This document shows positions 1 to 64,000 of a DNA stretch of 64,000 bases, in pieces. The notes under the pieces were generated by a model, which had not been told where the DNA came from, made no database searches, and saw only the letters and a list, made by a program, of their open reading frames with translations. The stretch covers positions 22,615 to 86,614 of the forward strand of contig SUWV01000010.1 of assembly GCA_015061315.1 (NCBI GenBank). Direction: 5' to 3'. Within the stretch, counting starts at the first letter, position 1; the number at the start of each line of letters is the position of its first letter. The DNA is from Lentimicrobiaceae bacterium (lineage in GTDB: Bacteria > Bacteroidota > Bacteroidia > Bacteroidales > F082). Position numbers and translations under genes: made by a program.

Positions 1-1249
1 TGTTGCTGATGAAGAAGCCTCTTTCTTCTGTTTGGTGGAATGTTATTCCGTAGTCGTTACCTATTGAGTTGAAAGGATGTTTGAGGTTTACAGGTTCAGT
101 CCATTCTCCCAAGGAGTCTAAAGTGGTGACGAAAATATCCAAGCCTCCCATTCCGCCGTGACCGTTTGATGCGAAATAAAGAGTGCTGTCGTTTCTCATA
201 TAAGGGAACATCTCATCGCCTTGAGTATTGATGATGTCGCCTAAGTTTCTTGGGCGACCGAATTTGTCGTTTTTGCTTTCTCTTTCAGAGATCCAGATGT
301 CTTTACCACCATAGCCGTTCTTCCTTTCTGATGCGAAGAATAATATGAGCTCGTCGCTCGACAGTGTAGGGTGACCAATAACATCTAATGAATCGATGGT
401 AATGATTTCTACTGTCTCAGGATCGCTCCATGTGCTTCCTGAGCGTGAGGATTTCATGATTTGGCATCCTGAGGCTCTTTTCTTGTGGTTAGGACAGCGT
501 GTGAAATACATCGTTGAAAACGACTTGTTTATAAATGGCATACCTTCGCTGCCTTCTGAGTTGATGCCTTCTTCATCGGCTAATACAACATCTTCCCATT
601 CGCCTTGTTTGTTTTGACGAGAGACATAGAAGTCGGAGAAATGTTGTCCTGTGATAGCGTCTTTTTCCTTCGACACTCCGTCTTCTCTTGTTGAAGCGAA
701 AATGATTTCGTTGTAATTGTTCGATGTCCAAGCTACGCCTAACTCCGACGAGCGTGTGTTGAGTTTCTTTATACGAGTCACCTCATATCGTGTCGGAGCT
801 TCAAGCCATTGTTGTATGTTCTGTATGTCTTCTAATGCCTTGACGCCTCTTGTGTCGTCTGGCACTAACTCATTATATTTGGCATATTGAATGGCAGCGT
901 CCTCGTATTTCTTATTTCTTTTTAAGGCTTCTGCGTAATAGTAATAAATTATAGGTTCTCTTTTGGGGTAGTCGGTTTTAAGCAGACGTTTGTAATGCGA
1001 CTCTGCTAACTTAGTTGCTTCGGTAAGTCGATAACATTCCGCAAGTTGATAAGTAATATATTCTTTATCGTCTTCGCGTTTTTTCTTATTTGTTTTCTTT
1101 AAGGCTTTCTTATATCGTTCGATAGCAGTGTTATATTGCTTACGTTCAAAAGCGATGTCGGCTGACTTGCAGACTTTTCTTTGAGCTACTGCAGGTTGAA
1201 TAGAGAATGCTAATACGATTATAAATGTGAAAATTATCTTCTTTATCAT
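1..1249 (-). CDS. PorE-like OmpA/TPR/PD40 outer-membrane protein (3' part missing)
   Basis: An open frame runs from an ATG at 1247-1249 to the window edge, giving about 416 codons with no stop. It opens with a Sec signal peptide ending ...QPAVAQ. A TPR-like helical region follows (paired Tyr/Ala-rich helices, roughly residues 30-150), then PD40/WD40-like beta-propeller repeats with motifs such as IIFASTRED, MYFTRCPN, LFFASERKNGYGGKDIW and LYFASNGHGGMGGLDIF. TPR plus propeller at the N-terminus is the layout of PorE (PG1058) of the type IX secretion system, where an OmpA-type peptidoglycan-binding domain follows. That part would lie beyond the window. I see no lipobox Cys after the signal, unlike PorE. 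Other Bacteroidota OmpA/PD40 proteins share this plan, so PorE is a likely but not certain name. Confidence 0.7.
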   Translation of the reverse strand, partial: MIKKIIFTFIIVLAFSIQPAVAQRKVCKSADIAFERKQYNTAIERYKKALKKTNKKKREDDKEYITYQLAECYRLTEATKLAESHYKRLLKTDYPKREPIIYYYYAEALKRNKKYEDAAIQYAKYNELVPDDTRGVKALEDIQNIQQWLEAPTRYEVTRIKKLNTRSSELGVAWTSNNYNEIIFASTREDGVSKEKDAITGQHFSDFYVSRQNKQGEWEDVVLADEEGINSEGSEGMPFINKSFSTMYFTRCPNHKKRASGCQIMKSSRSGSTWSDPETVEIITIDSLDVIGHPTLSSDELILFFASERKNGYGGKDIWISERESKNDKFGRPRNLGDIINTQGDEMFPYMRNDSTLYFASNGHGGMGGLDIFVTTLDSLGEWTEPVNLKHPFNSIGNDYGITFHQTEERGFFISN

Positions 1250-1288
1250 ATAATATCCTTTTTACAAAAGGTAACGTAATTATCTTTA

Positions 1289-1296
1289 CAAAAGTA
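1289..1296 (-). promoter_or_regulatory. -7 box for the PorE-like gene
   Basis: TACTTTTG on the minus strand matches the Bacteroidota -7 consensus TAnnTTTG. It lies about 40 bases before the ATG at 1249. Confidence 0.5.
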
Positions 1297-1350
1297 TAAA
1301 AAAAAACGATATGAATATTAAAAACAATGAAAAACTATAGGCACTTAATT

Positions 1351-1382
1351 TTACATTGTTCATTGTAAATTGTTCATTATAA
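1351..1382. repeat. Period-7 degenerate array
   Basis: About four 7-bp units ending in cATTG/aATTG (tacattg, ttcattg, taaattg, ttcatta) lie between the PorE-like gene and secDF. The array abuts the T-run of the secDF terminator. Confidence 0.6.
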
Positions 1383-1410
1383 AAAAGAGCTCCTGAATTA
1401 TCAGAAGCTC
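1378..1410 (-). terminator. Intrinsic terminator of secDF
   Basis: A 10-bp stem (1387-1396 with 1401-1410, one G:T pair) closes a 4-base ATTA loop. On the minus strand six T follow. It lies downstream of the secDF stop at 1451. Confidence 0.8.
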
Positions 1411-1415
1411 TCTTA

Positions 1416-1450
1416 ACTTTAGCCTTTAGTCTTTCGACTTTAGCCTTTTA
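1416..1450. repeat. Period-7 degenerate array after secDF
   Basis: Five 7-bp units of the ACTTTAG/CCTTTAG/TCTTTCG type occupy the bases between the terminator and the secDF stop codon. Confidence 0.65.
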
Positions 1451-4400
1451 TTATTTTCTTTTTTTATCAGCTACTTGTTCTAATTCTTCATCGTATTTTT
1501 TACCTTTGAATAAGGCGTATGCCAAAGGTGATGCGATGAACAATGATGAGAATGTACCTGCTAACATACCGACTAACAATGCGAATACGAAGCCACGGAT
1601 TGTCTCACCACCGAAGATGAATATAGCTAACAATACAACGATTGTGGTACCAGATGTGTTGATTGTACGTAACAATGTGCTGTTGTTTGCGCTGTTGAAA
1701 CGTTCTTTCCAACCTCTCTTAGGGAATAATGTGACGTTTTCACGTACACGGTCGAAGATAACCACTGTGTTGTTGATTGAATAACCGATGATAGTCAAGA
1801 TAGCTGCGATGAATGATTGGTTGACTTCCATTGTGAATGGTAAGATGTTATTGAATAATGAATACATACCAATTACTAACAATGTGTCGTGTGCCAAACA
1901 TACTATACTTGATAAACCATATTGCCATCTTCTGAAACGGATAGCGATGTATGCGAACATAACAACGAGAGAGATGATAACTGCAATGAATGCCTTGCGT
2001 GTCACGTCGTCAGCTACTGTAGCACCGACTTTTTGTGAGCTCAAGATGCCGAGTAATACGTTGCTCTTGTCAGAGTCTGTTGTGAATTGTTCGTATGTCA
2101 TTTCTGTGTTATAAAGACCTTTAAGACCTTCGTAGATGAGACCTTGAATTTCTTGGTCTACTTCAGGATGATTGTCGTTGATCTTATATGCTGTTGTTAT
2201 CTTGACTTGACGGCTTGGTCCGTATGTCTTTACTTCAGGGACTTCAGCTTTAAATTCGTCTATGCTTGTTAAAGCATCACGTACTTCATTAACTGTTACG
2301 TCTTTGTCGAAACGAACTACATAGTTACGACCACCTTTGAAGTCGATACCTAAGTTCAAACCGCGTACTGCTAATGAACCGATGCTGATAACGATGAATA
2401 CGCCAGCGATGATAGCAGCTTTCTTACCGAAGTTGATAAAGTCGAATGAAGTGTTCTTTAAGAAGTTACGTGTTGCATTATTTGAGAAGCTGATGTTCTT
2501 GTCTTTCTTCAACCAGCCTTCAAATACCAAACGAGTGATGAATAATGATGTGAACAATGATGTTGCGATACCAATCATCAATGTTGTTGCGAAGCCTTGA
2601 ACAGGACCTGTACCGAACTTGAACAATACGAATGCTGTCAAGAATGTGGTGATGTTACCGTCTAAGATAGCTGAATAAGCTGCTTTGTAACCGTCAGCGA
2701 TAGCTGTTCTTAAACCTTTGCCTGCGCGTAATTCTTCTTTGATACGTTCGAAGATGATGACGTTAGAGTCGACAGCCATACCGAGGGTGAGGACGATACC
2801 AGCGATACCAGGTAATGTTAATACTGTTCCGAATGATGCTAACACACCGAACATGAAGAATATGTTGACTAACAATGCGATGTCGGCTGCGATACCAGCT
2901 TTGCTGTAGAAGAACAACATATAGATAAGTACTAAGATGAAAGCGATCACGAATGACCAGAGACCTGAGTTGATAGCTTCTTGACCTAATGAAGGACCTA
3001 CAACGTTTTCTTCGAGTATTCTTGCTGGAGCAGGTAATTTACCAGCTTTCAAGATGTTTGCCAAGTCTTGTGCTTCTTCAACGCTCATGTCGCCGCCAGA
3101 GATTGATGAACGACCGCTTGGGATTTCATCGTTGACAACAGGATATGAATATACATAGTCGTCGAGGACGATAGCTACTTGTCTTCCAATGTTTTCGCCT
3201 GTTAAGCGTTTCCATGCTTTAGCACCTTCGCTGTTCATTTGGATTGTGACTTCAACGCGACCGTTTGGATCGTAGTCTTGACGTGCGTCAACGATTACTT
3301 CGCCGCCGAGAGCTGCTTTGTTTTCGCGTGATGTCTTCAAAGCTACGAGGTCGATATATTCTGTACCGTCTTCTGCAACATTAGGTTTTACACACCATGC
3401 AAATTTAACGTTACGTGGGAAAACGCTTTTTACTTGTTTGAGCATTCTGTTGATGTTAGCAGTGTCTTTCACTAAAGCCATACCAACGCGTGCTGTTTGT
3501 GCAGGATATGTCTGACCTACTTCGTTTTGATAGTATGAAGGTGTTAAGTAGTTGTATAATGGATAGTTGGCTCTCATTTCTTCTAATGCTTCATCTTGTG
3601 CTGCATTTAAAGAGTCGTTAGCTAAAAGAGCAGGTTCGTCTTCTGTCTTAGCTTCTTTTACTTCTTCTTTTCCTTCTGTTTCTGTTAATTCAGCATTAGC
3701 TTTGTTGATTTCTGCAAGACGGCTGTTAGCTTGGTCGAAATACTCATAGAGTTCTGTGAAGTTGTATGTCTCCCAGAATTCCAATTGTGCTGTACCTTGT
3801 AAGAGTTTACGAACACGTTTAGGATCTTTGATACCTGGAAGTTCGACGAGGATACGTCCTGAGTTTTCTAATTTTTGGATATTTGGTTGTGCTACACCGA
3901 AACGGTCGATACGAGTTCTTAAGATTTGGTATGAACGATCAATTGCGCTATTTGTTTCGTCTTTGATGACGCTTAATACTTCGTCATTTGTTGAATTGAC
4001 GGTGATGCCTTTGTCTTTGAACTCAAACAAGAAGATAGGTGCTAACTTAGCGTTAGGATCTAATTGTTGGTAAGCGTCACCGAATAAATCTACGAAATCT
4101 CTTTGGCTGTTAAGATGTTGTTCGTTAGCTATTCTTAAAGCTTCAACGAAAACAGGATCTGTGCTGTGACCTGAAAGAACTTGGATGATGTCTGGAACAG
4201 AGACTTCCATCATGACGTTCATACCGCCTTTAAGGTCGAGACCTAAATTGATTTCCATTTCTTTTGCTTGACGATAAGTTTGTCCGAAGATAGGATAAAC
4301 CTTAACTGTGCTCATTGAGTCTAAGTAATAAGTCTCTCTTGCACCTTGAATAGAGTCTAACAAATAATCGTAAGCATTTTGATTTCCGTTGGCAAGAGTT

Positions 4401-4546
4401 TTTGCCAATTCCACTGATTCCGCACTTGTAGCATATTCAGCTGCTTTGTTCTCAACGCGTCTTGTTATGTACGAAAACGACAATTGATACAATGAGAAAA
4501 CAGCTAAGATAAGTGCTAAAAGTTTAATAACTCCTTTGTTTTGCAT
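1451..4546 (-). CDS. secDF: Protein translocase SecDF fusion
   Basis: This 1031-residue protein joins SecD and SecF, the proton-driven accessory subunits that help SecYEG pull proteins across the inner membrane. The SecD half has an N-terminal membrane helix (about 7-25), the LDLKGG motif at 103-108, a large periplasmic domain with an acidic low-complexity stretch (roughly 290-325), and a six-helix RND-type bundle. The SecF half starts with a helix near residue 715 followed by GIDFKGG near 733 and a second bundle. The tail is Lys/Arg-rich. A single fused gene is usual for Bacteroidota, and there is no frameshift at the junction. It has its own promoter (4603-4610) and terminator (1378-1410), so it is probably monocistronic. 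Confidence 0.97.
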   Translation of the reverse strand: MQNKGVIKLLALILAVFSLYQLSFSYITRRVENKAAEYATSAESVELAKTLANGNQNAYDYLLDSIQGARETYYLDSMSTVKVYPIFGQTYRQAKEMEINLGLDLKGGMNVMMEVSVPDIIQVLSGHSTDPVFVEALRIANEQHLNSQRDFVDLFGDAYQQLDPNAKLAPIFLFEFKDKGITVNSTNDEVLSVIKDETNSAIDRSYQILRTRIDRFGVAQPNIQKLENSGRILVELPGIKDPKRVRKLLQGTAQLEFWETYNFTELYEYFDQANSRLAEINKANAELTETEGKEEVKEAKTEDEPALLANDSLNAAQDEALEEMRANYPLYNYLTPSYYQNEVGQTYPAQTARVGMALVKDTANINRMLKQVKSVFPRNVKFAWCVKPNVAEDGTEYIDLVALKTSRENKAALGGEVIVDARQDYDPNGRVEVTIQMNSEGAKAWKRLTGENIGRQVAIVLDDYVYSYPVVNDEIPSGRSSISGGDMSVEEAQDLANILKAGKLPAPARILEENVVGPSLGQEAINSGLWSFVIAFILVLIYMLFFYSKAGIAADIALLVNIFFMFGVLASFGTVLTLPGIAGIVLTLGMAVDSNVIIFERIKEELRAGKGLRTAIADGYKAAYSAILDGNITTFLTAFVLFKFGTGPVQGFATTLMIGIATSLFTSLFITRLVFEGWLKKDKNISFSNNATRNFLKNTSFDFINFGKKAAIIAGVFIVISIGSLAVRGLNLGIDFKGGRNYVVRFDKDVTVNEVRDALTSIDEFKAEVPEVKTYGPSRQVKITTAYKINDNHPEVDQEIQGLIYEGLKGLYNTEMTYEQFTTDSDKSNVLLGILSSQKVGATVADDVTRKAFIAVIISLVVMFAYIAIRFRRWQYGLSSIVCLAHDTLLVIGMYSLFNNILPFTMEVNQSFIAAILTIIGYSINNTVVIFDRVRENVTLFPKRGWKERFNSANNSTLLRTINTSGTTIVVLLAIFIFGGETIRGFVFALLVGMLAGTFSSLFIASPLAYALFKGKKYDEELEQVADKKRK

Positions 4547-4602
4547 TGTAAATATTTTTTATAATTAATTTAATTCGAGATTAAAATCGATATTTTGGGG
4601 TG

Positions 4603-4610
4603 CAAAAATA
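4603..4610 (-). promoter_or_regulatory. -7 box for secDF
   Basis: TATTTTTG on the minus strand fits TAnnTTTG and is followed by a GC-richer start region. It lies 56 bases before the secDF ATG. Confidence 0.5.
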
Positions 4611-4647
4611 AGATTTTTTTATTTCAGATACAAGTGTTTTTTTTATA

Positions 4648-4733
4648 TAAAATCTGAAAAATTGAAAACCTGAAAATCTGGAAAAATATCAGACTCTCAG
4701 GTTCTCAAATTTTAGGTTCTCAGATTCTAATAT
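4648..4733. repeat. Period-8 array in inverted arrangement
   Basis: Units of the AAATCTGA/AAACCTGA type in the left half are answered by CAGGTTCT/CAGATTCT units in the right half. The two arms can pair over about 25 bp with many G:T pairs. On the minus strand this is a long hairpin at the end of the ABC permease gene, followed by T/A-rich DNA. It may work as the terminator of that operon. Confidence 0.6.
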
Positions 4734-6049
4734 CTAAGCCATTTCCATATTTCCTTGAAACTTGGTTTCTTGCCGTACATCAAGATTCCTGTTCTGTAGA
4801 TTTTGCCTGCTAACCATGTTATCAAGATGAATGTCAATATCAATAATATAAGCGACACTGCAACCTGCCAATATGGTACTCCGAATGGTATCCTTATCAT
4901 CATAGATATAGGTGATGTGAATGGTATCATAGAAAGCCATAATCCCAAGCTACTGTCAGGATTGTTTACCATAGCTGTAGAACACACTATCGCTACTATC
5001 AATGGTAAAGACACCACTGTGCTGAACTGGTTGCTGTCGGTCTCGTTATCAACCATTCCTCCGATGGCGGCGAACATGGCGGCGTATAACAAATATCCGA
5101 ATACAAAGTAAAACAAGAAACTCCATAAGATTGCTCCGAAGTTGATAGACTGTACCATATTCACAGCTTCAAGCATAATGTCTTGTCCTTCAGTCGTCTC
5201 TGCAATCTGACTTATCTCTTCCGTCATGACGGTGCCCGATGGCGACATGACCTCAGGTCCTATAAGTATACCGCTCGCTACAAGATAGATGCCTATAGTC
5301 AACACTATCCATAATAAAAACTGTGTGAGTCCTACTAAGGCTATGCCTACTATCTTTCCCATCATCAGCTCGAAAGGCTTCACAGAACTGATGATGACTT
5401 CTATTATTCTGTTGGTCTTTTCTTCTATGACACCACGTAAAACCTGATTGCTGAATAAGAATATCGCGAAGTAAATTACAAGAGCGAGCACTAATCCTAT
5501 TATATATTCAAGCTCCGCATAACTTGTTTTCTCACCGCTTTCTTCGTCCATACGTATGGTGGAAACATTGATGCTTGTCTTAGATGCTTTCACAATATCA
5601 GGGTCGATGCCTGAGGCAAGAAGCTTCTGATGTTCTACAACTTGCTTCATCTCCCTCTCTATGTGACTGCTTAAGGTCATTGGTATCTGCTTGTCGCTGT
5701 ATAGCTTGGCATTGACAGGAATATTCAATGATGTTGATGGTATATATAAAAACGCATCATAAATACCATCGAAAACAAATTTCTTCAAACTGTCGATATT
5801 AGCATTCTCATTTTCATAAATGAAAGTATTGGCGTCGGTGTTTTCTATCTTACCCTCGAACATGCCGCTTTCATCAAGAACGACAATGGCTTTCTTGCTT
5901 TCCATCTTCTCCGACCTTAACATGAGAAGGGAAGGTGCTATCATCAATGCTGCAAAAAATAATGGACCTAAAAATGTCAAGAGTAAAAAACTACGTTTCT
6001 TGACACGTGTGAGATATTCTCTTTTTATTATTATGCCTAAGTTGTTCAT
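4727..6049 (-). CDS. ABC-2 type exporter permease (NatB-like)
   Basis: A 440-residue membrane protein of the ABC-2 permease family. It opens with a basic N-terminus and a membrane helix at about 20-42, then a large extracytoplasmic domain (about 45-175), then a block of five or more hydrophobic helices from about 180 to 415. The motif ...EEKTNRIIEVIISSVKP near residue 210 is typical of NatB/YhaP-type permeases (Na+ or drug efflux in the characterised members). Its ATPase partner is encoded 33 bases upstream. The true substrate cannot be read from sequence. Confidence 0.9.
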   Translation of the reverse strand: MNNLGIIIKREYLTRVKKRSFLLLTFLGPLFFAALMIAPSLLMLRSEKMESKKAIVVLDESGMFEGKIENTDANTFIYENENANIDSLKKFVFDGIYDAFLYIPSTSLNIPVNAKLYSDKQIPMTLSSHIEREMKQVVEHQKLLASGIDPDIVKASKTSINVSTIRMDEESGEKTSYAELEYIIGLVLALVIYFAIFLFSNQVLRGVIEEKTNRIIEVIISSVKPFELMMGKIVGIALVGLTQFLLWIVLTIGIYLVASGILIGPEVMSPSGTVMTEEISQIAETTEGQDIMLEAVNMVQSINFGAILWSFLFYFVFGYLLYAAMFAAIGGMVDNETDSNQFSTVVSLPLIVAIVCSTAMVNNPDSSLGLWLSMIPFTSPISMMIRIPFGVPYWQVAVSLILLILTFILITWLAGKIYRTGILMYGKKPSFKEIWKWLRY

Positions 6050-6056
6050 ATTTTTT

Positions 6057-6115
6057 AAGTCTAAAGTCTAAAGCCTAAAGTCCTATGTTAATTGTACATT
6101 GTTAATTGTTAACTG
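6057..6115. repeat. Period-7 array spanning the NatA/NatB junction
   Basis: About eight 7-bp units: AAGTCTA-type units pass into TTGTTAA-type units with no change of phase. The second half encodes the last residues of the ATPase, QLTINNVQLT, which repeats with a 7-residue period. Confidence 0.65.
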
Positions 6116-7081
6116 ATTAATAAAGATGTCGTTCATTGAAGGAAGCAGTTCTTTATACGAAATAATAGTTCCTTTTTCTGAAAGATAATTGATTAAGATG
6201 TTAGGATTGACATCATTTTCAGCTTTGACATTCAATGTCATTTCTCCGTTGTTATCTGTCTTTTCTGAAATTAATGTAAAACCTTCAGGAAGTTTATTTG
6301 CGTCTGAGAATCTGAGAATTTGAGAATCTGAGAAATAAGGAACGACATCTTCTTGTTGTCTCGTTGTCTCGTTGTCTCGTTGTCTTAAAACAATCTCAAA
6401 GCTATGGTCTTTAAAATCTTGTTTTATCTGGTAGACGCTGCCTTCAAGGATTTTCTGCCCTTTGTTGATAAGCATGATGTTATCGCATAGCTCCTCTACA
6501 GATGCCATGTTGTGAGTAGAGAAAATGATGGTGGCTCCTTTGTCTCTTAATTCTAATATTTCTTTTTTAAGTAAGTTTACGTTGATAGGGTCGAAGCCAG
6601 AGAATGGTTCATCGAAGATAAGTAACTGAGGCTCATGAATTACAGTTACGATAAACTGTATTTTCTGTTGCATACCCTTGCTGAGCTCTTCTACCTTTTT
6701 ATCCCACCAGCTCAGAATGTCGAATTTCTTAAACCAATATTTCAATCTTTTCTCGGCTTCTTTTTGACTTACGCCTTTTAGTTGCGCGAGATATATAGCT
6801 TGTTCACCGACTTTCATTGTTTTGTAAAGTCCTCGTTCTTCAGGGAGATAGCCTATCTGAGAGATGTGGTTTCGGTTCAGTTTCTCTCCGTTAAATATTA
6901 TCTCGCCTTGGTCGGGAGCTGTTATCTGGTTAAGCATTCTTATCAAAGTGGTTTTTCCTGCACCGTTAGGACCGAGAAGTCCGTAGATGCTTTGTTTTGG
7001 CACCTTGATACTGATGTCGTTAAGAGCTTTGTATGTCCCGTAGGTCTTGCTTACGTTATTTATCTCGATAAAGTTTTGCAT
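6083..7081 (-). CDS. ABC transporter ATP-binding protein (NatA-like)
   Basis: A 332-residue ATPase partner of the permease downstream. Walker A is GPNGAGKTT at 37-45, the signature is LSKGMQQK at 133-140, Walker B is LLIFDEP at 153-159, and a switch His follows in STHNM near 191. An extra C-terminal domain (about 220-332) is common in this subfamily. Unusually, that domain contains two translated period-8 arrays (about residues 231-260, including NETTRQQ and SDSQILRFSD) and the extreme C-terminus is a translated period-7 array. The gene sits 7 bases after dnaJ, so dnaJ, this gene and the permease may be co-transcribed. Confidence 0.93.
   Translation of the reverse strand: MQNFIEINNVSKTYGTYKALNDISIKVPKQSIYGLLGPNGAGKTTLIRMLNQITAPDQGEIIFNGEKLNRNHISQIGYLPEERGLYKTMKVGEQAIYLAQLKGVSQKEAEKRLKYWFKKFDILSWWDKKVEELSKGMQQKIQFIVTVIHEPQLLIFDEPFSGFDPINVNLLKKEILELRDKGATIIFSTHNMASVEELCDNIMLINKGQKILEGSVYQIKQDFKDHSFEIVLRQRDNETTRQQEDVVPYFSDSQILRFSDANKLPEGFTLISEKTDNNGEMTLNVKAENDVNPNILINYLSEKGTIISYKELLPSMNDIFINQLTINNVQLT
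6303..6336. repeat. Period-8 array inside the NatA-like gene
   Basis: Four AATCTGAG-type units lie in frame. On the coding strand they give SDSQILRFSD, nearly the same peptide as in the RecD-like helicase (33836-33875). Confidence 0.8.
6352..6390. repeat. Period-8 array inside the NatA-like gene (second)
   Basis: Four near-perfect GTTGTCTC units. On the coding strand they give RDNETTRQQ. Confidence 0.8.
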
Positions 7082-7088
7082 TTTTATA

Positions 7089-8231
7089 TTAGCTGAAGAA
7101 TTTCTTGAATCTCTTAAAAGGGTTTTTATCGTTGTCGGAAGAAGGATTCATGTTTTCACTTTCTAACAATGACTTCATTATTTTCTCTTCTTCTTTGTTA
7201 AGACGTTGAGGAGTCCATACGTTTACGTTGACGAGTAAGTCGCCTCTGCCGTAACCGTTGAGTTCTGGCAATCCTTTGTTTCTTAGTTTGATGATCTCGC
7301 CGCTTTGTGTTCCTGCCGGTATCTTAACTTCCGTTGTTCCGTTAATGATAGGCACTTCTACTGTTGCGCCGAGTGCTGCTTGTGGGAAACTGATGAAGAG
7401 GTTATAGATGAGGTCGTTGCCATCGCGTTCAAGGTTTTTATCTTTTTCCTCTTCTATTAATATTATAAGGTCTCCAGCAATACCATTTCTTGCTCCGGCA
7501 TTACCTTTGCCTCTGACCGATAGCTGCATTCCGTCGGCGACGCCAGCAGGTATGTTGAGTTCTATTATCTCTTCGCTTTTGACGATGCCGTTGCCTTGAC
7601 ATTCAGGACATTTGTTTTTTATTATCTTTCCTTCTCCGCCACAGTTAGGACATGTTGTAACAGTCTGCATCTGACCGAAGATGGAGTTTTGTATCTTCAC
7701 TGTCTGACCTCTTCCGTTACAAGTAGGGCAGGTCTCGAAATCGTTGTCTTTAGCGCCGCTGCCACCGCAATGCTGGCAAGGAACGAATTTGTTGACTTTT
7801 ACTTTTTTCTTTACGCCTTCGTTGATCTCGCTGAGGTTGAGTTTTACGCGAAGACGAAGGTTGCTGCCTCTATTAACATGACGCTGAGCTTGACGTCCGC
7901 CGCCGAAGCCGCTGCTGAAACCAAATCCTCCCCCGCCAAATAGGTCGCTGAAGATATCGCCGAAATGACTGAAGATGTCGTCCATTCCGCTGAAACCTTG
8001 CTGTCCGTGCAAACCGGCATGACCGAACTGGTCGTAACGCGAGCGCTTGTCAGGATTGCTCAACACCTCGTATGCCTCAGCAGCTTCCTTGAACTTTTCC
8101 TCTGCGTCCTTGTCGTCAGGGTTCTTGTCAGGATGATATTTTATAGCCATCTTACGATAGGCTTTCTTAATCTCTTCACTTGTCGCGGTTTTTGGTACCT
8201 CAAGTATCTCGTAATAATCCCTTTTCTCCAT
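7089..8231 (-). CDS. dnaJ: Chaperone protein DnaJ
   Basis: A 380-residue type I Hsp40 that delivers unfolded clients to DnaK and stimulates its ATPase. The J-domain (1-70) has HPD at 33-35. A Gly/Phe-rich linker follows (about 73-115), then four zinc-finger CxxCxGxG repeats starting at Cys152, Cys168, Cys194 and Cys208, and a C-terminal substrate-binding domain. All key residues are intact. It lies 18 bases downstream of grpE. dnaK is not in the window. Confidence 0.98.
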
Positions 8232-8249
8232 TGTTTTTTATTTTAAATA

Positions 8250-8816
8250 TCAACCTCCAACAACAACGCGTGCGTAACGGATGACTTTGCCGTTTAGTTT
8301 ATATCCTTTTTGAATTACGTCTAAGACCTTGCCTTTCTGAGCCTCGTCAGTGACAGGGACATTAGTCAGTGCCTCGTGTTCATCGGTGTCGAAAACGGCG
8401 TCTTTGGCATTGATTTCTTCTAAGCCTTTTTGTTCTAAGGTACGTTTGAATTTATTGTAAATCAACACTACGCCTTCATAGTTGGCGTCTGTTTCTTTGT
8501 TTTCCATTGTCTGAAGAGCGCGTTCAAAATCGTCGAGGATTGGGAGAAGATCAACCATGATGCTTTCAGAAGCTGTCTTCGACAATTCTATTTTTTCTTT
8601 GGCTGTACGTTTACGGTAGTTATCGAACTCTGAGAAAAGACGTAAGTATTTGTCGTTTAATTCGTCGTATTTCTCTTTAAGTTCTTCAACTTGCTTGTCG
8701 TTTTTGTTTCTCTTGTTTTTTCTGCCTTTTGGTTCTTCTTCATGAACTTCATTTTGCTTGTTAATATCTTCTTGACTTTCATTGATATTAACATTTTCTC
8801 TCATATTTTCTTCCAT
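8250..8816 (-). CDS. grpE: Nucleotide exchange factor GrpE
   Basis: A 188-residue GrpE, the ADP-release factor for DnaK. A charged, Lys/Glu-rich N-terminal tail (1-45) leads into a long coiled coil (about 45-90, ...LKEKYDELNDKYLRLFSEFDNYRKR...) and the C-terminal beta domain with the typical ending NGKVIRYARVVVGG. Pairing with dnaJ on the same strand supports a heat-shock operon. I see no HrcA CIRCE element upstream. A weak -7-like TTACTTTG lies at 8842-8849. Confidence 0.96.
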   Translation of the reverse strand: MEENMRENVNINESQEDINKQNEVHEEEPKGRKNKRNKNDKQVEELKEKYDELNDKYLRLFSEFDNYRKRTAKEKIELSKTASESIMVDLLPILDDFERALQTMENKETDANYEGVVLIYNKFKRTLEQKGLEEINAKDAVFDTDEHEALTNVPVTDEAQKGKVLDVIQKGYKLNGKVIRYARVVVGG

Positions 8817-8921
8817 GATTATATTTTATTTATTTTGTTAACAAAGTAAGCCGCCATTGGCATAACAAATAATTTGCCATAATTAAATAAACTATCAATC
8901 TTGACAAAATGTCATTTTGTT

Positions 8922-8966
8922 GAGTCTCTGAGTCACCAAGTCGCCGAGTCTCTGAGTTAGTGAGTG
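8922..8966. repeat. Period-8 array between murA and grpE
   Basis: Five to six units of GAGTCTCT/GAGTCACC/AAGTCGCC type, the same family as the arrays beside the palindromic elements at 63413 and 63521. A direct repeat of about ten bases (gttctatgat) follows at 8967-8976 and 9005-9014. Confidence 0.75.
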
Positions 8967-9017
8967 TTCTATGATGCTAAGTGTTTTAAGTTGTTAAGTC
9001 CCAGTTCTATGATACCT

Positions 9018-9052
9018 TTAATTCCTCATTCCTCATTCTTCATTCTTAATTA
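9018..9052. repeat. Period-7 array after murA
   Basis: Five 7-bp units of ATTCCTC/ATTCTTC/ATTCTTA type run up to the murA stop codon. Confidence 0.65.
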
Positions 9053-10357
9053 TCAATCTATTCTCTTAATGTCCGCTCCCAAGGCTCTTAGTCTTTCGTC
9101 GATGTTTTGATAGCCTCTGTCGATTTGTTCTATGTTTTCAATTGTGCTTTCGCCTTTGGCTGACAGTGCAGCTATAAGCAATGCGACTCCAGCTCTGATG
9201 TCGGGCGAGACCATCTTCACTGCATGTAACTGCTGCGTTCTATCTAAGCCTACTACCGTAGCTCTATGAGGGTCGCATAATATTATCTGCGCTCCCATAT
9301 CTATAAGTTTATCAACGAAGAAGAGACGGCTTTCGAACATCTTCTGATGTATGAGCACTGTTCCTTTAGCTTGTGTGGCGACGACTAAAACGATGCTTAT
9401 CAAGTCGGGAGTGAAGCCTGGCCAAGGAGCGTCGGCTACTGTCAGTATGCTTCCATCTATGAACGTTTCTACTTCGTAGTGTTCTTGCTCTGGTATATAT
9501 ATGTCATCGCCTCTAAATTCCATCTTGATGCCGAGTCGGCGGAATACGTCGGGAATGATGCCAAGGTCTTTGATGCCAGCGTCTTTTATGGTGAGCTCCG
9601 AGCCTGTCATGGCTGCCATTCCAATGAAGCTGCCTACTTCTATCATGTCGGCGAGGAGACGATGTGAGGTGCCGCTGAGTTTTTCTACACCTTCTATTTT
9701 TAGTAAGTTGGATCCAATGCCGTTTATCTTAGCGCCCATTGAAGTAAGCATTCTGCAGAGTTGTACGATATATGGCTCGCAGGCAGCGTTGAAGATAGTG
9801 GTCTCTCCTTGAGCCATGACAGCTGCCATGATGATGTTGGCAGTTCCTGTCACAGAAGCTTCGTCGAGGAGCATGTACGTTCCTTTCAACCCATTAGAAG
9901 CTGTGACTTTCTGATAATTATTAGCATTCTCGAAAGTGGCTCCTAATTTCTGCAGTCCTATGATATGAGTGTCTAAACGGCGACGACCTATCTTGTCGCC
10001 TCCAGGTTTAGGCAAGAAGCCTTTGCCGAAACGAGCTAACATCGGACCTAATATCATGACGCTACCTCTCAATCGTGTGGCTTTGTTGGAAAAATCCTCT
10101 GTCTCAAAATATGAGAAATCTATGTCTTTCGCTTGAAGGCTGACTTCATTGGGAGTTGTCCTTTCAACATCAACACCCATGTCTTTCATTAAGTCGATGA
10201 GATTGTTGATGTCGACTATATTAGGTAGATTCGTTATGCGAACCTTTTCCTCAGTGAGAAGACATGCGCAGATGATCTGCATCGCTTCGTTTTTAGCGCC
10301 TTGCGGAACAATGCTGCCATGCAATTTGTTGCCGCCAACAATTTTGAATTTTCCCAT
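9053..10357 (-). CDS. murA: UDP-N-acetylglucosamine 1-carboxyvinyltransferase MurA
   Basis: A 434-residue EPSP-synthase-fold enzyme that transfers enolpyruvate from PEP to UDP-GlcNAc, the first committed step of peptidoglycan synthesis. The KNEAMQI motif is at 22-28 and the active-site loop PKPGGDKIGRRRLDTH is near 116-130. In this loop the Cys of E. coli MurA (Cys115) is replaced by Asp121. In characterised enzymes a Cys-to-Asp change keeps activity but blocks alkylation by fosfomycin. The start overlaps the stop of the DUF4290 gene by one base (TAATG), which implies translational coupling. Confidence 0.97.
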   Translation of the reverse strand: MGKFKIVGGNKLHGSIVPQGAKNEAMQIICACLLTEEKVRITNLPNIVDINNLIDLMKDMGVDVERTTPNEVSLQAKDIDFSYFETEDFSNKATRLRGSVMILGPMLARFGKGFLPKPGGDKIGRRRLDTHIIGLQKLGATFENANNYQKVTASNGLKGTYMLLDEASVTGTANIIMAAVMAQGETTIFNAACEPYIVQLCRMLTSMGAKINGIGSNLLKIEGVEKLSGTSHRLLADMIEVGSFIGMAAMTGSELTIKDAGIKDLGIIPDVFRRLGIKMEFRGDDIYIPEQEHYEVETFIDGSILTVADAPWPGFTPDLISIVLVVATQAKGTVLIHQKMFESRLFFVDKLIDMGAQIILCDPHRATVVGLDRTQQLHAVKMVSPDIRAGVALLIAALSAKGESTIENIEQIDRGYQNIDERLRALGADIKRID

Positions 10358-11025
10358 TATTTCTTAGTTGGTCTATTGGGGTTCGGTAATTTTTTTATCT
10401 GTTGCTTCTTGACTTTCTTTTTCTTGGATTGTTGCTGCTGTTGTATCGGTTGTTGCCTGCCTAAAATCTCGTTTGTTGAAGTTAGTTTTGTCTCCATCGG
10501 CATTGCAAATGTCTCGCCAGATAGTTTATATAAATCATCAAGAATCAATAAATCGTTCACTGTTTCACGATTCCAATTCAGATAATCTCTCTTCATCTGA
10601 TTAGCAACAGCCAACAACAAAGCGTCTCTTTTTGGACCCTCTTCAATTTCTTTGATTTTATTTATGATTTCTTTGATATAATTGCCATAATGTCCTTGCT
10701 TTATATCATGCTTTTGATAGCCTACATGTTCAGGCTTGTCAACAATAACACCTTGCTTTGGAGGGTCGAAAGGACTATCAACATCTAACTTGTAATCAGA
10801 AATGATATACAGATGATCCCAAAGTTTATGGATGTAGTCGTTAGATTCTTTCACTTGCGGATTCATTTGTGCCATGACACTGACTATGAAATGAGCAGCT
10901 TCGGTTCTCTTGTTTCTGTCTTCAATTTCCATCAGATGTTTTATCATAATCTGAATGTTTCGACCATATTCAGATATAATCAGCTTATCTCTTTCTGTGT
11001 TATATTTGAGTCCTTCTTTATTCAT
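10357..11025 (-). CDS. DUF4290 domain protein
   Basis: A 222-residue protein matching the Bacteroidota-specific DUF4290 family. The N-terminal part (about 1-170) is mostly helical with conserved-looking stretches such as EYGRNIQIMIKH and LWDHLYIISDY. The C-terminal 45 residues are low-complexity, Gln-run then Lys-rich (QQQQQSKKKKVKKQQ). It has no signal peptide or membrane helix, so it is probably cytoplasmic. Its coupling to murA by TAATG suggests a link to wall synthesis, but no function is known to me. Confidence 0.8.
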   Translation of the reverse strand: MNKEGLKYNTERDKLIISEYGRNIQIMIKHLMEIEDRNKRTEAAHFIVSVMAQMNPQVKESNDYIHKLWDHLYIISDYKLDVDSPFDPPKQGVIVDKPEHVGYQKHDIKQGHYGNYIKEIINKIKEIEEGPKRDALLLAVANQMKRDYLNWNRETVNDLLILDDLYKLSGETFAMPMETKLTSTNEILGRQQPIQQQQQSKKKKVKKQQIKKLPNPNRPTKK

Positions 11026-11073
11026 GATATTATAGTTGTTGTTTAAAATAACATGTTCTTTTGTTAAATGTTT

Positions 11074-13395
11074 TTATTTAAGAATATTTAGTTTTGCAAA
11101 TTTAAGCATTAATTGTTTCGTTCCACATTCGTCGAAGACTACGGTCGCTTTTTTGTTTGGACCAATGCCTTCTACTTTTATCACATTACCTTGACCGAAT
11201 TTTTGGTGCATCACTCTCATGCCTTCTACAATTTCTTCAGGTGAGGCTGCTACGAAATCGGAGCTGTTGTTCGTCGATGCGCTATTATTAATATAAGGTG
11301 TATGTTGTTTTTGTTCCACTCGTTTCTGATATTCTCTTTTCTCTTGGAAATTTTTTGAGAACGGATTGCTGAAGTTAACGCCTTCGTTGAAACTCGATGT
11401 TCCTCTGAAAGAAGCCTTCTTGGTTCTCTCTATCAGCGATGGATCTATTTCTTCGATAAAACGTGAAGGTTCACTTAATGTCAGATTTCCCCAGCGATAG
11501 CGGCTTTCTGCGTGACTTAAAACCAATTTGGTTTCGGCGCGTGTCAATGCTACGTAGAACAAACGTCTTTCTTCTTCTAATTCTTCACGAGTGCTTAACG
11601 ATTGTATGCCAGGGAAGAGGTTCTCTTCCAAGCCGACGATATAGACGTATGGAAATTCCAAACCTTTTGCGCTGTGTATTGTCATCATGGTAACCCTGTC
11701 GTCGTCTTCATCATCTTTATTATCTTGATCGGTGAGAAGAGCGACATCTTCCATGAATTTGTTTAAAGTAACTTCATTTTGTTCTCCAGTCACCTCATCG
11801 ACTTGTTTGTCGGAAAATTCCATGATGGCGTTAAGGAGCTCTTCTATGTTTTGCACGCGAGCCTGACCTTCTGGAGTGTCGTCTTCCTTCAAGTCTTTTA
11901 TTATGCCTACGGTATTACAGATATGTTTTGCGAGTTCTATGGCGCTTTGCTTGTTGAGAAGCGTTTGGAAACTCTTGATCATAGTTACGAAGTTATGCAA
12001 CTTGTTGACTGTTCCGCTATTGAAGTCTTTTGGCATTGGCTCGGTCTCCGAAGAAATTACGTCCCATATTCCCTTTTGACGCTCATCAGCTACAACCATT
12101 AGTCGTTCTATTGTAGTCTTTCCTATACCTCTTGTAGGATAATTGATGATTCGTAGGAGAGCCTGTTCGTCGTGCGGATTGATGACTACGCGGAAGTAGG
12201 CGAGGAGGTCTTTCACTTCCTTACGGTCGTAGAACGAAAGTCCGCCATATATTTTATAAGGTATATCTTGTTTGCGTAGAGCTTCTTCCAAAGAACGCGA
12301 TTGAGAGTTCGTTCTGTAAAGAATTGCGAAATCTTTGTTGTTAAGCTGTCGCGACATTTTATAACCGAAGATGGAATTAGCCACGAGGGTTCCTTCTTCG
12401 TTGTCAGATGTGGCACGAAGCACTGTTATCAATTCGCCTTCTTCTTTATCTGACCATACTTTTTTCTTTATCTGATCTTTGTTATGGTCAATCACGCTGT
12501 TTGCAGCATTGACAATAGTTTTCGTCGAGCGATAGTTTTGTTCGAGACGAATTAATTTTTGATCAGGATAATCGTTTTTGAAATTAAGTATGTTCTGAAT
12601 ATTAGCGCCGCGGAATCCGTAGATACTTTGTGCATCGTCACCTACCACGCAAATGTTTTCTCTCATCGCGGCTATTCTTCTTATTATAAGATACTGAGCA
12701 TAATTCGTATCTTGATACTCATCGACTAAAATATATTCAAACCGATTTTGATATTTGTATAGAATTTCAGGGAAATCGCGCAGCAACACATTCGTATAAA
12801 ACAATATGTCATCGAAATCCATTGCGTTAGCGCGTTGAAGTCTGTTGTTATAAGTCTTAAATATTTCGCCGATAAGAGGTTTGTTGGCTCTTAAATCCTG
12901 TTGTTGAATCTCAAAATTGTTGCAATAATCTTCTGGAGTATATAAAGCAGACTTTGCCATTGAGATGCGATGAAGGATATATTTCGCAGGATAAGCTTTT
13001 GTGTCTAACTCGCGTTCTTTCAATATTGCATTGATGAGTTGCTTAGAGTCATCAGTATCGTATATTGTAAAATCTTGAGTAAAGCCGAGATATTGAGCTT
13101 CAATTCTCAAAATACGAGCGAAGATAGAGTGGAACGTTCCCATCCAAACATTGCGAGCTGCATGAGGATCGACGAGTTTCATGATACGATCTTTCATTTC
13201 TTTTGCAGCTTTGTTTGTAAATGTAAGAGCCATAATAGCGAAAGGATTTATTCCTTCCTGAATCATATATGCGATGCGATGAGTCAGAGCCTTTGTTTTG
13301 CCTGAGCCAGCGCCAGCGATAACCATAACAGGACCTTGTATGGTTGTAACTGCTTCTTTCTGTGGATTGTTTAAACCGTTTAAAATATCTGTCAC
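11074..13395 (-). CDS. pcrA: UvrD/PcrA-type DNA helicase
   Basis: A 773-residue superfamily 1A 3'-5' helicase used in excision repair and removal of protein-DNA roadblocks. Motif I is AGAGSGKT at 27-34, motif II VDEYQDTN near 225, motif III GDDAQSIYGFRGA near 255, motif IV QNYRST near 290, and motif VI VALTRAETK near 625. The last 55 residues (EEIVEGMRVMHQKFGQGNV...) form the Tudor-like C-terminal domain of PcrA, which binds RNA polymerase in Bacillus. That favours PcrA over E. coli-type Rep. A -7 box lies at 13416-13423. Confidence 0.95.
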   Translation of the reverse strand: MTDILNGLNNPQKEAVTTIQGPVMVIAGAGSGKTKALTHRIAYMIQEGINPFAIMALTFTNKAAKEMKDRIMKLVDPHAARNVWMGTFHSIFARILRIEAQYLGFTQDFTIYDTDDSKQLINAILKERELDTKAYPAKYILHRISMAKSALYTPEDYCNNFEIQQQDLRANKPLIGEIFKTYNNRLQRANAMDFDDILFYTNVLLRDFPEILYKYQNRFEYILVDEYQDTNYAQYLIIRRIAAMRENICVVGDDAQSIYGFRGANIQNILNFKNDYPDQKLIRLEQNYRSTKTIVNAANSVIDHNKDQIKKKVWSDKEEGELITVLRATSDNEEGTLVANSIFGYKMSRQLNNKDFAILYRTNSQSRSLEEALRKQDIPYKIYGGLSFYDRKEVKDLLAYFRVVINPHDEQALLRIINYPTRGIGKTTIERLMVVADERQKGIWDVISSETEPMPKDFNSGTVNKLHNFVTMIKSFQTLLNKQSAIELAKHICNTVGIIKDLKEDDTPEGQARVQNIEELLNAIMEFSDKQVDEVTGEQNEVTLNKFMEDVALLTDQDNKDDEDDDRVTMMTIHSAKGLEFPYVYIVGLEENLFPGIQSLSTREELEEERRLFYVALTRAETKLVLSHAESRYRWGNLTLSEPSRFIEEIDPSLIERTKKASFRGTSSFNEGVNFSNPFSKNFQEKREYQKRVEQKQHTPYINNSASTNNSSDFVAASPEEIVEGMRVMHQKFGQGNVIKVEGIGPNKKATVVFDECGTKQLMLKFAKLNILK

Positions 13396-13415
13396 CTTAT
13401 ATTAATATTAGATTG

Positions 13416-13423
13416 CAAATTTA
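13416..13423 (-). promoter_or_regulatory. -7 box for pcrA
   Basis: TAAATTTG on the minus strand matches TAnnTTTG, 20 bases before the pcrA ATG. Confidence 0.5.
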
Positions 13424-13550
13424 ATAAAATTAAGGTGAGAAAAATATCTTTATAGGATTATTTTTTTTAGATAAAATAGGAGGAAAAATGTGATGAAAAT
13501 CGAGAGAAAATAGCATGACAAAAAAAAATAAAAAAAAGTTTTACAAAGTG

Positions 13551-13580
13551 TTGGTTATTAAAGAAAAAGTTGTATCTTTG
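13551..13580 (+). promoter_or_regulatory. Promoter of the str/ribosomal operon
   Basis: TTG at 13551-13553 and TATCTTTG at 13573-13580, spaced 19 bases, fit the Bacteroidota sigma-ABfr promoter (-33 TTTG or TTG, -7 TAnnTTTG). It is the only good promoter before rpsL. Confidence 0.75.
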
Positions 13581-13845
13581 CACTCGGAAAAAAGTTAGAA
13601 AAAATAACTTTGCGAATGAGATAGTTAAGGGACCTGATAAGTTAAACGTTAGAGGTTTCTGCACTGTAAGTAATTAAAAAACAAGTTCTTGGAGCTTATA
13701 GTGTGTTTAGCAATGGTCAGGATAATGACTGTAATTCCCTAAAACTATGTTGTTTAAAGAGCGAAATTTCGAGCTGTTTGATAAGAAATTAAAAGGAATT
13801 TTTCCTAATTGAATGGATAGAAATTAGTAATTTAAAGAAAAAGAA
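13581..13845 (+). other. Long untranslated leader before rpsL
   Basis: About 260 bases separate the promoter from the rpsL ATG with no convincing gene. Visible structure includes a 10-bp perfect palindrome (cgaaatttcg, about 13761-13770) and a small AGGAA-TTT-TTCCT hairpin near 13794-13806. Such a leader could carry autoregulation by S7 or S12, but I cannot recognise a known ribosomal-protein leader motif. Confidence 0.4.
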
Positions 13846-14232
13846 ATGCCAACGATTCAACAATTAGTCCGCAAAGGACGTCAAAAATTGGAAGACAAGA
13901 GTAAATCTCCTGCCTTGGATTCGTGCCCACAACGTCGTGGTGTTTGTGTACGTGTTTACACAACAACACCTAAGAAGCCTAATTCAGCTATGCGTAAGGT
14001 GGCGAGGGTTCGTTTGACCAATCAGAAAGAAGTTAATGCTTACATCCCTGGTGAGGGTCACAATTTGCAGGAACACTCAATCGTGATGATTAGAGGTGGT
14101 CGTGTTAAGGATCTTCCAGGTGTACGTTATCACATCATTCGTGGTGCTTTGGATACAGCAGGTGTTGATGGTCGTGCACAACGCAGATCAAAATACGGCG
14201 CTAAACGTCCAAAAAAAGCCGCTAAGAAGTAA
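13846..14232 (+). CDS. rpsL: 30S ribosomal protein uS12
   Basis: A 128-residue decoding-centre protein. [14 protein letters not shown] (the streptomycin-region loop) and the second loop [14 protein letters not shown] are intact, with Lys at both loop positions, as in drug-sensitive wild types. The C-terminal tail is basic ([15 protein letters not shown]). First gene of the long ribosomal run. The bases before the ATG are A-rich with no Shine-Dalgarno, as is normal in this phylum. Confidence 0.99.
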
Positions 14233-14268
14233 AAATTGTTAAACGGTAAAAGTTTAGAACATTAGAAC

Positions 14269-14736
14269 ATGAGAAAAGCTAAACCAAAGAAAAGAATCAT
14301 CCTTCCAGATCCAAAATACGGTGATGTTTTGGTAACAAAATTCGTGAACAACATCATGTTGAAGGGTAAGAAAAATCTTGCTTACGAAATATTCTACAGT
14401 GCAATGGATATCGTAGGTAACAAATTAAATGAAGACCCTATCAGTGTTTGGAAGAAAGCTTTAGAAAACGTAACTCCACAGGTTGAGGTAAGAAGCCGTC
14501 GTATTGGTGGTGCAACTTTCCAAATTCCTTCAGAGATTCGTCCTTCTCGTAAACAAAGTATCGGCATGAAAAACCTCATCGGTTATGCTCGTAAACGCCA
14601 TGAAAAATCAATGGGCGAAAGATTAGCAGGTGAAATCATGCAAGCTTATAAAGAAGAAGGCGCTGCTTTCAAGAAAAAGGAAGAAATCCACAGAATGGCT
14701 GACGCTAATAAAGCCTTCTCACACTTCAGATTCTAA
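14269..14736 (+). CDS. rpsG: 30S ribosomal protein uS7
   Basis: A 155-residue primary 16S rRNA-binding protein that starts assembly of the 30S head. It begins MRKAKPKKR and keeps the conserved [12 protein letters not shown] and ARKRHEKSM stretches. Placed 36 bases after rpsL and 19 before fusA. In E. coli S7 is the translational repressor of this operon. Confidence 0.99.
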
Positions 14737-14755
14737 TATACAAAAAGAGTAAATA

Positions 14756-16882
14756 ATGATGAAAAACGGTCAAAATAATAACAATAATATTCTCGATTAT
14801 ACACGTAATATCGGTATCATGGCTCACATTGATGCTGGTAAGACTACAACAACCGAGCGTATTCTATATTATACAGGCCGTAGTCGTCGTATCGGTGAAG
14901 TGCATGATGGAGCCGCAACAATGGACTGGATGGTTCAAGAACAAGAACGCGGTATCACAATCACTTCAGCTGCAACAACAGTATTCTGGAATTTAAATAA
15001 TACACAATACAAAATTAATTTGATCGATACTCCTGGTCACGTCGATTTTACAGTCGAAGTCGAACGTTCACTTAGAGTCCTCGATGGAGCAGTAGCACTC
15101 TTCTGTGCTGTTGGCGGTGTAGAACCACAATCGGAAACTGTTTGGCATCAAGCCGATAAATACAAAGTGCCACATATCTGTTTCGTGAATAAAATGGATC
15201 GCTGTGGTGCTGACTTCTTTAAAGTAGTTGAACAGATTAAGGAACGCCTCAACGCAAATCCTATCCCATTGCAAATCCCTATCGGTAGTGAAGATACATT
15301 CATTGGCGTAGTGGACTTGGTTAAAAACAAAGCATTTGTTTGGGAAGATGAACTTGGACTTCAATTCACAGAAGTTGAAATACCTGAAGATTTAGTTGAT
15401 ACAGTGGCAGAGTATCGTAATATGTTGCTCGAAGGTGCTGCTGAAGATAATGAAGAATTGTTCGAGAAATTTATGCTCGATCCAGATTCAATAACAGAAG
15501 AAGAACTTATTGCTGAAATCAGAAAAGCTACATTGTCAAGACGCGCATGTCCTGTATTATGTGGTGCTTCCTTCAAAAATAAAGGCGTACAGTTCTTACT
15601 CGATGCAATCATCAACTATCTTCCAAGTCCAAATGATATAGATGATGTTGTAGGAATTAATCCAAAGACTGAAAAAGAAGAAATACGCAGAGCTGATTCT
15701 AAAGAACCATTCTGCGCACTTGCTTTCAAGATTGCAACAGATCCATACGTCGGTCGCTTAGCTTTCTTCCGTGTATATTCCGGTTCTCTAAAATCCGGTT
15801 CATACGTGCTTAACGCAACAACAGGTAAGAAAGAACGCATCTCAAGAATCATGCAGATGAATGCTAACAAACAAACACCGCTTGATGTTATCGAAGCAGG
15901 TGACATAGCAGCTGCAGTCGGATTTAAAACAATAAGAACAGGCGATACACTCACTAGCGAAGATAAACCTTTGTTGCTTGAGTCTATCTCATTCCCACAA
16001 CCAGTAGTTCAAATCGCAGTTGAACCTAAAACTCAAGCAGAGATGGACAAGTTATCAGCTTCCTTAGATAAACTTGCCGAAGAAGACCCTACATTCCAAG
16101 TCACCACAGACGATAATTCAGGTCAAACAATAATAGCTGGAATGGGTGAATTGCACTTAGATATAATCATCGACAGATTGAGAAGAGAGTTTGGCGTTGA
16201 GATTAATGTTGGTAGTCCACAAGTATCGTATAAAGAATCGTTTACAGAGACAGTTACACATCGCGAGGTCTATAAGAAACAAACAGGCGGTAAAGGTAAA
16301 TTTGCCGATATCGAGTTTGAAATCGGACCTGCTGACGAAGGTGTTACTGGTTTACAGTTTATAAATGATGTTAAAGGTGGTAATATTCCACGCGAATATA
16401 TAGTTGCTACAGAAAAAGGGTTCAAGAACGCATTGTCAAACGGTGTCTTGGCTGGTTTCCCAATGGATTCAGTGAAAGTTCGTTTGTATGATGGTTCTAC
16501 ACATCCAGTTGATAGCGATGCTTTGTCATTTGAAGCTGCAGCTCACTTTGGTTTCAAAGAAGCAGGTTTGAAAGCAAAGACAGTCGTTATGGAACCTATC
16601 ATGAAAGTAGAAGTTCGCGTGCCATCAGAATATCTCGGAGACGTTTCAGGAGATCTTAATAGAAGAAGATCAATCTTGCGCGAAGTAGAAGCTGGAGTTT
16701 CACAGCAGATCATCAGAGCAGATGTACCATTGTCAGAGATGTTCGGATATATTACAACGTTGAGAACATTAACACAAGGAAGAGGCAATTTCAGCATGGA
16801 ATTCAGTCACTATGCTAGATTAGCCGATGATTTGGCAGAAATAGTAGTCAAGAAAGCAAAAGGCACATATTTCTCTTTTTAA
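14756..16882 (+). CDS. fusA: Elongation factor G
   Basis: A 708-residue translocase GTPase that moves tRNA and mRNA through the ribosome and helps in recycling. G1 is [13 protein letters not shown] (from 23), G3 DTPGHVDF near 90, and G4 NKMDR near 145. Domains II to V follow, ending in the domain V stretch [21 protein letters not shown]. Two ATG codons lie in tandem at the start and either may be used. Position after rpsG is standard for the str operon. tuf does not follow. rpsJ comes next. Confidence 0.98.
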
Positions 16883-16939
16883 AGAAGTAATAAAGGAACA
16901 AGATTAGAATAAAAATAAAAAAATTAACAACAAATTCTT

Positions 16940-17245
16940 ATGAGTCAAAGAATTAGAATTAAGTTAAAGTCACATGATCACAACTTGGTTGACAAGTCAG
17001 CTGAGAAGATTGTGAAGACTATCAAATTGACTGGTGCTGTAGTTAGCGGTCCTATACCGTTACCAACAGACAAGAAAATTTACACAGTTTTGCGTTCTAC
17101 CTTCGTTCACAAGAAATCGAGAGAACAATTTGAGTTATCATCATACAAGCGTTTGCTTGATATCTATAACTCAACATCACAAACTATCGATGCTTTGATG
17201 AAGTTAGAATTACCAAGCGGTGTAGAAGTAGAAATTAAATTATAA
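16940..17245 (+). CDS. rpsJ: 30S ribosomal protein uS10
   Basis: A 101-residue head protein, also the NusB partner (NusE) in antitermination. It begins [20 protein letters not shown] and contains [17 protein letters not shown] and [14 protein letters not shown] ([10 protein letters not shown]) signatures. First gene of the S10 segment, 57 bases after fusA, so str and S10 segments are probably one transcript. Confidence 0.99.
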
Positions 17246-17277
17246 TTGTAAAACTATCTAGTAATTAAAAGCGTAGC

Positions 17278-17907
17278 ATGTCAGGAATACTAGGAAAAAA
17301 GATTGGGATGACCAGCATTTACGACGAGAGTGGAAGAAACATTCCAGTAACAGTCGTTGAAGCAGGTCCTTGCGTAGTCACCCAAGTTAAGACAAAAGAG
17401 AAGGACGGTTACGATGCTATCCAAATGGCGTTTGATGAAAGAAAGGTGAAGAACACCCCAAAAGCTTTACAAAAACATTTTGAGAAAGCTGGCACAACAC
17501 CAAAGAAGGTAGTACGCGAATTTTCACGTTTCGAAGAAGGACACAGAAAGAGCCTTGGTGAAACAATTACCGTCGATGTATTTATGGAAGGCGAATTTGT
17601 TGACGTTACAGGTATCAGCAAAGGTAAGGGCTTCCAAGGAGTAGTGAAACGTCACAATTTTGCTGGCGTTGGACAATCGACTCACGGTCAACATAACCGT
17701 ATGAGAAAACCGGGTTCAATCGGTGCTTGTGCATATCCATCAAGAGTTTTCAAAGGCTTAAGAATGGGTGGTCACATGGGTAACCGTACAGTGAAGGCTA
17801 TCAACCTTCAAATCATGAAAATCGTTCCCGAGAAGAATTTGTTAGTTGTGAAAGGTTCAGTACCGGGATCTAAAAACGGATATTTAAAAATAGAAAGATG
17901 GAGTTAG
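17278..17907 (+). CDS. rplC: 50S ribosomal protein uL3
   Basis: A 209-residue early assembly protein near the peptidyl-transferase centre. The conserved segment [15 protein letters not shown] leads into [18 protein letters not shown], with the Gln that is methylated in E. coli embedded there. The end overlaps rplD by 10 bases. Confidence 0.99.
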
Positions 17908-18524
17908 AAGTTTTAAAGGTAACCGGTGAATCAACAGGACGCAAAGTTCAGTTGAACGAAAATATTTTCGGCATTGAACCGAACGATCATTGCATCTATT
18001 TAGATGTAAACTTGATCAGAGCAAATCAACGTCAAGGTACACACAAAGCAAAAACACGTAGTGAGATTGCTGGCAGTACACGTAAGTTGATCCGTCAAAA
18101 AGGAACAGGTGGTGCACGTCGTGGTGATATCAACTCACCAGTATTAAGAGGCGGTGGTAGAGTATTTGGACCACAACCACGTGACTATGGCTTTAAGTTG
18201 AACAAGAAAGTTAGACTTCTTGCCCGTAGATCAGCTTTGACATATAAAATGAGAGATGCAGAGATTGCTATTTTAGAAGACTTCACCTTTGACAGCATCA
18301 AGACAAAGAAGATGGTTGAAGTTTTGAATAACCTTAAAGTGAATGGTGGCAAGAACTTGTTTGTATTCCCAGCAACAGATACTAATGTAGTAATGTCAGC
18401 AAGAAACATACAACGCACTCAAGTCACACTTGCTCGTAACCTCAACACTTATGATATTCTCAATGCCAAGAAGATTTTCATCTTGGAAAGTTCATTACCA
18501 CAAATCGAAGAAATTCTTGGATAA
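17898..18524 (+). CDS. rplD: 50S ribosomal protein uL4
   Basis: A 208-residue protein whose extended loop lines the exit tunnel ([20 protein letters not shown], then [16 protein letters not shown]). In E. coli it also represses the S10 operon. The ATG lies inside the end of rplC (AGATGGAGTTAG), a 10-base overlap that suggests coupled translation. Confidence 0.99.
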
Positions 18525-18546
18525 TTAACCTTAAAAATTAGAAACG

Positions 18547-18837
18547 ATGATTATCATTAAGAAACCTGTAATAACAGAGAAAATGACTGCGATAAGCGAA
18601 AAGCTTAACAAATATGCATTCATTGTTGACAAACGTGCAAATAAACTGCAAATCAAACAGGCTGTCCAAGACCTTTATGGTGTACAAGTGGAATCAGTCA
18701 ACACTATTAATTATGAAGGAAAGCTTAAGTCACGTTATACAAAGACTGGCGTTATCAGCGGCAGAAGAGATGCTTTCAAGAAAGCAGTCGTGACATTAGC
18801 AAAAGGTGAAACTATTGACTTTTTTAGCAATATTTAA
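18547..18837 (+). CDS. rplW: 50S ribosomal protein uL23
   Basis: A 96-residue exit-port protein and docking site for trigger factor and SRP. It has the expected start [12 protein letters not shown] and the core [19 protein letters not shown]. It is separated from rplB by only two bases. Confidence 0.99.
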
Positions 18838-18839
18838 AG

Positions 18840-19664
18840 ATGGCTTTAAAGAAATATAAACCAACGACACCGGGTCAGCGCTTCAAAATTATTAGCGCTT
18901 TTGACGAAATCACAACAAGCAAGCCAGAGAAGTCATTGCTTGCTACTAAAAAGAGCACCGGTGGACGTAACCACGTAGGTAAAATGACAGTCCGCAATAT
19001 AGGTGGTGGACACAAACAAAAATATAGAATAATTGACTTCAAACGTGATAAAGACGGTATTCCAGCAGTAGTTAAGACTATTGAATACGATCCAAACCGT
19101 ACAGCACGTATTGCCCTCGTATTTTACGCCGATGGTGAGAAGAGATATATCATTGCTCCACAAGGCTTAAAAGTTGGACAAACAATCATGTCTGGTAAAG
19201 AAGCTACACCAAACGTAGGTAACACAATGTTCTTGAGCGATGTTCCATTCGGTACAATCATTCACAACATTGAATTACGTCCTGGTCAAGGTGCTAAGAT
19301 GGCACGTAGCGCTGGTGCATACGCACAATTGATGTCACGTGATGGTAAATATGCAATTTTAAGAATGCCTTCAGGTGAGACACGTCTTATCCTCCAAGCA
19401 TGTAAAGCTACAATCGGTACAGTATCAAATGCTGACCACAACCTTGAGAAATCAGGTAAAGCAGGTCGTAGCCGCTGGTTAGGTCGTCGTCCACGCGTTC
19501 GTGGTGTTGTTATGAACCCAGTTGATCACCCAATGGGTGGTGGTGAAGGTCGTGCATCAGGTGGTCTCCCACGTAGCCGTAAGGGTTTACCAGCTAAGGG
19601 ATACAAGACACGCGCATTGAAGAATGCTTCGAACAAGTACATCATTGAAAGAAGAAAGAAATAA
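18840..19664 (+). CDS. rplB: 50S ribosomal protein uL2
   Basis: A 274-residue protein essential for subunit joining and peptidyl transfer. The C-terminal segment [20 protein letters not shown] contains the highly conserved His of the active-site region. Full length for the family. Confidence 0.99.
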
Positions 19665-19688
19665 TTAACCAGGTAAAAAATTAGAAAA

Positions 19689-19955
19689 ATGAGTCGCTCA
19701 CTTAAAAAAGGACCATATATCCACTACAAACTCGAGAAAAGAGTTTTGGATAATGTAGCAACAGGTAAGAAGACCGTCATTAAGACCTGGTCGAGAGCTT
19801 CAATGATTTCACCAGATTTTGTTGGTCAAACAATAGCTGTACATAACGGCAATAAATTCATCCCTGTTTACGTAACAGAAAACATGGTAGGCCACAAGTT
19901 AGGAGAATTTGCTCCAACACGTATCTTCAGAGGTCATGCCGGAAATAAAAAATGA
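19689..19955 (+). CDS. rpsS: 30S ribosomal protein uS19
   Basis: An 88-residue head protein that forms a complex with S13. Starts [19 protein letters not shown] and keeps [22 protein letters not shown] and [10 protein letters not shown]. Confidence 0.99.
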
Positions 19956-19970
19956 TAAATAAAGAATAGT

Positions 19971-20402
19971 ATGGGAGCAAGAAAACATAATAGAGCAGAA
20001 GCTATTAAAGCAGCACGTAAACAAGTTGCTTTTGCAAAGTTGAATGACGTGCCTACATCGCCTCGTAAGATGCGTTTAGTTGCTGACATGATAAGAGGAA
20101 TGAAAGTGGAACTTGCACTGCATGCCTTGATGTACTCACCCAAAGCCGCTGCAAAACCGATGTATAAATTACTTCGTTCAGCAATAGCAAACTGGGAAGC
20201 TAAAAATGAAGGAAAACGTATCGAAGACGCTAACTTATATGTAAAAGAAGTATTTGTTGATGAAGGTCGTACATTAAAACGTATCCAACCTGCACCACAG
20301 GGAAGAGCACACCGCATCCGCAAACGTTCAAACCATATCACTATAGTTGTCGATAGTAGAATCGCTGAAGCAGCTAATGTCGAGGCAAAAGTAGAAGAAT
20401 AA
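19971..20402 (+). CDS. rplV: 50S ribosomal protein uL22
   Basis: A 143-residue exit-tunnel protein. The core has [17 protein letters not shown] and the beta-hairpin segment [20 protein letters not shown], where macrolide-resistance changes occur in other bacteria. No unusual change is visible. The C-terminus is slightly extended and acidic. Confidence 0.99.
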
Positions 20403-20421
20403 AAATTAATTAGAGTTTACA

Positions 20422-21156
20422 ATGGGACAAAAAACAAATCCAATAGGTCTTAGATTAGGAATCATCAAAGGATGGGATTCCAATTGGTATGGCGGTAGAG
20501 ATTTTTCAAAGAAACTTGTCGAAGACGATAAAATTCGTAAATATTTGAATGCACGTCTTGGAAAAGCAGGTATCTCGAAGATTGCTATCGAACGTTCACT
20601 TAAACTCGTGACCGTAACTATCTTCACAGCCCGTCCGGGCATGATCATAGGTAGAGGTGGTCAAGAAGTAGATAAATTAAAAGAAGAATTGAAGAAGCTC
20701 ACTGGAAAAGAAGTACAAATCAATATCAGTGAGATTAAGAGACCAGAACTCGATGCTTATATAGTAGCAAGTACAATTGCAAAACAAATTGAAGGCCGCG
20801 TTTCATTCCGTCGTGCTATCAAGACTGCAGTTTCAGGAACTATGCGTATCGGTGCAGAAGGTATCAAAGTTATTGCTTCAGGTCGTGTTGGCGGTGCAGA
20901 AATGGCACGTCAAGAAACATACAAAGAAGGTCGTATTCCATTGCATACACTTCGCGCAGACATCGACTATTCATTAGTCGAAGCACATACAACATACGGT
21001 CGTATCGGTATTAAAGTATGGATCTGCAAAGGTGAAATCTATGGTAAACCTGAATTAGTACCAACCTCAGTTGCAAGTGCACCAAAGAAACAATCAGCAC
21101 CAAAGCAAAACGGAGGAGCTCCACGTCGCAATAAACGTAACAACAGTAATAAGTAA
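20422..21156 (+). CDS. rpsC: 30S ribosomal protein uS3
   Basis: A 244-residue mRNA-entry protein. The KH domain has the GxxG loop in [17 protein letters not shown], and the C-terminal domain has [20 protein letters not shown]. The tail (about 215-244) is Lys/Asn-rich and low-complexity. Confidence 0.99.
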
Positions 21157-21177
21157 GAAAATAAAAAATTATAGACG

Positions 21178-21597
21178 ATGTTACAACCTAAAAGAACAAG
21201 ATTCAGAAGACCTCAGAAGAGCAAGATAAAAGGTATAGCACACCGCGGACACGAACTTGCATTCGGAACTTTTGGAATAAAATCAATGGAGGATGCTTTG
21301 ATCACAGCTCGTCAAATAGAAGCTGCTCGTCAAGCTGTCACTCGTTACATGAAACGTGAGGGACAAATTTGGATTAGAATATTCCCTGACAAACCTATCA
21401 CCAAGAAGCCACAAGACGTTCGTATGGGTAAAGGTAAGGGAGATGTCGAATACTTTGCAGCTCGCGTATATCCTGGTCACATGCTTTTCGAAGCTGAAGG
21501 CGTGCCATTAGCAATTGCTAAAGAAGCTATGCGTTTAGCCGCTCAAAAGTTACCTGTTACAACAAAATTCGTTGTAAGAAGAGATTATGTTGAATAA
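21178..21597 (+). CDS. rplP: 50S ribosomal protein uL16
   Basis: A 139-residue protein at the A site. It starts [14 protein letters not shown], with conserved [19 protein letters not shown] and [15 protein letters not shown]. Confidence 0.99.
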
Positions 21598-21615
21598 TTA
21601 GAATGAACAAGCACT

Positions 21616-21828
21616 ATGAAAAAAGAAGCTATCAATGAATTAAGTACAGCTGATTTGATGGAACGCATCGAAGAGCAACGTTCACAATACGTAAAGATGA
21701 AGCTCAATCATGCAGTTTCTCCGCTGGATAATCCACATAAATTAGGCGCTTGTCGCAAGGAAATCGCACGTATGATGACAGAACTCAGAAAACGTGAGAT
21801 GATGGAAAGCAAAAATGACAATAAATAA
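21616..21828 (+). CDS. rpmC: 50S ribosomal protein uL29
   Basis: A 70-residue two-helix protein at the exit port. Motifs are MKLNHAVSPLDNPHKLGACRKEIARM. Position between rplP and rpsQ is canonical. Confidence 0.98.
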   Translation: MKKEAINELSTADLMERIEEQRSQYVKMKLNHAVSPLDNPHKLGACRKEIARMMTELRKREMMESKNDNK

Positions 21829-21850
21829 TAACGACAATTAAGGAATTATC

Positions 21851-22105
21851 ATGGAAAGAAATCTTAGAAAAGAGAGAATAGGCGTTGTTGCTAGCAACAA
21901 AATGGATAAAACCATAGTCGTTGTTATTGAACGTCGTACAAAACACCCTATTTACGGTAAATTCGTTAAGAATTCTACACGTTTTATGGCACACGATGAG
22001 AAGAATGAATGCAATATCGGTGACACCGTACGCATCATGGAAACTCGTCCGTTAAGTAAGAACAAACGTTGGAGACTCGTTGAAATAATAGAAAGGGCTA
22101 AGTAA
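21851..22105 (+). CDS. rpsQ: 30S ribosomal protein uS17
   Basis: An 84-residue 16S rRNA-binding protein. Start [13 protein letters not shown], then [19 protein letters not shown] and the C-terminal [16 protein letters not shown]. The stop overlaps the rplN start by one base (TAATG). Confidence 0.99.
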
Positions 22106-22473
22106 TGTTACAACAAGAATCAAGACTTGCAGTTGCCGATAACAGTGGCGCAAGAGAAGTTCTCTGCATCAGAGTTTTAGGCGGTACAAAAAAACGTTAT
22201 GCCGGCATAGGCGACGTGATAGTAGTAACAGTAAAAGACGCTACCCCAGGTGGTAACGTGAAAAAAGGTGCTGTTGTTAAAGCTGTCGTAGTTCGTACAA
22301 AGAAAGAAATTCGTCGTGCTGACGGCTCATACATTCGTTTCGACGATAACGCATGCGTGTTATTAAACAACGCAGGTGAAATGATGGGAACTCGTATCTT
22401 TGGACCAGTTGCCAGAGAGTTGCGTGAGAAACAGTATATGAAGATCGTATCTCTTGCACCTGAGGTACTTTAA
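22105..22473 (+). CDS. rplN: 50S ribosomal protein uL14
   Basis: A 122-residue intersubunit-bridge protein. It starts [19 protein letters not shown] and has the conserved [15 protein letters not shown] and [13 protein letters not shown]. Coupled to rpsQ through TAATG. Confidence 0.99.
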
Positions 22474-22492
22474 TTAAAGAAAGGGACAAGTT

Positions 22493-22810
22493 ATGAGTAA
22501 ATTACATTTGAAAAAAGGCGATAACGTATTAGTTATCTCCGGAACCCAAAAAGGAAAAAAAGGCACAGTTCTTAGCGTTGATGTTGAAAAACAAAGAGCA
22601 ATAGTAGAAGGTGTCAATTTAGTCTCTAAGCATGCTCGTCCAAGCACAGAGAATCCTAAAGGTGGTATCGTAAAGAAAGAGGCTGGCGTTCATATTTCAA
22701 ATCTTATGGTTTGCGATAAGAACGGTAAGCCAGGCCGCATCGGTCGTAAAAAAGATGAAAATGGTAAATCAATCCGTTATTCTAAAAAAACAGGTGAGGA
22801 GATAAAATAA
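22493..22810 (+). CDS. rplX: 50S ribosomal protein uL24
   Basis: A 105-residue assembly initiator with a KOW motif ([20 protein letters not shown]). Its stop overlaps the rplE start by one base. Confidence 0.99.
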
Positions 22811-23370
22811 TGAATTATCAACCTAAACTAAGAGAACAGTATAAGAGTGAAATCGTGCCTGCATTGATGAAAGAATTCCAGTATAAAACTGTTATGCAGG
22901 TTCCACGGCTTTTGAAAATTTCACTGAATCAGGGTATCGGCGCTGCATTAGCCGATAAGAAACTGATTGACTATGGTGTAGAAGAAATGTCAGCTATCAC
23001 CGGACAGAAAGCCGTTCCAACAATTTCTAAATGTGACGTTTCTAACTTTAAGTTACGTCGCGGTAACCCGATCGGTGTACGTGTAACTTTACGCGGTGAC
23101 AGAATGTACGAATTCCTCGAACGCCTTGTTGCTGTTGCTTTACCACGTGTACGCGACTTCAGAGGTATTAACGACAAAGGTTTTGACGGACGCGGAAACT
23201 ATAGCTTCGGCGTTACAGAACAAATTATCTTCCCAGAAATCGATATGGATAAAGTCAATCGTATCAATGGTATGGATATAACCTTTGTTACTTCAGCTAG
23301 AACAGACAAGGAAGCAATGGCCTTGTTGAAACAATTTGGTCTTCCATTTAAAAATCAGAAAAAACAGTAA
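22810..23370 (+). CDS. rplE: 50S ribosomal protein uL5
   Basis: A 186-residue 5S rRNA-binding protein of the central protuberance. Conserved [18 protein letters not shown] and the C-terminal [15 protein letters not shown] are present. Confidence 0.99.
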
Positions 23371-23373
23371 GTT

Positions 23374-23643
23374 ATGGCAAAAGAGTCAATGAAAGCTCGC
23401 GAGCGTAAAAGAGCTCAAATGGTTGAGAAATATGCAGCAAAACGCGCTGCTCTTAAGGAAGCTGGCGACTATATAGGTCTCCAAAAACTTCCTAAGAACG
23501 CTTCTCCTATCCGTCTGCATAATCGCTGTCAGCTCACCGGACGTCCAAAAGGTTACATGCGTCAGTTCGGCATTTCACGTATCAACTTCCGTGAAATGGC
23601 ACTGAAAGGTTTAATTCCAGGTGTTAAAAAAGCAAGTTGGTAA
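23374..23643 (+). CDS. rpsN: 30S ribosomal protein uS14 (zinc-free form)
   Basis: An 89-residue uS14 of the long, C-minus type. It lacks the CxxC...CxxC zinc ribbon of the 61-residue form and has only one Cys ([17 protein letters not shown]). It begins three bases after rplE. Confidence 0.98.
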
Positions 23644-23661
23644 ACAATAAAAATTAAGACA

Positions 23662-24060
23662 ATGATTACAGATCCTATAGCAGATTTCTTGACACGCATC
23701 CGTAATGCTGTCAACGCTAAACATAGAATAGTTGAAGTACCAGCTTCAAATGTTAAGAAAGCTATAACACAAATTCTTTTTGAAAAAGGTTATATTCTCA
23801 ACTATAAATTTGAAGAAGAAGGTCCTCAAGGCACAATAAAAATCGCTTTGAAGTATCATCCAGTCACTAAACAACCAGCTATTATGTCAATCCAGAGAGT
23901 ATCAAGCCCTGGTTTGCGTAAATATGCTGACTCTGAAAACTTGCCAAGAGTGATGAATGGCTTAGGTATAGCTATCATATCAACATCACAAGGTATTATG
24001 ACAGATAAAGAAGCTCGCAAGCTTCATATCGGTGGAGAAGTCTTATGTTACGTAAGTTAA
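23662..24060 (+). CDS. rpsH: 30S ribosomal protein uS8
   Basis: A 132-residue 16S rRNA central-domain protein, the spc operon repressor in E. coli. It starts [16 protein letters not shown] and ends [16 protein letters not shown], both typical. Confidence 0.99.
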
Positions 24061-24076
24061 TGAAAGGAGAATAGCA

Positions 24077-24631
24077 ATGTCATTATCAAGAATAGGAAAG
24101 ATGCCTATCGCTATCCCAGCAGGCGTAGAAGTATCAGTAAAAGATAACGTTTTTACAGCAAAAGGAAAATTAGGTCAATTGACACAAGATTTTCACGGTG
24201 ATGTTATTGTAGAAATTGAAGACGGTTTCGTACATGTAAAACCAGCTGAAATAGAAAAAGCAGGTGCAAAACATGGTTTATACCGCGCATTGTTCTTCAA
24301 CATGGTTAAAGGCGTATCAGAAGGCTTTGAAACTGTACAAGAACTCGTTGGTGTTGGTTATAAAGCAGAAGCAAAAGGTCAACAATTAGAAATGTCACTT
24401 GGTTTCTCACACAATATCGTAATGGTATTCCCAGAAGAAATCAAAGTTGAAACAATAAACGAAAGAGGTAAGAACCCAATCATCAAATTGCGTTCTTACG
24501 ACAAACAATTGCTTGGACAAGTTGCAGCTAAGATTCGTTCATTCCGTAAACCAGAACCTTACAAGGGTAAAGGTATCAAGTTTGTTGGCGAAGTCTTAAG
24601 ACGTAAACAAGGTAAAGCAGCAGGTAAATAA
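24077..24631 (+). CDS. rplF: 50S ribosomal protein uL6
   Basis: A 184-residue protein near the factor-binding site. The C-terminal signature RKPEPYKGKGIKFVGEVLRR is intact. Confidence 0.99.
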   Translation: MSLSRIGKMPIAIPAGVEVSVKDNVFTAKGKLGQLTQDFHGDVIVEIEDGFVHVKPAEIEKAGAKHGLYRALFFNMVKGVSEGFETVQELVGVGYKAEAKGQQLEMSLGFSHNIVMVFPEEIKVETINERGKNPIIKLRSYDKQLLGQVAAKIRSFRKPEPYKGKGIKFVGEVLRRKQGKAAGK

Positions 24632-24662
24632 TCTTTGAAACGATAATAAAAACGCAATTAAG

Positions 24663-25022
24663 ATGGTAAAAGTTAAAAAGATAAGAAGAAGATTGAATAT
24701 CAAGAGACGCGTCAGAAAAATCGTCAACGGTACTGCTGAACGTCCAAGAATGTCTGTCTTCAGAAGTAATAAACAAATCTACGTTCAATTAATCGATGAC
24801 CTTGCAGGCAAGACTTTACTTGCTGCAAGTTCACGTGAGAACGGAATTGAAGAAGAAAAAATTACAAAGATTGAAAAAGCAGCTAAGGTTGGTGCTTTGA
24901 TCGCTGAAAAAGCAAAAGCAGCAGGTATAGAAAATGTTGTTTTCGATCGTAATGGTTATTTGTATCATGGTAGAGTTAAGTCTTTAGCAGACGGCGCTCG
25001 TAATGGTGGATTAAAATTCTAA
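24663..25022 (+). CDS. rplR: 50S ribosomal protein uL18
   Basis: A 119-residue 5S rRNA-binding protein. It contains [20 protein letters not shown] and the C-terminal [20 protein letters not shown]. Confidence 0.99.
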
Positions 25023-25026
25023 AGCT

Positions 25027-25545
25027 ATGTCAGAAGTCAACGTAAAAAGAGTAAAAACTTCGGAAATCGAGTTTAAAGAACGTTTGGTTAGCGTTCAACG
25101 CGTCACCAAAGTTACCAAAGGTGGACGTACATTCAGCTTCTCAGCTATTGTAGTCGTCGGCAACGAAAATGGCGTGGTAGGTTACGGACTTGGTAAAGCC
25201 AAGGAAGTTCAAGCCGCTGTTGCTAAAGGTATCGATGATGCAAAGAAAAATTTAATTAAAGTTCCTATTATCAACGGAACCCTTCCTCACGAACAATATG
25301 GTAAATATTGTGGAGCTTACGTTTACGTACAACCAGCAACACCTGGTACTGGTGTTATCGCAGGTGGCGCTATGCGTGCTGTCTTAGAAAGTGTTGGCGT
25401 TAAAAACGTTTTGGCTAAATCTAAAGGTTCTTCAAACCCTCACTCAGTAGTAAAAGCTACATTTGCAGCATTGAGCCAAATGCGCGATGCTCGTATGGTA
25501 GCTGAATTGAGAGGTGTTGATATGGATGTGGTGTTTAACGGATAA
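25027..25545 (+). CDS. rpsE: 30S ribosomal protein uS5
   Basis: A 172-residue fidelity protein. The double-stranded-RNA-binding fold is seen in [20 protein letters not shown] and [19 protein letters not shown]. The loop affected by spectinomycin-resistance changes looks normal. Confidence 0.99.
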
Positions 25546-25555
25546 TCTTAAAGCA

Positions 25556-25738
25556 ATGAAAAAAGTTAGAATTACTCAGGTTAGAAGTGGCATCGGCAGA
25601 CCACAAGACCAAAAAGATACATTGGTAGCTTTACGTCTTAGAAAGATGAACCAATCTGTAGAGGTCGATATGGAAAATCCATGTATCGCCGGTATGGTTG
25701 AAAAGGTAAAACACCTTCTCAAAATTGAAGAAATTTAA
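25556..25738 (+). CDS. rpmD: 50S ribosomal protein uL30
   Basis: A 60-residue protein starting at the ATG of 25556, ten bases after rpsE. It begins MKKVRITQVRSGIGRPQDQK. A longer reading into rpsE is possible but would overlap it and does not fit the family. Confidence 0.97.
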   Translation: MKKVRITQVRSGIGRPQDQKDTLVALRLRKMNQSVEVDMENPCIAGMVEKVKHLLKIEEI

Positions 25739-25767
25739 TTGTTGAACTAAGAAAATTATTGAATACT

Positions 25768-26211
25768 ATGGATCTTAGTAATCTTAAACCAGCCAAAGGC
25801 TCAGTAAAAGCTCGCAAGAGAATCGGTCGTGGACAAGGCTCTGGTAGAGGTGGTACATCAACACGTGGTCACAAAGGTGCTGGCTCACGTTCAGGTACTT
25901 CTCATAAAATCGGTTATGAAGGCGGTCAAATGCCATTGGCACGTCTCGTCCCTAAATTCGGTTTCAAAAATATCAATCGTAAATTCTTCCGCCCAGTTAA
26001 TGTTGAAGTACTTCAAGATTTCGCAGACTGCGGTATATTAGAAGTTACTCCAGAATTATTGTTTGAAAACGGTTTCGTTGGCAAGAATGAACTCGTTAAA
26101 ATTCTTGGTAACGGAGAATTGAAGGCACAAATGACAGTTAAAGCTCACGCTTTCTCAAAGAGCGCTGAAGCAGCTATCACAAATGCCGGTGGAACAATTG
26201 AGAAATTATAA
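25768..26211 (+). CDS. rplO: 50S ribosomal protein uL15
   Basis: A 147-residue protein from the ATG at 25768 (MDLSNLKPAKGSVKARKR). A TTG three codons upstream is in frame, but the ATG matches the usual family start. The Gly/Arg-rich N-terminus (GRGQGSGRGGTSTRGHKG) threads into the rRNA. Confidence 0.97.
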   Translation: MDLSNLKPAKGSVKARKRIGRGQGSGRGGTSTRGHKGAGSRSGTSHKIGYEGGQMPLARLVPKFGFKNINRKFFRPVNVEVLQDFADCGILEVTPELLFENGFVGKNELVKILGNGELKAQMTVKAHAFSKSAEAAITNAGGTIEKL

Positions 26212-26231
26212 TTAAATAAAACTGAAGAGAT

Positions 26232-27629
26232 ATGAAGGAGTTATTAATAGTTATTTTAGTATGTGTTGTAATAGCCGCTATTCTATGGACGAATAAACGA
26301 CTCAGAGAAAACATACGAAATATCTTTAAAATTGAAGAACTCCGTAAGCGTATCACCTATACGATATTAATTGTATTAATTTATCGTTTCGGTTCTTACG
26401 TGGTTCTACCTGGAATAGATCCTAACCAACTCGCCGAATTGCAAAACCAAAGCAGTAGCGGTCTTCTCGGTTTGTTGAACATGTTCTCAGGTGGTGCTTT
26501 CGCTAACGCTTCAGTATTCGCATTAGGTATTATGCCATATATCACAGCTTCTATTATAGTTCAGCTGTTGGGTATGGCAATACCTTATTTCCAACGTTTA
26601 CAAAAAGAAGGTGAAAGCGGTCGTCGCAAAATCAATCAAATTACTCGTTATTTAACAGTTCTTATCGTTGGCGTTCAAGCTCCAGGTTATATCGCTAACT
26701 TGCGTGCTCAACTCCCAGCTGAAGCTGTTTGTGGCGGCTCACCAACTTTGTTCTTCTGGATTTCATCAGTAATTATCCTTATAGCTGGCACATTGTTCGT
26801 CATGTGGCTCGGTGAACGTATCACAGATAAAGGTATTGGTAATGGTATCTCCTTGATCATTATGATCGGTATCATCGCTCGCTTGCCTTTCGCTTTGTTC
26901 GCTGAGGTAGTGTCACGTTTCACTCAAGGCTCAGGCGGTCCAATATTCTTCTTGATTGAGATTGTTGTCTTAGTCCTCGTTATCATCATGACAATAATGT
27001 TGGTACAAGGTACTCGTAAAATACCAGTACAATATGCTAAACGTGTTGTAGGTAACAAACAATACGGTGGCGTACGTCAATATATTCCTTTAAAAGTGAA
27101 TGCTGCTGGTGTTATGCCTATCATTTTTGCTCAGGCAATAATGTTCGTACCTATTACAATCGCTGGTTTTACTCAAAGTGAATCTATGTCAGGTTTCATG
27201 ACAGCGTTTACAAATATGAATGGATTCTGGTATAATGCAGTGTTCTTCTTATTAATCGTTGTTTTCACATACTTCTACACAGCTGTTACAATTAACCCAG
27301 CACAAATGGCAGAAGATATTAAGAAAAACGGCGGTTTCATTCCAGGTGTTAAACCAGGAAAGAAAACACAAGAATTCTTCGATGACATCATCTCAAGAAT
27401 TACTTTACCAGGTTCATTATTCTTAGGCGTTGTGGCTATCATGCCTGCAATAGTTTCAATTCTCGGTGTTAATCAACAGTTCTCACAATTTTATGGTGGA
27501 ACATCATTGTTGATTCTCGTTGGTGTTGTTTTGGATACATTGCAACAGATAGAGAGCCACCTCTTAATGCGTCACTATGATGGCTTAACAAAATCAGGTC
27601 GTATTAAAGGTCGTTCAGGAAGAATATAA
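26232..27629 (+). CDS. secY: Preprotein translocase subunit SecY with an N-terminal extension
   Basis: The channel subunit of the Sec translocon, 465 residues. The core (from about residue 35, IEELRKRITYTILIVLIYR) shows the usual ten membrane helices, the plug-region GLLGLLNMFSGGAF, and cytoplasmic loops such as RKIPVQYAKR and KPGKKTQEFFDDI. Ahead of the core is an extra hydrophobic segment at about 4-19 (LLIVILVCVVIAAILW) followed by basic residues. No in-frame ATG, GTG or TTG exists between this start and the core, so the extension appears real. It would add an eleventh helix with its N-terminus outside. Confidence 0.96.
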   Translation: MKELLIVILVCVVIAAILWTNKRLRENIRNIFKIEELRKRITYTILIVLIYRFGSYVVLPGIDPNQLAELQNQSSSGLLGLLNMFSGGAFANASVFALGIMPYITASIIVQLLGMAIPYFQRLQKEGESGRRKINQITRYLTVLIVGVQAPGYIANLRAQLPAEAVCGGSPTLFFWISSVIILIAGTLFVMWLGERITDKGIGNGISLIIMIGIIARLPFALFAEVVSRFTQGSGGPIFFLIEIVVLVLVIIMTIMLVQGTRKIPVQYAKRVVGNKQYGGVRQYIPLKVNAAGVMPIIFAQAIMFVPITIAGFTQSESMSGFMTAFTNMNGFWYNAVFFLLIVVFTYFYTAVTINPAQMAEDIKKNGGFIPGVKPGKKTQEFFDDIISRITLPGSLFLGVVAIMPAIVSILGVNQQFSQFYGGTSLLILVGVVLDTLQQIESHLLMRHYDGLTKSGRIKGRSGRI

Positions 27630-27640
27630 GGTTTCTAACA

Positions 27641-28411
27641 ATGATTCATTATAGAACTGATAGTGAAATAGAATTGCTTAGAAAAGCTGCTTTACTTGTT
27701 GGTAAAACATTAGGTGAAGTAGGAAAGCATATACGTCCGGGTATCCGTACTATAGAACTTGATAGAATCGCTGAAGAATTTATCAGAGATCATGGTGCGA
27801 TACCAGCATTCAAGGGCTATGAAGGATTCCCCGGAAGTCTATGCATATCTGTTAATGATGAAGTAGTACACGGCATTCCAGGTAATTATGAGCTTCGTGA
27901 TGGAGACATAGTTTCTGTTGATTGCGGTACTATTTTAGATGGATATGTAGGCGATTCTGCTTATACTTTTACTGTAGGTGAGGTGTCTGAAGAAATTAAA
28001 TTATTTCTTCAAAGATCGAAGGAGTCTTTATATAAAGGTATCGAACAAGCTGTTGCAGGCAACAGAATAGGTGATATCGGATATGCGATCCAAAGTTATG
28101 TTGAACAATTCGGTTACGGAGTTGTACGTGAATTGGTAGGACATGGAGTTGGACGTAAGATGCATGAAGACCCACAGGTTCCTAACTATGGTAAACGTGG
28201 TACTGGAACAAAGTTGTCAGAAGGAATTGTCATTGCGATAGAGCCGATGATAACTTTTGGAAAGAAGGACATCATACAAGAAAGAGATGGATGGACTATT
28301 AAGACTAGAGACAGAAAGCCAGCTGCGCATTTTGAACATGATGTAGCAGTACGTAACGGTAAGGCTGAGATATTATCAAGTTTTGAATGGATTGAAGAAA
28401 TCAATAAATAA
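27641..28411 (+). CDS. map: Type I methionine aminopeptidase
   Basis: A 256-residue two-metal enzyme that removes the initiator Met from new proteins. The five ligands are visible: Asp94 (VDCGT), Asp105 (GDSAYTF), His158 (GHGVG), Glu191 (IEPM) and Glu222 (HFEHD). It follows secY by 11 bases. adk, often between them in other bacteria, is absent here. Confidence 0.98.
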   Translation: MIHYRTDSEIELLRKAALLVGKTLGEVGKHIRPGIRTIELDRIAEEFIRDHGAIPAFKGYEGFPGSLCISVNDEVVHGIPGNYELRDGDIVSVDCGTILDGYVGDSAYTFTVGEVSEEIKLFLQRSKESLYKGIEQAVAGNRIGDIGYAIQSYVEQFGYGVVRELVGHGVGRKMHEDPQVPNYGKRGTGTKLSEGIVIAIEPMITFGKKDIIQERDGWTIKTRDRKPAAHFEHDVAVRNGKAEILSSFEWIEEINK

Positions 28412-28423
28412 AAAGAATATTAT

Positions 28424-28642
28424 ATGGCAAAACAATTGTCGATAGAACAAGACGGAACAGTAGTTGAATCATTGGGTAATGCAATGTTCAGAGTAGAATT
28501 AGAAAATGGTTTGCAAATTATTGCACATATTTCCGGAAAGATGCGAATGCATTACATAAAAATTCTACCCGGAGACAGAGTAAGACTCGAAATGTCGCCT
28601 TATGATCTGACAAAAGGACGTATAACATTCAGATATAAATAA
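28424..28642 (+). CDS. infA: Translation initiation factor IF-1
   Basis: A 72-residue OB-fold protein that binds the 30S A site during initiation. It has [22 protein letters not shown] in two parts and ends [12 protein letters not shown], all typical. Confidence 0.99.
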
Positions 28643-28667
28643 TATTTTTTTTTAAAGAAAAAATTAT

Positions 28668-28675
28668 TATCTTTG
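28668..28675 (+). promoter_or_regulatory. Internal promoter before rpmJ
   Basis: TATCTTTG followed by GC-rich bases fits the -7 consensus. The -33 region is a T-run with no clear TTTG. It could add transcription of rpmJ-rpsM-rpsK-rpsD-rpoA-rplQ. Confidence 0.5.
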
Positions 28676-28740
28676 CACCCGCAAAAAAGATAAGGGAAAT
28701 AATACTTGACTTTAAAGATAATCAAGATAATAAAAATAAT

Positions 28741-28857
28741 ATGAAAGTCAGAGCATCAATCAAGAAAAGATCAGACGATTGCAAAATAGTGCGTCGTAAA
28801 GGTAAATTGTATGTAATTAACAAAAAGAACCCTAAAGAAAAACAACGTCAGGGTTAA
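28741..28857 (+). CDS. rpmJ: 50S ribosomal protein bL36 (zinc-free form)
   Basis: A 38-residue protein: [20 protein letters not shown] then [18 protein letters not shown]. It has a single Cys at 14 and lacks the other zinc ligands, so it is of the C-minus type. Position between infA and rpsM is canonical. Confidence 0.97.
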
Positions 28858-28881
28858 TAAAAACGTAAAAAAAATAGAATT

Positions 28882-29259
28882 ATGGCTAGAATTGCTGGTG
28901 TTGATATCCCTAACAACAAACAAGGTCAAATTTCATTGACTTATATTTTCGGTATTGGTCGTTCACTTGCAAAGGAAATTCTTGCAAAGGCAGGCGTAGA
29001 TCCAGAAAAGAAAGTACAAGATTGGAACGATGAAGAACAAAACAACATTCGTACAATCATCGGTGATCAATACAAAGTAGAAGGTGAACTTCGTAGTGAA
29101 ATCCAAATCAATATCAAACGTTTAATGGATATTGGTTGTTACAGAGGCATCCGTCACCGTTCAGGATTACCATTACGCGGACAAAGTACCAAAAACAATG
29201 CACGTACTCGTAAGGGACGTAAGAAAACTGTTGCTAATAAAAAGAAAGCCACTAAGTAA
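28882..29259 (+). CDS. rpsM: 30S ribosomal protein uS13
   Basis: A 125-residue head protein contacting the P-site tRNA. It starts [20 protein letters not shown] and carries [17 protein letters not shown]. The tail is basic. Confidence 0.99.
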
Positions 29260-29314
29260 TAAATAACTTATTGGTTGGATCATAAAAAACCATTAAAAAC
29301 ATTAATTTAAAACA

Positions 29315-29704
29315 ATGGCAAAAAACACAAAAGTCGTTAAGAAACGTGTTGTGAAGATTGAAGCTGTAGGTAAAGCATTCATTAAGGCTTCTTTCAATAA
29401 CATCATCATTTCCTTGACAAACAATGAAGGACAAGTCATTTCTTGGGCATCAGCCGGAAAAATGGGCTTCAAAGGTTCAAAGAAGAACACTCCATACGCA
29501 GCTCAAATGGCAGCCGAAGATTGCTCTAAAACAGCGTATGACTTGGGATTACGTAAAGTAAAAGTATTTGTAAAAGGACCAGGTTCAGGACGTGAATCAG
29601 CTATCCGTTCAATCAACGCATCAGGTATTGAAGTAACAGAAATCGTTGACGTTACTCCATTGCCACATAATGGTTGCCGTCCACCTAAACGTAGAAGAGT
29701 GTAA
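29315..29704 (+). CDS. rpsK: 30S ribosomal protein uS11
   Basis: A 129-residue platform protein. Conserved [34 protein letters not shown] and the C-terminal [16 protein letters not shown] are present. Confidence 0.99.
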
Positions 29705-29734
29705 TTTTTATTAAAATTTTAAAAATTAGTAGTT

Positions 29735-30340
29735 ATGGCAAGATATACAGGTCCTAAAACAAAAATCGCTCGTAAATTCGGTGAACCAATCTACGGAGCA
29801 GACAAGAATTACGAAAAAAGAAATTATCCTCCAGGACAACACGGTGCAGCAAAAAGAAGAAAGAAAGTTTCTGAATATGGTGTACAGTTGATGGAGAAAC
29901 AAAAGGCAAAATATACATACGGTATCTTAGAACGCCAGTTCAGAAATCTCTTCGAGAAAGCTAATAGAAAAAAAGGTATCACTGGTGAAATTTTGCTTCA
30001 ACTTATAGAATCACGTTTAGATAACTTAGTTTATCGTTTCGGTATAGCTCCAACACGTGCAGCTGCTCGTCAATTGGTAAGCCACCGTCATATTACAGTC
30101 AATGGTAAAGTTGTCAACATTCCTTCATACTTGGTAAAAGTTGGAGACATCGTTGCAGTACGTGAGAAATCCAAGAGCTTGGAAGTCGTTACTAATTCAG
30201 TGGAAGGACGCTCAAACCGTTATCCATGGTTAGAATGGGATTCAGATAAACTTTGCGGTAAATTCATGTCATATCCAAACCGCGAGGATATTCCTGAAAC
30301 CATCAATGAACAACTTATCGTTGAGTTGTATTCTAAATAA
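29735..30340 (+). CDS. rpsD: 30S ribosomal protein uS4
   Basis: A 201-residue assembly initiator. The S4 RNA-binding domain is seen in [12 protein letters not shown] and [20 protein letters not shown]. Length and start ([16 protein letters not shown]) are typical. Confidence 0.99.
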
Positions 30341-30359
30341 TCGAATATAAACTGATATT

Positions 30360-31352
30360 ATGGCAATATTAGCATTTCAAAGACCCGATAAGGTTATAAT
30401 GGTAGAATCGACAGACAAACATGGTGTCTTCGAATTTCGCCCACTTGAACCTGGCTTCGCAACAACTATTGGTAACGCTCTCAGAAGAGTTCTCCTTTCT
30501 TCATTGGAAGGCTTCGCTATCACTTCTATAAGAATTGAAGGCGTACAACATGAACTCGCTCCAATACACGGAGTAATAGAAGACGTTGCCGATATGGTAC
30601 AACGCTTCAAACAGGTTCGTTTTAAACAACAAATACCGGGCGAAACATTTGAGAAAGTGAATGTCGTTATCGGCGGTCAAGAAGAATTCGTGGCTGGCGA
30701 CATCAACAAATTCCTCTCAGTGTTTCAAGTATTGAACCCAGAACTCGTCATCTGCCACATGGACCCATCAGTTAAATTGTCTATCGAATTGACAATTAAC
30801 AAAGGTAGAGGATATGTGAATGCTGACGAAAATAAAGTGTTGAACGCACCAATCGACACTATCGCCATAGATTCAATCCACACTCCAATAAGAAATGTCA
30901 GCTATAAATATGAGAACTACCGCGTCGAACAAAAAACCGACTACGAAAAGCTTATATTTGACATCGAAACTGATGGATCAATAAATCCAAAAGACGCTTT
31001 GGAAGAGGCAGCTAAAATACTTATCTATCACTTCATGCTCTTCTCAGATGAGAGAATTACAATGATGGACGAAAAGAAAGCAGCATCTGAAGACTTAGAC
31101 GAAAACTCATTACATATTCGTCAACTTCTCAAGACTAAATTGGTCGAGATGGATCTCTCAGTCCGCGCATTGAACTGCTTGAAAGCAGCTGAAGTCGAAA
31201 CAATAGGTGACTTGGTCTCCCTCGATAAACATGACCTCCTTAAATTCCGTAACTTCGGTAAGAAATCTCTTACAGAATTAGAAGAGTTGGTCAGAAATAA
31301 GGGATTAGAATTTGGAATGAATATCAGCAAATATAAATTAGATAAGGAATAA
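30360..31352 (+). CDS. rpoA: RNA polymerase alpha subunit
   Basis: A 330-residue alpha subunit. The N-terminal dimerisation domain has [20 protein letters not shown] and the C-terminal domain (about 255-325) has a helix-hairpin-helix with [19 protein letters not shown]. An acidic linker ([13 protein letters not shown]) joins them. Flanked by rpsD and rplQ as in the standard alpha operon. Confidence 0.99.
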
Positions 31353-31357
31353 TAAAG

Positions 31358-31849
31358 ATGAGACACAATAAAAAATTTAATCATTTAGGAAGAAAAAGCG
31401 CTCACCGCAATGCTATGTTGGCTAATATGGCTTGCTCGCTTATCCTCAATAAACGCATTGTTACTACTGTAGCTAAAGCTAAAGCTTTACGTATCTATGT
31501 AGAACCAATGATTACTCGTTCCAAAGATGATTCAACAGTATCACGCCGTACAGTTTTCGCTATGCTTCAAAGTAAAGAAGCTGTTACAGAACTTTTCCGC
31601 GAAATTAGCCAAAAAGTTGCAGAACGTCCAGGTGGTTACACACGTATCATTAAATTAGGTACCCGTCTTGGTGACAGCGCTGAGATGTGTATGATGGAAC
31701 TCGTTGACTATAACGAAATTTATACAAACAACGATAAGAAAGCTGCTAAACCTGCTAAGGCAACTCGCAGAAGAAGCACAAAGAAAAAAACTGAAACTCC
31801 TGCTGCTGAAACAGTTGAAACTCCAGCAGAAGAAAATAAAGCAGAATAA
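31358..31849 (+). CDS. rplQ: 50S ribosomal protein bL17
   Basis: A 163-residue protein. The core (1-125) has [20 protein letters not shown]. The last 40 residues form a low-complexity Lys/Ala/Glu tail ([20 protein letters not shown]...), an extension common in Bacteroidota. Last gene before the operon terminator. Confidence 0.99.
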
Positions 31850-31864
31850 CATTTCTGTAGAAAA

Positions 31865-31896
31865 AGACCTGACTTTTTCGGTCGGGTCTTTTTTTT
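31865..31896 (+). terminator. Terminator of the ribosomal cluster
   Basis: A 9-bp stem (31865-31873 with 31881-31889, one G:T pair) is followed by eight T. It ends the rpsL-rplQ run before eno. Confidence 0.9.
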
Positions 31897-31919
31897 GAAA
31901 CCTAATTATCTTAACTTAA

Positions 31920-33212
<1,293 letters not shown>

Positions 33213-33245
33213 TGATGTACAATTACATAGTATAATTTAACAAAG

Positions 33246-33278
33246 AAGAGCTGCTCTGTGAAAGGACAGCTCTTTTTT
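33246..33278 (+). terminator. Terminator of eno
   Basis: An 8-bp perfect stem (33246-33253 with 33267-33274) is followed by a T-run ending near 33278. Confidence 0.85.
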
Positions 33279-33280
33279 AT

Positions 33281-33352
33281 TCTCAAGTCACCGAGTCTCT
33301 AAGTCTCTATGTTCTTAGTTCATTCTTCATTCTTAATTCTTCATTCTCCATT
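33281..33352. repeat. Period-8 then period-7 array at the RecD-like gene end
   Basis: AAGTCACC/GAGTCTCT-type 8-bp units (33281-33308) pass into 7-bp units of TCTTCAT/TCTTAAT type (33309-33352). The second part encodes the C-terminus of the helicase (ENEELRMKNELRT) and includes its stop codon. Confidence 0.7.
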
Positions 33353-34941
33353 AAATCAAACCACTCGTCTTTAAAATTAACGAGGTAGACTTTCTCGCTC
33401 GCTCTCGTCAGCGCTGTGTATAACCAGCGGAGGTCTCCGACTTCAAGGGCGCTGCCTTCCGGCAGATAGGGCGCTTCAACAAAGACATTGTTCCACTGTC
33501 CACCTTGCGTCTTGTGACATGTCAGTGCATATCCGTATTTTACCTGCAAAGCATTATAATATGGATTCTCCTTCATGGCTTTCCTCCTGTCCGTTGCCCT
33601 CGGAATATCCATATAGTCTTCTTCAACAGATTGATATAATCTCTTAGATTCTTCTTCCGTCAATGCGGGCGCCTCGCTGTGCAAGGTCTCTAACAGTATC
33701 TTGACAGATAGGGTGGGAGTGTCGGCATAATCTAACAGCATTATATCTACATCAGCAAAATGAAAACCATACATCTCCTCAATCTTATTTATCCTCATGA
33801 CTTCAACCATATCGCCATTGGCAAGGAAGGGAATAAGAATCTGAGAATCTGAGAATCTGAGAATCTGAGAATTGGTTGTTTTAGACGTGTCAATTACAGA
33901 GTGTTCATTTTTATGGTGTAATTGGCGCGTCTCTACTTCTTGTCTCGGAGACTTGGTGACTTGGTGACTTAGAGACTCATTAATCCAATAATAATTATTC
34001 TTTACTATCATGAGTTTCTCTCCTGCCGAGAGTTCGCCTTCTTCTTGTAACACTCTGCTTCTGATGGCTTGGTTGAACATATTGGCTCTCTTGTTGGAAC
34101 GGCAGACAACGACAGCGTCGTTATTACTTCTCTTGTCACCGAAACTCTGCCATAACAATTCCTCAAACGACATAGGGTCTATCTTTTCAATATCACTGAA
34201 ATTATTGATGTCTAATAAAGGAAGATGATATTGACTCTGATACAGACTTGGTGGCTCAGTGACTTGGTGACTCGGTGACATTAAATTTCTGATTTTCGTT
34301 GCGTTGTAAAGTATTCCTGAGTCGAAAGCTTGTCGCATTACTTCTTTCATTTCGTAGGTGGCGGTAGTGAGATTGAAGCTGCTACGGAGTAAGTCGAAGT
34401 CCATGGCGGGGCTGATGTCAAGGCCTACGGGCGGCAGCTGTGCCGCGTCTCCGATGAGCAGAAGCTTACAACGGCTGCCGCTGAAGACGTATTCTATCAG
34501 GTCGTCTAACAAAGAACGCGACCATGAGAAACCGTCGCCTTGATCTGAAATCATAGAACATTCATCAACGATGAAGATGGTGTTGATAGATTTGTTCTCG
34601 TCTCTTGTCATTCTCAGTTCTCCATTGGCAGTTGCTTGAAAACGATATAATTTCTTATGTAAGGTCAGCGCTGTCTTGCCAGTGTATCTGCTCATCACCT
34701 TGGCGGCTCTTCCTGTAGGTGCGAGAAGCTGAAACCCTGTTCCTATCTGGGGTAGCGTTTTTACCAATGTGGAAATCAATGTGGTTTTGCCTGTTCCTGC
34801 ATAGCCTCTCAAAAGATAGAGCGGCCTTTCTTTTTCAGTAAGTATAAAAGCAGATAAATGATATAAGACTCTCGCCTGATCTTTGGTCGGGCTAAAGCCG
34901 AAGTTACTCAACAATATATTATATAAGGTATCTCTATCCAT
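33307..34941 (-). CDS. RecD-like superfamily 1B helicase with repeat insertions
   Basis: A 544-residue helicase of the AAA_30/UvrD_C_2 type, related to RecD2/Pif1-like 5'-3' enzymes. Walker A is GYAGTGKT at 46-53 and Walker B IVDECSM with Asp126-Glu127. The C-terminal GYALTCHKTQGGQW and WLYTALTRASEKVY motifs are present. Two inserts are made of repeat DNA: about residues 217-233 (SPSHQVTEPPSLYQ) and about 321-369 (HQVTKSPRQEV... to SQILRFSDSQIL). They split motifs that are adjacent in homologues (NYYWINESL and FLANGDMVEV). The C-terminus is also array-derived. All frames stay open, so the enzyme may still work, with extra loops. Confidence 0.9.
   Translation of the reverse strand: MDRDTLYNILLSNFGFSPTKDQARVLYHLSAFILTEKERPLYLLRGYAGTGKTTLISTLVKTLPQIGTGFQLLAPTGRAAKVMSRYTGKTALTLHKKLYRFQATANGELRMTRDENKSINTIFIVDECSMISDQGDGFSWSRSLLDDLIEYVFSGSRCKLLLIGDAAQLPPVGLDISPAMDFDLLRSSFNLTTATYEMKEVMRQAFDSGILYNATKIRNLMSPSHQVTEPPSLYQSQYHLPLLDINNFSDIEKIDPMSFEELLWQSFGDKRSNNDAVVVCRSNKRANMFNQAIRSRVLQEEGELSAGEKLMIVKNNYYWINESLSHQVTKSPRQEVETRQLHHKNEHSVIDTSKTTNSQILRFSDSQILIPFLANGDMVEVMRINKIEEMYGFHFADVDIMLLDYADTPTLSVKILLETLHSEAPALTEEESKRLYQSVEEDYMDIPRATDRRKAMKENPYYNALQVKYGYALTCHKTQGGQWNNVFVEAPYLPEGSALEVGDLRWLYTALTRASEKVYLVNFKDEWFDLMENEELRMKNELRT
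33836..33875. repeat. Period-8 array inside the RecD-like gene
   Basis: Four near-perfect AATCTGAG units encode NSQILRFSDSQIL on the minus strand. It is the same array family and reading frame as in the NatA-like gene. Confidence 0.85.
33883..33934. repeat. AGAGACG palindromic element inside the RecD-like gene (copy 1)
   Basis: A 52-bp inverted-repeat element: agacgtgtcaattacag at the left pairs with the right end gtgtaattggcgcgtct. The core GTGTT.ATTTT is shared with copy 2 (51829-51882). It encodes about residues 336-353 of the helicase. Confidence 0.8.
33935..33982. repeat. Period-8 array abutting palindrome copy 1
   Basis: Six 8-bp units (ACTTGGTG, ACTTAGAG, TCTCGGAG type) start exactly where the palindrome ends. 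They are translated as part of SLSHQVTKSPRQEV. Confidence 0.8.
34245..34283. repeat. Period-8 array inside the RecD-like gene (upstream)
   Basis: Units GACTTGGT, GGCTCAGT, GACTTGGT, GACTCGGT encode SPSHQVTEPPS, which resembles the peptide from the 33935 array. Confidence 0.8.
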
Positions 34942-34951
34942 ACAGATGATG

Positions 34952-37267
34952 TTAGAAAGGATAACCTATACCAAAGTGTATTACGAAGTCTTTTAGTTGC
35001 AATTTATCTAACCTCCATCTCTCGCCTTCAGGAAATGCTGGGTTTAATATTGGTGCGGCAGCATCAACGCGAACTACAATGAAAGAGATGTCTAAGCGTA
35101 AGCCGATGCCAGCGTCAGCGGCAATCTGTTTGTAGAAGGTGTTGAAGTTAAATTTGCCTCCTTTGAAAGTCTCGCTTTCTTTCAAGGTCCATATATTGCC
35201 GAGGTCGGTGAAGATAGCACCTTTGATGAAGCTGTAAATAGGAAATCTGTATTCTAAGTTGAGCTCCAGCTGTATGTCGCCGATACGCTCTATGTTAAGG
35301 TCTTCGGGATTACTAAATGTTCCTGGACCTAACCCTCTGAACTGCCAGCCTCTCATGCCGTTAGAGCCACCTGCATAGAAACTCTTCTCAAAAGGCATGT
35401 CGTTGGAGTTGCCGTAAGGAATACCTGCACCTACCATAAATCGTGTGGCGATCTGGTTCTCTCCATAAACATATTTGAAATATCTGAAATCAAAAGCGAA
35501 ACGTATATATTGAGCGTATCTGATGCCTAAGAACTCATGGTAATTATCGATGGTTTTGATAATAGATGTGTTGTTGAAAGCCGACAAGATATTACCACTT
35601 GACTGTATGTTAGCCTTGAAATAGAAGAAGTCTTTTAACAATCTTATGTTCTGATTGTTGAAGATGTACGTGTAATCAAAGCCAAAGATTAAGTGGCTCG
35701 TATATTGGTCTTTGATACGTTGGTTTGTTTCTTTATCTAAGATTTCTTTGAATGAAGGAGTAGGATCTACCTTAACACTGTTGAGCGTGATAGGAGTGAG
35801 GATGTGTTGCTCGTACTTGCTTTTCATCCAGTTGTAACCATATGAAAGAAGCATTATTTGTCTTGTGTATATAGGTCTTACCTGTATATTATAACCTGTT
35901 GTCAGAGATGTTCTTGGCTGATATTCCTTGGCGAAATTTCTTAATTTAACAGGACTCAGAAACTGAGGGAAGAAGAGACTCGCTTCAATACCTAACTCTT
36001 TGGTGTTGAATAGATTGGTGTTATTATCGTCGTCAAGTACTGATTGTGCCTGCGTACCTGCTCTAAGTCTTATGTTGAAAATCTCAGAGCCTTTGAAGAT
36101 ATTTTTATTTTGAAAATTAAAACTTCCTAAAATACCTAAGTCGCCACTCGAATTGGTACCTTCTATTTGTATACTATAGCTATTGGCTTTAGCTCTGTTA
36201 AGTACAATATTGCAATCCAAAAGGTTGATGCTATCGTTGTCGCTTTCAACAAGGTTAAACTCTATGTTGTTCTTGTTGTATATCTTCAAGTTGTTGAGTG
36301 CCTTATAAGTCTGTGTCACCTCATGAAGATTATATAAGCCTCCGCTATTTATCTGAATGATATTGTCAAAGGTGTTATATCTAATCTTAGGATTATCGTT
36401 GTATATGAAATGGAAAGTCTCTTTGCCTTGACGTCTGTTAGGTTTGAAAGTGTAAATGGTAGTGTCTATGTCGTTATTGTTAAGTATTAAACCTTTAGGA
36501 TAGATGTAAATGTTATTGACGATATATTGCTTATGTTTTACAATCTCCTGTGTCGATGGGTCTAAGACATTGTCGATTCTTATGTTGATATGTGCTTTCC
36601 TACTGACGAAGTTGGTGTCAACCTCCATGAAGATATAGTCTTTGGTGAAATGGAAATATCCGTTGTTATTGAGATAATCTGTTATCATGTCACGCTCATC
36701 ATCGAGTTTGAAAGCATTGTAAATATCACCTTTCTTCACAGGCAGACTCTCTTCTATATCCATGATAAGATTGTAGATGTTACTGTCGCTTATGTTATAG
36801 AAAATACTATCAACAATATAAGGCTGTGATGGATAGATATTGTAATAAACTTTGGAGATGCCTTTTCTGTTTTTTATCTCTGTTGTGATACCTGAGTTGA
36901 AATAGCCTATGTTGTCAAGATACTTGCTAATCTGTACGACAGAACTTTCCTTCATCTCATTGTCGAAATATACAGGCTTTTCACTAACAGTCTTGTTAAT
37001 CCAATTAGAGAGCTTTCTGTCTTTCCTGCTTTCCGTCTTATAATATACCCACGTGCGCGGCATCAGACCTAAGATCTTAGGATTTGACGATTGTACTATA
37101 TATGGCGTAATGTCAGATTTTGTAAAGGCGACATCTTTTGAATGTATCTCTACGACATTGCTTTTCAATATCATTTCGTCCTCAGGTATATATCTACGCA
37201 TAGAACATGATGCCATAGATACCATCATGAAACATATTGAAATGATATATAAAAAGACCTTACGCAC
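34952..37267 (-). CDS. tamL: TamL-type Omp85 outer-membrane lipoprotein
   Basis: A 771-residue Omp85 family protein. I place the start at the GTG of 37265-37267, which gives a compact lipoprotein signal with the lipobox ...SMASC (Cys21) and a short leader after the -7 box at 37285-37292. The in-frame TTG further up lies upstream of that box. POTRA-like repeats occupy about 40-330 and a beta-barrel follows to the end, with GGSNGMRGWQFRGLGPGT as the Omp85 motif, DLGNIW, and a terminal hydrophobic-aromatic strand ending GYPF. In Bacteroidota TamL replaces TamA and works with TamB in outer-membrane assembly. tamB is not in the window. Confidence 0.88.
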   Translation of the reverse strand: MRKVFLYIISICFMMVSMASCSMRRYIPEDEMILKSNVVEIHSKDVAFTKSDITPYIVQSSNPKILGLMPRTWVYYKTESRKDRKLSNWINKTVSEKPVYFDNEMKESSVVQISKYLDNIGYFNSGITTEIKNRKGISKVYYNIYPSQPYIVDSIFYNISDSNIYNLIMDIEESLPVKKGDIYNAFKLDDERDMITDYLNNNGYFHFTKDYIFMEVDTNFVSRKAHINIRIDNVLDPSTQEIVKHKQYIVNNIYIYPKGLILNNNDIDTTIYTFKPNRRQGKETFHFIYNDNPKIRYNTFDNIIQINSGGLYNLHEVTQTYKALNNLKIYNKNNIEFNLVESDNDSINLLDCNIVLNRAKANSYSIQIEGTNSSGDLGILGSFNFQNKNIFKGSEIFNIRLRAGTQAQSVLDDDNNTNLFNTKELGIEASLFFPQFLSPVKLRNFAKEYQPRTSLTTGYNIQVRPIYTRQIMLLSYGYNWMKSKYEQHILTPITLNSVKVDPTPSFKEILDKETNQRIKDQYTSHLIFGFDYTYIFNNQNIRLLKDFFYFKANIQSSGNILSAFNNTSIIKTIDNYHEFLGIRYAQYIRFAFDFRYFKYVYGENQIATRFMVGAGIPYGNSNDMPFEKSFYAGGSNGMRGWQFRGLGPGTFSNPEDLNIERIGDIQLELNLEYRFPIYSFIKGAIFTDLGNIWTLKESETFKGGKFNFNTFYKQIAADAGIGLRLDISFIVVRVDAAAPILNPAFPEGERWRLDKLQLKDFVIHFGIGYPF

Positions 37268-37284
37268 AATATAAATTTTACTTA

Positions 37285-37292
37285 CAAATATA
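37285..37292 (-). promoter_or_regulatory. -7 box for tamL
   Basis: TATATTTG on the minus strand, 17 bases before the GTG start. It decides the start choice, since the TTG upstream would lie outside the transcript. Confidence 0.55.
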
Positions 37293-37303
37293 AAACTTTT
37301 TTT

Positions 37304-37397
37304 AAGACTACGAGTCAATAGGACAACGAGTCAACAAGTTATTTTTATCACTTTCCACTAGTGTACTCGTAGACTTGTTGTCTTGTTGTCTCTGAAT
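37304..37397. repeat. Period-8 arrays in an inverted pair between tamL and folC
   Basis: The left arm (about 37304-37340, units like ACAACGAG, TCAACAAG) and the right arm (about 37372-37397, units like AGACTTGT, TGTCTTGT) pair with about 16 of 19 matches around a CACTA-GTGTA centre. It probably forms a hairpin downstream of folC. Confidence 0.7.
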
Positions 37398-37400
37398 TTA

Positions 37401-38696
37401 TCACACGACTTCTGCTACGGTAAAATTGCTGCCTCCGACAAAAACGAGGTCTCCTTCCGCAGCATTAGCAAGCGCCGACGAATAGGCTTCCTTGACACTA
37501 TTATATTTCTCGCCCGACAGTCCTGCCTCCTTTGCTTTGTCTGCTAAAATATCGACACTCAATCCTCTCGGTATGTCGGCTTTGCAGAAATAATATTCGG
37601 CTTCCTTTGGTAACAGCTGTAATATTCCGTCGATGTCTTTGTCGTTGACAACACTCAACACGAAATGTAATTTCTTATACTCTGTCTCTGCTAACTGTCT
37701 GTTTACTTCATTGATGCCTGCAACGTTATGTCCGGTGTCGGCTATTGCCAAAGGTTTTTTGTTTATGACCTGCCATCGTCCCATCAAGCCTGTGTTGCTT
37801 ACTACCTTCGACAGTCCTTCGAGTATATGACTCTCCGTGATGTCGAATTTGTCTCTTAACAAATCTAAGGCACATATTATGGTGGCGAGGTTTTTCTTCT
37901 GATAATTACCTAACAAAGGAAATCTTAAATCTTTAAGATATAAGTCATACTCACCATTAGACTTATAAATATCAAATACGTTATATTCTAATGTGTTGTT
38001 GTTTTTCTTTCTGCAATCGAAGATCTGGTCGGCGAAGTAGATAGGGCTTTCTTTTTCTTGTGCAGTCTTTATAAATACATCGCGGCTGCCTTCTTGTGTC
38101 TCGCCTATGACGACTGCGGTGTCTCTCTTGATGATGCCAGCTTTCTCTGTAGCTATCTGTGCTTCGTTTTCTCCCAAGAACTTGACATGGTCTAAGGAGA
38201 TATTCGTTATCACCGACAGCTCAGGGTTTATGACATTGGTGGAGTCTAAGCGTCCGCCCATACCGACTTCTATGATAGCGACATCTATTTTCTCTTTTCT
38301 GAAATAATCGAAAGCCATCGCCACTGTCATCTCGAAGAACGAAAGCTCTAACTCTTCCAATTTATGTTTATGGTTCTCGATGAATGTCACCACTTCGTTT
38401 TCAGGTATCATCTCGCCATTGATGCGTATCCTCTCTCTGAAATCGCGTAGGTGAGGCGAGGTGTAGAGTCCTGTCTTGTAGCCTGCTTCTTGAAACACCG
38501 ATGCTAAAGAGTGTGATGTGCTGCCTTTGCCGTTGGTGCCTGCGATATGTACCGACTTAAAGCAATGTTGAGGATTGTCTAAATAATTGAGTATTTCTAC
38601 TGTGCTGTCGAGGTCAGCCTTGTAGGCGGCGGCTCCGATACGTTGATACATCGGTAATTTGTTGAACATCCAGTCTAATGTCTCTTTATAATTCAT
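37401..38696 (-). CDS. folC: Folylpolyglutamate/dihydrofolate synthase
   Basis: A 431-residue Mur-ligase-fold enzyme adding glutamate to folates, and often joining dihydropteroate and glutamate. The P-loop is GTNGKGST at 53-60, with the GLYTSPHLRDFRERI segment, AIIEVGMGGRLDSTNVI and GRWQVINKKPLAIADTGHN. Length and motifs are complete. The ATG is followed closely upstream by the tonB gene end, so it may be the last gene of that unit. Confidence 0.96.
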   Translation of the reverse strand: MNYKETLDWMFNKLPMYQRIGAAAYKADLDSTVEILNYLDNPQHCFKSVHIAGTNGKGSTSHSLASVFQEAGYKTGLYTSPHLRDFRERIRINGEMIPENEVVTFIENHKHKLEELELSFFEMTVAMAFDYFRKEKIDVAIIEVGMGGRLDSTNVINPELSVITNISLDHVKFLGENEAQIATEKAGIIKRDTAVVIGETQEGSRDVFIKTAQEKESPIYFADQIFDCRKKNNNTLEYNVFDIYKSNGEYDLYLKDLRFPLLGNYQKKNLATIICALDLLRDKFDITESHILEGLSKVVSNTGLMGRWQVINKKPLAIADTGHNVAGINEVNRQLAETEYKKLHFVLSVVNDKDIDGILQLLPKEAEYYFCKADIPRGLSVDILADKAKEAGLSGEKYNSVKEAYSSALANAAEGDLVFVGGSNFTVAEVV

Positions 38697-38712
38697 ATCA
38701 TCTCCTTCTCTT

Positions 38713-38748
38713 ATAGTCTTATTGCTTATTGACTTATTGTCTTATTAT
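38713..38748. repeat. Period-8 array at the tonB 3' end
   Basis: Units TAGTCTTA, TTGCTTAT, TGACTTAT, TGTCTTAT overlap the tonB stop and encode its last residues (IIRQ). Confidence 0.6.
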
Positions 38749-39501
38749 AAATGTGTATGTTATGCTGCCTTTTTGTAATTCGGCTGCTTTATCGTCTTTG
38801 TTGAAGATAGAATTTAAGGCAGCTCGTTTTGCCGATTCCAACATGCTGCTGTTGACTATAGTTGTTCCTTTACCTATCTCGGCTCTCTGCACGCGTCCGT
38901 CTTTGTCGACCCAGATGTCTACTACCACTGTGCCTTCTTCGCTGAACTCTTTGCTTGGCGAGGAGATGCTTTTAGCGCCGCGTCCGCCTAAGTCGTAGGC
39001 AGGACCATCGCCGCTGCCACCATGACCTTCATATCTGTTGATGTCTTTCAGGCCTTCTGGAATGCCACGCTCCATATCGTCTTTCTTATCATCGCTCTGT
39101 TTGTCGTTGTCAGCGTTTTTGGTGACAGGAGCCTTGAACATAGCACGCTGGTTGACGACAGGCTTTTCTTCCTCGACTTTTTCAACAGTGTCTTCTTCCT
39201 CGACTTCTTCAGTCTCTTCTTCTATAGCTGGCACCTCCTCGTCTTCAAAAGTAATATTATCTTCCTTGACTTCTTCAGTCTCTTCAACTTGTTGACTTGT
39301 AGTCTCTTGGTCTTGTAGACTTGTAGTCTCGTAGTCTTGTTGACTTGTTTCATACATTCCAAGATTTACTTCAACGCCTTCTTCTCCAGGAAGAGGTAAT
39401 GGAGTCTTGAAACATAATACGAACAACAAGACTATAGCTGTCGCATGAATGACGACAGTCGTGATGATGCCATATAGTTTATTTCTGTTTTTGTTTGTCA
39501 T
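38734..39501 (-). CDS. tonB: TonB family energy transducer
   Basis: A 255-residue periplasm-spanning protein that relays proton-motive force to TonB-dependent receptors. It has a membrane helix at about 12-32, a long linker (33-160) and a C-terminal TonB domain (about 185-255: GTVVVDIWVDKDGRVQRAEI...). The linker holds a translated period-8 array (about residues 51-72, ETTSLQDQETTSQQ) and an acidic Glu-rich stretch, in place of the usual Pro-Lys repeats. It overlaps exbD by four bases (ATGA). The tonB, exbD and exbB order is a complete set. Confidence 0.9.
   Translation of the reverse strand: MTNKNRNKLYGIITTVVIHATAIVLLFVLCFKTPLPLPGEEGVEVNLGMYETSQQDYETTSLQDQETTSQQVEETEEVKEDNITFEDEEVPAIEEETEEVEEEDTVEKVEEEKPVVNQRAMFKAPVTKNADNDKQSDDKKDDMERGIPEGLKDINRYEGHGGSGDGPAYDLGGRGAKSISSPSKEFSEEGTVVVDIWVDKDGRVQRAEIGKGTTIVNSSMLESAKRAALNSIFNKDDKAAELQKGSITYTFIIRQ
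39287..39350. repeat. Period-8 array inside tonB
   Basis: Eight 8-bp units of ACTTGTAG/TCTTGTAG/TCTCGTAG type. They are read as an 8-residue peptide repeat in the flexible linker. Confidence 0.85.
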
Positions 39502-39911
39502 TTCTTGTTCGATGTGGCTAACAACACTTTATGCTTATTATCAGTCTCCTTGTTTATCTCGTTGACTGCGTCGATGATGTTTACTATATATTGTACAGCT
39601 ACGCTTTTGTCGGAGCGTATCACTACAGTGCCTTCCATCACGTCCGATAACGCGATGTGTATCTCTCTTTGTAAATCGCTTTCACCGACGGCTGTCTCTC
39701 CAACATAATAGTTGTTGTTTTGGTCAACATATACGGTGACACTTTGTTTCGACATCGTCTTGCTTTTACTTGAAGGAAGTAATAACTTGATGGCGTTAGG
39801 TGCAACCAATGTTGATGTCAACATAAAGAATATCAGCAAAAGAAACACCAAATCCGACATCGACGACGAATTGAAATCTATATTCCTTTTATTTCTCGCT
39901 CTTATTGCCAT
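39498..39911 (-). CDS. exbD: Biopolymer transport protein ExbD
   Basis: A 137-residue protein with one membrane helix (about 18-36, SDLVFLLLIFFMLTSTLV) carrying the conserved Asp that takes part in proton movement. A periplasmic domain follows. It is the partner of ExbB and TonB, and its stop overlaps tonB by four bases. Confidence 0.94.
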   Translation of the reverse strand: MAIRARNKRNIDFNSSSMSDLVFLLLIFFMLTSTLVAPNAIKLLLPSSKSKTMSKQSVTVYVDQNNNYYVGETAVGESDLQREIHIALSDVMEGTVVIRSDKSVAVQYIVNIIDAVNEINKETDNKHKVLLATSNKK

Positions 39912-39917
39912 AACTTT

Positions 39918-40010
39918 TGAATTTACAATTTACAGTTTACAATTTACAGTTTACAGTTTACAATTTATAATTTCTTAATTGTTAATTGTTAATTGTTAAT
40001 TGTCAATTGA
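39918..40010. repeat. Period-7 arrays between exbD and exbB
   Basis: TTTACAA/TTTACAG units (39918-39970) then TTAATTG units (39974-40010). Two 7-bp families lie back to back and fill the gap. Confidence 0.85.
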
Positions 40011-40011
40011 A

Positions 40012-40698
40012 TCACGCTGGTTCATTAAGTACGTCCATGAACTCTATGCTTTTACTTTCGAGTAGGTTCACCACGTTGTCAATTCTTGAAACCAAGATGT
40101 TATAGAATATATAAGCTATGATACCTACGATAAGACCACCCACTGTCGTCACCATAGCCTGATATATACCAGTCGATAGTAATTCGATGTCGATATTATT
40201 ACCAGCCATCGACATATCGTAGAACGCGCGTATCATACCTGTCACTGTTCCGAGGAAACCGAGCATAGGAGCAGCACCCGAAATCATACCTATCAGGGCA
40301 ACACCTTTTTCTAACTTACTGACTTCTAAGTTACCTACGTTTTCTATCGCGGTCTGTATGTCGTTGAGAGGCTTGCCGATGCGCGAGATGCCTTTCTCTA
40401 TCATTCTCGATATTGGAGTGTCGGTCTCTTCGCATAAGTGTTTGGCATCGTCTAACTTACCTTCAAACATATAAGAACGAATCATATTCATGAAGTTGTC
40501 GTCTTTCTTTGATGCCTTGTTGATGGTGATGAATCTCTCGCTGAAGATGTAGACTGCTATCACCGAGAAGATGGCGAGGATCACCATAATCCATCCGCCT
40601 TCTTTGGCTAATTCCCATAACGATAATCTGATTTCATCAGCTTCTGGAGAGCTGATAAGGTCGGTGCTGACCTGAAGGATAATGCTTGATAAATTCAT
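40012..40698 (-). CDS. exbB: MotA/TolQ/ExbB proton channel protein
   Basis: A 228-residue protein with three membrane helices (about 33-52, 135-155, 180-200). The MotA/TolQ/ExbB signature is near GVALIGMISGAAPMLGFLGTV. With ExbD and TonB downstream it forms the energising complex for outer-membrane receptors. A TolQ role cannot be excluded from sequence alone. Confidence 0.92.
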   Translation of the reverse strand: MNLSSIILQVSTDLISSPEADEIRLSLWELAKEGGWIMVILAIFSVIAVYIFSERFITINKASKKDDNFMNMIRSYMFEGKLDDAKHLCEETDTPISRMIEKGISRIGKPLNDIQTAIENVGNLEVSKLEKGVALIGMISGAAPMLGFLGTVTGMIRAFYDMSMAGNNIDIELLSTGIYQAMVTTVGGLIVGIIAYIFYNILVSRIDNVVNLLESKSIEFMDVLNEPA

Positions 40699-40745
40699 AA
40701 TTCTTAATCCTTAATTCTTAATTCATAATTCTTAATTCTTAATTG
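40694..40745. repeat. Period-7 array between exbB and anmK
   Basis: Seven 7-bp units AATTCTT/AATCCTT/AATTCAT. It covers the exbB start region and the anmK stop. Confidence 0.75.
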
Positions 40746-41794
40746 TGTATCGTTCCGCTTGAGCTGTCGGACGTAGCTCCTGTCACAGACGACAATACGT
40801 TGATTTTACCTTCCATTTTTAAAGTCCCGAGGAATGCGAATATCAGAGCTTCTTTGTAATCGATGATCATTGTGTCGGGAATCACGACCTCGTGTTTGCT
40901 GAGCTCGCTGATACGTTCTACGAGATAATTGTTCTTGGCACCGCCTCCAGTGATGAGCATCTTCGACTTCTCCAACATATCTGTCGATTTAACAATCTGT
41001 GATGCTATATGTTCTGTCGCGGTGGCGAGAATGTCTCTGACGTCTAAGGAAGACTCTTCAATGATTTGATGCTGATATTTCTCGAAGAACTCTCTTCCTA
41101 ACGACTTAGGTGCTTCCTTGTCGTAATAACTGTTGTCGTTGAAAGCCTTTAATAAATCGAGGTTTACCTTTCCCTGACGTGCGAAGCTGCCGTTGTTATC
41201 GTAATCGTAGCCTAATTTATTTGCTAAATAATTAAGCATCTGGTTAGCTATGCAGATGTCGTAGGCTATACGTTTTCCTTCATATTCGTATGATACGTTG
41301 GCGATGCCACCTATGTTAAGGCAGATAGGATAATCGGCGAAGAGATGACGGTCGCCTATTGGCACTAAAGGAGCGCCTTGACCTCCTTTCATGACGTCTT
41401 CGCTTCTGAAATCGTTGACGGTGGTGATGCCTGTAGCCTTGGCTATTTCCTGTCCGTCGCCGATTTGCAAGGTGAAGCCTTCGTCGGGACGATGGAAGAT
41501 GGTATGTCCATGAGATGCTATCAGCTTAGGCTCCAACTCATATTTCTCGATGAAACGTTTTGTTATGGTACCTAGGTATCTGCCATATTCTTTGTCGAGT
41601 TCTTTGAGGTCTTCTGGTTTTTTGTTGAAGGCTTCGGCCAGCTGTTCTTTCCAATATGAGGAGTAAGGCACGTTGCCAGCTTCGACAATCTGGAAGAACC
41701 ATCTCTTGTTGTCGTGGCTGAAATTGACGTATGCTATATCGACGCCGTCGAGCGAGCTGCCCGACATAAGACCTATCACTTTGAAATCTCTCAT
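40739..41794 (-). CDS. anmK: Anhydro-N-acetylmuramic acid kinase
   Basis: A 351-residue kinase that opens and phosphorylates 1,6-anhydroMurNAc during peptidoglycan recycling. It has the N-terminal GLMSGSSLDGVD (8-19), the QIGDGQEIA segment, NIGGIANVS, and a C-terminal ITGGGAKNNYL. Length fits the family. It follows murF by 11 bases, so a wall synthesis and recycling pair shares the operon. Confidence 0.95.
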   Translation of the reverse strand: MRDFKVIGLMSGSSLDGVDIAYVNFSHDNKRWFFQIVEAGNVPYSSYWKEQLAEAFNKKPEDLKELDKEYGRYLGTITKRFIEKYELEPKLIASHGHTIFHRPDEGFTLQIGDGQEIAKATGITTVNDFRSEDVMKGGQGAPLVPIGDRHLFADYPICLNIGGIANVSYEYEGKRIAYDICIANQMLNYLANKLGYDYDNNGSFARQGKVNLDLLKAFNDNSYYDKEAPKSLGREFFEKYQHQIIEESSLDVRDILATATEHIASQIVKSTDMLEKSKMLITGGGAKNNYLVERISELSKHEVVIPDTMIIDYKEALIFAFLGTLKMEGKINVLSSVTGATSDSSSGTIHN

Positions 41795-41805
41795 CTATGC
41801 AGCTA

Positions 41806-43080
41806 TTATAAAAGATTAATGACTTTCTCTAAGCGAACACCACGCGAGCCTTTGACTAATATCTTGCAGCCGCTGATGTCGTTTTCCTTGATATGTTCAA
41901 TAAGCTCATCAATATCGGTATAACTGTCATAAGAGTCATTCACTTTCTTGAACTCCTCGCCGACGAGCATGACATTCTTGAAGTCGAGTTCCTTAAGAAG
42001 CATGATGATTTTATGATGCTCTTCGGCCGACTCATGACCGAGTTCTCTCATATCACCTAATATTAATAGGTGTTCGTCGCCGCTGATGTTTCTGAAGTTT
42101 TTTATAGAATGCGACATGCTTGTAGGATTGGCGTTGTAGGCATCCATCACGATTTCATTCTTATCGGTTTTGATATATTGCGAGCGGTTGTTGGTAGGGC
42201 TGTAGCTCTCCAAGGCTTCTATGATAAGTTCGTCTTCTACGTTGAAATGACGCCCTATTGTTATAGCAGCCATCACATTCTCGCAGTTATATTCACCGAC
42301 GAGCTTGGTCTTGATATTTTTGCCGTTCCATTCAACTTCTAAGAAAGGACTTCTATCTTTAGCCTTTAGCCTTTCGTCTTTAGCCTTATAAACAATCCTG
42401 TCCATTCCTTCCGACAGCTGCATCAACAAGTCGTTGTTGCCATTGACAAACACTTTCGTCTTTTGACTTTCGTCTTTCGTCTTTAAATATTGATATAATT
42501 CGTTTTTGGTTTTTACCACGCCCTCGAAGCTGCCGAAGCCTTCGATATGTGCTTTGCCTATATTGGTTATTATTCCGAAGTCGGGTTGAGCTATGGAGCA
42601 CAGCTGTGCTATTTCTCCTGGGTGGTTGGCTCCCATTTCCACTACGGCTATCTCTGTCTCAGGTCTTATCTGAAGCAATGTCAGCGGTAATCCGAGATGA
42701 TTGTTGAAGTTGCCTTGTGTGTATATGATATTATATTTTTTCGACAGTACGGCTGCTATCAGTTCTTTGGTCGTTGTCTTTCCATTAGTTCCGGTGATAG
42801 CGATGACGGGTATGCCGCATCTTTCTCTGTGCATCTTGGCCAACTGTTGCAATGCTGTCAGGCTGTCATCGACAATGAATAGTCGTTCGTGATAGGGGAG
42901 GTCTTTTCTGTCAGCTACAACGCAGGCTGCTATGTTGTCGTTTGCTACCTGATATGCGAAGTCGTTGCCGTCGAAGTGTTCGCCTTTGAGTGCGAAGAAG
43001 ACGCTGCCATCGTCTATCTTTCTGCTGTCGGTCGTGACGCGGTATTTTTGAGAATAGAGTTTATATATCTGTTCTATCAT
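41806..43080 (-). CDS. murF: UDP-MurNAc-tripeptide-D-Ala-D-Ala ligase MurF
   Basis: A 424-residue Mur ligase adding D-Ala-D-Ala to the wall precursor. The P-loop is GTNGKTTT at 97-104, with VVEMGANHPGEI and DAYNANPTSM further on. Two translated period-7 arrays occur in surface-like regions at about 199-209 (LKTKDESQKTK) and about 231-242 (YKAKDERLKAKD). Nothing is broken, but these look like insertions into the central domain. The stop is 11 bases before anmK. Confidence 0.95.
   Translation of the reverse strand: MIEQIYKLYSQKYRVTTDSRKIDDGSVFFALKGEHFDGNDFAYQVANDNIAACVVADRKDLPYHERLFIVDDSLTALQQLAKMHRERCGIPVIAITGTNGKTTTKELIAAVLSKKYNIIYTQGNFNNHLGLPLTLLQIRPETEIAVVEMGANHPGEIAQLCSIAQPDFGIITNIGKAHIEGFGSFEGVVKTKNELYQYLKTKDESQKTKVFVNGNNDLLMQLSEGMDRIVYKAKDERLKAKDRSPFLEVEWNGKNIKTKLVGEYNCENVMAAITIGRHFNVEDELIIEALESYSPTNNRSQYIKTDKNEIVMDAYNANPTSMSHSIKNFRNISGDEHLLILGDMRELGHESAEEHHKIIMLLKELDFKNVMLVGEEFKKVNDSYDSYTDIDELIEHIKENDISGCKILVKGSRGVRLEKVINLL
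42356..42390. repeat. Period-7 array inside murF
   Basis: Five TCTTTAG/CCTTTAG/CCTTTCG units encode KAKDERLKAKD, a 7-residue repeat. Confidence 0.8.
42452..42486. repeat. Period-7 array inside murF (upstream)
   Basis: Five units ACTTTCG/TCTTTTG/TCTTTCG encode LKTKDESQKTK. Confidence 0.75.
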
Positions 43081-43095
43081 ATTATTTCTTAGACG

Positions 43096-43126
43096 AAAAA
43101 AAAGCCGTCTTTATTTATGACGGCTT
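43096..43126 (-). terminator. Terminator of gldJ
   Basis: A perfect 8-bp stem (43102-43109 with 43119-43126) is followed on the minus strand by eight T. It separates gldJ from murF. Confidence 0.9.
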
Positions 43127-43146
43127 ACATTAGTTAAAACAATTGT

Positions 43147-44580
43147 TTATCTTGTTAATGCGCTGCCAATTTTATTCATGGCACATCTAAAGCCTACAGT
43201 GGCAGAGCTTTCGTCCTCATTCATGAATCGACGTGTTGAAGGACTTAAGTAATAAGGACCGTCAGCCCATGAACCGCCTTTATATACTCTTGATTTGTCA
43301 GATATTAATGTTGTATTGGCATAATCGTACATTTGTCCTGTGTATTTTTCTGGTGACTCGCTGCTGTTATTCCAGTCGCCTTGTATTGTTGAAGCGAAGT
43401 CTCCGTCGTTATAGTTGAGGTTGTATGCGGCCTCACGTTTGGCTCTTGTAGTATCGTTTAGTTCTGTGTTGTCTGAGAATATCTCGCTGTTGTACAGGTT
43501 GCCGCGATAAGGGTTGTAGTCGTCGAAGTCTTCGTATGAAAGAGGACGATATACGTCGAGTACCCATTCTGATACATTACCTGCCATGTTGTATAAGCCG
43601 AAGTCGTTTGGCCAGTATGATATCACAGGAGCTGCAAAAGCTGCACCGTCGTTCAAGCTGCCAGCGAGACCCATATAGTCACCATTGCCTCTCTTGAAGT
43701 TAGCTACGAAAGAACCGATATAATTCGACTCGCTTGATCTCATGCCTTTTGAGTCGCTGTTCCAAGGATATACCTTGCGTTCGACAATGTTTCCGTTTGC
43801 GACATTGCCGACGAGAGCCAATGCTGCATATTCCCATTCTGCTTCAGTGGGAAGTCTGTACTTAGGTAAAAGGAGTCCGTCTTCTACTTTCACTTTACCG
43901 TTGCCTTCGGCTGTCGTGTTTGAAGTGTTGCTGTTGACGGCACTGTTGTATTTGCCTGCTAAATAAGCATCGGTGCTGAAATAATTGTCTTTGGTTTGTT
44001 CTTTGTTGTATGACAAAACGCCAGCGTCAACCAATATCTTTTCATTGACTCTGTCAGAGCGCCATAATGCGTAATCGTTTGCTTGTTGCCAGCTTACGCC
44101 AACCACAGGATAATCTCTATATGCTGGATGACGGAAATAAACTTCTATCATTGGCTCGTTGTACGACATAGAACTGCGCCATACCAAAGTGTCGGGGAGA
44201 GCCTTGGCAATGACTTCCGGATAGTCTTTGTAGACACGTGTCAGCCAATTAACATATTCAAGATAATCTAAGTTGCTGACTTCAGCCTGATCCATATAGA
44301 ATGATGAGACAGTGACATTTCTCGGAGTGTTGTTCCACTCGTAATAGACATTCTCTAAAGTAGAACCCATAGTGAAAGTTCCTCCTTCAATGCCGACAAG
44401 CCCAGGTCCCGTAATCTGCTCCTGAAAATCTGATACGAACATGCCTCCGTTGTCTGGATCGTTATAATCCCATCCTGTTGTTCGTGAAGAAGAAGACTTT
44501 TTATTGAAATTACATGATACCAACAAAACACTAACAAATAACATTGTTAGTAATGACTTAATACTAATTCCTATTCGCAT
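43147..44580 (-). CDS. gldJ: Type IX secretion/gliding lipoprotein GldJ-like
   Basis: A 477-residue lipoprotein (lipobox LLVSC, Cys23) with an FGE-sulfatase/SUMF1 domain over most of its length. Features matching GldJ are TTGWDYNDPDNGG, GPGLVGIEGGTFTMGS, EWNNTPRNV, LPDTLVWR, YFRHPAYRDYPVVGVSW and the closing RVYKGGSWADGPYYL...TVGFRCA. PorK/GldK has a similar domain. The GldJ call rests on these phrases and on the position next to porU and porV, as in Flavobacterium. It would sit in the outer membrane's periplasmic face and support type IX secretion. Confidence 0.85.
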   Translation of the reverse strand: MRIGISIKSLLTMLFVSVLLVSCNFNKKSSSSRTTGWDYNDPDNGGMFVSDFQEQITGPGLVGIEGGTFTMGSTLENVYYEWNNTPRNVTVSSFYMDQAEVSNLDYLEYVNWLTRVYKDYPEVIAKALPDTLVWRSSMSYNEPMIEVYFRHPAYRDYPVVGVSWQQANDYALWRSDRVNEKILVDAGVLSYNKEQTKDNYFSTDAYLAGKYNSAVNSNTSNTTAEGNGKVKVEDGLLLPKYRLPTEAEWEYAALALVGNVANGNIVERKVYPWNSDSKGMRSSESNYIGSFVANFKRGNGDYMGLAGSLNDGAAFAAPVISYWPNDFGLYNMAGNVSEWVLDVYRPLSYEDFDDYNPYRGNLYNSEIFSDNTELNDTTRAKREAAYNLNYNDGDFASTIQGDWNNSSESPEKYTGQMYDYANTTLISDKSRVYKGGSWADGPYYLSPSTRRFMNEDESSATVGFRCAMNKIGSALTR

Positions 44581-44753
44581 TATTATAATTTTTAACTATT
44601 ATCTTAACTGAAAATATGTGATTATATTGCTTTATGTCATTAAAAAAATGTACATAAATTCAATTTGCAATTATACGGATTTTTTTTGAATTATTTTGAT
44701 GAAAATATATTTTTTTAATTGAGATTTCAATAATAAATAACAACTGATTTCGT

Positions 44754-44761
44754 TATATTTG
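44754..44761 (+). promoter_or_regulatory. -7 box for porU
   Basis: TATATTTG 24 bases before the porU ATG fits TAnnTTTG. The 205-base gap to gldJ is AT-rich and I see no other clear signal. Confidence 0.5.
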
Positions 44762-44785
44762 CAAAATAATAATTAGGTATAAAAT

Positions 44786-47700
44786 ATGTATCATAACTAC
44801 TTTAAAATAAAGCTTTTTCTGCTGACTTTCTTTCTATGCATAAACGTCTTTGCGCTGAGGTCTCAAACAGAGACTTCATTTTCGGTAGATATAAAATGGA
44901 ATGGTATCGAAGAGATAATGGTTTATGACGATACTATAAGACGCTTGGCATTTACCAATGCAGTGTATGATGACTTTATGAACGATACTCATCCTCTCTA
45001 CAGATGTTCTTTTCCGATATATTCCGATGATGTTGATGTAAGTCTTTTTGTTGATAATTTAATTTATGAGAAGATGCCTGACGATGAGTCGCTTTTTCTT
45101 AATGCTGCTGTCGATACATTACCTTTATATAATTACTATATCAAAACGTCTCGCGATAACCACAACCTGTGTTTCGAGATAATGCCTTTCTTCAAGAAAG
45201 ATGATGTGTTGATGCGACTACTTTCTTTCGATGTGCATTATTCCTTAAAGAATATTAACAAAAGAAGCGTTTATCATTCGACAGATAATTCTGTTCTCGC
45301 ATCTGGAAAATGGTATAAGATGTCATTGACTTCAACGGGTATGTATAAGATTACATATTCAGAACTTGTCTCAATGGGTGTTTCTGTTGATGCCATAAAT
45401 CCTAAGAATATCAGATTGTATCATAATGGCGGAGGTGTCTTGCCTGCGATAAATAAAGAAAAACGTCACGACGATTTGGTGGAGATTCCTATTTATGTGA
45501 GTGGCGAAAATGATGGTAGTTTTGATGCTGATGATTATATCGTTTTCTATGCACGCGGTCCTGTGACATGGAAAAATGTTAATGGAATTTATGAAAAACA
45601 GCCTAATCCTTATTCGGATTATTCATACGTTTTTATGACGACCGATCTCGGCGAAGGTAAACGTATAGAAAACGCTGCCGTTATAGAAGAAGAGGCTGAT
45701 GTAGTAGTAGATTCTTTTCTCGATTATCAATATGTTGAGAAAGATGAGCAAAACCTTAACAACATGGGAGCTACGTGGTATTTCGATAAGTTTGATGCCG
45801 TATTGTCTAGATCTTATTCTTTTAACTTCCCCAATATCGTCAAGGATAAGAAATGTAACCTTTACGCTGAAGTAGCATCGAGAAATTATTCCAAGTCAGA
45901 CTTCATCTTTAAGGCTAATGGCGTAACGATAAAAAATCTTCCTTCTACCAAAAATGCAAGTACAAGTCTGTATGCCAATATGTTGAATACTGGTGATGTT
46001 AAGTTTAATTCAAACAAAGATAATATTACTATAGATTTGTCTTATTCAAGGACTACATCTTCATCATCGGCATGGCTCGATTATATTTCAATCAATGCCT
46101 GGAGGAAGTTGAAGTTTATGCCAGGCGTTATGATTTTTAGAAATCCAGAGTGTTTTAACGCTGAGAAAATTTATCGTTATGATATAAGCGATGCGTCTAA
46201 GTCGATGCAATTGTGGGACGTGACTGAGCCTACGGAGCCTAAAAAAATACAGCTGCAGTTTTCTTCCAATGTGGCATCGTTTGCTGTTAAAGGCTCGCCA
46301 GAGAATGAATTTGTAGCTTTCGACGGCAGCTCATATAAAACTGTCAACTTCGTTTCCATGGTGTCGAATCAGAACCTCCATTCTAAATATGACTTCGATT
46401 ATCTGATAATAACACATCCTGATTTCTATTCGCAGTCGAAACGTCTTCAAGAAATACATTCCCGTATTGATGATCTTGAGATAGAAATCGTTACCCCTCA
46501 GCAGATATATAACGAGTTTTCATGTGGAGCGCAGGACATCTCTGCTATACGCGATTACATAAAGATGTTGTATAATAAATCTAATAAGCGTTTGAGATAT
46601 GTCCTGCTTTTCGGTGACGCCTCATACGACTTTAAAAACAAGAGTGGTAAGGTTTGTTTCATTCCGTCGTACGAATCTATGGTGTCGTGTTCAAGTGCTT
46701 GTGTCGTGACCGACGATTTCTTTGTGTGTCTCGATGACAATGAAGGCTCCATGGATAATACATCGACAATTGATGTTGCGATAGGAAGAATGCCTGTTAC
46801 TACACAAGAAGATGCTTCTGCAATGATTGATAAAATTGAGAGTTATCTGAGTTTGACTGAAGAAAGTGTTGGGTCGTGGCGCAAGACAATAACTTTTATA
46901 GCTGACGATGACGACACTTATTATATGCATCATGCGGAGCAGTTAGAAAAGATTATAAGAAATAACAGAGGTGATGCCGTTGATTTCGATAAGATATATT
47001 TAGACGCATATCCTCAGATGGCAACATCGAGTGGACAGCGTTCTCCTGAATGTAATGCTGCTATTACAAATCGTGTTGAACTCGGTAGCTCAATCATAAA
47101 CTACATAGGCCATGCTGGAGAAGTGGGCTGGGCTGGCGAAAGAATATTGACAAACGAAGATATATTCTCGTGGCGTAACTCGCCTAAACTTCATCTGATG
47201 ATTACTGCGTCTTGTGAGTTCAGCCGTTTCGATGACCATACGAGAACGTCGGCTGGTGAATACGTCTTTCTGAATCATCATGGAGGTGCTATCGCAATGA
47301 TGACAACTGCAAGAGTGACTTTCGCTTCTCCGAACTACGAATTGATGAAGTTGCTCTATGAACATCTTTTCGATATGGAAGGAGGTGAATTCATCACGAT
47401 GGGAGATATATATTTACACGCAAAACAAGTGGGTGACATCAACTCCAAAGCCTACGTGTATTTCGGTGACCCAGCATTGAAACTCAATTATCCGGAAAAT
47501 ACAGTGGAAATTACATCCATAAACGAACATGATGTAAATGAGACCGATACCTTGAAAGCCTTGCAAACAATCAATATTAAAGGTGTGATTAATGACCCTT
47601 TCGGAACACATTTGTCTGACTTTAATGGCTTGTTACATATCAATATTTATGATAAGGATGTGACGTACAATACTTATGGTAATGAAGCTGAAGTGTTCGC

Positions 47701-48565
47701 TTTTAAGTTAAGAAACAACCTGATATACACAGGTAAGGCTAAGATAACGAATGGTGTTTTCTCTGCTGATTTAACCTTGCCTAAAGATATTAATTACAGC
47801 TATGGTAATGGCTTGATAAGTATGTACGCATATAGCGATAAAGACGATGCTCAAGGTTTTTATTCTAATATTATAGTCGGTGGCTTGAATGAAGATGTTG
47901 TCTTCGATGATGAAGGTCCTGAAATAAAATTATTTATCGACGATGAACATTTTGCTGATGGCTCTATGACAAACGAAAATCCGCTTCTTATAGCATATCT
48001 TAAAGATAACAACGGTATCAATACTTCAAGTGCCGGCATTGGTCACGATATTACGGCTACACTTTCTGGTGCAACAAACAAGACATACAGTCTTAATCAA
48101 TTCTATAATGCACCAACATCAAGCGACGAGTTCGGATCCTTGACATATAAATTATACGACCTTAACGAAGGCGAACATATTTTGACATTCAGAGCTTGGG
48201 ATATATACAATAACTCTAATACAGCAACGATTAGTTTTAATGTAGTTAAAGGCAGAATTATCAATATAGAGAATGTAAGTAACTACCCTAATCCTATGAG
48301 CGACAATACCAATTTCGTTTTTGAACATAATCAGAAAGATAATGAAATCGATATTGTGATAAAAATATATGATGTTATGGGGCAGCTCGTGAGGACTATA
48401 GAAGAAAGTAGTTACGGAACAACGACAAGAAGCGAACCTATACGTTGGGACGGTAAATCGGATAGCGGAGCCTCACTGAAAGCTGGCATATATATGTATA
48501 ATGTGACAATAAAAAATGCACATAATGAAGAAACATCAGGATATTCTAAATTGATAATTAAATAA
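44786..48565 (+). CDS. porU: Type IX secretion system sortase PorU
   Basis: A 1259-residue C25-family protein that cuts the C-terminal signal from type IX cargo and attaches it to surface lipopolysaccharide. A signal peptide covers about 1-27. The gingipain-like catalytic domain has His776 (YIGHAGE) and Cys810 (ITASCEF). It ends with a type A sorting domain starting near NVSNYPNPMSDNTNFVFEH and closing ...SGYSKLIIK, as PorU keeps its own signal. Length fits the family (about 1100-1300). porV follows and gldJ is divergent, a core secretion cluster. Confidence 0.95.
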   Translation: MYHNYFKIKLFLLTFFLCINVFALRSQTETSFSVDIKWNGIEEIMVYDDTIRRLAFTNAVYDDFMNDTHPLYRCSFPIYSDDVDVSLFVDNLIYEKMPDDESLFLNAAVDTLPLYNYYIKTSRDNHNLCFEIMPFFKKDDVLMRLLSFDVHYSLKNINKRSVYHSTDNSVLASGKWYKMSLTSTGMYKITYSELVSMGVSVDAINPKNIRLYHNGGGVLPAINKEKRHDDLVEIPIYVSGENDGSFDADDYIVFYARGPVTWKNVNGIYEKQPNPYSDYSYVFMTTDLGEGKRIENAAVIEEEADVVVDSFLDYQYVEKDEQNLNNMGATWYFDKFDAVLSRSYSFNFPNIVKDKKCNLYAEVASRNYSKSDFIFKANGVTIKNLPSTKNASTSLYANMLNTGDVKFNSNKDNITIDLSYSRTTSSSSAWLDYISINAWRKLKFMPGVMIFRNPECFNAEKIYRYDISDASKSMQLWDVTEPTEPKKIQLQFSSNVASFAVKGSPENEFVAFDGSSYKTVNFVSMVSNQNLHSKYDFDYLIITHPDFYSQSKRLQEIHSRIDDLEIEIVTPQQIYNEFSCGAQDISAIRDYIKMLYNKSNKRLRYVLLFGDASYDFKNKSGKVCFIPSYESMVSCSSACVVTDDFFVCLDDNEGSMDNTSTIDVAIGRMPVTTQEDASAMIDKIESYLSLTEESVGSWRKTITFIADDDDTYYMHHAEQLEKIIRNNRGDAVDFDKIYLDAYPQMATSSGQRSPECNAAITNRVELGSSIINYIGHAGEVGWAGERILTNEDIFSWRNSPKLHLMITASCEFSRFDDHTRTSAGEYVFLNHHGGAIAMMTTARVTFASPNYELMKLLYEHLFDMEGGEFITMGDIYLHAKQVGDINSKAYVYFGDPALKLNYPENTVEITSINEHDVNETDTLKALQTINIKGVINDPFGTHLSDFNGLLHINIYDKDVTYNTYGNEAEVFAFKLRNNLIYTGKAKITNGVFSADLTLPKDINYSYGNGLISMYAYSDKDDAQGFYSNIIVGGLNEDVVFDDEGPEIKLFIDDEHFADGSMTNENPLLIAYLKDNNGINTSSAGIGHDITATLSGATNKTYSLNQFYNAPTSSDEFGSLTYKLYDLNEGEHILTFRAWDIYNNSNTATISFNVVKGRIINIENVSNYPNPMSDNTNFVFEHNQKDNEIDIVIKIYDVMGQLVRTIEESSYGTTTRSEPIRWDGKSDSGASLKAGIYMYNVTIKNAHNEETSGYSKLIIK

Positions 48566-48569
48566 TTAT

Positions 48570-48577
48570 TATCTTTG
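48570..48577 (+). promoter_or_regulatory. -7 box for porV
   Basis: TATCTTTG with a TTG at 48551-48553 (16 bases apart) suggests porV has its own promoter, beyond read-through from porU. Confidence 0.55.
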
Positions 48578-48650
48578 CAGAACTTTTTTCCAATCGTTAC
48601 ATAATAATAGATTAGTCAGTACGTTAATTTTGAAATTATTTATTAAGAAT

Positions 48651-49895
48651 ATGAAAAGAATTAAATTTTTTACTTTGTTGTTTGTGATGCTTTTCGCAGT
48701 CAATGGCGTTAAAGCTCAAGAGAGTGTTGATCAGGTCTTAGGACAAAATTTAGATTATAACGTAATATCTACGGCTGTTCCATTTATGATGATTGCCCCT
48801 GATGCGAGATCATCGGCTATGGGTGATGTGGGTGTATCAACATCTCCTGACGTTTATTCAATGCATTGGAACCCTGCTAAATATGCTTTCATCGAAGAAG
48901 ATTTCTCAGTAGGTTTGGCTTATAGCCCTTGGTTAAGAAAATTAGTCCCTGATATGAATATCGCTTACTTGGGCGTTTCAAAACGTGTGAGCCCTAAGTC
49001 GACAGTAGCAGCTACTTTGCGCTACTTCAGCCTCGGTGATATTATTTTTACTAATGATGATAACTACAATTTAGGAACATATTCACCTAACGAGTGGGCT
49101 ATCGATGTGGCATATTCTCGTAAGTTGGGTAAATACATATCTGGTTCTGTGGCAGGTCGTTTCATATACTCTAATCTTACACAAGGCGTCCAGGATTATT
49201 CAAAAGCTGCTATCTCTGTAGCTGCCGACGTTGCAGTGTATTACACAAGAGACGTTAATTGGTTCAGTGGTTTAGACGCTAACTTCTCATGGGGCGTCGC
49301 TATCACTAACATAGGTTCTAAGATGAATTATAACGAAGCTAACCTGGAAAAAGATTTCATCCCTACTAACTTACGCTTAGGTCCAACCTTGAAATTAGAC
49401 ATCGACGATTATAACTCATTGGCATTCTCCTTCGACTTAAATAAATTATTAGTTCCAACACCTCCTATCTACATGAGAGATCCTGTTACTGGCGCTGTAA
49501 TATTTGAAGATGGTGAGCCTAAAGTAGAATCAGGTAAAGATGATAACGTAGGCCTCGTTCAAGGTATGATACAATCTTTCTTCGATGCTCCAACAGGATT
49601 TAAGGAAGAACTGAAAGAGTTTACTCTCGGTCTCGGCGCTGAATATTGGTATAACAATATCTTCACAGTGAGAACAGGTTTCTTCCACGAAGCTCAGATG
49701 AAAGGTAACCGCCGCTATTTGACATTCGGCGCTGGCTTGAAATATAATGTCTTCACTATCGACGTATCTTATTTAGTACCTGTCAATAATACAGCAACTT
49801 CTGGTACTAACCCTCTCGAAAGTACTTTGCGCTTCAGCTTGACTTTCAACTTAGACAAATGGGGTAATAATACGAAATTGGAAAATGTAAATTGA
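48651..49895 (+). CDS. porV: Type IX secretion system outer-membrane protein PorV
   Basis: A 414-residue barrel protein (LptO family) that shuttles cargo from the translocon to PorU. I take the ATG at 48651, giving a good signal peptide (MKRIKFFTLLFVM... to VKAQ). An in-frame TTG seven codons earlier would only lengthen it. The N-terminal stretch AVPFMMIAPDARSSAMGDVG and the MHWNPAKYAF segment are typical. The C-terminus ends in barrel strands (LRFSLTFNLDKWG). Lies 86 bases after porU. Confidence 0.94.
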   Translation: MKRIKFFTLLFVMLFAVNGVKAQESVDQVLGQNLDYNVISTAVPFMMIAPDARSSAMGDVGVSTSPDVYSMHWNPAKYAFIEEDFSVGLAYSPWLRKLVPDMNIAYLGVSKRVSPKSTVAATLRYFSLGDIIFTNDDNYNLGTYSPNEWAIDVAYSRKLGKYISGSVAGRFIYSNLTQGVQDYSKAAISVAADVAVYYTRDVNWFSGLDANFSWGVAITNIGSKMNYNEANLEKDFIPTNLRLGPTLKLDIDDYNSLAFSFDLNKLLVPTPPIYMRDPVTGAVIFEDGEPKVESGKDDNVGLVQGMIQSFFDAPTGFKEELKEFTLGLGAEYWYNNIFTVRTGFFHEAQMKGNRRYLTFGAGLKYNVFTIDVSYLVPVNNTATSGTNPLESTLRFSLTFNLDKWGNNTKLENVN

Positions 49896-49899
49896 TGTC

Positions 49900-49964
49900 T
49901 AATGACGAAAGTCTAAAGGATAACCATTAGTCATTAGTCATTAGACTTTAGTCTTTCGTCATTA
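49900..49964. terminator. Two-way hairpin from inverted period-7 arrays
   Basis: A 19-bp arm at 49900-49918 pairs with 49946-49964 with one mismatch. The arms are period-7 units (TCATTAG/ACTTTAG/TCTTTCG). It lies between converging porV and the C25 protease and covers the latter's stop codon. It probably stops transcription from both sides. Confidence 0.75.
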
Positions 49965-51758
49965 CATAACAATAAAACTTCTACCGACTCTTTTATCTTC
50001 ATAGATGATATGAAGATGAAAGAGTCCTTTTTTTAATGAGCTGCAATCAATATCGAGTTTCTCTAAATTGCCATTATTGTTAATGGAAATTAACTTCTGA
50101 CCTAATGAATTATAAATCTCTACACCTTCAATATTTCTGCTTTCAACAAATAAAACATCTTCGACGGGATTAGGATATATTTTTAAATCATCATCGCTTA
50201 AATGACTTTTTACTTCGATATAAGCTTCATGACGATAATGATCTTGCTTGGTAGCCACTACTTTAAGTTTTGTCTCGTATAGAAATGGCTTTATATTAAT
50301 GACACTGTCCTCTCCAAAAGAAGTCGCTATAATATTTCCATTATGAGAAACCGCGACTCTTGTGTCTTTGTCTTTTTTTATAGTGAATGAAGAACAATCT
50401 GTTAATATTTCTTTAGGATATGAGATGTCGATTTCTTCAGGCATCTCGGTGTTTAGTTGCAGAAAGGCGTCGCCGAAATAATGGAAAAGATTGTATGTGA
50501 TTTTTTTGTTTATGCTGAGGCTAAGCCACGATGCTTGTTTTAAGAAGTATTTCCCGTAGACATTGGCGAAGGCAGGATATTTGAAAACTACATTATTGCT
50601 GCCGTAGTCGGGCATGAAGTCGTTCCAAAGATAATCGTAAAATCCCCAGACGTAAGTGTCGTTGACGAAAGAATAAGATGTCTCGGAAGCAGCTATTATC
50701 GCGACAGCTCCGTTTTCAACTCTCATGAAACGCTCTGCAAAACAATCGTTGTCGCCATTGCCAAAATTGAAATTACCAGTCCTGCAATTTGCCGACATGA
50801 CAAAGGTTAAATCTTCGTTGTCTAATCCGTTTATCTCATTATTAGAGAGATACGGATTTGACCACGCTTGATACTGTCCGTGGTCGCGATGCTGGATGAT
50901 GAAAGTTCCATCGTTGATGGCTTTGCATAAATCGTTTTGATTAGCGTCCCACTTCGTGAGATGTCTGATGTCGGAAGGAATATAATTCAAGCCATTAGGT
51001 CCGAAATAATCTATTATCTTATCGGTGTTGTCTGCAGACGACCATATAGAGTCGGGCTTGCCATAAAATATAGCGTTGAGTCTATTAGGCGTCTTGCCAA
51101 TCTTCTCAAAATAACCGGCAACGACCTCGGAGCATAACTGAAACCATCGGTTTTCTTCAAAGCCCGCTGCTGTGACAGGACGATTGTAGTAATTTGGATT
51201 CGTAGAAGGAAATCTCTCATAACGCATTGTCTTCTTCACCATCAACTCCGCCTGCTGAGCATTTGCTGCTGGCATACGAGCGATGACTATCTCAGGAAGA
51301 TTGTCGTTGTTGAAATCGACGAGCTTATTGTCGGTGAGGTAGGGGAGGTCTGACTCCGTATTGTCTTTGAGATAGAAAGTAGCGATGCCTTGTGTTTTAT
51401 CGAGACTATAGTCGCCGAGAAGCAAAATGGCAGAAGGCACTAAATACCAATTCTTATATATATCGTTAAAATAATCTCTGATATGTATAGGATAGTTTTC
51501 TTCGATTTCGCTGAGCGTGACGACTTTCGTCAAGATACCTTGTTCGTTGCGAAATCTTGCAAGCGTGTCAGCCCATTGCTTGATGCCTTGATTGTCGGGA
51601 GTGACGATGAGGTAGTTGCAGCCATCGAGATTATTGTCGATGACATTCCTGATTTCATAATCATGATTACTTACGTCAAAATGATATTGCCCATTAACAT
51701 TTGTAATGTTAATATTCATTAACAATATCATCAGCATTATGGAGAAGAGATTTTTCAT
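49962..51758 (-). CDS. Gingipain-like C25 family cysteine protease with type IX sorting domain
   Basis: A 598-residue secreted protein. A signal peptide is at about 1-23. The C25 domain has His293 (QHRDHGQ) and Cys325 (MSANCRTG), 32 residues apart as in gingipains, plus ILLLGDYS and PEIVIARMPA. From about 520 a type A sorting domain runs from DDDLKIYPNPVEDVLFVES to the last residue (...VGRSFIVM), so it should pass through the type IX system and be processed by PorU. It is much shorter than RgpA/Kgp and lacks adhesin domains. Substrate preference is unknown. The -7 box sits only four bases before the ATG. Confidence 0.88.
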   Translation of the reverse strand: MKNLFSIMLMILLMNINITNVNGQYHFDVSNHDYEIRNVIDNNLDGCNYLIVTPDNQGIKQWADTLARFRNEQGILTKVVTLSEIEENYPIHIRDYFNDIYKNWYLVPSAILLLGDYSLDKTQGIATFYLKDNTESDLPYLTDNKLVDFNNDNLPEIVIARMPAANAQQAELMVKKTMRYERFPSTNPNYYNRPVTAAGFEENRWFQLCSEVVAGYFEKIGKTPNRLNAIFYGKPDSIWSSADNTDKIIDYFGPNGLNYIPSDIRHLTKWDANQNDLCKAINDGTFIIQHRDHGQYQAWSNPYLSNNEINGLDNEDLTFVMSANCRTGNFNFGNGDNDCFAERFMRVENGAVAIIAASETSYSFVNDTYVWGFYDYLWNDFMPDYGSNNVVFKYPAFANVYGKYFLKQASWLSLSINKKITYNLFHYFGDAFLQLNTEMPEEIDISYPKEILTDCSSFTIKKDKDTRVAVSHNGNIIATSFGEDSVINIKPFLYETKLKVVATKQDHYRHEAYIEVKSHLSDDDLKIYPNPVEDVLFVESRNIEGVEIYNSLGQKLISINNNGNLEKLDIDCSSLKKGLFHLHIIYEDKRVGRSFIVM

Positions 51759-51762
51759 AATG

Positions 51763-51770
51763 CAAAGATA
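51763..51770 (-). promoter_or_regulatory. -7 box for the C25 protease
   Basis: TATCTTTG on the minus strand ends four bases before the ATG at 51758, so the transcript would have little or no leader. Confidence 0.5.
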
Positions 51771-51780
51771 ATAATTAACT

Positions 51781-51808
51781 TTGAACTTGTAGACTTGTTG
51801 TCTTTTAT
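51781..51808. repeat. Period-8 array upstream of the C25 gene
   Basis: Units AACTTGTAG/ACTTGTTG/TCTTTTAT-like, about three repeats. It is 21 bases from palindrome copy 2. Confidence 0.55.
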
Positions 51809-51828
51809 ATAAACTCCATCACTAAAAA

Positions 51829-51882
51829 AGACGCACCAATTACATCGTGTTTATTTTCATCGGTGTAATATGTCACGTCTCT
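51829..51882. repeat. AGAGACG palindromic element (copy 2)
   Basis: A 54-bp inverted repeat: agacgcaccaattacatc pairs with ggtgtaatatgtcacgtct. Core bases GTGTT.ATTTT.AT.GGTGTAAT are shared with copy 1 in the helicase. A short period-8 array (acttggtgactt) follows at 51883-51902. Confidence 0.8.
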
Positions 51883-51917
51883 ACTTGGTGACTTAAATCT
51901 TAACAAATCTTTTATTC

Positions 51918-52282
51918 TTATAAAGAATATAAAGTGCAACAGAAGGTGAGGCTGCTCCAGATATATGTGTAATCGAACCACGGACAAAAGACGATGTTGC
52001 CATCGGGATCTATCGTCGTCATATCGCGGAAGCGTCCTAAAATAAGTTTGTCGACTTTACATCCGAAATTGTCACTCCCGACATGAACAGGAATAATGGC
52101 ATCACCAAATCCCATAAGCTGAAGCCTTCCCATCGAACGTGATCTAATTGATATAATAATGTGTTGTTGAGAAAGTCGATGTCTAAAGCTAATAATACTT
52201 TTAACAAAACAGGCTGCAGACCGACTAAGAAAAATATGTCGGCGCCTCTGAGTACATCGAGTGAGAGAAGACGTTTGGGCAT
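51918..52282 (-). pseudogene. Broken DUF5009/NagX-like acyltransferase gene
   Basis: The N-terminal piece (52282 to about 52078) reads MPKRLLSLDVLRGADIFFLVG and later EGFSLWDLVMPLFLFMSGVTI, as in HGSNAT-like membrane acyltransferases of Bacteroidota. A piece in another frame (about 52075-51918) reads DKLILGRFRDMTTIDPDGN and YTYIWSSLTF, which belongs well downstream in the family. So the middle is deleted, the frame is shifted and the C-terminal part is missing. About 120 codons remain of a protein usually several times longer. Confidence 0.75.
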
Positions 52283-52305
52283 TTTTGGCTTAGGTTGAGT
52301 GTTGT

Positions 52306-52418
52306 TTAAAGGGTTAAAGGGTTAGAGAGTTAAAGGATAAAGGTTTAAGGAGTAATTGATATTAAGCCTTAAACCTTAACCCAATTCTCAGATTTTCAAT
52401 TTTTCAGATTCTCAGTTT
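52306..52418. repeat. Period-8 arrays with inverted pair after rnfA
   Basis: GGTTAAAG-type units (52306-52350) face CCTTAAAC-type units, with a perfect 11-bp pair at 52340-52350 and 52367-52377. Then AGATTCTCAG-type units (52384-52418) run to the rnfA stop. It may end the rnf transcript. Confidence 0.7.
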
Positions 52419-52991
52419 TTAAACAAGACCTGCGAATCCCATGAAAGCTAAGGCTAAGATACCTGCTGTCACTAAAGCGATAGGCACGCCTTGCATTCCT
52501 TTTGGTACGTCAGATAATGCTAATTGTTCGCGTAATCCTGCAAATATCACCAAGGCTAAGGTGAAACCGACGCCGTTTGACAAGGCGTATATCGTACCTT
52601 CTAAAAGTCCGAAGTCTTTTTGTATTACTAAGATAGCGACACCGAGGACGCAGCAGTTGGTGGTGATAAGCGGCAAGAAAACGCCGAGAGCTGCATATAA
52701 GGATGGGCTGATCTTTTTCAATATGATCTCAACCATCTGTACCAAAGAGGCGATGACTAAGATGAAGGCTATAGTCTGTAAGAATCCTAAGTTAAAAGGA
52801 TTTAACAGATAATGCTGGATGAGCCATGTCACTATAGTAGCTAAAGTTATGACGAAGATAACGGCGGCGCCCATACCTAATGAGGTGGATATTTTCTTAG
52901 ACACACCGAGGAAAGGGCAGATGCCGAGGAACTGTGTCAATACAATATTGTTTACAAATATTGCCGATATAAATATTATCAAGTATTCCAT
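52419..52991 (-). CDS. rnfA: Rnf complex subunit RnfA
   Basis: A 190-residue six-helix membrane subunit of the ferredoxin:NAD+ oxidoreductase that pumps Na+ or H+. It has FLGICPFLGVSKK and the central NCCVLGVA, which holds the Cys of the membrane iron-sulfur site. Last gene of the rnf run, paired with RnfE. Confidence 0.96.
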   Translation of the reverse strand: MEYLIIFISAIFVNNIVLTQFLGICPFLGVSKKISTSLGMGAAVIFVITLATIVTWLIQHYLLNPFNLGFLQTIAFILVIASLVQMVEIILKKISPSLYAALGVFLPLITTNCCVLGVAILVIQKDFGLLEGTIYALSNGVGFTLALVIFAGLREQLALSDVPKGMQGVPIALVTAGILALAFMGFAGLV

Positions 52992-53018
52992 ATCTAATTA
53001 TCTTTAATTGTCAATAAC

Positions 53019-53606
53019 TTATTTTGATTTCTTTAATAATCTGTTCATGATGGCGATGAGATAACCCATTGCGATGAATGCGCCTGGAGCGAGGACAAAG
53101 ACTAAGATGGCGTCGCCTTCGATGAATTTCCAGCCGAAGATTGAGCCGCTGCCCAATATCTCGCGGATAGAACCTAATATCGTTAAAGCCATAGCAAAAC
53201 CTAAACCCATGCTGATTCCATCGACAGCAGAATCTAAGACATTGTTTTTTGAAGCGTAAGCTTCTGCTCGTCCTAAGACGATGCAATTCACCACGATGAG
53301 TGGAATGAACAATCCGAGTGTCTCGTAAATGCTTGGTAAGTAAGCTTGCATCAAAAGTTGCAACACTGTCACAAAAGAGGCGATAACAACGATGTAACAA
53401 GGAATATGAACTTTGTTAGGAATGAAGTTCTTTAGCAATGAGATGCTCATGTTTGATAATATGAGAACGAATGTCGTTGCCAATCCCATGGAGAGTCCGT
53501 TGATGGCACTCGTGGTTGTTGCCAAGGTAGGACAGCATCCGAGAAGAAGTACTAAGATAGGATTTTCTCTGAAGAATCCTTTTGTTAAATTATTCCAGTT
53601 TGCCAT
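53019..53606 (-). CDS. rnfE: Rnf complex subunit RnfE
   Basis: A 195-residue homologue of RnfA with inverted topology. It contains GCCPTLATTTSAINGLSMG and VVNCIVLGRAEAYAS, where the Cys residues bind the shared cluster. It lies two bases after rnfG. Confidence 0.96.
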   Translation of the reverse strand: MANWNNLTKGFFRENPILVLLLGCCPTLATTTSAINGLSMGLATTFVLILSNMSISLLKNFIPNKVHIPCYIVVIASFVTVLQLLMQAYLPSIYETLGLFIPLIVVNCIVLGRAEAYASKNNVLDSAVDGISMGLGFAMALTILGSIREILGSGSIFGWKFIEGDAILVFVLAPGAFIAMGYLIAIMNRLLKKSK

Positions 53607-53608
53607 GA

Positions 53609-54184
53609 TTAAAATCCTCCTTTGTTGTTTTCAAATGTTGATATTGCACGATTTACTGCATCGCAGAAAGCTCTCGAGCTGATGGTGGCTGCTGTGATGG
53701 CATCTACATCGCCTCCGTCTTTCTTGACGTTGAAGTTGAATGAGTCAACGTGTTTGTTGTTAAACTGATCTTTGAAACTTGGCTCCGACATCTTAGAACC
53801 TAAGCCTGGTGTCTCAGCGTGTTGAAGAACGGATATGTTGTTCACTGTCCCGTCTGCCAATATGCCTACCATCAATGAGATGTTACCGCTGAAGCCTTTG
53901 TTGGTGAATGTCTCAACGGCAGCTCCTATGAAGTTACCGTCCTTGTCGTAAGCTAAGTGGAAAGGAAGTTCTGCATCTTCCATCGCCGACTTTACATTCA
54001 TATCTTTAAGTTCTTGAAATTCTGGTAGTACGTTCTTTATAGCCTCAGTCTTCTTGGCTTTTTCAGCTGCCGCGATAGGGTCTTTCGTTGCATTATAAAC
54101 GAGACCTAAGACGCCGCCTGATACCACGCATATCACAAACAAGGCTACGAACATATTTAATAATGTATCTTTCTTTGCTGCCAT
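53609..54184 (-). CDS. rnfG: Rnf complex subunit RnfG
   Basis: A 191-residue periplasmic flavoprotein with one N-terminal helix (about 10-30) and an FMN-binding domain. The flavinylation site fits DAITAATISS, with Thr167 as the likely attachment residue (usual motif SGAT-x-T, here TAAT). GHAETPGLGS-like (QHAETPGLGSKM) is present. Confidence 0.95.
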   Translation of the reverse strand: MAAKKDTLLNMFVALFVICVVSGGVLGLVYNATKDPIAAAEKAKKTEAIKNVLPEFQELKDMNVKSAMEDAELPFHLAYDKDGNFIGAAVETFTNKGFSGNISLMVGILADGTVNNISVLQHAETPGLGSKMSEPSFKDQFNNKHVDSFNFNVKKDGGDVDAITAATISSRAFCDAVNRAISTFENNKGGF

Positions 54185-54188
54185 AATC

Positions 54189-55172
54189 TTATTGTTTTAC
54201 AGGATTACCGAAACGTGATGGTTTGCACATTTTATTAATTAATGGAACGAAGGCATTCATGATAAGTATCGCGAATGACATTCCTTCAGGATAGGCTCCC
54301 CATATTCTGATGATGATTGTCAAGGCTCCGATGCCGATGGCGAATACTATCTTGCCTTTCATCGTCATTGGCGATGTAGCCATATCTGTTGCCATGAAGA
54401 ATGCTCCGAGCATCATTCCACCGCCGAAGATGTGAATCATTGGATGTACGAACTGAGTAGGGTCGATGAGCCAGCATACTGTTGCGATGATACCTGCTGT
54501 TGCAATGATGATGACAGGTGTCTGCCAGTCGATGACTTTTCTGAATATCAAGAAGAGACCGCCGATGATGATGGCGATAGAACCTATCTCTCCGAGTGAG
54601 CCGCTGTAAATCATAGGCTCTATGTTTTCATAAACTGTGAGTTCGCTTGCAGAGACGCCTTTGGCGAGACCTTCTTTCACATAACCTAAGAGCGTGGCTC
54701 CTGTGAAACCGTCGATCTGTGAACCGAACAATGGTTGTGGAGCTGGCCATGTCGTCATCGCGACAGGGAAGGAGATGAGCATGAAGACACGTCCTACCAA
54801 TGCAGGGTTGAAAGGGTTGTTGCCTAAACCGCCGAACGACATCTTACCGATGCCGATAGCTACGATAGAACCTACTATTATCATCCAGGCTGGAATGTTA
54901 GAAGGTAAGTTGAAAGCCAGCAGCATACCAGTTATTATTGCTGAGCCATCGCCTATAGTGCATTCTCCTTTGATGAGGAATTTCTGAATCAGCCATTCTG
55001 TTAGGACGCAGGCTGCTACTGCTATCAAAGTGACGCGTACTGCACTGAAGCCGAAGTAATAGATGGAAAATAAGAACGCAGGCATCAAAGCAATGATGAC
55101 GCTATACATTATTTTCTTTGTGCTCTCTCCGCCATGAACGTGAGGCGAGCCTGATATTGTGTAGTTATTCAT
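54189..55172 (-). CDS. rnfD: Rnf complex subunit RnfD
   Basis: A 327-residue membrane flavoprotein. The covalent FMN site is TGAT at 157-160 (Thr160). It also has GGLGNNPFNPALVGRVF and DMATSPMT. The N-terminal ISGSPHVHGG is typical. It sits between rnfC and rnfG with short gaps. Confidence 0.96.
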   Translation of the reverse strand: MNNYTISGSPHVHGGESTKKIMYSVIIALMPAFLFSIYYFGFSAVRVTLIAVAACVLTEWLIQKFLIKGECTIGDGSAIITGMLLAFNLPSNIPAWMIIVGSIVAIGIGKMSFGGLGNNPFNPALVGRVFMLISFPVAMTTWPAPQPLFGSQIDGFTGATLLGYVKEGLAKGVSASELTVYENIEPMIYSGSLGEIGSIAIIIGGLFLIFRKVIDWQTPVIIIATAGIIATVCWLIDPTQFVHPMIHIFGGGMMLGAFFMATDMATSPMTMKGKIVFAIGIGALTIIIRIWGAYPEGMSFAILIMNAFVPLINKMCKPSRFGNPVKQ

Positions 55173-55180
55173 CTTTAAAA

Positions 55181-56530
55181 TTATTTCTGGTTACGTGAAC
55201 GAATTAATTGTCCTGTCTTATTCTTGCCATAACGTATGTAGTCCAACAATGGAATGTTAGCCGGGCAGGTGAACTCGCATGAGCCACATTCTATGCAGTC
55301 CATGATGCGGTTGAGTTCGGTGTCTTCAAACATATTGTTCTTCGACAAGCGGCAGAGGAGGAATGGCTCCAATCCCATAGGACAGGCGTTGATACATTTG
55401 CCGCAGCGCAGACAGTTGCCAACTTTACGTGGCTGTGCCTCCTTGTCGGTCATCATCAAGATTCCTGATGTTCCTTTTATGACAGGAAACTCATTGACAG
55501 AAACCGATTTGCCCATCATAGGACCGCCATTGATGATGTTAGTGGTGTTCTCTGGAAGTCCGCCAGCAGCTTCTATCAGCGCTGTCGAAGACGTTCCTAT
55601 TCTCACTAAGAAGTTGGAAGGATTTTTTACTGACTTGCCTGTCACTGTCACCACTCTGGAGATGAGCGGCTTGTTTTTCTGTACGGCTTCATAAATGGCG
55701 TATGTCGATGCTACGTTGACGACGACGCAGCCTGTCTCGATAGGTAGTTTACCTGATGGGACCTCTCTTCCGGTACAAGCCTTGATGAGCTGTTTCTCGC
55801 CGCCTTGCGGATATTTTGTCTGCAAAGGCTGAACCTCGATGCCTGAGAAATATTCGTCACCTTTTATTATATCGTCTAATAACTTAGCTGCTTCGAGCTT
55901 ATTCACCTCAATGCCTATGATAGCTTTTGGAGCATCGACGGCTTTCATCACTACTTTCACTCCGACTAAAAATTCGTTAGGCTTCTCAAGAAGAAGTCGG
56001 TTGTCGCAGGTAAGATAAGGCTCACATTCTGCAGCGTTGATGATTACGAACTCGGCTTTTTTGTCTTTCGGTATCGAGAGTTTTACATTTGTAGGGAATG
56101 TGGCGCCGCCCATACCGACGATGCCGTGGTCTTTTACTCTGTTGATTATCTCTTCGCGAGATAATGTTATCTCTCCGACTAATTTATCTGAGGTATCGAT
56201 GCCTTCTAACCATTCGTCGCCTTCTACGTCAATGAAGATAGCGGGCTTGCGATAGCCTGTGTGATCCATTATCTCATCGACTTTGGTGACCTTGCCGCTC
56301 ACTGAGGAGTGTACGTTGGCAGAGATGAAACCTCTCGCGGTTCCGATGAGCTGACCTACTTTCACCTCATCGCCTTTTTTAACAATAGCTTCTGCTGGAG
56401 CTCCAAGACATTGTCCCAACGGAATAATGACTTGTTTAGGAATAGGGAATGTTATTATGGGTTTGTCTGACGAAAGTTTGTTTTCTTCAGGATGAACGCC
56501 ACCCTTAGGGAATGTTTTCTTAGGATTCAT
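55181..56530 (-). CDS. rnfC: Rnf complex subunit RnfC
   Basis: A 449-residue peripheral subunit, the NADH-side flavoprotein. It has the N-terminal GGVHPEENK, the nucleotide-binding GMGGATFPTNVKL, an SLBB-like region, and two 4Fe-4S motifs CLRCGKCINACPMG and CIECGSCEFTCP at about 370-420. Five bases after rnfB. Confidence 0.96.
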   Translation of the reverse strand: MNPKKTFPKGGVHPEENKLSSDKPIITFPIPKQVIIPLGQCLGAPAEAIVKKGDEVKVGQLIGTARGFISANVHSSVSGKVTKVDEIMDHTGYRKPAIFIDVEGDEWLEGIDTSDKLVGEITLSREEIINRVKDHGIVGMGGATFPTNVKLSIPKDKKAEFVIINAAECEPYLTCDNRLLLEKPNEFLVGVKVVMKAVDAPKAIIGIEVNKLEAAKLLDDIIKGDEYFSGIEVQPLQTKYPQGGEKQLIKACTGREVPSGKLPIETGCVVVNVASTYAIYEAVQKNKPLISRVVTVTGKSVKNPSNFLVRIGTSSTALIEAAGGLPENTTNIINGGPMMGKSVSVNEFPVIKGTSGILMMTDKEAQPRKVGNCLRCGKCINACPMGLEPFLLCRLSKNNMFEDTELNRIMDCIECGSCEFTCPANIPLLDYIRYGKNKTGQLIRSRNQK

Positions 56531-56534
56531 ACGC

Positions 56535-57410
56535 TTATTCTTTACTTTCGTTATTTACTGATTCTGTTGCTTCTACTTTTGGCTTACGAGGAGGGAAGTT
56601 TATTGCCAAGATGCTTCCTCTCGGACAAACATCGACGCACTTGCGACATTGCTTGCATTTGTCAGGATTGATATAAGCTAATGTGCCACGCATCTCAATA
56701 GCGTCGAAAGGACACTCTTTGAGACATTTCTGACAGCCAATACAACTGACGTTACAGTTCTTCATGGCGATGGCACCTTTTTCTATATTGACGCAGCTTA
56801 CATATATACGGCGGTTGTTTTTGCCTTTAGGACGAATCTCTATTACACCGCGAGGACATGCTTTGGCACATGTGCCGCAACCGACGCATTTGTCTTCATC
56901 AACGACAGCAATGCCTTTTTCCTCGTCGATGTGGATAGCATCGAAAGCGCATTTCTTTACACAGTCGCCGAGACCAAGACAAGCGTTAGGACAGCCGCTG
57001 CCGCCAGCGAATAATGTATGTGCGAAAGCGCAGATGTCGGCTCCTTCATAATGTGTCTTCTTTGGAGCATTGACGCGAGTGCCGTTGCAACGTACTACCG
57101 CAATCTTTGGTTCTGCGGCTTCTACTGTGAGACCAAGAATCGCTGCAACCTTCGACATGTCGGAACTTGTACATGTCAAACCGCTGAGATTGTTCTTGTC
57201 GTGTGCCGATTTTACACAAGCTTCGGCGAAAGCACGACAGCCTGCAAAACCGCAACCGCCACAGTTAGCTCCAGAAAGAGCAGATTCTACTTCATCAATT
57301 AAAGGATTTTCTTCTACCTTGAACTTCTGTGCGACTATGTACAAAATAACCGCTAAAATGCCTCCCAAGACTCCGAGTACAATGAGAGAATAGAGTAAGA
57401 TGTCGTTCAC
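56535..57410 (-). CDS. rnfB: Rnf complex subunit RnfB
   Basis: A 291-residue ferredoxin-side subunit. It has one N-terminal helix (5-27), a CGGCGFAGCRAFAEAC cluster motif near 49-65, then ferredoxin-type clusters CVGCGTCAKACP, CIGCQKCLKECP and CKQCRKCVDVCP. It receives electrons from reduced ferredoxin. First rnf gene after the RseC-family gene, preceded by its own -7 box and an array. Confidence 0.96.
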   Translation of the reverse strand: MNDILLYSLIVLGVLGGILAVILYIVAQKFKVEENPLIDEVESALSGANCGGCGFAGCRAFAEACVKSAHDKNNLSGLTCTSSDMSKVAAILGLTVEAAEPKIAVVRCNGTRVNAPKKTHYEGADICAFAHTLFAGGSGCPNACLGLGDCVKKCAFDAIHIDEEKGIAVVDEDKCVGCGTCAKACPRGVIEIRPKGKNNRRIYVSCVNIEKGAIAMKNCNVSCIGCQKCLKECPFDAIEMRGTLAYINPDKCKQCRKCVDVCPRGSILAINFPPRKPKVEATESVNNESKE

Positions 57411-57437
57411 AATAATAGTATTTAATGTTTAATAAAA

Positions 57438-57505
57438 AAGACTTAAAGTCGCGAAGACGCATAGACATAGAACCATGAGACTTAATGCCTTTGTGACTTT
57501 TAGTC
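57438..57505. repeat. Period-8 array in the rnfB leader
   Basis: Units of AGACTTAA, AGTCGCGA, AGACGCAT, GACTTAAT type between the rnfB promoter and its start, so it would be in the mRNA leader. It is more degenerate than the others. Confidence 0.5.
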
Positions 57506-57507
57506 CA

Positions 57508-57515
57508 CAAATATA
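57508..57515 (-). promoter_or_regulatory. -7 box for rnfB
   Basis: TATATTTG on the minus strand, about 100 bases before the rnfB ATG. It suggests rnfB can be transcribed apart from the RseC-family gene. Confidence 0.5.
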
Positions 57516-57545
57516 ACAATTAATTTTTTTTGTTTCCGCAATTTT

Positions 57546-57956
57546 TTATTGAATTTCATACTCGAATTTACGCTTTATTTTGTCTTTGAAAAGATATAAA
57601 ATAAGGTAATATGGTATTAATGTCCCTATGGAAATTAAGGCGTTGATGCCTTCGTCTATTTTTAAAGCGTTGAGAATAAATATCATCGAGATTAATATTA
57701 TTACGGGAATGACGTATGCAAAGATGACGGCACGGTTAGCCTGACCTAATCCCATGCTGATTTTTACCTCTTGTCCTATAGATAAATTTTTATCTTTTGG
57801 AGCAGGAATGCTGATGATTTTCTCCTGCATCTCCGACATATTGCACGCACCTTTTATATTACATGAGACACATGAGCTTTTCGATAAAATCTTTATTTCT
57901 ATATTCTCGCCATCTATTTTCGTGACGATGCCTTCGTGAGATATGCGATTTTCCAT
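57546..57956 (-). CDS. RseC/SoxR-reducing family protein
   Basis: A 136-residue membrane protein. The N-terminal domain has Cys residues spaced as SSCVSCNIKGAC (about 28-39), then two helices (about 77-97 and 105-122). RseC-family members are often found next to rnf genes and may act in electron delivery or in sigma-factor signalling. In this window it heads the rnf region. Confidence 0.8.
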   Translation of the reverse strand: MENRISHEGIVTKIDGENIEIKILSKSSCVSCNIKGACNMSEMQEKIISIPAPKDKNLSIGQEVKISMGLGQANRAVIFAYVIPVIILISMIFILNALKIDEGINALISIGTLIPYYLILYLFKDKIKRKFEYEIQ

Positions 57957-57972
57957 ATATTATAATTTTCTA

Positions 57973-57980
57973 CAAAGATA
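57973..57980 (-). promoter_or_regulatory. -7 box for the RseC-family gene
   Basis: TATCTTTG on the minus strand, 16 bases before the ATG. A period-8 array (about 57991-58022) lies just upstream. Confidence 0.55.
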
Positions 57981-57990
57981 AAAAAATACT

Positions 57991-58022
57991 CGTACTCTTG
58001 TCGTCTTGTTGATACCTTGACT
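57991..58022. repeat. Period-8 array between the RseC-family and YihY genes
   Basis: About four CTTGTCGT/CTTGTTGA-type units in the divergent promoter region. Confidence 0.5.
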
Positions 58023-58032
58023 TATTTTTTAT

Positions 58033-58040
58033 TATCTTCG
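58033..58040 (+). promoter_or_regulatory. Possible -7 box for the YihY/BrkB gene
   Basis: TATCTTCG differs from TAnnTTTG by one base. It is 55 bases before the ATG. Confidence 0.35.
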
Positions 58041-58095
58041 CAAAAAAAATATTTTTTACACGTAGCAATTATCGTATCTCAGCTGTTGTTCTGTT

Positions 58096-59061
58096 ATGAA
58101 GTCGTTTGATAAAATAAAAACTTATTTTGAAGATGTCGTAGAACGTGTTAAATCAGTTTTACGTCTTGTCGTGATACCAGGTTTCGGCGGCGTTCCTCTT
58201 TATGATGTCCTTGTCTATTTTGTCAGAGGTTTCACTCAGGTCAATCTCATTGACCGCGCAGCTGCTGTGGCTTTCAATGTCTTCCTCGCTTTGTTCCCGA
58301 TGATATTGTTTCTGTTTACGCTCATTCCTTACTTCCCTTTACAAGGAGTGACGGCTAACATACTCGAGGCTCTTCAAGATATACTTCCACCTGGAACCTA
58401 CGACAGTGTGTCTTCTACGATAAACGAAATCATGTCGATAGAACACGGCGGTCTTATGTCGATAGGTCTTTTGTTAGCTTTCTATTTCAGCACAAGCGCA
58501 GTGAGTTCTTTTTTCCGCGGTTTTAATATGGGTGACAACGAGTTCGGTCAGGTCTCATTTATGAAACAACAGATTTATTCTATCTTAGTGATGCTTATGT
58601 TTGTGGCTTTGCTGTTGTTATCAATAGTCTTGATGACCTTAGGACAGAAACTGCTGCCGATATTTTTTGTCAAGATACATTTCTATAACGGCTTCGTTAC
58701 CTTCCTTATTAATTTATTACGGTGGATTATAATTATCTTCGCCTTGATTGTGGCGGTCTCGCTTCTATATCACTTCGGCAATCCTCGTAGTAAAAGGTTT
58801 AAGCTCTTTACTCCAGGCTCGCTTCTGTTTACGGGATTGTTTATCGTTGGAACAATATTATTCAATTTTTATATCTCTAACATTTCTACCTACAACCTTC
58901 TTTATGGTTCTATCGGAGGCTTGATTATCTTTGTGATATGGATTTATTTTAACTGTATTCTTATATTGATAGGGTATGAATTGAATAAAAGTATCACCAA
59001 AGCGACAGTATTCAAATTTGATATGATAAAGATGATTGAGGATAAAAAGGATAATGAATGA
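58096..59061 (+). CDS. YihY/BrkB family membrane protein
   Basis: A 321-residue integral membrane protein. Six or so helices are visible (about 45-75, 110-135, 150-180, 195-225, 240-260, 275-300). It has the family phrases DRAAAVAFNVFLALFPMILF and GSIGGLIIFVIWIYFNCILI. The old RNase BN name for this family is not supported. Function is unknown. It is divergent from the RseC-family gene and convergent with rpmH. Confidence 0.9.
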   Translation: MKSFDKIKTYFEDVVERVKSVLRLVVIPGFGGVPLYDVLVYFVRGFTQVNLIDRAAAVAFNVFLALFPMILFLFTLIPYFPLQGVTANILEALQDILPPGTYDSVSSTINEIMSIEHGGLMSIGLLLAFYFSTSAVSSFFRGFNMGDNEFGQVSFMKQQIYSILVMLMFVALLLLSIVLMTLGQKLLPIFFVKIHFYNGFVTFLINLLRWIIIIFALIVAVSLLYHFGNPRSKRFKLFTPGSLLFTGLFIVGTILFNFYISNISTYNLLYGSIGGLIIFVIWIYFNCILILIGYELNKSITKATVFKFDMIKMIEDKKDNE

Positions 59062-59095
59062 AGTCTGTGGTCCGTGTCAGTAGACTGTTGACCTA

Positions 59096-59130
59096 AAATA
59101 AAAAAATCCGACCACTTAGTGACCGGATTT
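59096..59130 (-). terminator. Terminator of rpmH
   Basis: A 12-bp stem with two G:T pairs (59104-59115 with 59119-59130), a TTA loop and a minus-strand T-run. It lies between rpmH and the converging YihY gene. Confidence 0.85.
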
Positions 59131-59173
59131 CCTTTAACCTTAAATAATAATTATTAGGTACGGCGTAACAGAA

Positions 59174-59320
59174 TTAATATTCGTCAGAAACTGTAAGTTT
59201 CTTTCTGCCTTTAGCACGACGTGCTTTTAAAACTTTACGACCATTGGCTGTTGACATTCTTGATCTGAAGCCGTGTTTGTTTCTACGTTTTCTGTTTGAT
59301 GGTTGAAATGTGCGTTTCAT
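59174..59320 (-). CDS. rpmH: 50S ribosomal protein bL34
   Basis: A 48-residue protein beginning [20 protein letters not shown] and then [20 protein letters not shown]. All family positions match. It stands alone here, with no rnpA or dnaA nearby. The -7 box is at 59367-59374. Confidence 0.97.
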
Positions 59321-59366
59321 TGTCTTATGTATTTTTTCTTCTTAATTTTCCCTCTAAATTGAGTTG

Positions 59367-59374
59367 CAAAAGTA
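59367..59374 (-). promoter_or_regulatory. -7 box for rpmH
   Basis: TACTTTTG on the minus strand, followed by GC, 46 bases before the rpmH ATG. Confidence 0.5.
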
Positions 59375-59506
59375 GTAAATTTTTCTTAAAGAAAAAATAT
59401 TTTCTTAAAAAAAATAATAATATTTATTTTGTTGCTAAACAATGAGTTAAGAAAATGCTTCCGTGAATATCACTCATAATAGACTTTTCCTTCGCTAAAA
59501 TAACGT

Positions 59507-59542
59507 AATTATTCATTGTGAATTAAGCATTATAAATTAAGC
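59507..59542. repeat. Period-7 array
   Basis: Five 7-bp units ATTATTC/ATTGTGA/ATTAAGC/ATTATAA/ATTAAGC lie right before palindrome copy 3. The rest of the 59321-59506 gap is AT-rich with nothing else visible. Confidence 0.5.
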
Positions 59543-59578
59543 AGAGACGCATCAATCATTCATATTTGACACGTCTCC
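59543..59578. repeat. AGAGACG palindromic element (copy 3, short)
   Basis: A 36-bp version: AGAGACGCATCAA at the left pairs with TTTGACACGTCTC at the right. The interior is shorter than in copies 1, 2, 4 and 5. Confidence 0.7.
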
Positions 59579-59615
59579 ACTTGTGGTCTTGTAGTCTTGT
59601 AGACTTGTTGTCTTA
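59579..59615. repeat. Period-8 array abutting palindrome copy 3
   Basis: Units ACTTGTGG, TCTTGTAG, TCTTGTAG, ACTTGTTG start at the element edge and run into the stop codon of the first dipeptidase gene. Confidence 0.75.
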
Positions 59616-61067
59616 TTTCACCGGTACATTCTTCAAGGTCTCAACCAAGAAGTCCCAGAACAATGGCACTGTGTCGATCTTAAGAGCTTCGTCTGGTGAG
59701 TGAGGAAATACCAAAGTAGGTCCGAATGAAACCATATCCCAGTTAGGATATTTTGAACCTAAGATGCCGCATTCCAAACCAGCGTGAATAACCATTGTCT
59801 TTGGTGTCTTGCCGTATTTGTCGGCGTACACTTTCTTCATTGTGTTGTAGATGATAGAGTTGATGTTTGGTTTCCAGCCTGGATATGAACCTGTCGACTC
59901 TGCTCTTGCGCCGCAGCTTTCCAAAACCTTACGCATTTCTGCTGCCAACTCGTCTTTGCTTGCATCGACTAAGCTACGTTGTAATGATGCTGTCATGATC
60001 TGACCGTCGACTAATTTTACGATAGCTAAGTTCGATGATGTCTCTACTGTGCCTTCAAAGTCTTTTGACATGGCGATGACGCCGTTAGGATATTTAGCGA
60101 CAGCTTCGATGAGTTTTGCGATAGTTTCTTTATCGATGACTTTTGCTGGCATTTCTGCTGGAACGACAGTGATGCTCATTTCTGGTTCAACAGCTGCGAA
60201 TTGTTCCTTAACGACAGCTTCAAACTCAGGAACGTATGCTAACAATTCTTCTGCCTTTGCTTCAGGAACTGTGATTGTCACGAATGATTCACGTGGTATT
60301 GCGTTGCGTAAGCTTCCGCCTTGGATGTCAGCGACTCTTGCGTTGAATTTTTCTGTAGCTTTCAATAACAATGCGTTCATCACCTTGTTAGCGTTGGCGC
60401 GACCTAAGATGATGTCCATGCCTGAGTGACCGCCTTTTAATCCTTTTACTATAAGTTGGAATGCCTTTGAACCTGCAGGTACGTCTTCAAACTTAGGTGT
60501 GAAGTAACCGCAAGTGTCGATGCCGCCGGCGCAACCAACGTAGAGTTCGCCTTCTGTCTCAGAGTCCATGTTGATGAGGATGTCGCCTTTCAAGACGCCT
60601 GGTTCTAAAGCGTTAGCGCCTGTCATGCCTGTTTCTTCGTCAATTGTGAAGAGACCTTCGATAGGTCCGTGAACTAAATCTGTTGCTTCGAGAACTGCCA
60701 TCGCTGCTGCTGCACCAACGCCGTTGTCAGCGCCGAGTGTTGTGCCGTTAGCTTTTACCCAACCGTCTTCGATGCGTGTCTCAATAGGGTCTTTCTCGAA
60801 ATCGTGTACTTTGTCAGAGTTCTTCTGTGGAACCATATCGACGTGTGCTTGTAACACAACGCCCATTCTGTCTTCGTAACCTGGAGTAGCAGGCTTACGG
60901 ATGATGACGTTACCGACTTTATCAACGATGGTCTCAAGACCTAAGTTCTCGCCAAATTGTTTTAAGAAAGCAACAACTTTCTCTTCTTTCTTTGAAGGAC
61001 GTGGAATCTGTGTCAATTCATAGAAGTTCTTCCACAATCCATTAGGTTCTAAATTTTTGATGCTCAT
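59613..61067 (-). CDS. pepD: Aminoacyl-histidine dipeptidase (PepD, copy A)
   Basis: A 484-residue M20 family dizinc peptidase acting on Xaa-His dipeptides such as carnosine. Metal and catalytic residues are visible in LQAHVDMVPQK, GTTLGADNGVGAA and TIDEETGMTG, plus HAGLECGILGSK and FPHSPDE at the C-terminal end. No signal peptide, so cytoplasmic. It lies beside a second, similar gene (61207-62670), which suggests a tandem duplication. Confidence 0.95.
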   Translation of the reverse strand: MSIKNLEPNGLWKNFYELTQIPRPSKKEEKVVAFLKQFGENLGLETIVDKVGNVIIRKPATPGYEDRMGVVLQAHVDMVPQKNSDKVHDFEKDPIETRIEDGWVKANGTTLGADNGVGAAAAMAVLEATDLVHGPIEGLFTIDEETGMTGANALEPGVLKGDILINMDSETEGELYVGCAGGIDTCGYFTPKFEDVPAGSKAFQLIVKGLKGGHSGMDIILGRANANKVMNALLLKATEKFNARVADIQGGSLRNAIPRESFVTITVPEAKAEELLAYVPEFEAVVKEQFAAVEPEMSITVVPAEMPAKVIDKETIAKLIEAVAKYPNGVIAMSKDFEGTVETSSNLAIVKLVDGQIMTASLQRSLVDASKDELAAEMRKVLESCGARAESTGSYPGWKPNINSIIYNTMKKVYADKYGKTPKTMVIHAGLECGILGSKYPNWDMVSFGPTLVFPHSPDEALKIDTVPLFWDFLVETLKNVPVK

Positions 61068-61073
61068 TTTTTT

Positions 61074-61203
61074 AAAGTTTATAGTTTAAAGTTTAGTGTT
61101 TAGAGTAGTTTACAGTTTAGAGTTAAGAGTGGAAAGTTTATACACTTTAAACATAGAAACTTTCAACTTTTAACTACTCTAAACTATAAACTATGAACTC
61201 TAC
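61074..61203. repeat. Period-7 arrays in an inverted pair between the pepD copies
   Basis: AGTTTAA/AGTTTAG units (61074-61142) face CTAAACT/ATAAACT units (61146-61203). Shared arm sequence includes GTTTAGAGTAGTT and GAAAGTTT. The pair can fold on itself and fills the gap. Confidence 0.75.
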
Positions 61204-61206
61204 ACT

Positions 61207-62670
61207 TTATTGTTTCGGTGCATTAACCAAAATATCTTTCAACAAATCCCAGAATTTCTGTACTGTAGGGATTTCGATTCTCTCGTCTGGTGAGTGGACG
61301 CCGCGTAGGGTAGGACCGAATGAAATCATATCCATGCCTGCGATTTTGTCGCCTACCAAGCCGCATTCCAAACCTGCGTGGATAGCCTTTACTTTTGGCT
61401 CTACGCCAAAACGATCTTTATAGCATTTCTCAGCTACCTTGCGAATCTCTGAGTCTGGATTTGGTGTCCAGCCTGGATAACCGTCGGTGTGTAAGACTTC
61501 TGCGTTAGCGAGGTTAAATACAGCTTCAACCATATTGGCGACGTCTTCTTTCGATGACTCGATGGAACTTCTTTGTGATGTTTGGATGAAGAAGAAACCT
61601 TCTTTTTTCTTCACTGAAGCAAGGTTGGTAGATGTCTCAACGAAGTTAGGAATTGTCTGCGACATAGCAATGACGCCGTGAGGACAAGCATAGAGTGCGT
61701 TGAGCAAGTCGAACTGTGTCATTTCGTCAATGACTAACTCTGGCTGTATTTCAGCGACGTTTGCCTTGACGGAGAGGTTAGGCTCTGTGACCTGATATTC
61801 TCTTTGGAAGTTGGCTTCCATCACTTTCACGAACTCTTCAAATTCTTCCTGGAACTCTTCTGGTACGAAAGCTACAGCCATTGCCTCGCGTGCTATGGCG
61901 TTGCGGAGGTTGCCGCCTTGAATGTCATAGATTCTGAGGTCGAACTCGTTAGCACCTTGCCATAATATTCTTGTGAGGAGTTTGTTGGCGTTAGCTAAGT
62001 TCTTGTTGATGTCGTCGCCGGAGTGACCGCCTTTGAGGCCGCTTACCATGATGGTATAGGCGACGCTCCTTCTTGGAGCTGGTTCCATTCTGTAATAAAC
62101 CTTGATGATGGTGTCCATGCCGCCGGCGCAGCCGATGAAGATCTCGCCTTCGTCTTCTGAGTCAAGGTTGAGCAAGATACGACCGCTGAAGTCTTTAGGG
62201 TCTAATTTCTCTGCTCCGGTGAGTCCTGTCTCTTCGTCAACGGTGAAGATACATTCTATAGGACCGTGTTGTACTGTAGGGTCAGCGATGACTGCCAATG
62301 CTGCTGCTACACCGATACCGTCGTCGGCACCGAGTGTCGTTCCGTTAGCGTGGAGCCAGTCACCTTTTATAATAGCCTCGATAGGGTCGTTCTCGAAGTC
62401 GTGTACCTTATCGCTGTTTTTCTCGCATACCATGTCGGTATGTGCTTGTAAGATGATAGTCTTGCGGTCTTCGAAGCCTGGTGTTGCAGGAGCCTTCATG
62501 ATGACGTTGCCGCATTCTTCAACGATATATTCTACCTTATGTTCTTTAGCCCAGTTGATGAGATATTCAACCATTTTGCCTTCTTTCTTTGAAGGACGTG
62601 GTACTGCCAAAATGCCATGAAATTCTTTCCATACGCATTCAGGAGTGAGATTTAAAACACATTCGTTCAT
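61207..62670 (-). CDS. pepD: Aminoacyl-histidine dipeptidase (PepD, copy B)
   Basis: A 487-residue paralogue of the gene before it. The same motifs are seen: LQAHTDMVCEK, GTTLGADDGIGVA, TVDEETGLTG, GLECGLVGDK and GVHSPDE. The two share many phrases (RPSKKE, GGHSG, YDIQGGNLRNAI versus DIQGGSLRNAI) but differ throughout, so the duplication is not recent. Confidence 0.95.
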   Translation of the reverse strand: MNECVLNLTPECVWKEFHGILAVPRPSKKEGKMVEYLINWAKEHKVEYIVEECGNVIMKAPATPGFEDRKTIILQAHTDMVCEKNSDKVHDFENDPIEAIIKGDWLHANGTTLGADDGIGVAAALAVIADPTVQHGPIECIFTVDEETGLTGAEKLDPKDFSGRILLNLDSEDEGEIFIGCAGGMDTIIKVYYRMEPAPRRSVAYTIMVSGLKGGHSGDDINKNLANANKLLTRILWQGANEFDLRIYDIQGGNLRNAIAREAMAVAFVPEEFQEEFEEFVKVMEANFQREYQVTEPNLSVKANVAEIQPELVIDEMTQFDLLNALYACPHGVIAMSQTIPNFVETSTNLASVKKKEGFFFIQTSQRSSIESSKEDVANMVEAVFNLANAEVLHTDGYPGWTPNPDSEIRKVAEKCYKDRFGVEPKVKAIHAGLECGLVGDKIAGMDMISFGPTLRGVHSPDERIEIPTVQKFWDLLKDILVNAPKQ

Positions 62671-62688
62671 GTTAGTTATTTTTTATGT

Positions 62689-63336
62689 TTATAATTTTAA
62701 TAATTCAATAGTCTTCTTAGGGTCTTCCGATTTAAACACAGCGTTGCCTGCAACTAAGGCGTTGGCACCTGCTGCGAACAACTTAGAGGCGTTCTCGGTA
62801 TTGACGCCGCCATCTACTTCTATCATAGTGTTATATCCGTTCTTGTCGATCATCTCGCGCAGCTTCTCAATCTTGGAATATGTCCTCTCGATGAATTTCT
62901 GTCCGCCGAAGCCTGGGTTCACCGACATCAGCAATACTAGATCTAAATCGCCCAAGATGTCTTCTAATACCGACACCGGAGTGTGAGGGTTGAGAACTAC
63001 GCCAGCTTTCACGTCCATTGATTTTAACTTTTGTACAGAACGATGGAGATGCGTAGATGCTTCATAATGAAATGTTATTATTTCTGCGCCAGCTTCTTTA
63101 AACTTCTCGAAATATCTGTCAGGCTCCACTATCATCAGATGGACGTCTAAAGGCTTAGTCGCCATCTTGTTTATCGCCTGCACTACGGGAATGCCGTAAG
63201 ATATGTTGGGAACGAATACGCCGTCCATGATGTCTAAATGATACCAATCGGCTTGACTTTCATTGAGCATTTTGATGTCGTCGGCTAAATGAAGGAAGTC
63301 GGCTGACAATAGGGAAGGAGATATTATCTTTTGCAT
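62689..63336 (-). CDS. rpe: Ribulose-phosphate 3-epimerase
   Basis: A 215-residue TIM-barrel enzyme of the pentose phosphate pathway interconverting ribulose 5-phosphate and xylulose 5-phosphate. I take the ATG at 63334-63336 (MQKIISPSLLSADF). An in-frame TTG nine codons earlier overlaps the -7 box. Conserved HLDIMDGVFVPN, LDVHLMIVEP, MSVNPGFGGQKF and EVDGGVN hold the metal and phosphate sites. Confidence 0.97.
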   Translation of the reverse strand: MQKIISPSLLSADFLHLADDIKMLNESQADWYHLDIMDGVFVPNISYGIPVVQAINKMATKPLDVHLMIVEPDRYFEKFKEAGAEIITFHYEASTHLHRSVQKLKSMDVKAGVVLNPHTPVSVLEDILGDLDLVLLMSVNPGFGGQKFIERTYSKIEKLREMIDKNGYNTMIEVDGGVNTENASKLFAAGANALVAGNAVFKSEDPKKTIELLKL

Positions 63337-63360
63337 GACATGAAATTTTTTACGTTTTTG

Positions 63361-63368
63361 CAAAGATA
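63361..63368 (-). promoter_or_regulatory. -7 box for rpe
   Basis: TATCTTTG on the minus strand, 24 bases before the chosen ATG. It rules out the upstream TTG as start. Confidence 0.6.
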
Positions 63369-63373
63369 AGAAA

Positions 63374-63405
63374 AAGTCTAAAGTCTAAAGTCTAAAGTCT
63401 AAAGA
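63374..63405. repeat. Period-7 array upstream of rpe
   Basis: Four near-identical AGTCTAA units, the cleanest 7-bp array in the window. Confidence 0.85.
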
Positions 63406-63412
63406 TTTTTTT

Positions 63413-63432
63413 AAGTCGCCAAGTCACCGAGT
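63413..63432. repeat. Period-8 array abutting palindrome copy 4
   Basis: AAGTCGCC-AAGTCACC-GAGT ends exactly at the AGAGACG of copy 4. The same 20 bases recur at 63521. Confidence 0.8.
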
Positions 63433-63513
63433 AGAGACGTGACACTAATATGGTTGATATATCTTTATATGAAAATGACGAAATCATATTTTAACCATAT
63501 TATGGTGCGTCTC
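63433..63513. repeat. AGAGACG palindromic element (copy 4)
   Basis: An 81-bp element: AGAGACGTGACACTAATATGG... at the left pairs with ...AACCATATTATGGTGCGTCTC at the right, about 22 bp of arm. It has a longer AT-rich loop than the other copies. Confidence 0.8.
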
Positions 63514-63520
63514 ATTTTTT

Positions 63521-63548
63521 AAGTCGCCAAGTCACCGAGTCACCGAGT
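63521..63548. repeat. Period-8 array abutting palindrome copy 5
   Basis: AAGTCGCC-AAGTCACC-GAGTCACC-GAGT. It has one unit more than the array before copy 4. Confidence 0.8.
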
Positions 63549-63602
63549 AGAGACGCGTCGATGATACCAATGTTAATAAACAATATATCATTGACATGTC
63601 TC
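63549..63602. repeat. AGAGACG palindromic element (copy 5)
   Basis: A 54-bp element. AGAGACGCGTCGATGATAC pairs with ATATCATTGACATGTCTC with G:T pairs. It is in direct tandem with copy 4 and its array. Confidence 0.75.
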
Positions 63603-63654
63603 ATAGAGAGTTATTGAGTTTGTATAAGTCAATAAGTTTATAATTATAAAAAAA

Positions 63655-63712
63655 ACTGAGAATTTGAAGATTTTCAAGTTCTCAGGTTTTCAATTTTTCA
63701 GATTTAAAAAAA
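63655..63712. repeat. Period-8 array with hairpin
   Basis: CTGAGAAT/TTGAAGAT units face TTTCAAGT/TCTCAGGT units, giving a 12-bp stem with one G:T pair around 63656-63685. It belongs to the CTGAGAAT family seen at 4648, 6303, 33836 and 52384. Confidence 0.7.
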
Positions 63713-63747
63713 ATTCTCCTTTCGTTCTTTGCCTTATGACTTTTTAT

Positions 63748-63755
63748 TATCTTTG
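63748..63755 (+). promoter_or_regulatory. -7 box for the DUF5606 gene
   Basis: TATCTTTG followed by GC. A TTTG lies 16 bases upstream (63728-63731). It is 40 bases before the ATG. Confidence 0.6.
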
Positions 63756-63795
63756 CGCAAAATTAAAAACTAAAACATTAATATTAAGTATAGAA

Positions 63796-64000
63796 ATGGA
63801 TTTAAGTAAAGTAGTAGCTATTTCAGGTAAACCGGGATTGTTCTTGGTTTCAGGTCAAGGCACAGGAAAATTAGTTGTTGAGTCATTGCTCGATGGAAAA
63901 CGCACTCCTGCTTTCGCTAACGATAGAATAAGTTCTTTGGAAGAAATCAGTATTTATACAACAGGCGATGACAAGCCTCTCAAAGAAGTCTTCATGAACA
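63796..64000 (+). CDS. DUF5606 domain protein (3' part missing)
   Basis: 68 codons are present before the window edge, beginning MDLSKVVAISGKPGLFLVSG and continuing KLVVESLLDGKRTPAFANDR and ISIYTTGDDKPLKEVF. This matches the start of the Bacteroidota DUF5606 family, small proteins (about 140 residues, from memory) with no known function. No signal peptide. Confidence 0.85.
   Translation, partial: MDLSKVVAISGKPGLFLVSGQGTGKLVVESLLDGKRTPAFANDRISSLEEISIYTTGDDKPLKEVFMN

What the first reader, a model, noticed from the sequence alone, without database searches (positions are those of the whole stretch)
33883..63602. A dispersed family of AGAGACG-bounded palindromic elements attached to 8-bp arrays
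Five inverted-repeat elements (33883-33934, 51829-51882, 59543-59578, 63433-63513, 63549-63602) share AGAGACG/CGTCTC-type ends. Each abuts, on the same side of the palindrome, a period-8 array of AAGTCACC/ACTTGGTG-type units. Copies 1 and 2 share an internal core (CAATTACA..GTGTT.ATTTT.AT.GGTGTAAT), so they descend from one sequence. Seen directly: ends, arms and adjacency. Inference: the array plus palindrome is one composite unit, perhaps moved by a REP-associated tyrosine transposase or spread as a MITE. I do not recognise a named family.
Basis: partly seen in the sequence, partly recalled or inferred. Interest (0 to 1): 0.8.

Follow-up and report, generated by a model that had tools for sequence, protein, structure and literature searches.

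The report
Hairpins that land in stutter DNA
A family of roughly 50-base DNA hairpins, with dozens of matches in each of eleven related bacterial species, often sits beside or inside short 7- or 8-base stutter repeats, and at one fixed spot of the 8-base unit where that could be measured, so the repeats likely serve as landing sites for a very small mobile element whose enzyme is still unknown.

Summary
The five palindromes are real. Copies 1, 2 and 5 belong to one covarying hairpin family (model R1): TAGAGACG...CGTC, nearly always flanked G...T. R1 has 53-58 matches in each of 11 of 99 genomes of the genus (about 57 scored per genome), exactly the close relatives of the window's species, and none in 88. 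Copy 4 is a longer subfamily, copy 3 a short GTGG variant. The arrays are not shown to be part of a composite mobile unit: AAGTC-type arrays outnumber the hairpins (73 places against 25 in 464 kb), change words between species at the same place, and exist without hairpins. Where both meet, the hairpin abuts the array unit at AAG|T in 13 of 14 cases (1 in 8 expected), and in some cases the array resumes in phase beyond it. So arrays most likely are landing sites. Two in-frame coding loops (helicase, DUF819) show hairpin, array-only and other states in relatives. RAYT linkage was tested and not met: no Y1 transposase in this genome; of 30 Y1 loci of the genus none has a GAGACG palindrome within 800 bp. 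Closest known: GTAG REPs, and cyanobacterial SDRs in heptamer arrays (recalled).

The parts
33884..33935 (-). Copy 1: R1 hairpin TAGAGACG...CGTC, in frame inside the helicase gene
   Evidence: R1 hit 33882-33935, 65.1 bits; ORF open through it
33936..33977 (-). 8-bp AAGTC-type array on the GTAG side of copy 1 (AAGTCACC AAGTCACC AAGTCTCC GAGACAAG AAG)
   Evidence: TRF row 33947-33977; sequence
33836..33872 (.). Second 8-bp array (AGAATCTG x 4.6), different word, just past the other side of copy 1
   Evidence: TRF, 100% matches
33307..34941 (-). Helicase gene (AAA_30/AAA_19 and UvrD_C_2) with two array-bearing loops
   Evidence: Pfam; orthologs in 10 relatives
34245..34279 (-). 8-bp AAGTC-type array in the other loop of the same gene, no hairpin in this genome
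51830..51883 (-). Copy 2: R1 hairpin
   Evidence: R1 hit 51828-51883, 66.9 bits
51884..51894 (-). Short array remnant AAGTCACCAAG (1.4 units) on the GTAG side of copy 2
   Evidence: sequence
59544..59577 (-). Copy 3: short variant hairpin, tag GTGG instead of GTAG
   Evidence: same sequence in G051, other hairpins at the same place in six relatives
59580..59614 (-). 8-bp array (AAGACAAC/AAGTCTAC) between the stop codon of the M20 peptidase gene 59613-61067(-) and copy 3
   Evidence: TRF; Pfam
63413..63431 (+). 8-bp array AAGTCGCC AAGTCACC GAG before copy 4
   Evidence: sequence
63432..63513 (+). Copy 4: hairpin of an 80-bp subfamily, second copy at L110:13964-14043
   Evidence: score 9.5
63521..63547 (+). 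8-bp array AAGTCGCC AAGTCACC GAGTCACC GAG between copies 4 and 5
   Evidence: TRF 63522-63548
63548..63602 (+). Copy 5: R1 hairpin, abutting the array at GAG|TAGAGACG
   Evidence: R1 hit, 67.1 bits

Best explanation
The palindromes are copies of a small covarying GTAG-hairpin family that often sit beside or inside tandem arrays of 7 or 8 bases, abutting the 8-base unit at one fixed position, and they likely got there by inserting into arrays that were already present, predicted to be moved by an unidentified enzyme acting from elsewhere. Shown: the family, its spread in one clade, near-fixed G...T borders, phase lock with the 8-bp unit, arrays without hairpins, hairpins without arrays, and different states of the same site in relatives. 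Inferred: the hairpin is handled as a folded single strand, as REPs are thought to be, and enters between G and T, so that AAG^TC of an array unit is a favoured target; the arrays change words and length on their own, likely by replication slippage, and more so on the GTAG side after insertion. The hairpins tend to point with transcription, often just after a stop codon, and some lie in frame inside genes. This may reflect insertion into an exposed strand of transcribed DNA or selection for harmless 3'-end sites. Untested: what moves them and whether they still move.
For: Copies and clade: R1 in 11 of 99 genus genomes, 53-58 matches each with about 57 candidates scored per genome (opposite-strand matches of one hairpin not excluded), 0 in 88. 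The 11 are this genome and the ten with 82% or more DNA identity. 25 distinct copies in 464 kb of this genome. Order draw: 2 of 295, the own genome and one marginal hit, E 8.6e-4. Structure: 90.5% of cells paired, 68 double-change cells against 24.4 +- 6.3 shuffled; stem position 9-52 is T.G 34, C.A 18, T-A 4, never C-G, of 56. Borders: G before in 66 of 68, T after in 67 of 68, next base free. Phase: motif [AG]AG[TA]C left of the hairpin in the AAG|T phase in 13 of 14 (p 2e-11), right of it in 4 of 6; first right-hand motif in phase in 7 of 11 own elements, 9 of 19 in all. Arrays beside hairpins: left 30 of 68, right 15 of 68, against 5-10% of random intergenic GT sites. Relatives: DUF819 loop with hairpin in G051, hairpin plus array in G053, hairpin plus 1.4 units in G052, array only in G078, open over the 330 nt read. 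Helicase loop: R1 hairpin only here, other arrays in relatives, a different short hairpin at AAG|TAGGGACG in G064 and G065. G065 hairpin against G051 7-bp array after the same gene; own L111 hairpin plus arrays against neither in G051. Orientation: 30 codirectional against 8 opposite.
Against: No enzyme was found. Flanks swapped between elements give the same in-phase score as true pairs (0.439 against 0.444 in this genome), since all flanks share one array type; the phase result shows a fixed position, not each single insertion. The shift test is clear only in this genome (20 elements); pooled over three species it is weak (0.373 against 0.299-0.353 for 56) and in G065 there is none (0.315 against 0.345-0.400). 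No locus was found with the identical array with and without the hairpin; relatives have already changed words. Arrays are more often on the left than the right (30 against 15 of 68, p 0.01), which simple insertion does not predict. Two hairpins have a 7-bp array on the left but an in-phase 8-bp motif on the right (L124:13710, L137:8051), so arrays also change after insertion. In G065 the right-hand excess is not significant (3 of 28). Three of the 24 own elements (L120) are one tandem duplication. Most of the sampled hairpins of this genome, G051 and G065 helped to build R1, so their hits are by construction; the other eight genomes are not.
Confidence: 0.6

Rival explanations
1. Array and palindrome are one composite mobile unit that spreads together.
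For: At own L111:7246 both hairpin and arrays are missing in G051. At L120:231-629 array and hairpin are repeated together in tandem. Flanks are interchangeable between elements.
Against: 73 AAGTC-type array places, 9 near R1 hairpins, 12 near any GAGACG palindrome. The same hairpin type sits in 8-bp arrays, several 7-bp arrays or none. Array-only orthologous sites.
Confidence: 0.12
2. The hairpin comes first and breeds the array: replication stalls at the hairpin and slips by 7-8 bases, building the array on its GTAG side.
For: Left bias of arrays, 30 against 15 of 68. A left 7-bp array with an in-phase right 8-bp motif at two sites. Array words differ between species at one site.
Against: Most AAGTC-type arrays have no R1 hairpin. 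Only 3 of 97 TAGAGACG palindromes from named records of other taxa have an array beside them. The array words are a shared vocabulary across sites and species; some arrays resume in phase on the far side.
Confidence: 0.15
3. They are ordinary REPs mobilised by a RAYT (Y1 HUH transposase) that is missing from this assembly or was lost.
For: GTAG or GTGG tag 5' of an imperfect hairpin with a conserved mismatch, as REPs are described in PMC6006769. Y1_Tnp genes in 6 of the 10 R1-bearing relatives. A weak R1-like match (24.7 bits) about 1 kb from one of them (L187).
Against: None in this genome, 95% complete, nor in G051, G052, G064, G072, all with 57 R1 matches. Of 30 Y1 loci read (of 50 matches in 15 genus genomes) 3 hold a GAGACG-ended palindrome, none within 800 bp (one locus is cut by a contig end). 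0 of 80 palindrome loci of other taxa hold a Y1 gene; the profile found 30 of 30 Y1 loci (15 were seeds) and 5 of 5 outside controls.
Confidence: 0.2
4. They are fixed functional 3' RNA hairpins (mRNA ends or terminators), vertically inherited and not mobile.
For: Of 40 hairpins with an upstream ORF reading towards them, 34 lie within 60 bp of its end. Hairpins with changed stems are kept at the L34-M20 peptidase gap in six relatives.
Against: In-frame copies inside genes. The same place holds different hairpin types or none in relatives. No T-run follows the stem in most copies read; no Rfam family in the window.
Confidence: 0.08

Closest known systems
GTAG-tagged REPs and their RAYT transposases (Di Nocera 2013, PMC3733652: first part and passages read; Quentin 2018, PMC6006769: passages read)
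   Same: GTAG (here also GTGG) 5' of an imperfect hairpin with a mismatch, many dispersed copies, often downstream of genes, some inside genes.
   Different: R1 is 47-57 nt with a large A-rich loop; no linked or resident Y1 gene; often beside 7/8-bp arrays at a fixed phase. The Di Nocera passages list GTAG REPs for other phyla and only CGTC repeats for Bacteroidetes.
SDRs, small dispersed repeats of Nostoc and relatives (Elhai 2008, doi 10.1101/gr.074336.107)
   Same: Recalled, not read: 21-27 nt hairpins with compensatory changes, often embedded in heptameric tandem repeats, mobile without a known enzyme. The closest parallel known to me. Only its title and its citation as SDRs were seen, in PMC3116915.
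   Different: Longer hairpin, 8-bp AAGTC arrays with a measured phase lock, another kind of bacterium, in-frame coding sites.
Rickettsia palindromic elements (RPE), CGTC-tagged (described in PMC3733652 passages)
   Same: Palindromes inserted in frame inside genes; ends CGTC; no known transposase.
   Different: R1 carries GTAG at the other end and an array context; different family.
TAACTGA heptamer arrays of Beggiatoaceae, Cyanobacteria and Bacteroidetes (MacGregor 2015, PMC4679880; passages and one section read)
   Same: 7-bp arrays in short intergenic stretches, missing in some close relatives.
   Different: Other words; no hairpin partner described in what I read.
BrickBuilt of Porphyromonas gingivalis (PMC4596501, abstract read)
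   Same: A minisatellite joined to inverted-repeat ends in a bacterial genome.
   Different: 23-bp units inside a MITE; here the hairpin is beside or inside the array and the array is not shown to be part of the element.

Membership tests
GTAG REP (RAYT-associated) | GTAG or GTGG tetranucleotide just 5' of a hairpin | tested here: met
   G before TAG in 66 of 68 elements; copy 3 has GTGG
GTAG REP (RAYT-associated) | Imperfect stem kept by paired changes | tested here: met
   68 double-change cells against 24.4 +- 6.3
GTAG REP (RAYT-associated) | Cognate RAYT gene flanked by the same hairpins | tested here: not met
GTAG REP (RAYT-associated) | Hairpin strand bound and cleaved by the RAYT | not testable with these tools
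   needs protein
MITE | Ends shared with a resident IS that has a gene between them | tested here: not met
   in the clade loci held (overlapping loci counted more than once) 171 left-half matches, 5 without the right half within 100 bp: 3 at a locus end, 1 truncated copy, 1 loose match; no split parent seen. Whole genomes were not searched for this.
MITE | Target site duplication | tested here: inconclusive
   borders are G...T with no longer repeat; a 1-bp T repeat cannot be told from none
SDR-like (Elhai 2008, recalled) | Very short hairpin element embedded in 7/8-bp tandem repeats | tested here: met
   array beside 30 of 68 on the left, 15 of 68 on the right, background 5-10%
SDR-like (Elhai 2008, recalled) | Sequence identity to SDR families of Nostoc | not tested
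   paper not held
   array-only orthologous sites in G058, G071, G078, though one site lacks both in G051

The most novel reading that the evidence does not exclude
Arrays and hairpins form one two-layer system: genome-wide 7/8-bp arrays are self-renewing attachment sites, inside genes as well as between them, and the GTAG hairpin is a transcription-guided single-strand element that docks in them, moved by an enzyme class other than the known Y1 RAYTs. Its TAGAGACG ends, seen in records of at least eight phylum-level groups, would be the recognition mark of that enzyme.
Probability: 0.12. Interest if true: 0.82.

Novelty: new variant of a known kind. Interest (0 to 1): 0.58.

Why it matters
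It turns a vague 'repeat-rich intergenic region' into a measurable target-site rule (G^T, AAG^TC of an 8-bp unit) for one of the smallest candidate mobile elements, in a clade with many sequenced species. It gives coding loops where arrays and hairpins replace each other in frame between species, so protein linkers are being rewritten by repeats. It also raises a sharp question: what moves TAGAGACG-ended hairpins, found in all 99 held genomes of this genus and in records of many phyla, when no linked transposase is seen.

Tried and rejected
Composite unit, RAYT and MITE readings: tested and set out above. A retroelement route: RVT_1 (PF00078) is in 7 of the 11 R1 genomes and not found in 4, three of which are only 79-84% complete, so a common reverse transcriptase is not supported but not excluded. 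Rfam: no family in the window at gathering scores. Split parent element: none in the loci held. Array link in other taxa: 3 of 97 TAGAGACG palindromes have an array beside them, so it is not general. Literature: the search for the palindrome letters found 972 papers, 20 listed, none about bacterial palindromic repeats by title. Searches listed no paper whose title or shown abstract describes this family; only listings were seen, open-licence papers only.

Errors mended: one search used too strict a cut-off and found nothing, redone. One search built the Y1 profile from plus-strand frames only, redone on both strands. In one search the G051 array densities are inflated by N runs (every period shows about 8 per kb); I do not use them. 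The 74 array rows are 73 distinct places. Searches gave few usable orthologs of the chosen sites, so the in-array hairpins at L121 and L118 have no relative to compare. Rows dropped: 8 opposite-strand duplicates and L120:334-424 (holds N), leaving 24 of 33, 19 opposite-strand duplicates and the partial hit L160:4087-4133, leaving 44 of 64. A1 holds only copies of 47-57 nt with TA before one end, as chosen. One search was this report with four fields in the wrong form.

Full report
What is there. The five inverted repeats are at the stated coordinates. A mechanical scan scores them 5.0-9.5; the reversed window reaches 4.0, and three other window stretches reach 5.0. In this genome the exact pattern TAGAGACG-N10-40-CGTCTC has 27 listed matches at 20 distinct places and none for the pattern read backwards. 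Two classes appear, about 25 bp and about 50 bp. Among 173 genomes of the family, all 99 held genomes of the genus and 3 of the 74 others have such palindromes; the listed inner stems differ between species while the ends stay TAGAGACG. A scan of one genome per species found the same ends in records titled Bacteroidetes, Cyanobacteria, Chloroflexi, Acidobacteria, Spirochaetes, Kiritimatiellota, Geobacter or Desulfuromonas, Methylococcales and others. No call gives the name of the window's organism.

The long family. 56 long copies from three species align with constant ends TAGAGACG and CGTCT and a conserved CC...AAATAAACA loop. The 16-pair stem is 90.5% paired, with 68 double changes against 24.4 +- 6.3 in shuffles and at most 25 in slid versions. 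One stem position is T.G in 34, C.A in 18, T-A in 4 and never C-G in 56 sequences. A covariance model, R1, gives 53-58 matches in each of 11 genomes of the genus and none in 88. About 57 candidates were scored per genome, so larger numbers are possible; opposite-strand matches of one hairpin may be among them, as. The 11 are this genome and the ten with 82% or more identity. In 464 kb of this genome there are 25 distinct copies, about 130 in the genome by extrapolation. In an even draw of 295 genomes of the order only the own genome and one marginal match (E 8.6e-4) appear (19 candidates scored per genome).

The arrays. In the same 464 kb, tandem repeats of period 7 and 8 cover 6.1 bases per kb each; periods 4-6, 9-13 and 15 at most 0.31 (14 and 16 are multiples). 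AAGTC-type arrays of three or more units lie at 73 distinct places, 9 within 40 bp of an R1 hairpin and 12 near any GAGACG palindrome. Array words differ between species at the same place: one helicase loop shows AAGTCACC, CAACGGA, CAACAGC, GACTACAA, TCTCAGAA and others in 11 species, though weak in G052. Loop lengths are multiples of three and no stop lies in the loops; G065 has one stop, past the C-terminal end of the alignment.

How they meet. For 68 hairpins of three species the base before TAGAGACG is G in 66, the base after CGTC is T in 67, and the next base is free. Where an AAGTC array with two or more in-phase motifs lies to the left (14 of 68), the hairpin abuts it at AAG|T in 13. 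Right-hand arrays are in the continuing phase in 4 of 6, and the first right-hand motif is in phase in 7 of 11 own elements and 9 of 19 in all. Taking out TAGAGACG...CGTC leaves an 8-bp array in continuing phase at L111:7246, L115:16869, L118:7115, L121:5294, L122:8272 and L130:7933, with 4-8 of 8 matches across the joint. Out-of-phase removals score lower in this genome (0.444 against 0.24-0.38). Pooled over three species the difference is small, and in G065 it is absent. Flanks swapped between elements score as high as true pairs (0.439), since all share one array type. Arrays of period 7 or 8 flank 30 of 68 on the left and 15 of 68 on the right, against 5-10% of random intergenic GT sites. 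The left excess over the right (p 0.01) is not explained by insertion alone.

States in relatives. Helicase 33307-34941: only this genome has an R1 hairpin in the loop; G064 and G065 have a different short hairpin at AAG|TAGGGACG; G058 and G071 have an 8-bp array without a GAGACG hairpin. DUF819: G051 hairpin, G053 array plus a decayed hairpin, G052 1.4 units plus hairpin, G078 a pure AAGACAAC array, open over the 330 nt read. Gap between an L34-like ORF (my reading of the peptide) and the M20 peptidase gene: the window and G051 agree, six relatives have other hairpins with GAGACG ends, G053 none. L157 of G065 has a hairpin where G051 has a 7-bp array just after the same gene; own L111 has arrays and hairpin where G051 has neither; own L117 has a hairpin in frame near a gene start where G051 has none.

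Orientation. Of 68 hairpins 10 lie at an end, 5 inside ORFs (all sense), 53 between ORFs: 30 with both neighbours codirectional, 8 opposite, 10 convergent, 5 divergent (30 against 8, p 5e-4). Of the 40 with an upstream ORF reading towards them, 34 lie within 60 bp of its end. ORFs are mechanical calls, and the in-gene count may lean towards sense because frames must stay open.

Who moves them. PF01797 is absent here and in G051, G052, G064 and G072. Of 50 Y1 matches in 15 genus genomes, 30 loci were read: 3 hold a GAGACG-ended palindrome, more than 800 bp from the gene. R1 gives nothing better than 24.7 bits there (L187, about 1 kb away). A Y1 profile that finds 30 of 30 (15 were its seeds) and 5 of 5 outside controls finds none in the 80 named palindrome loci, each at most 8 kb. 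One clade Y1 protein carries YIRNQNEHH, like subclass 1.2 of PMC6006769, which the passages describe as not sharing IS properties. RVT_1 is in 7 of 11 R1 genomes.

Verdict. A new hairpin family that works like a REP or an SDR and most likely uses 7/8-bp arrays, above all AAG^TC of the 8-bp unit, as landing sites. It is not filed as a RAYT REP (linkage tested and not met) nor as a MITE. The insertion step and the enzyme remain inferred.

Noticed in passing
window 33307-34941: A conserved helicase carries two loops in which 11 species have different, mostly repeat-encoded peptides, with the frame kept: repeats rewriting a protein linker.
   Followed up: yes
L093:12619-13758 and orthologs: A DUF819 protein has the R1 hairpin in frame in G051 and a pure AAGACAAC array in G078 at the same loop.
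   Followed up: yes
L374 (G076 helicase loop): A different palindrome (GAGCTTGTCGAA...TTCGACAAGCTC type) sits beside a 7-bp array at the same coding loop.
   Followed up: no
L120:231-629 (own genome): Hairpin plus 7-bp array repeated in tandem about four times with a period near 103 bp, with an N run in one unit.
   Followed up: no
window 63364-63800: The ribulose-phosphate epimerase gene is followed here by a DUF5606 gene; in G051, G052, G064 and G065 a sigma-70-like frame follows (named by me from its sequence): a break of gene order at the double hairpin and array stretch.
   Followed up: partly
L121 minus strand offset 8151 (own genome): A truncated R1 left half (TAGAGACGCGTCGATGAC) at the end of an in-phase AAGTCACC array, a possible decay product.
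   Followed up: no
A1 columns 9 and 52: A stem position that is T.G, C.A or rarely T-A but never C-G in 56 copies, a conserved wobble that an enzyme might read.
   Followed up: partly
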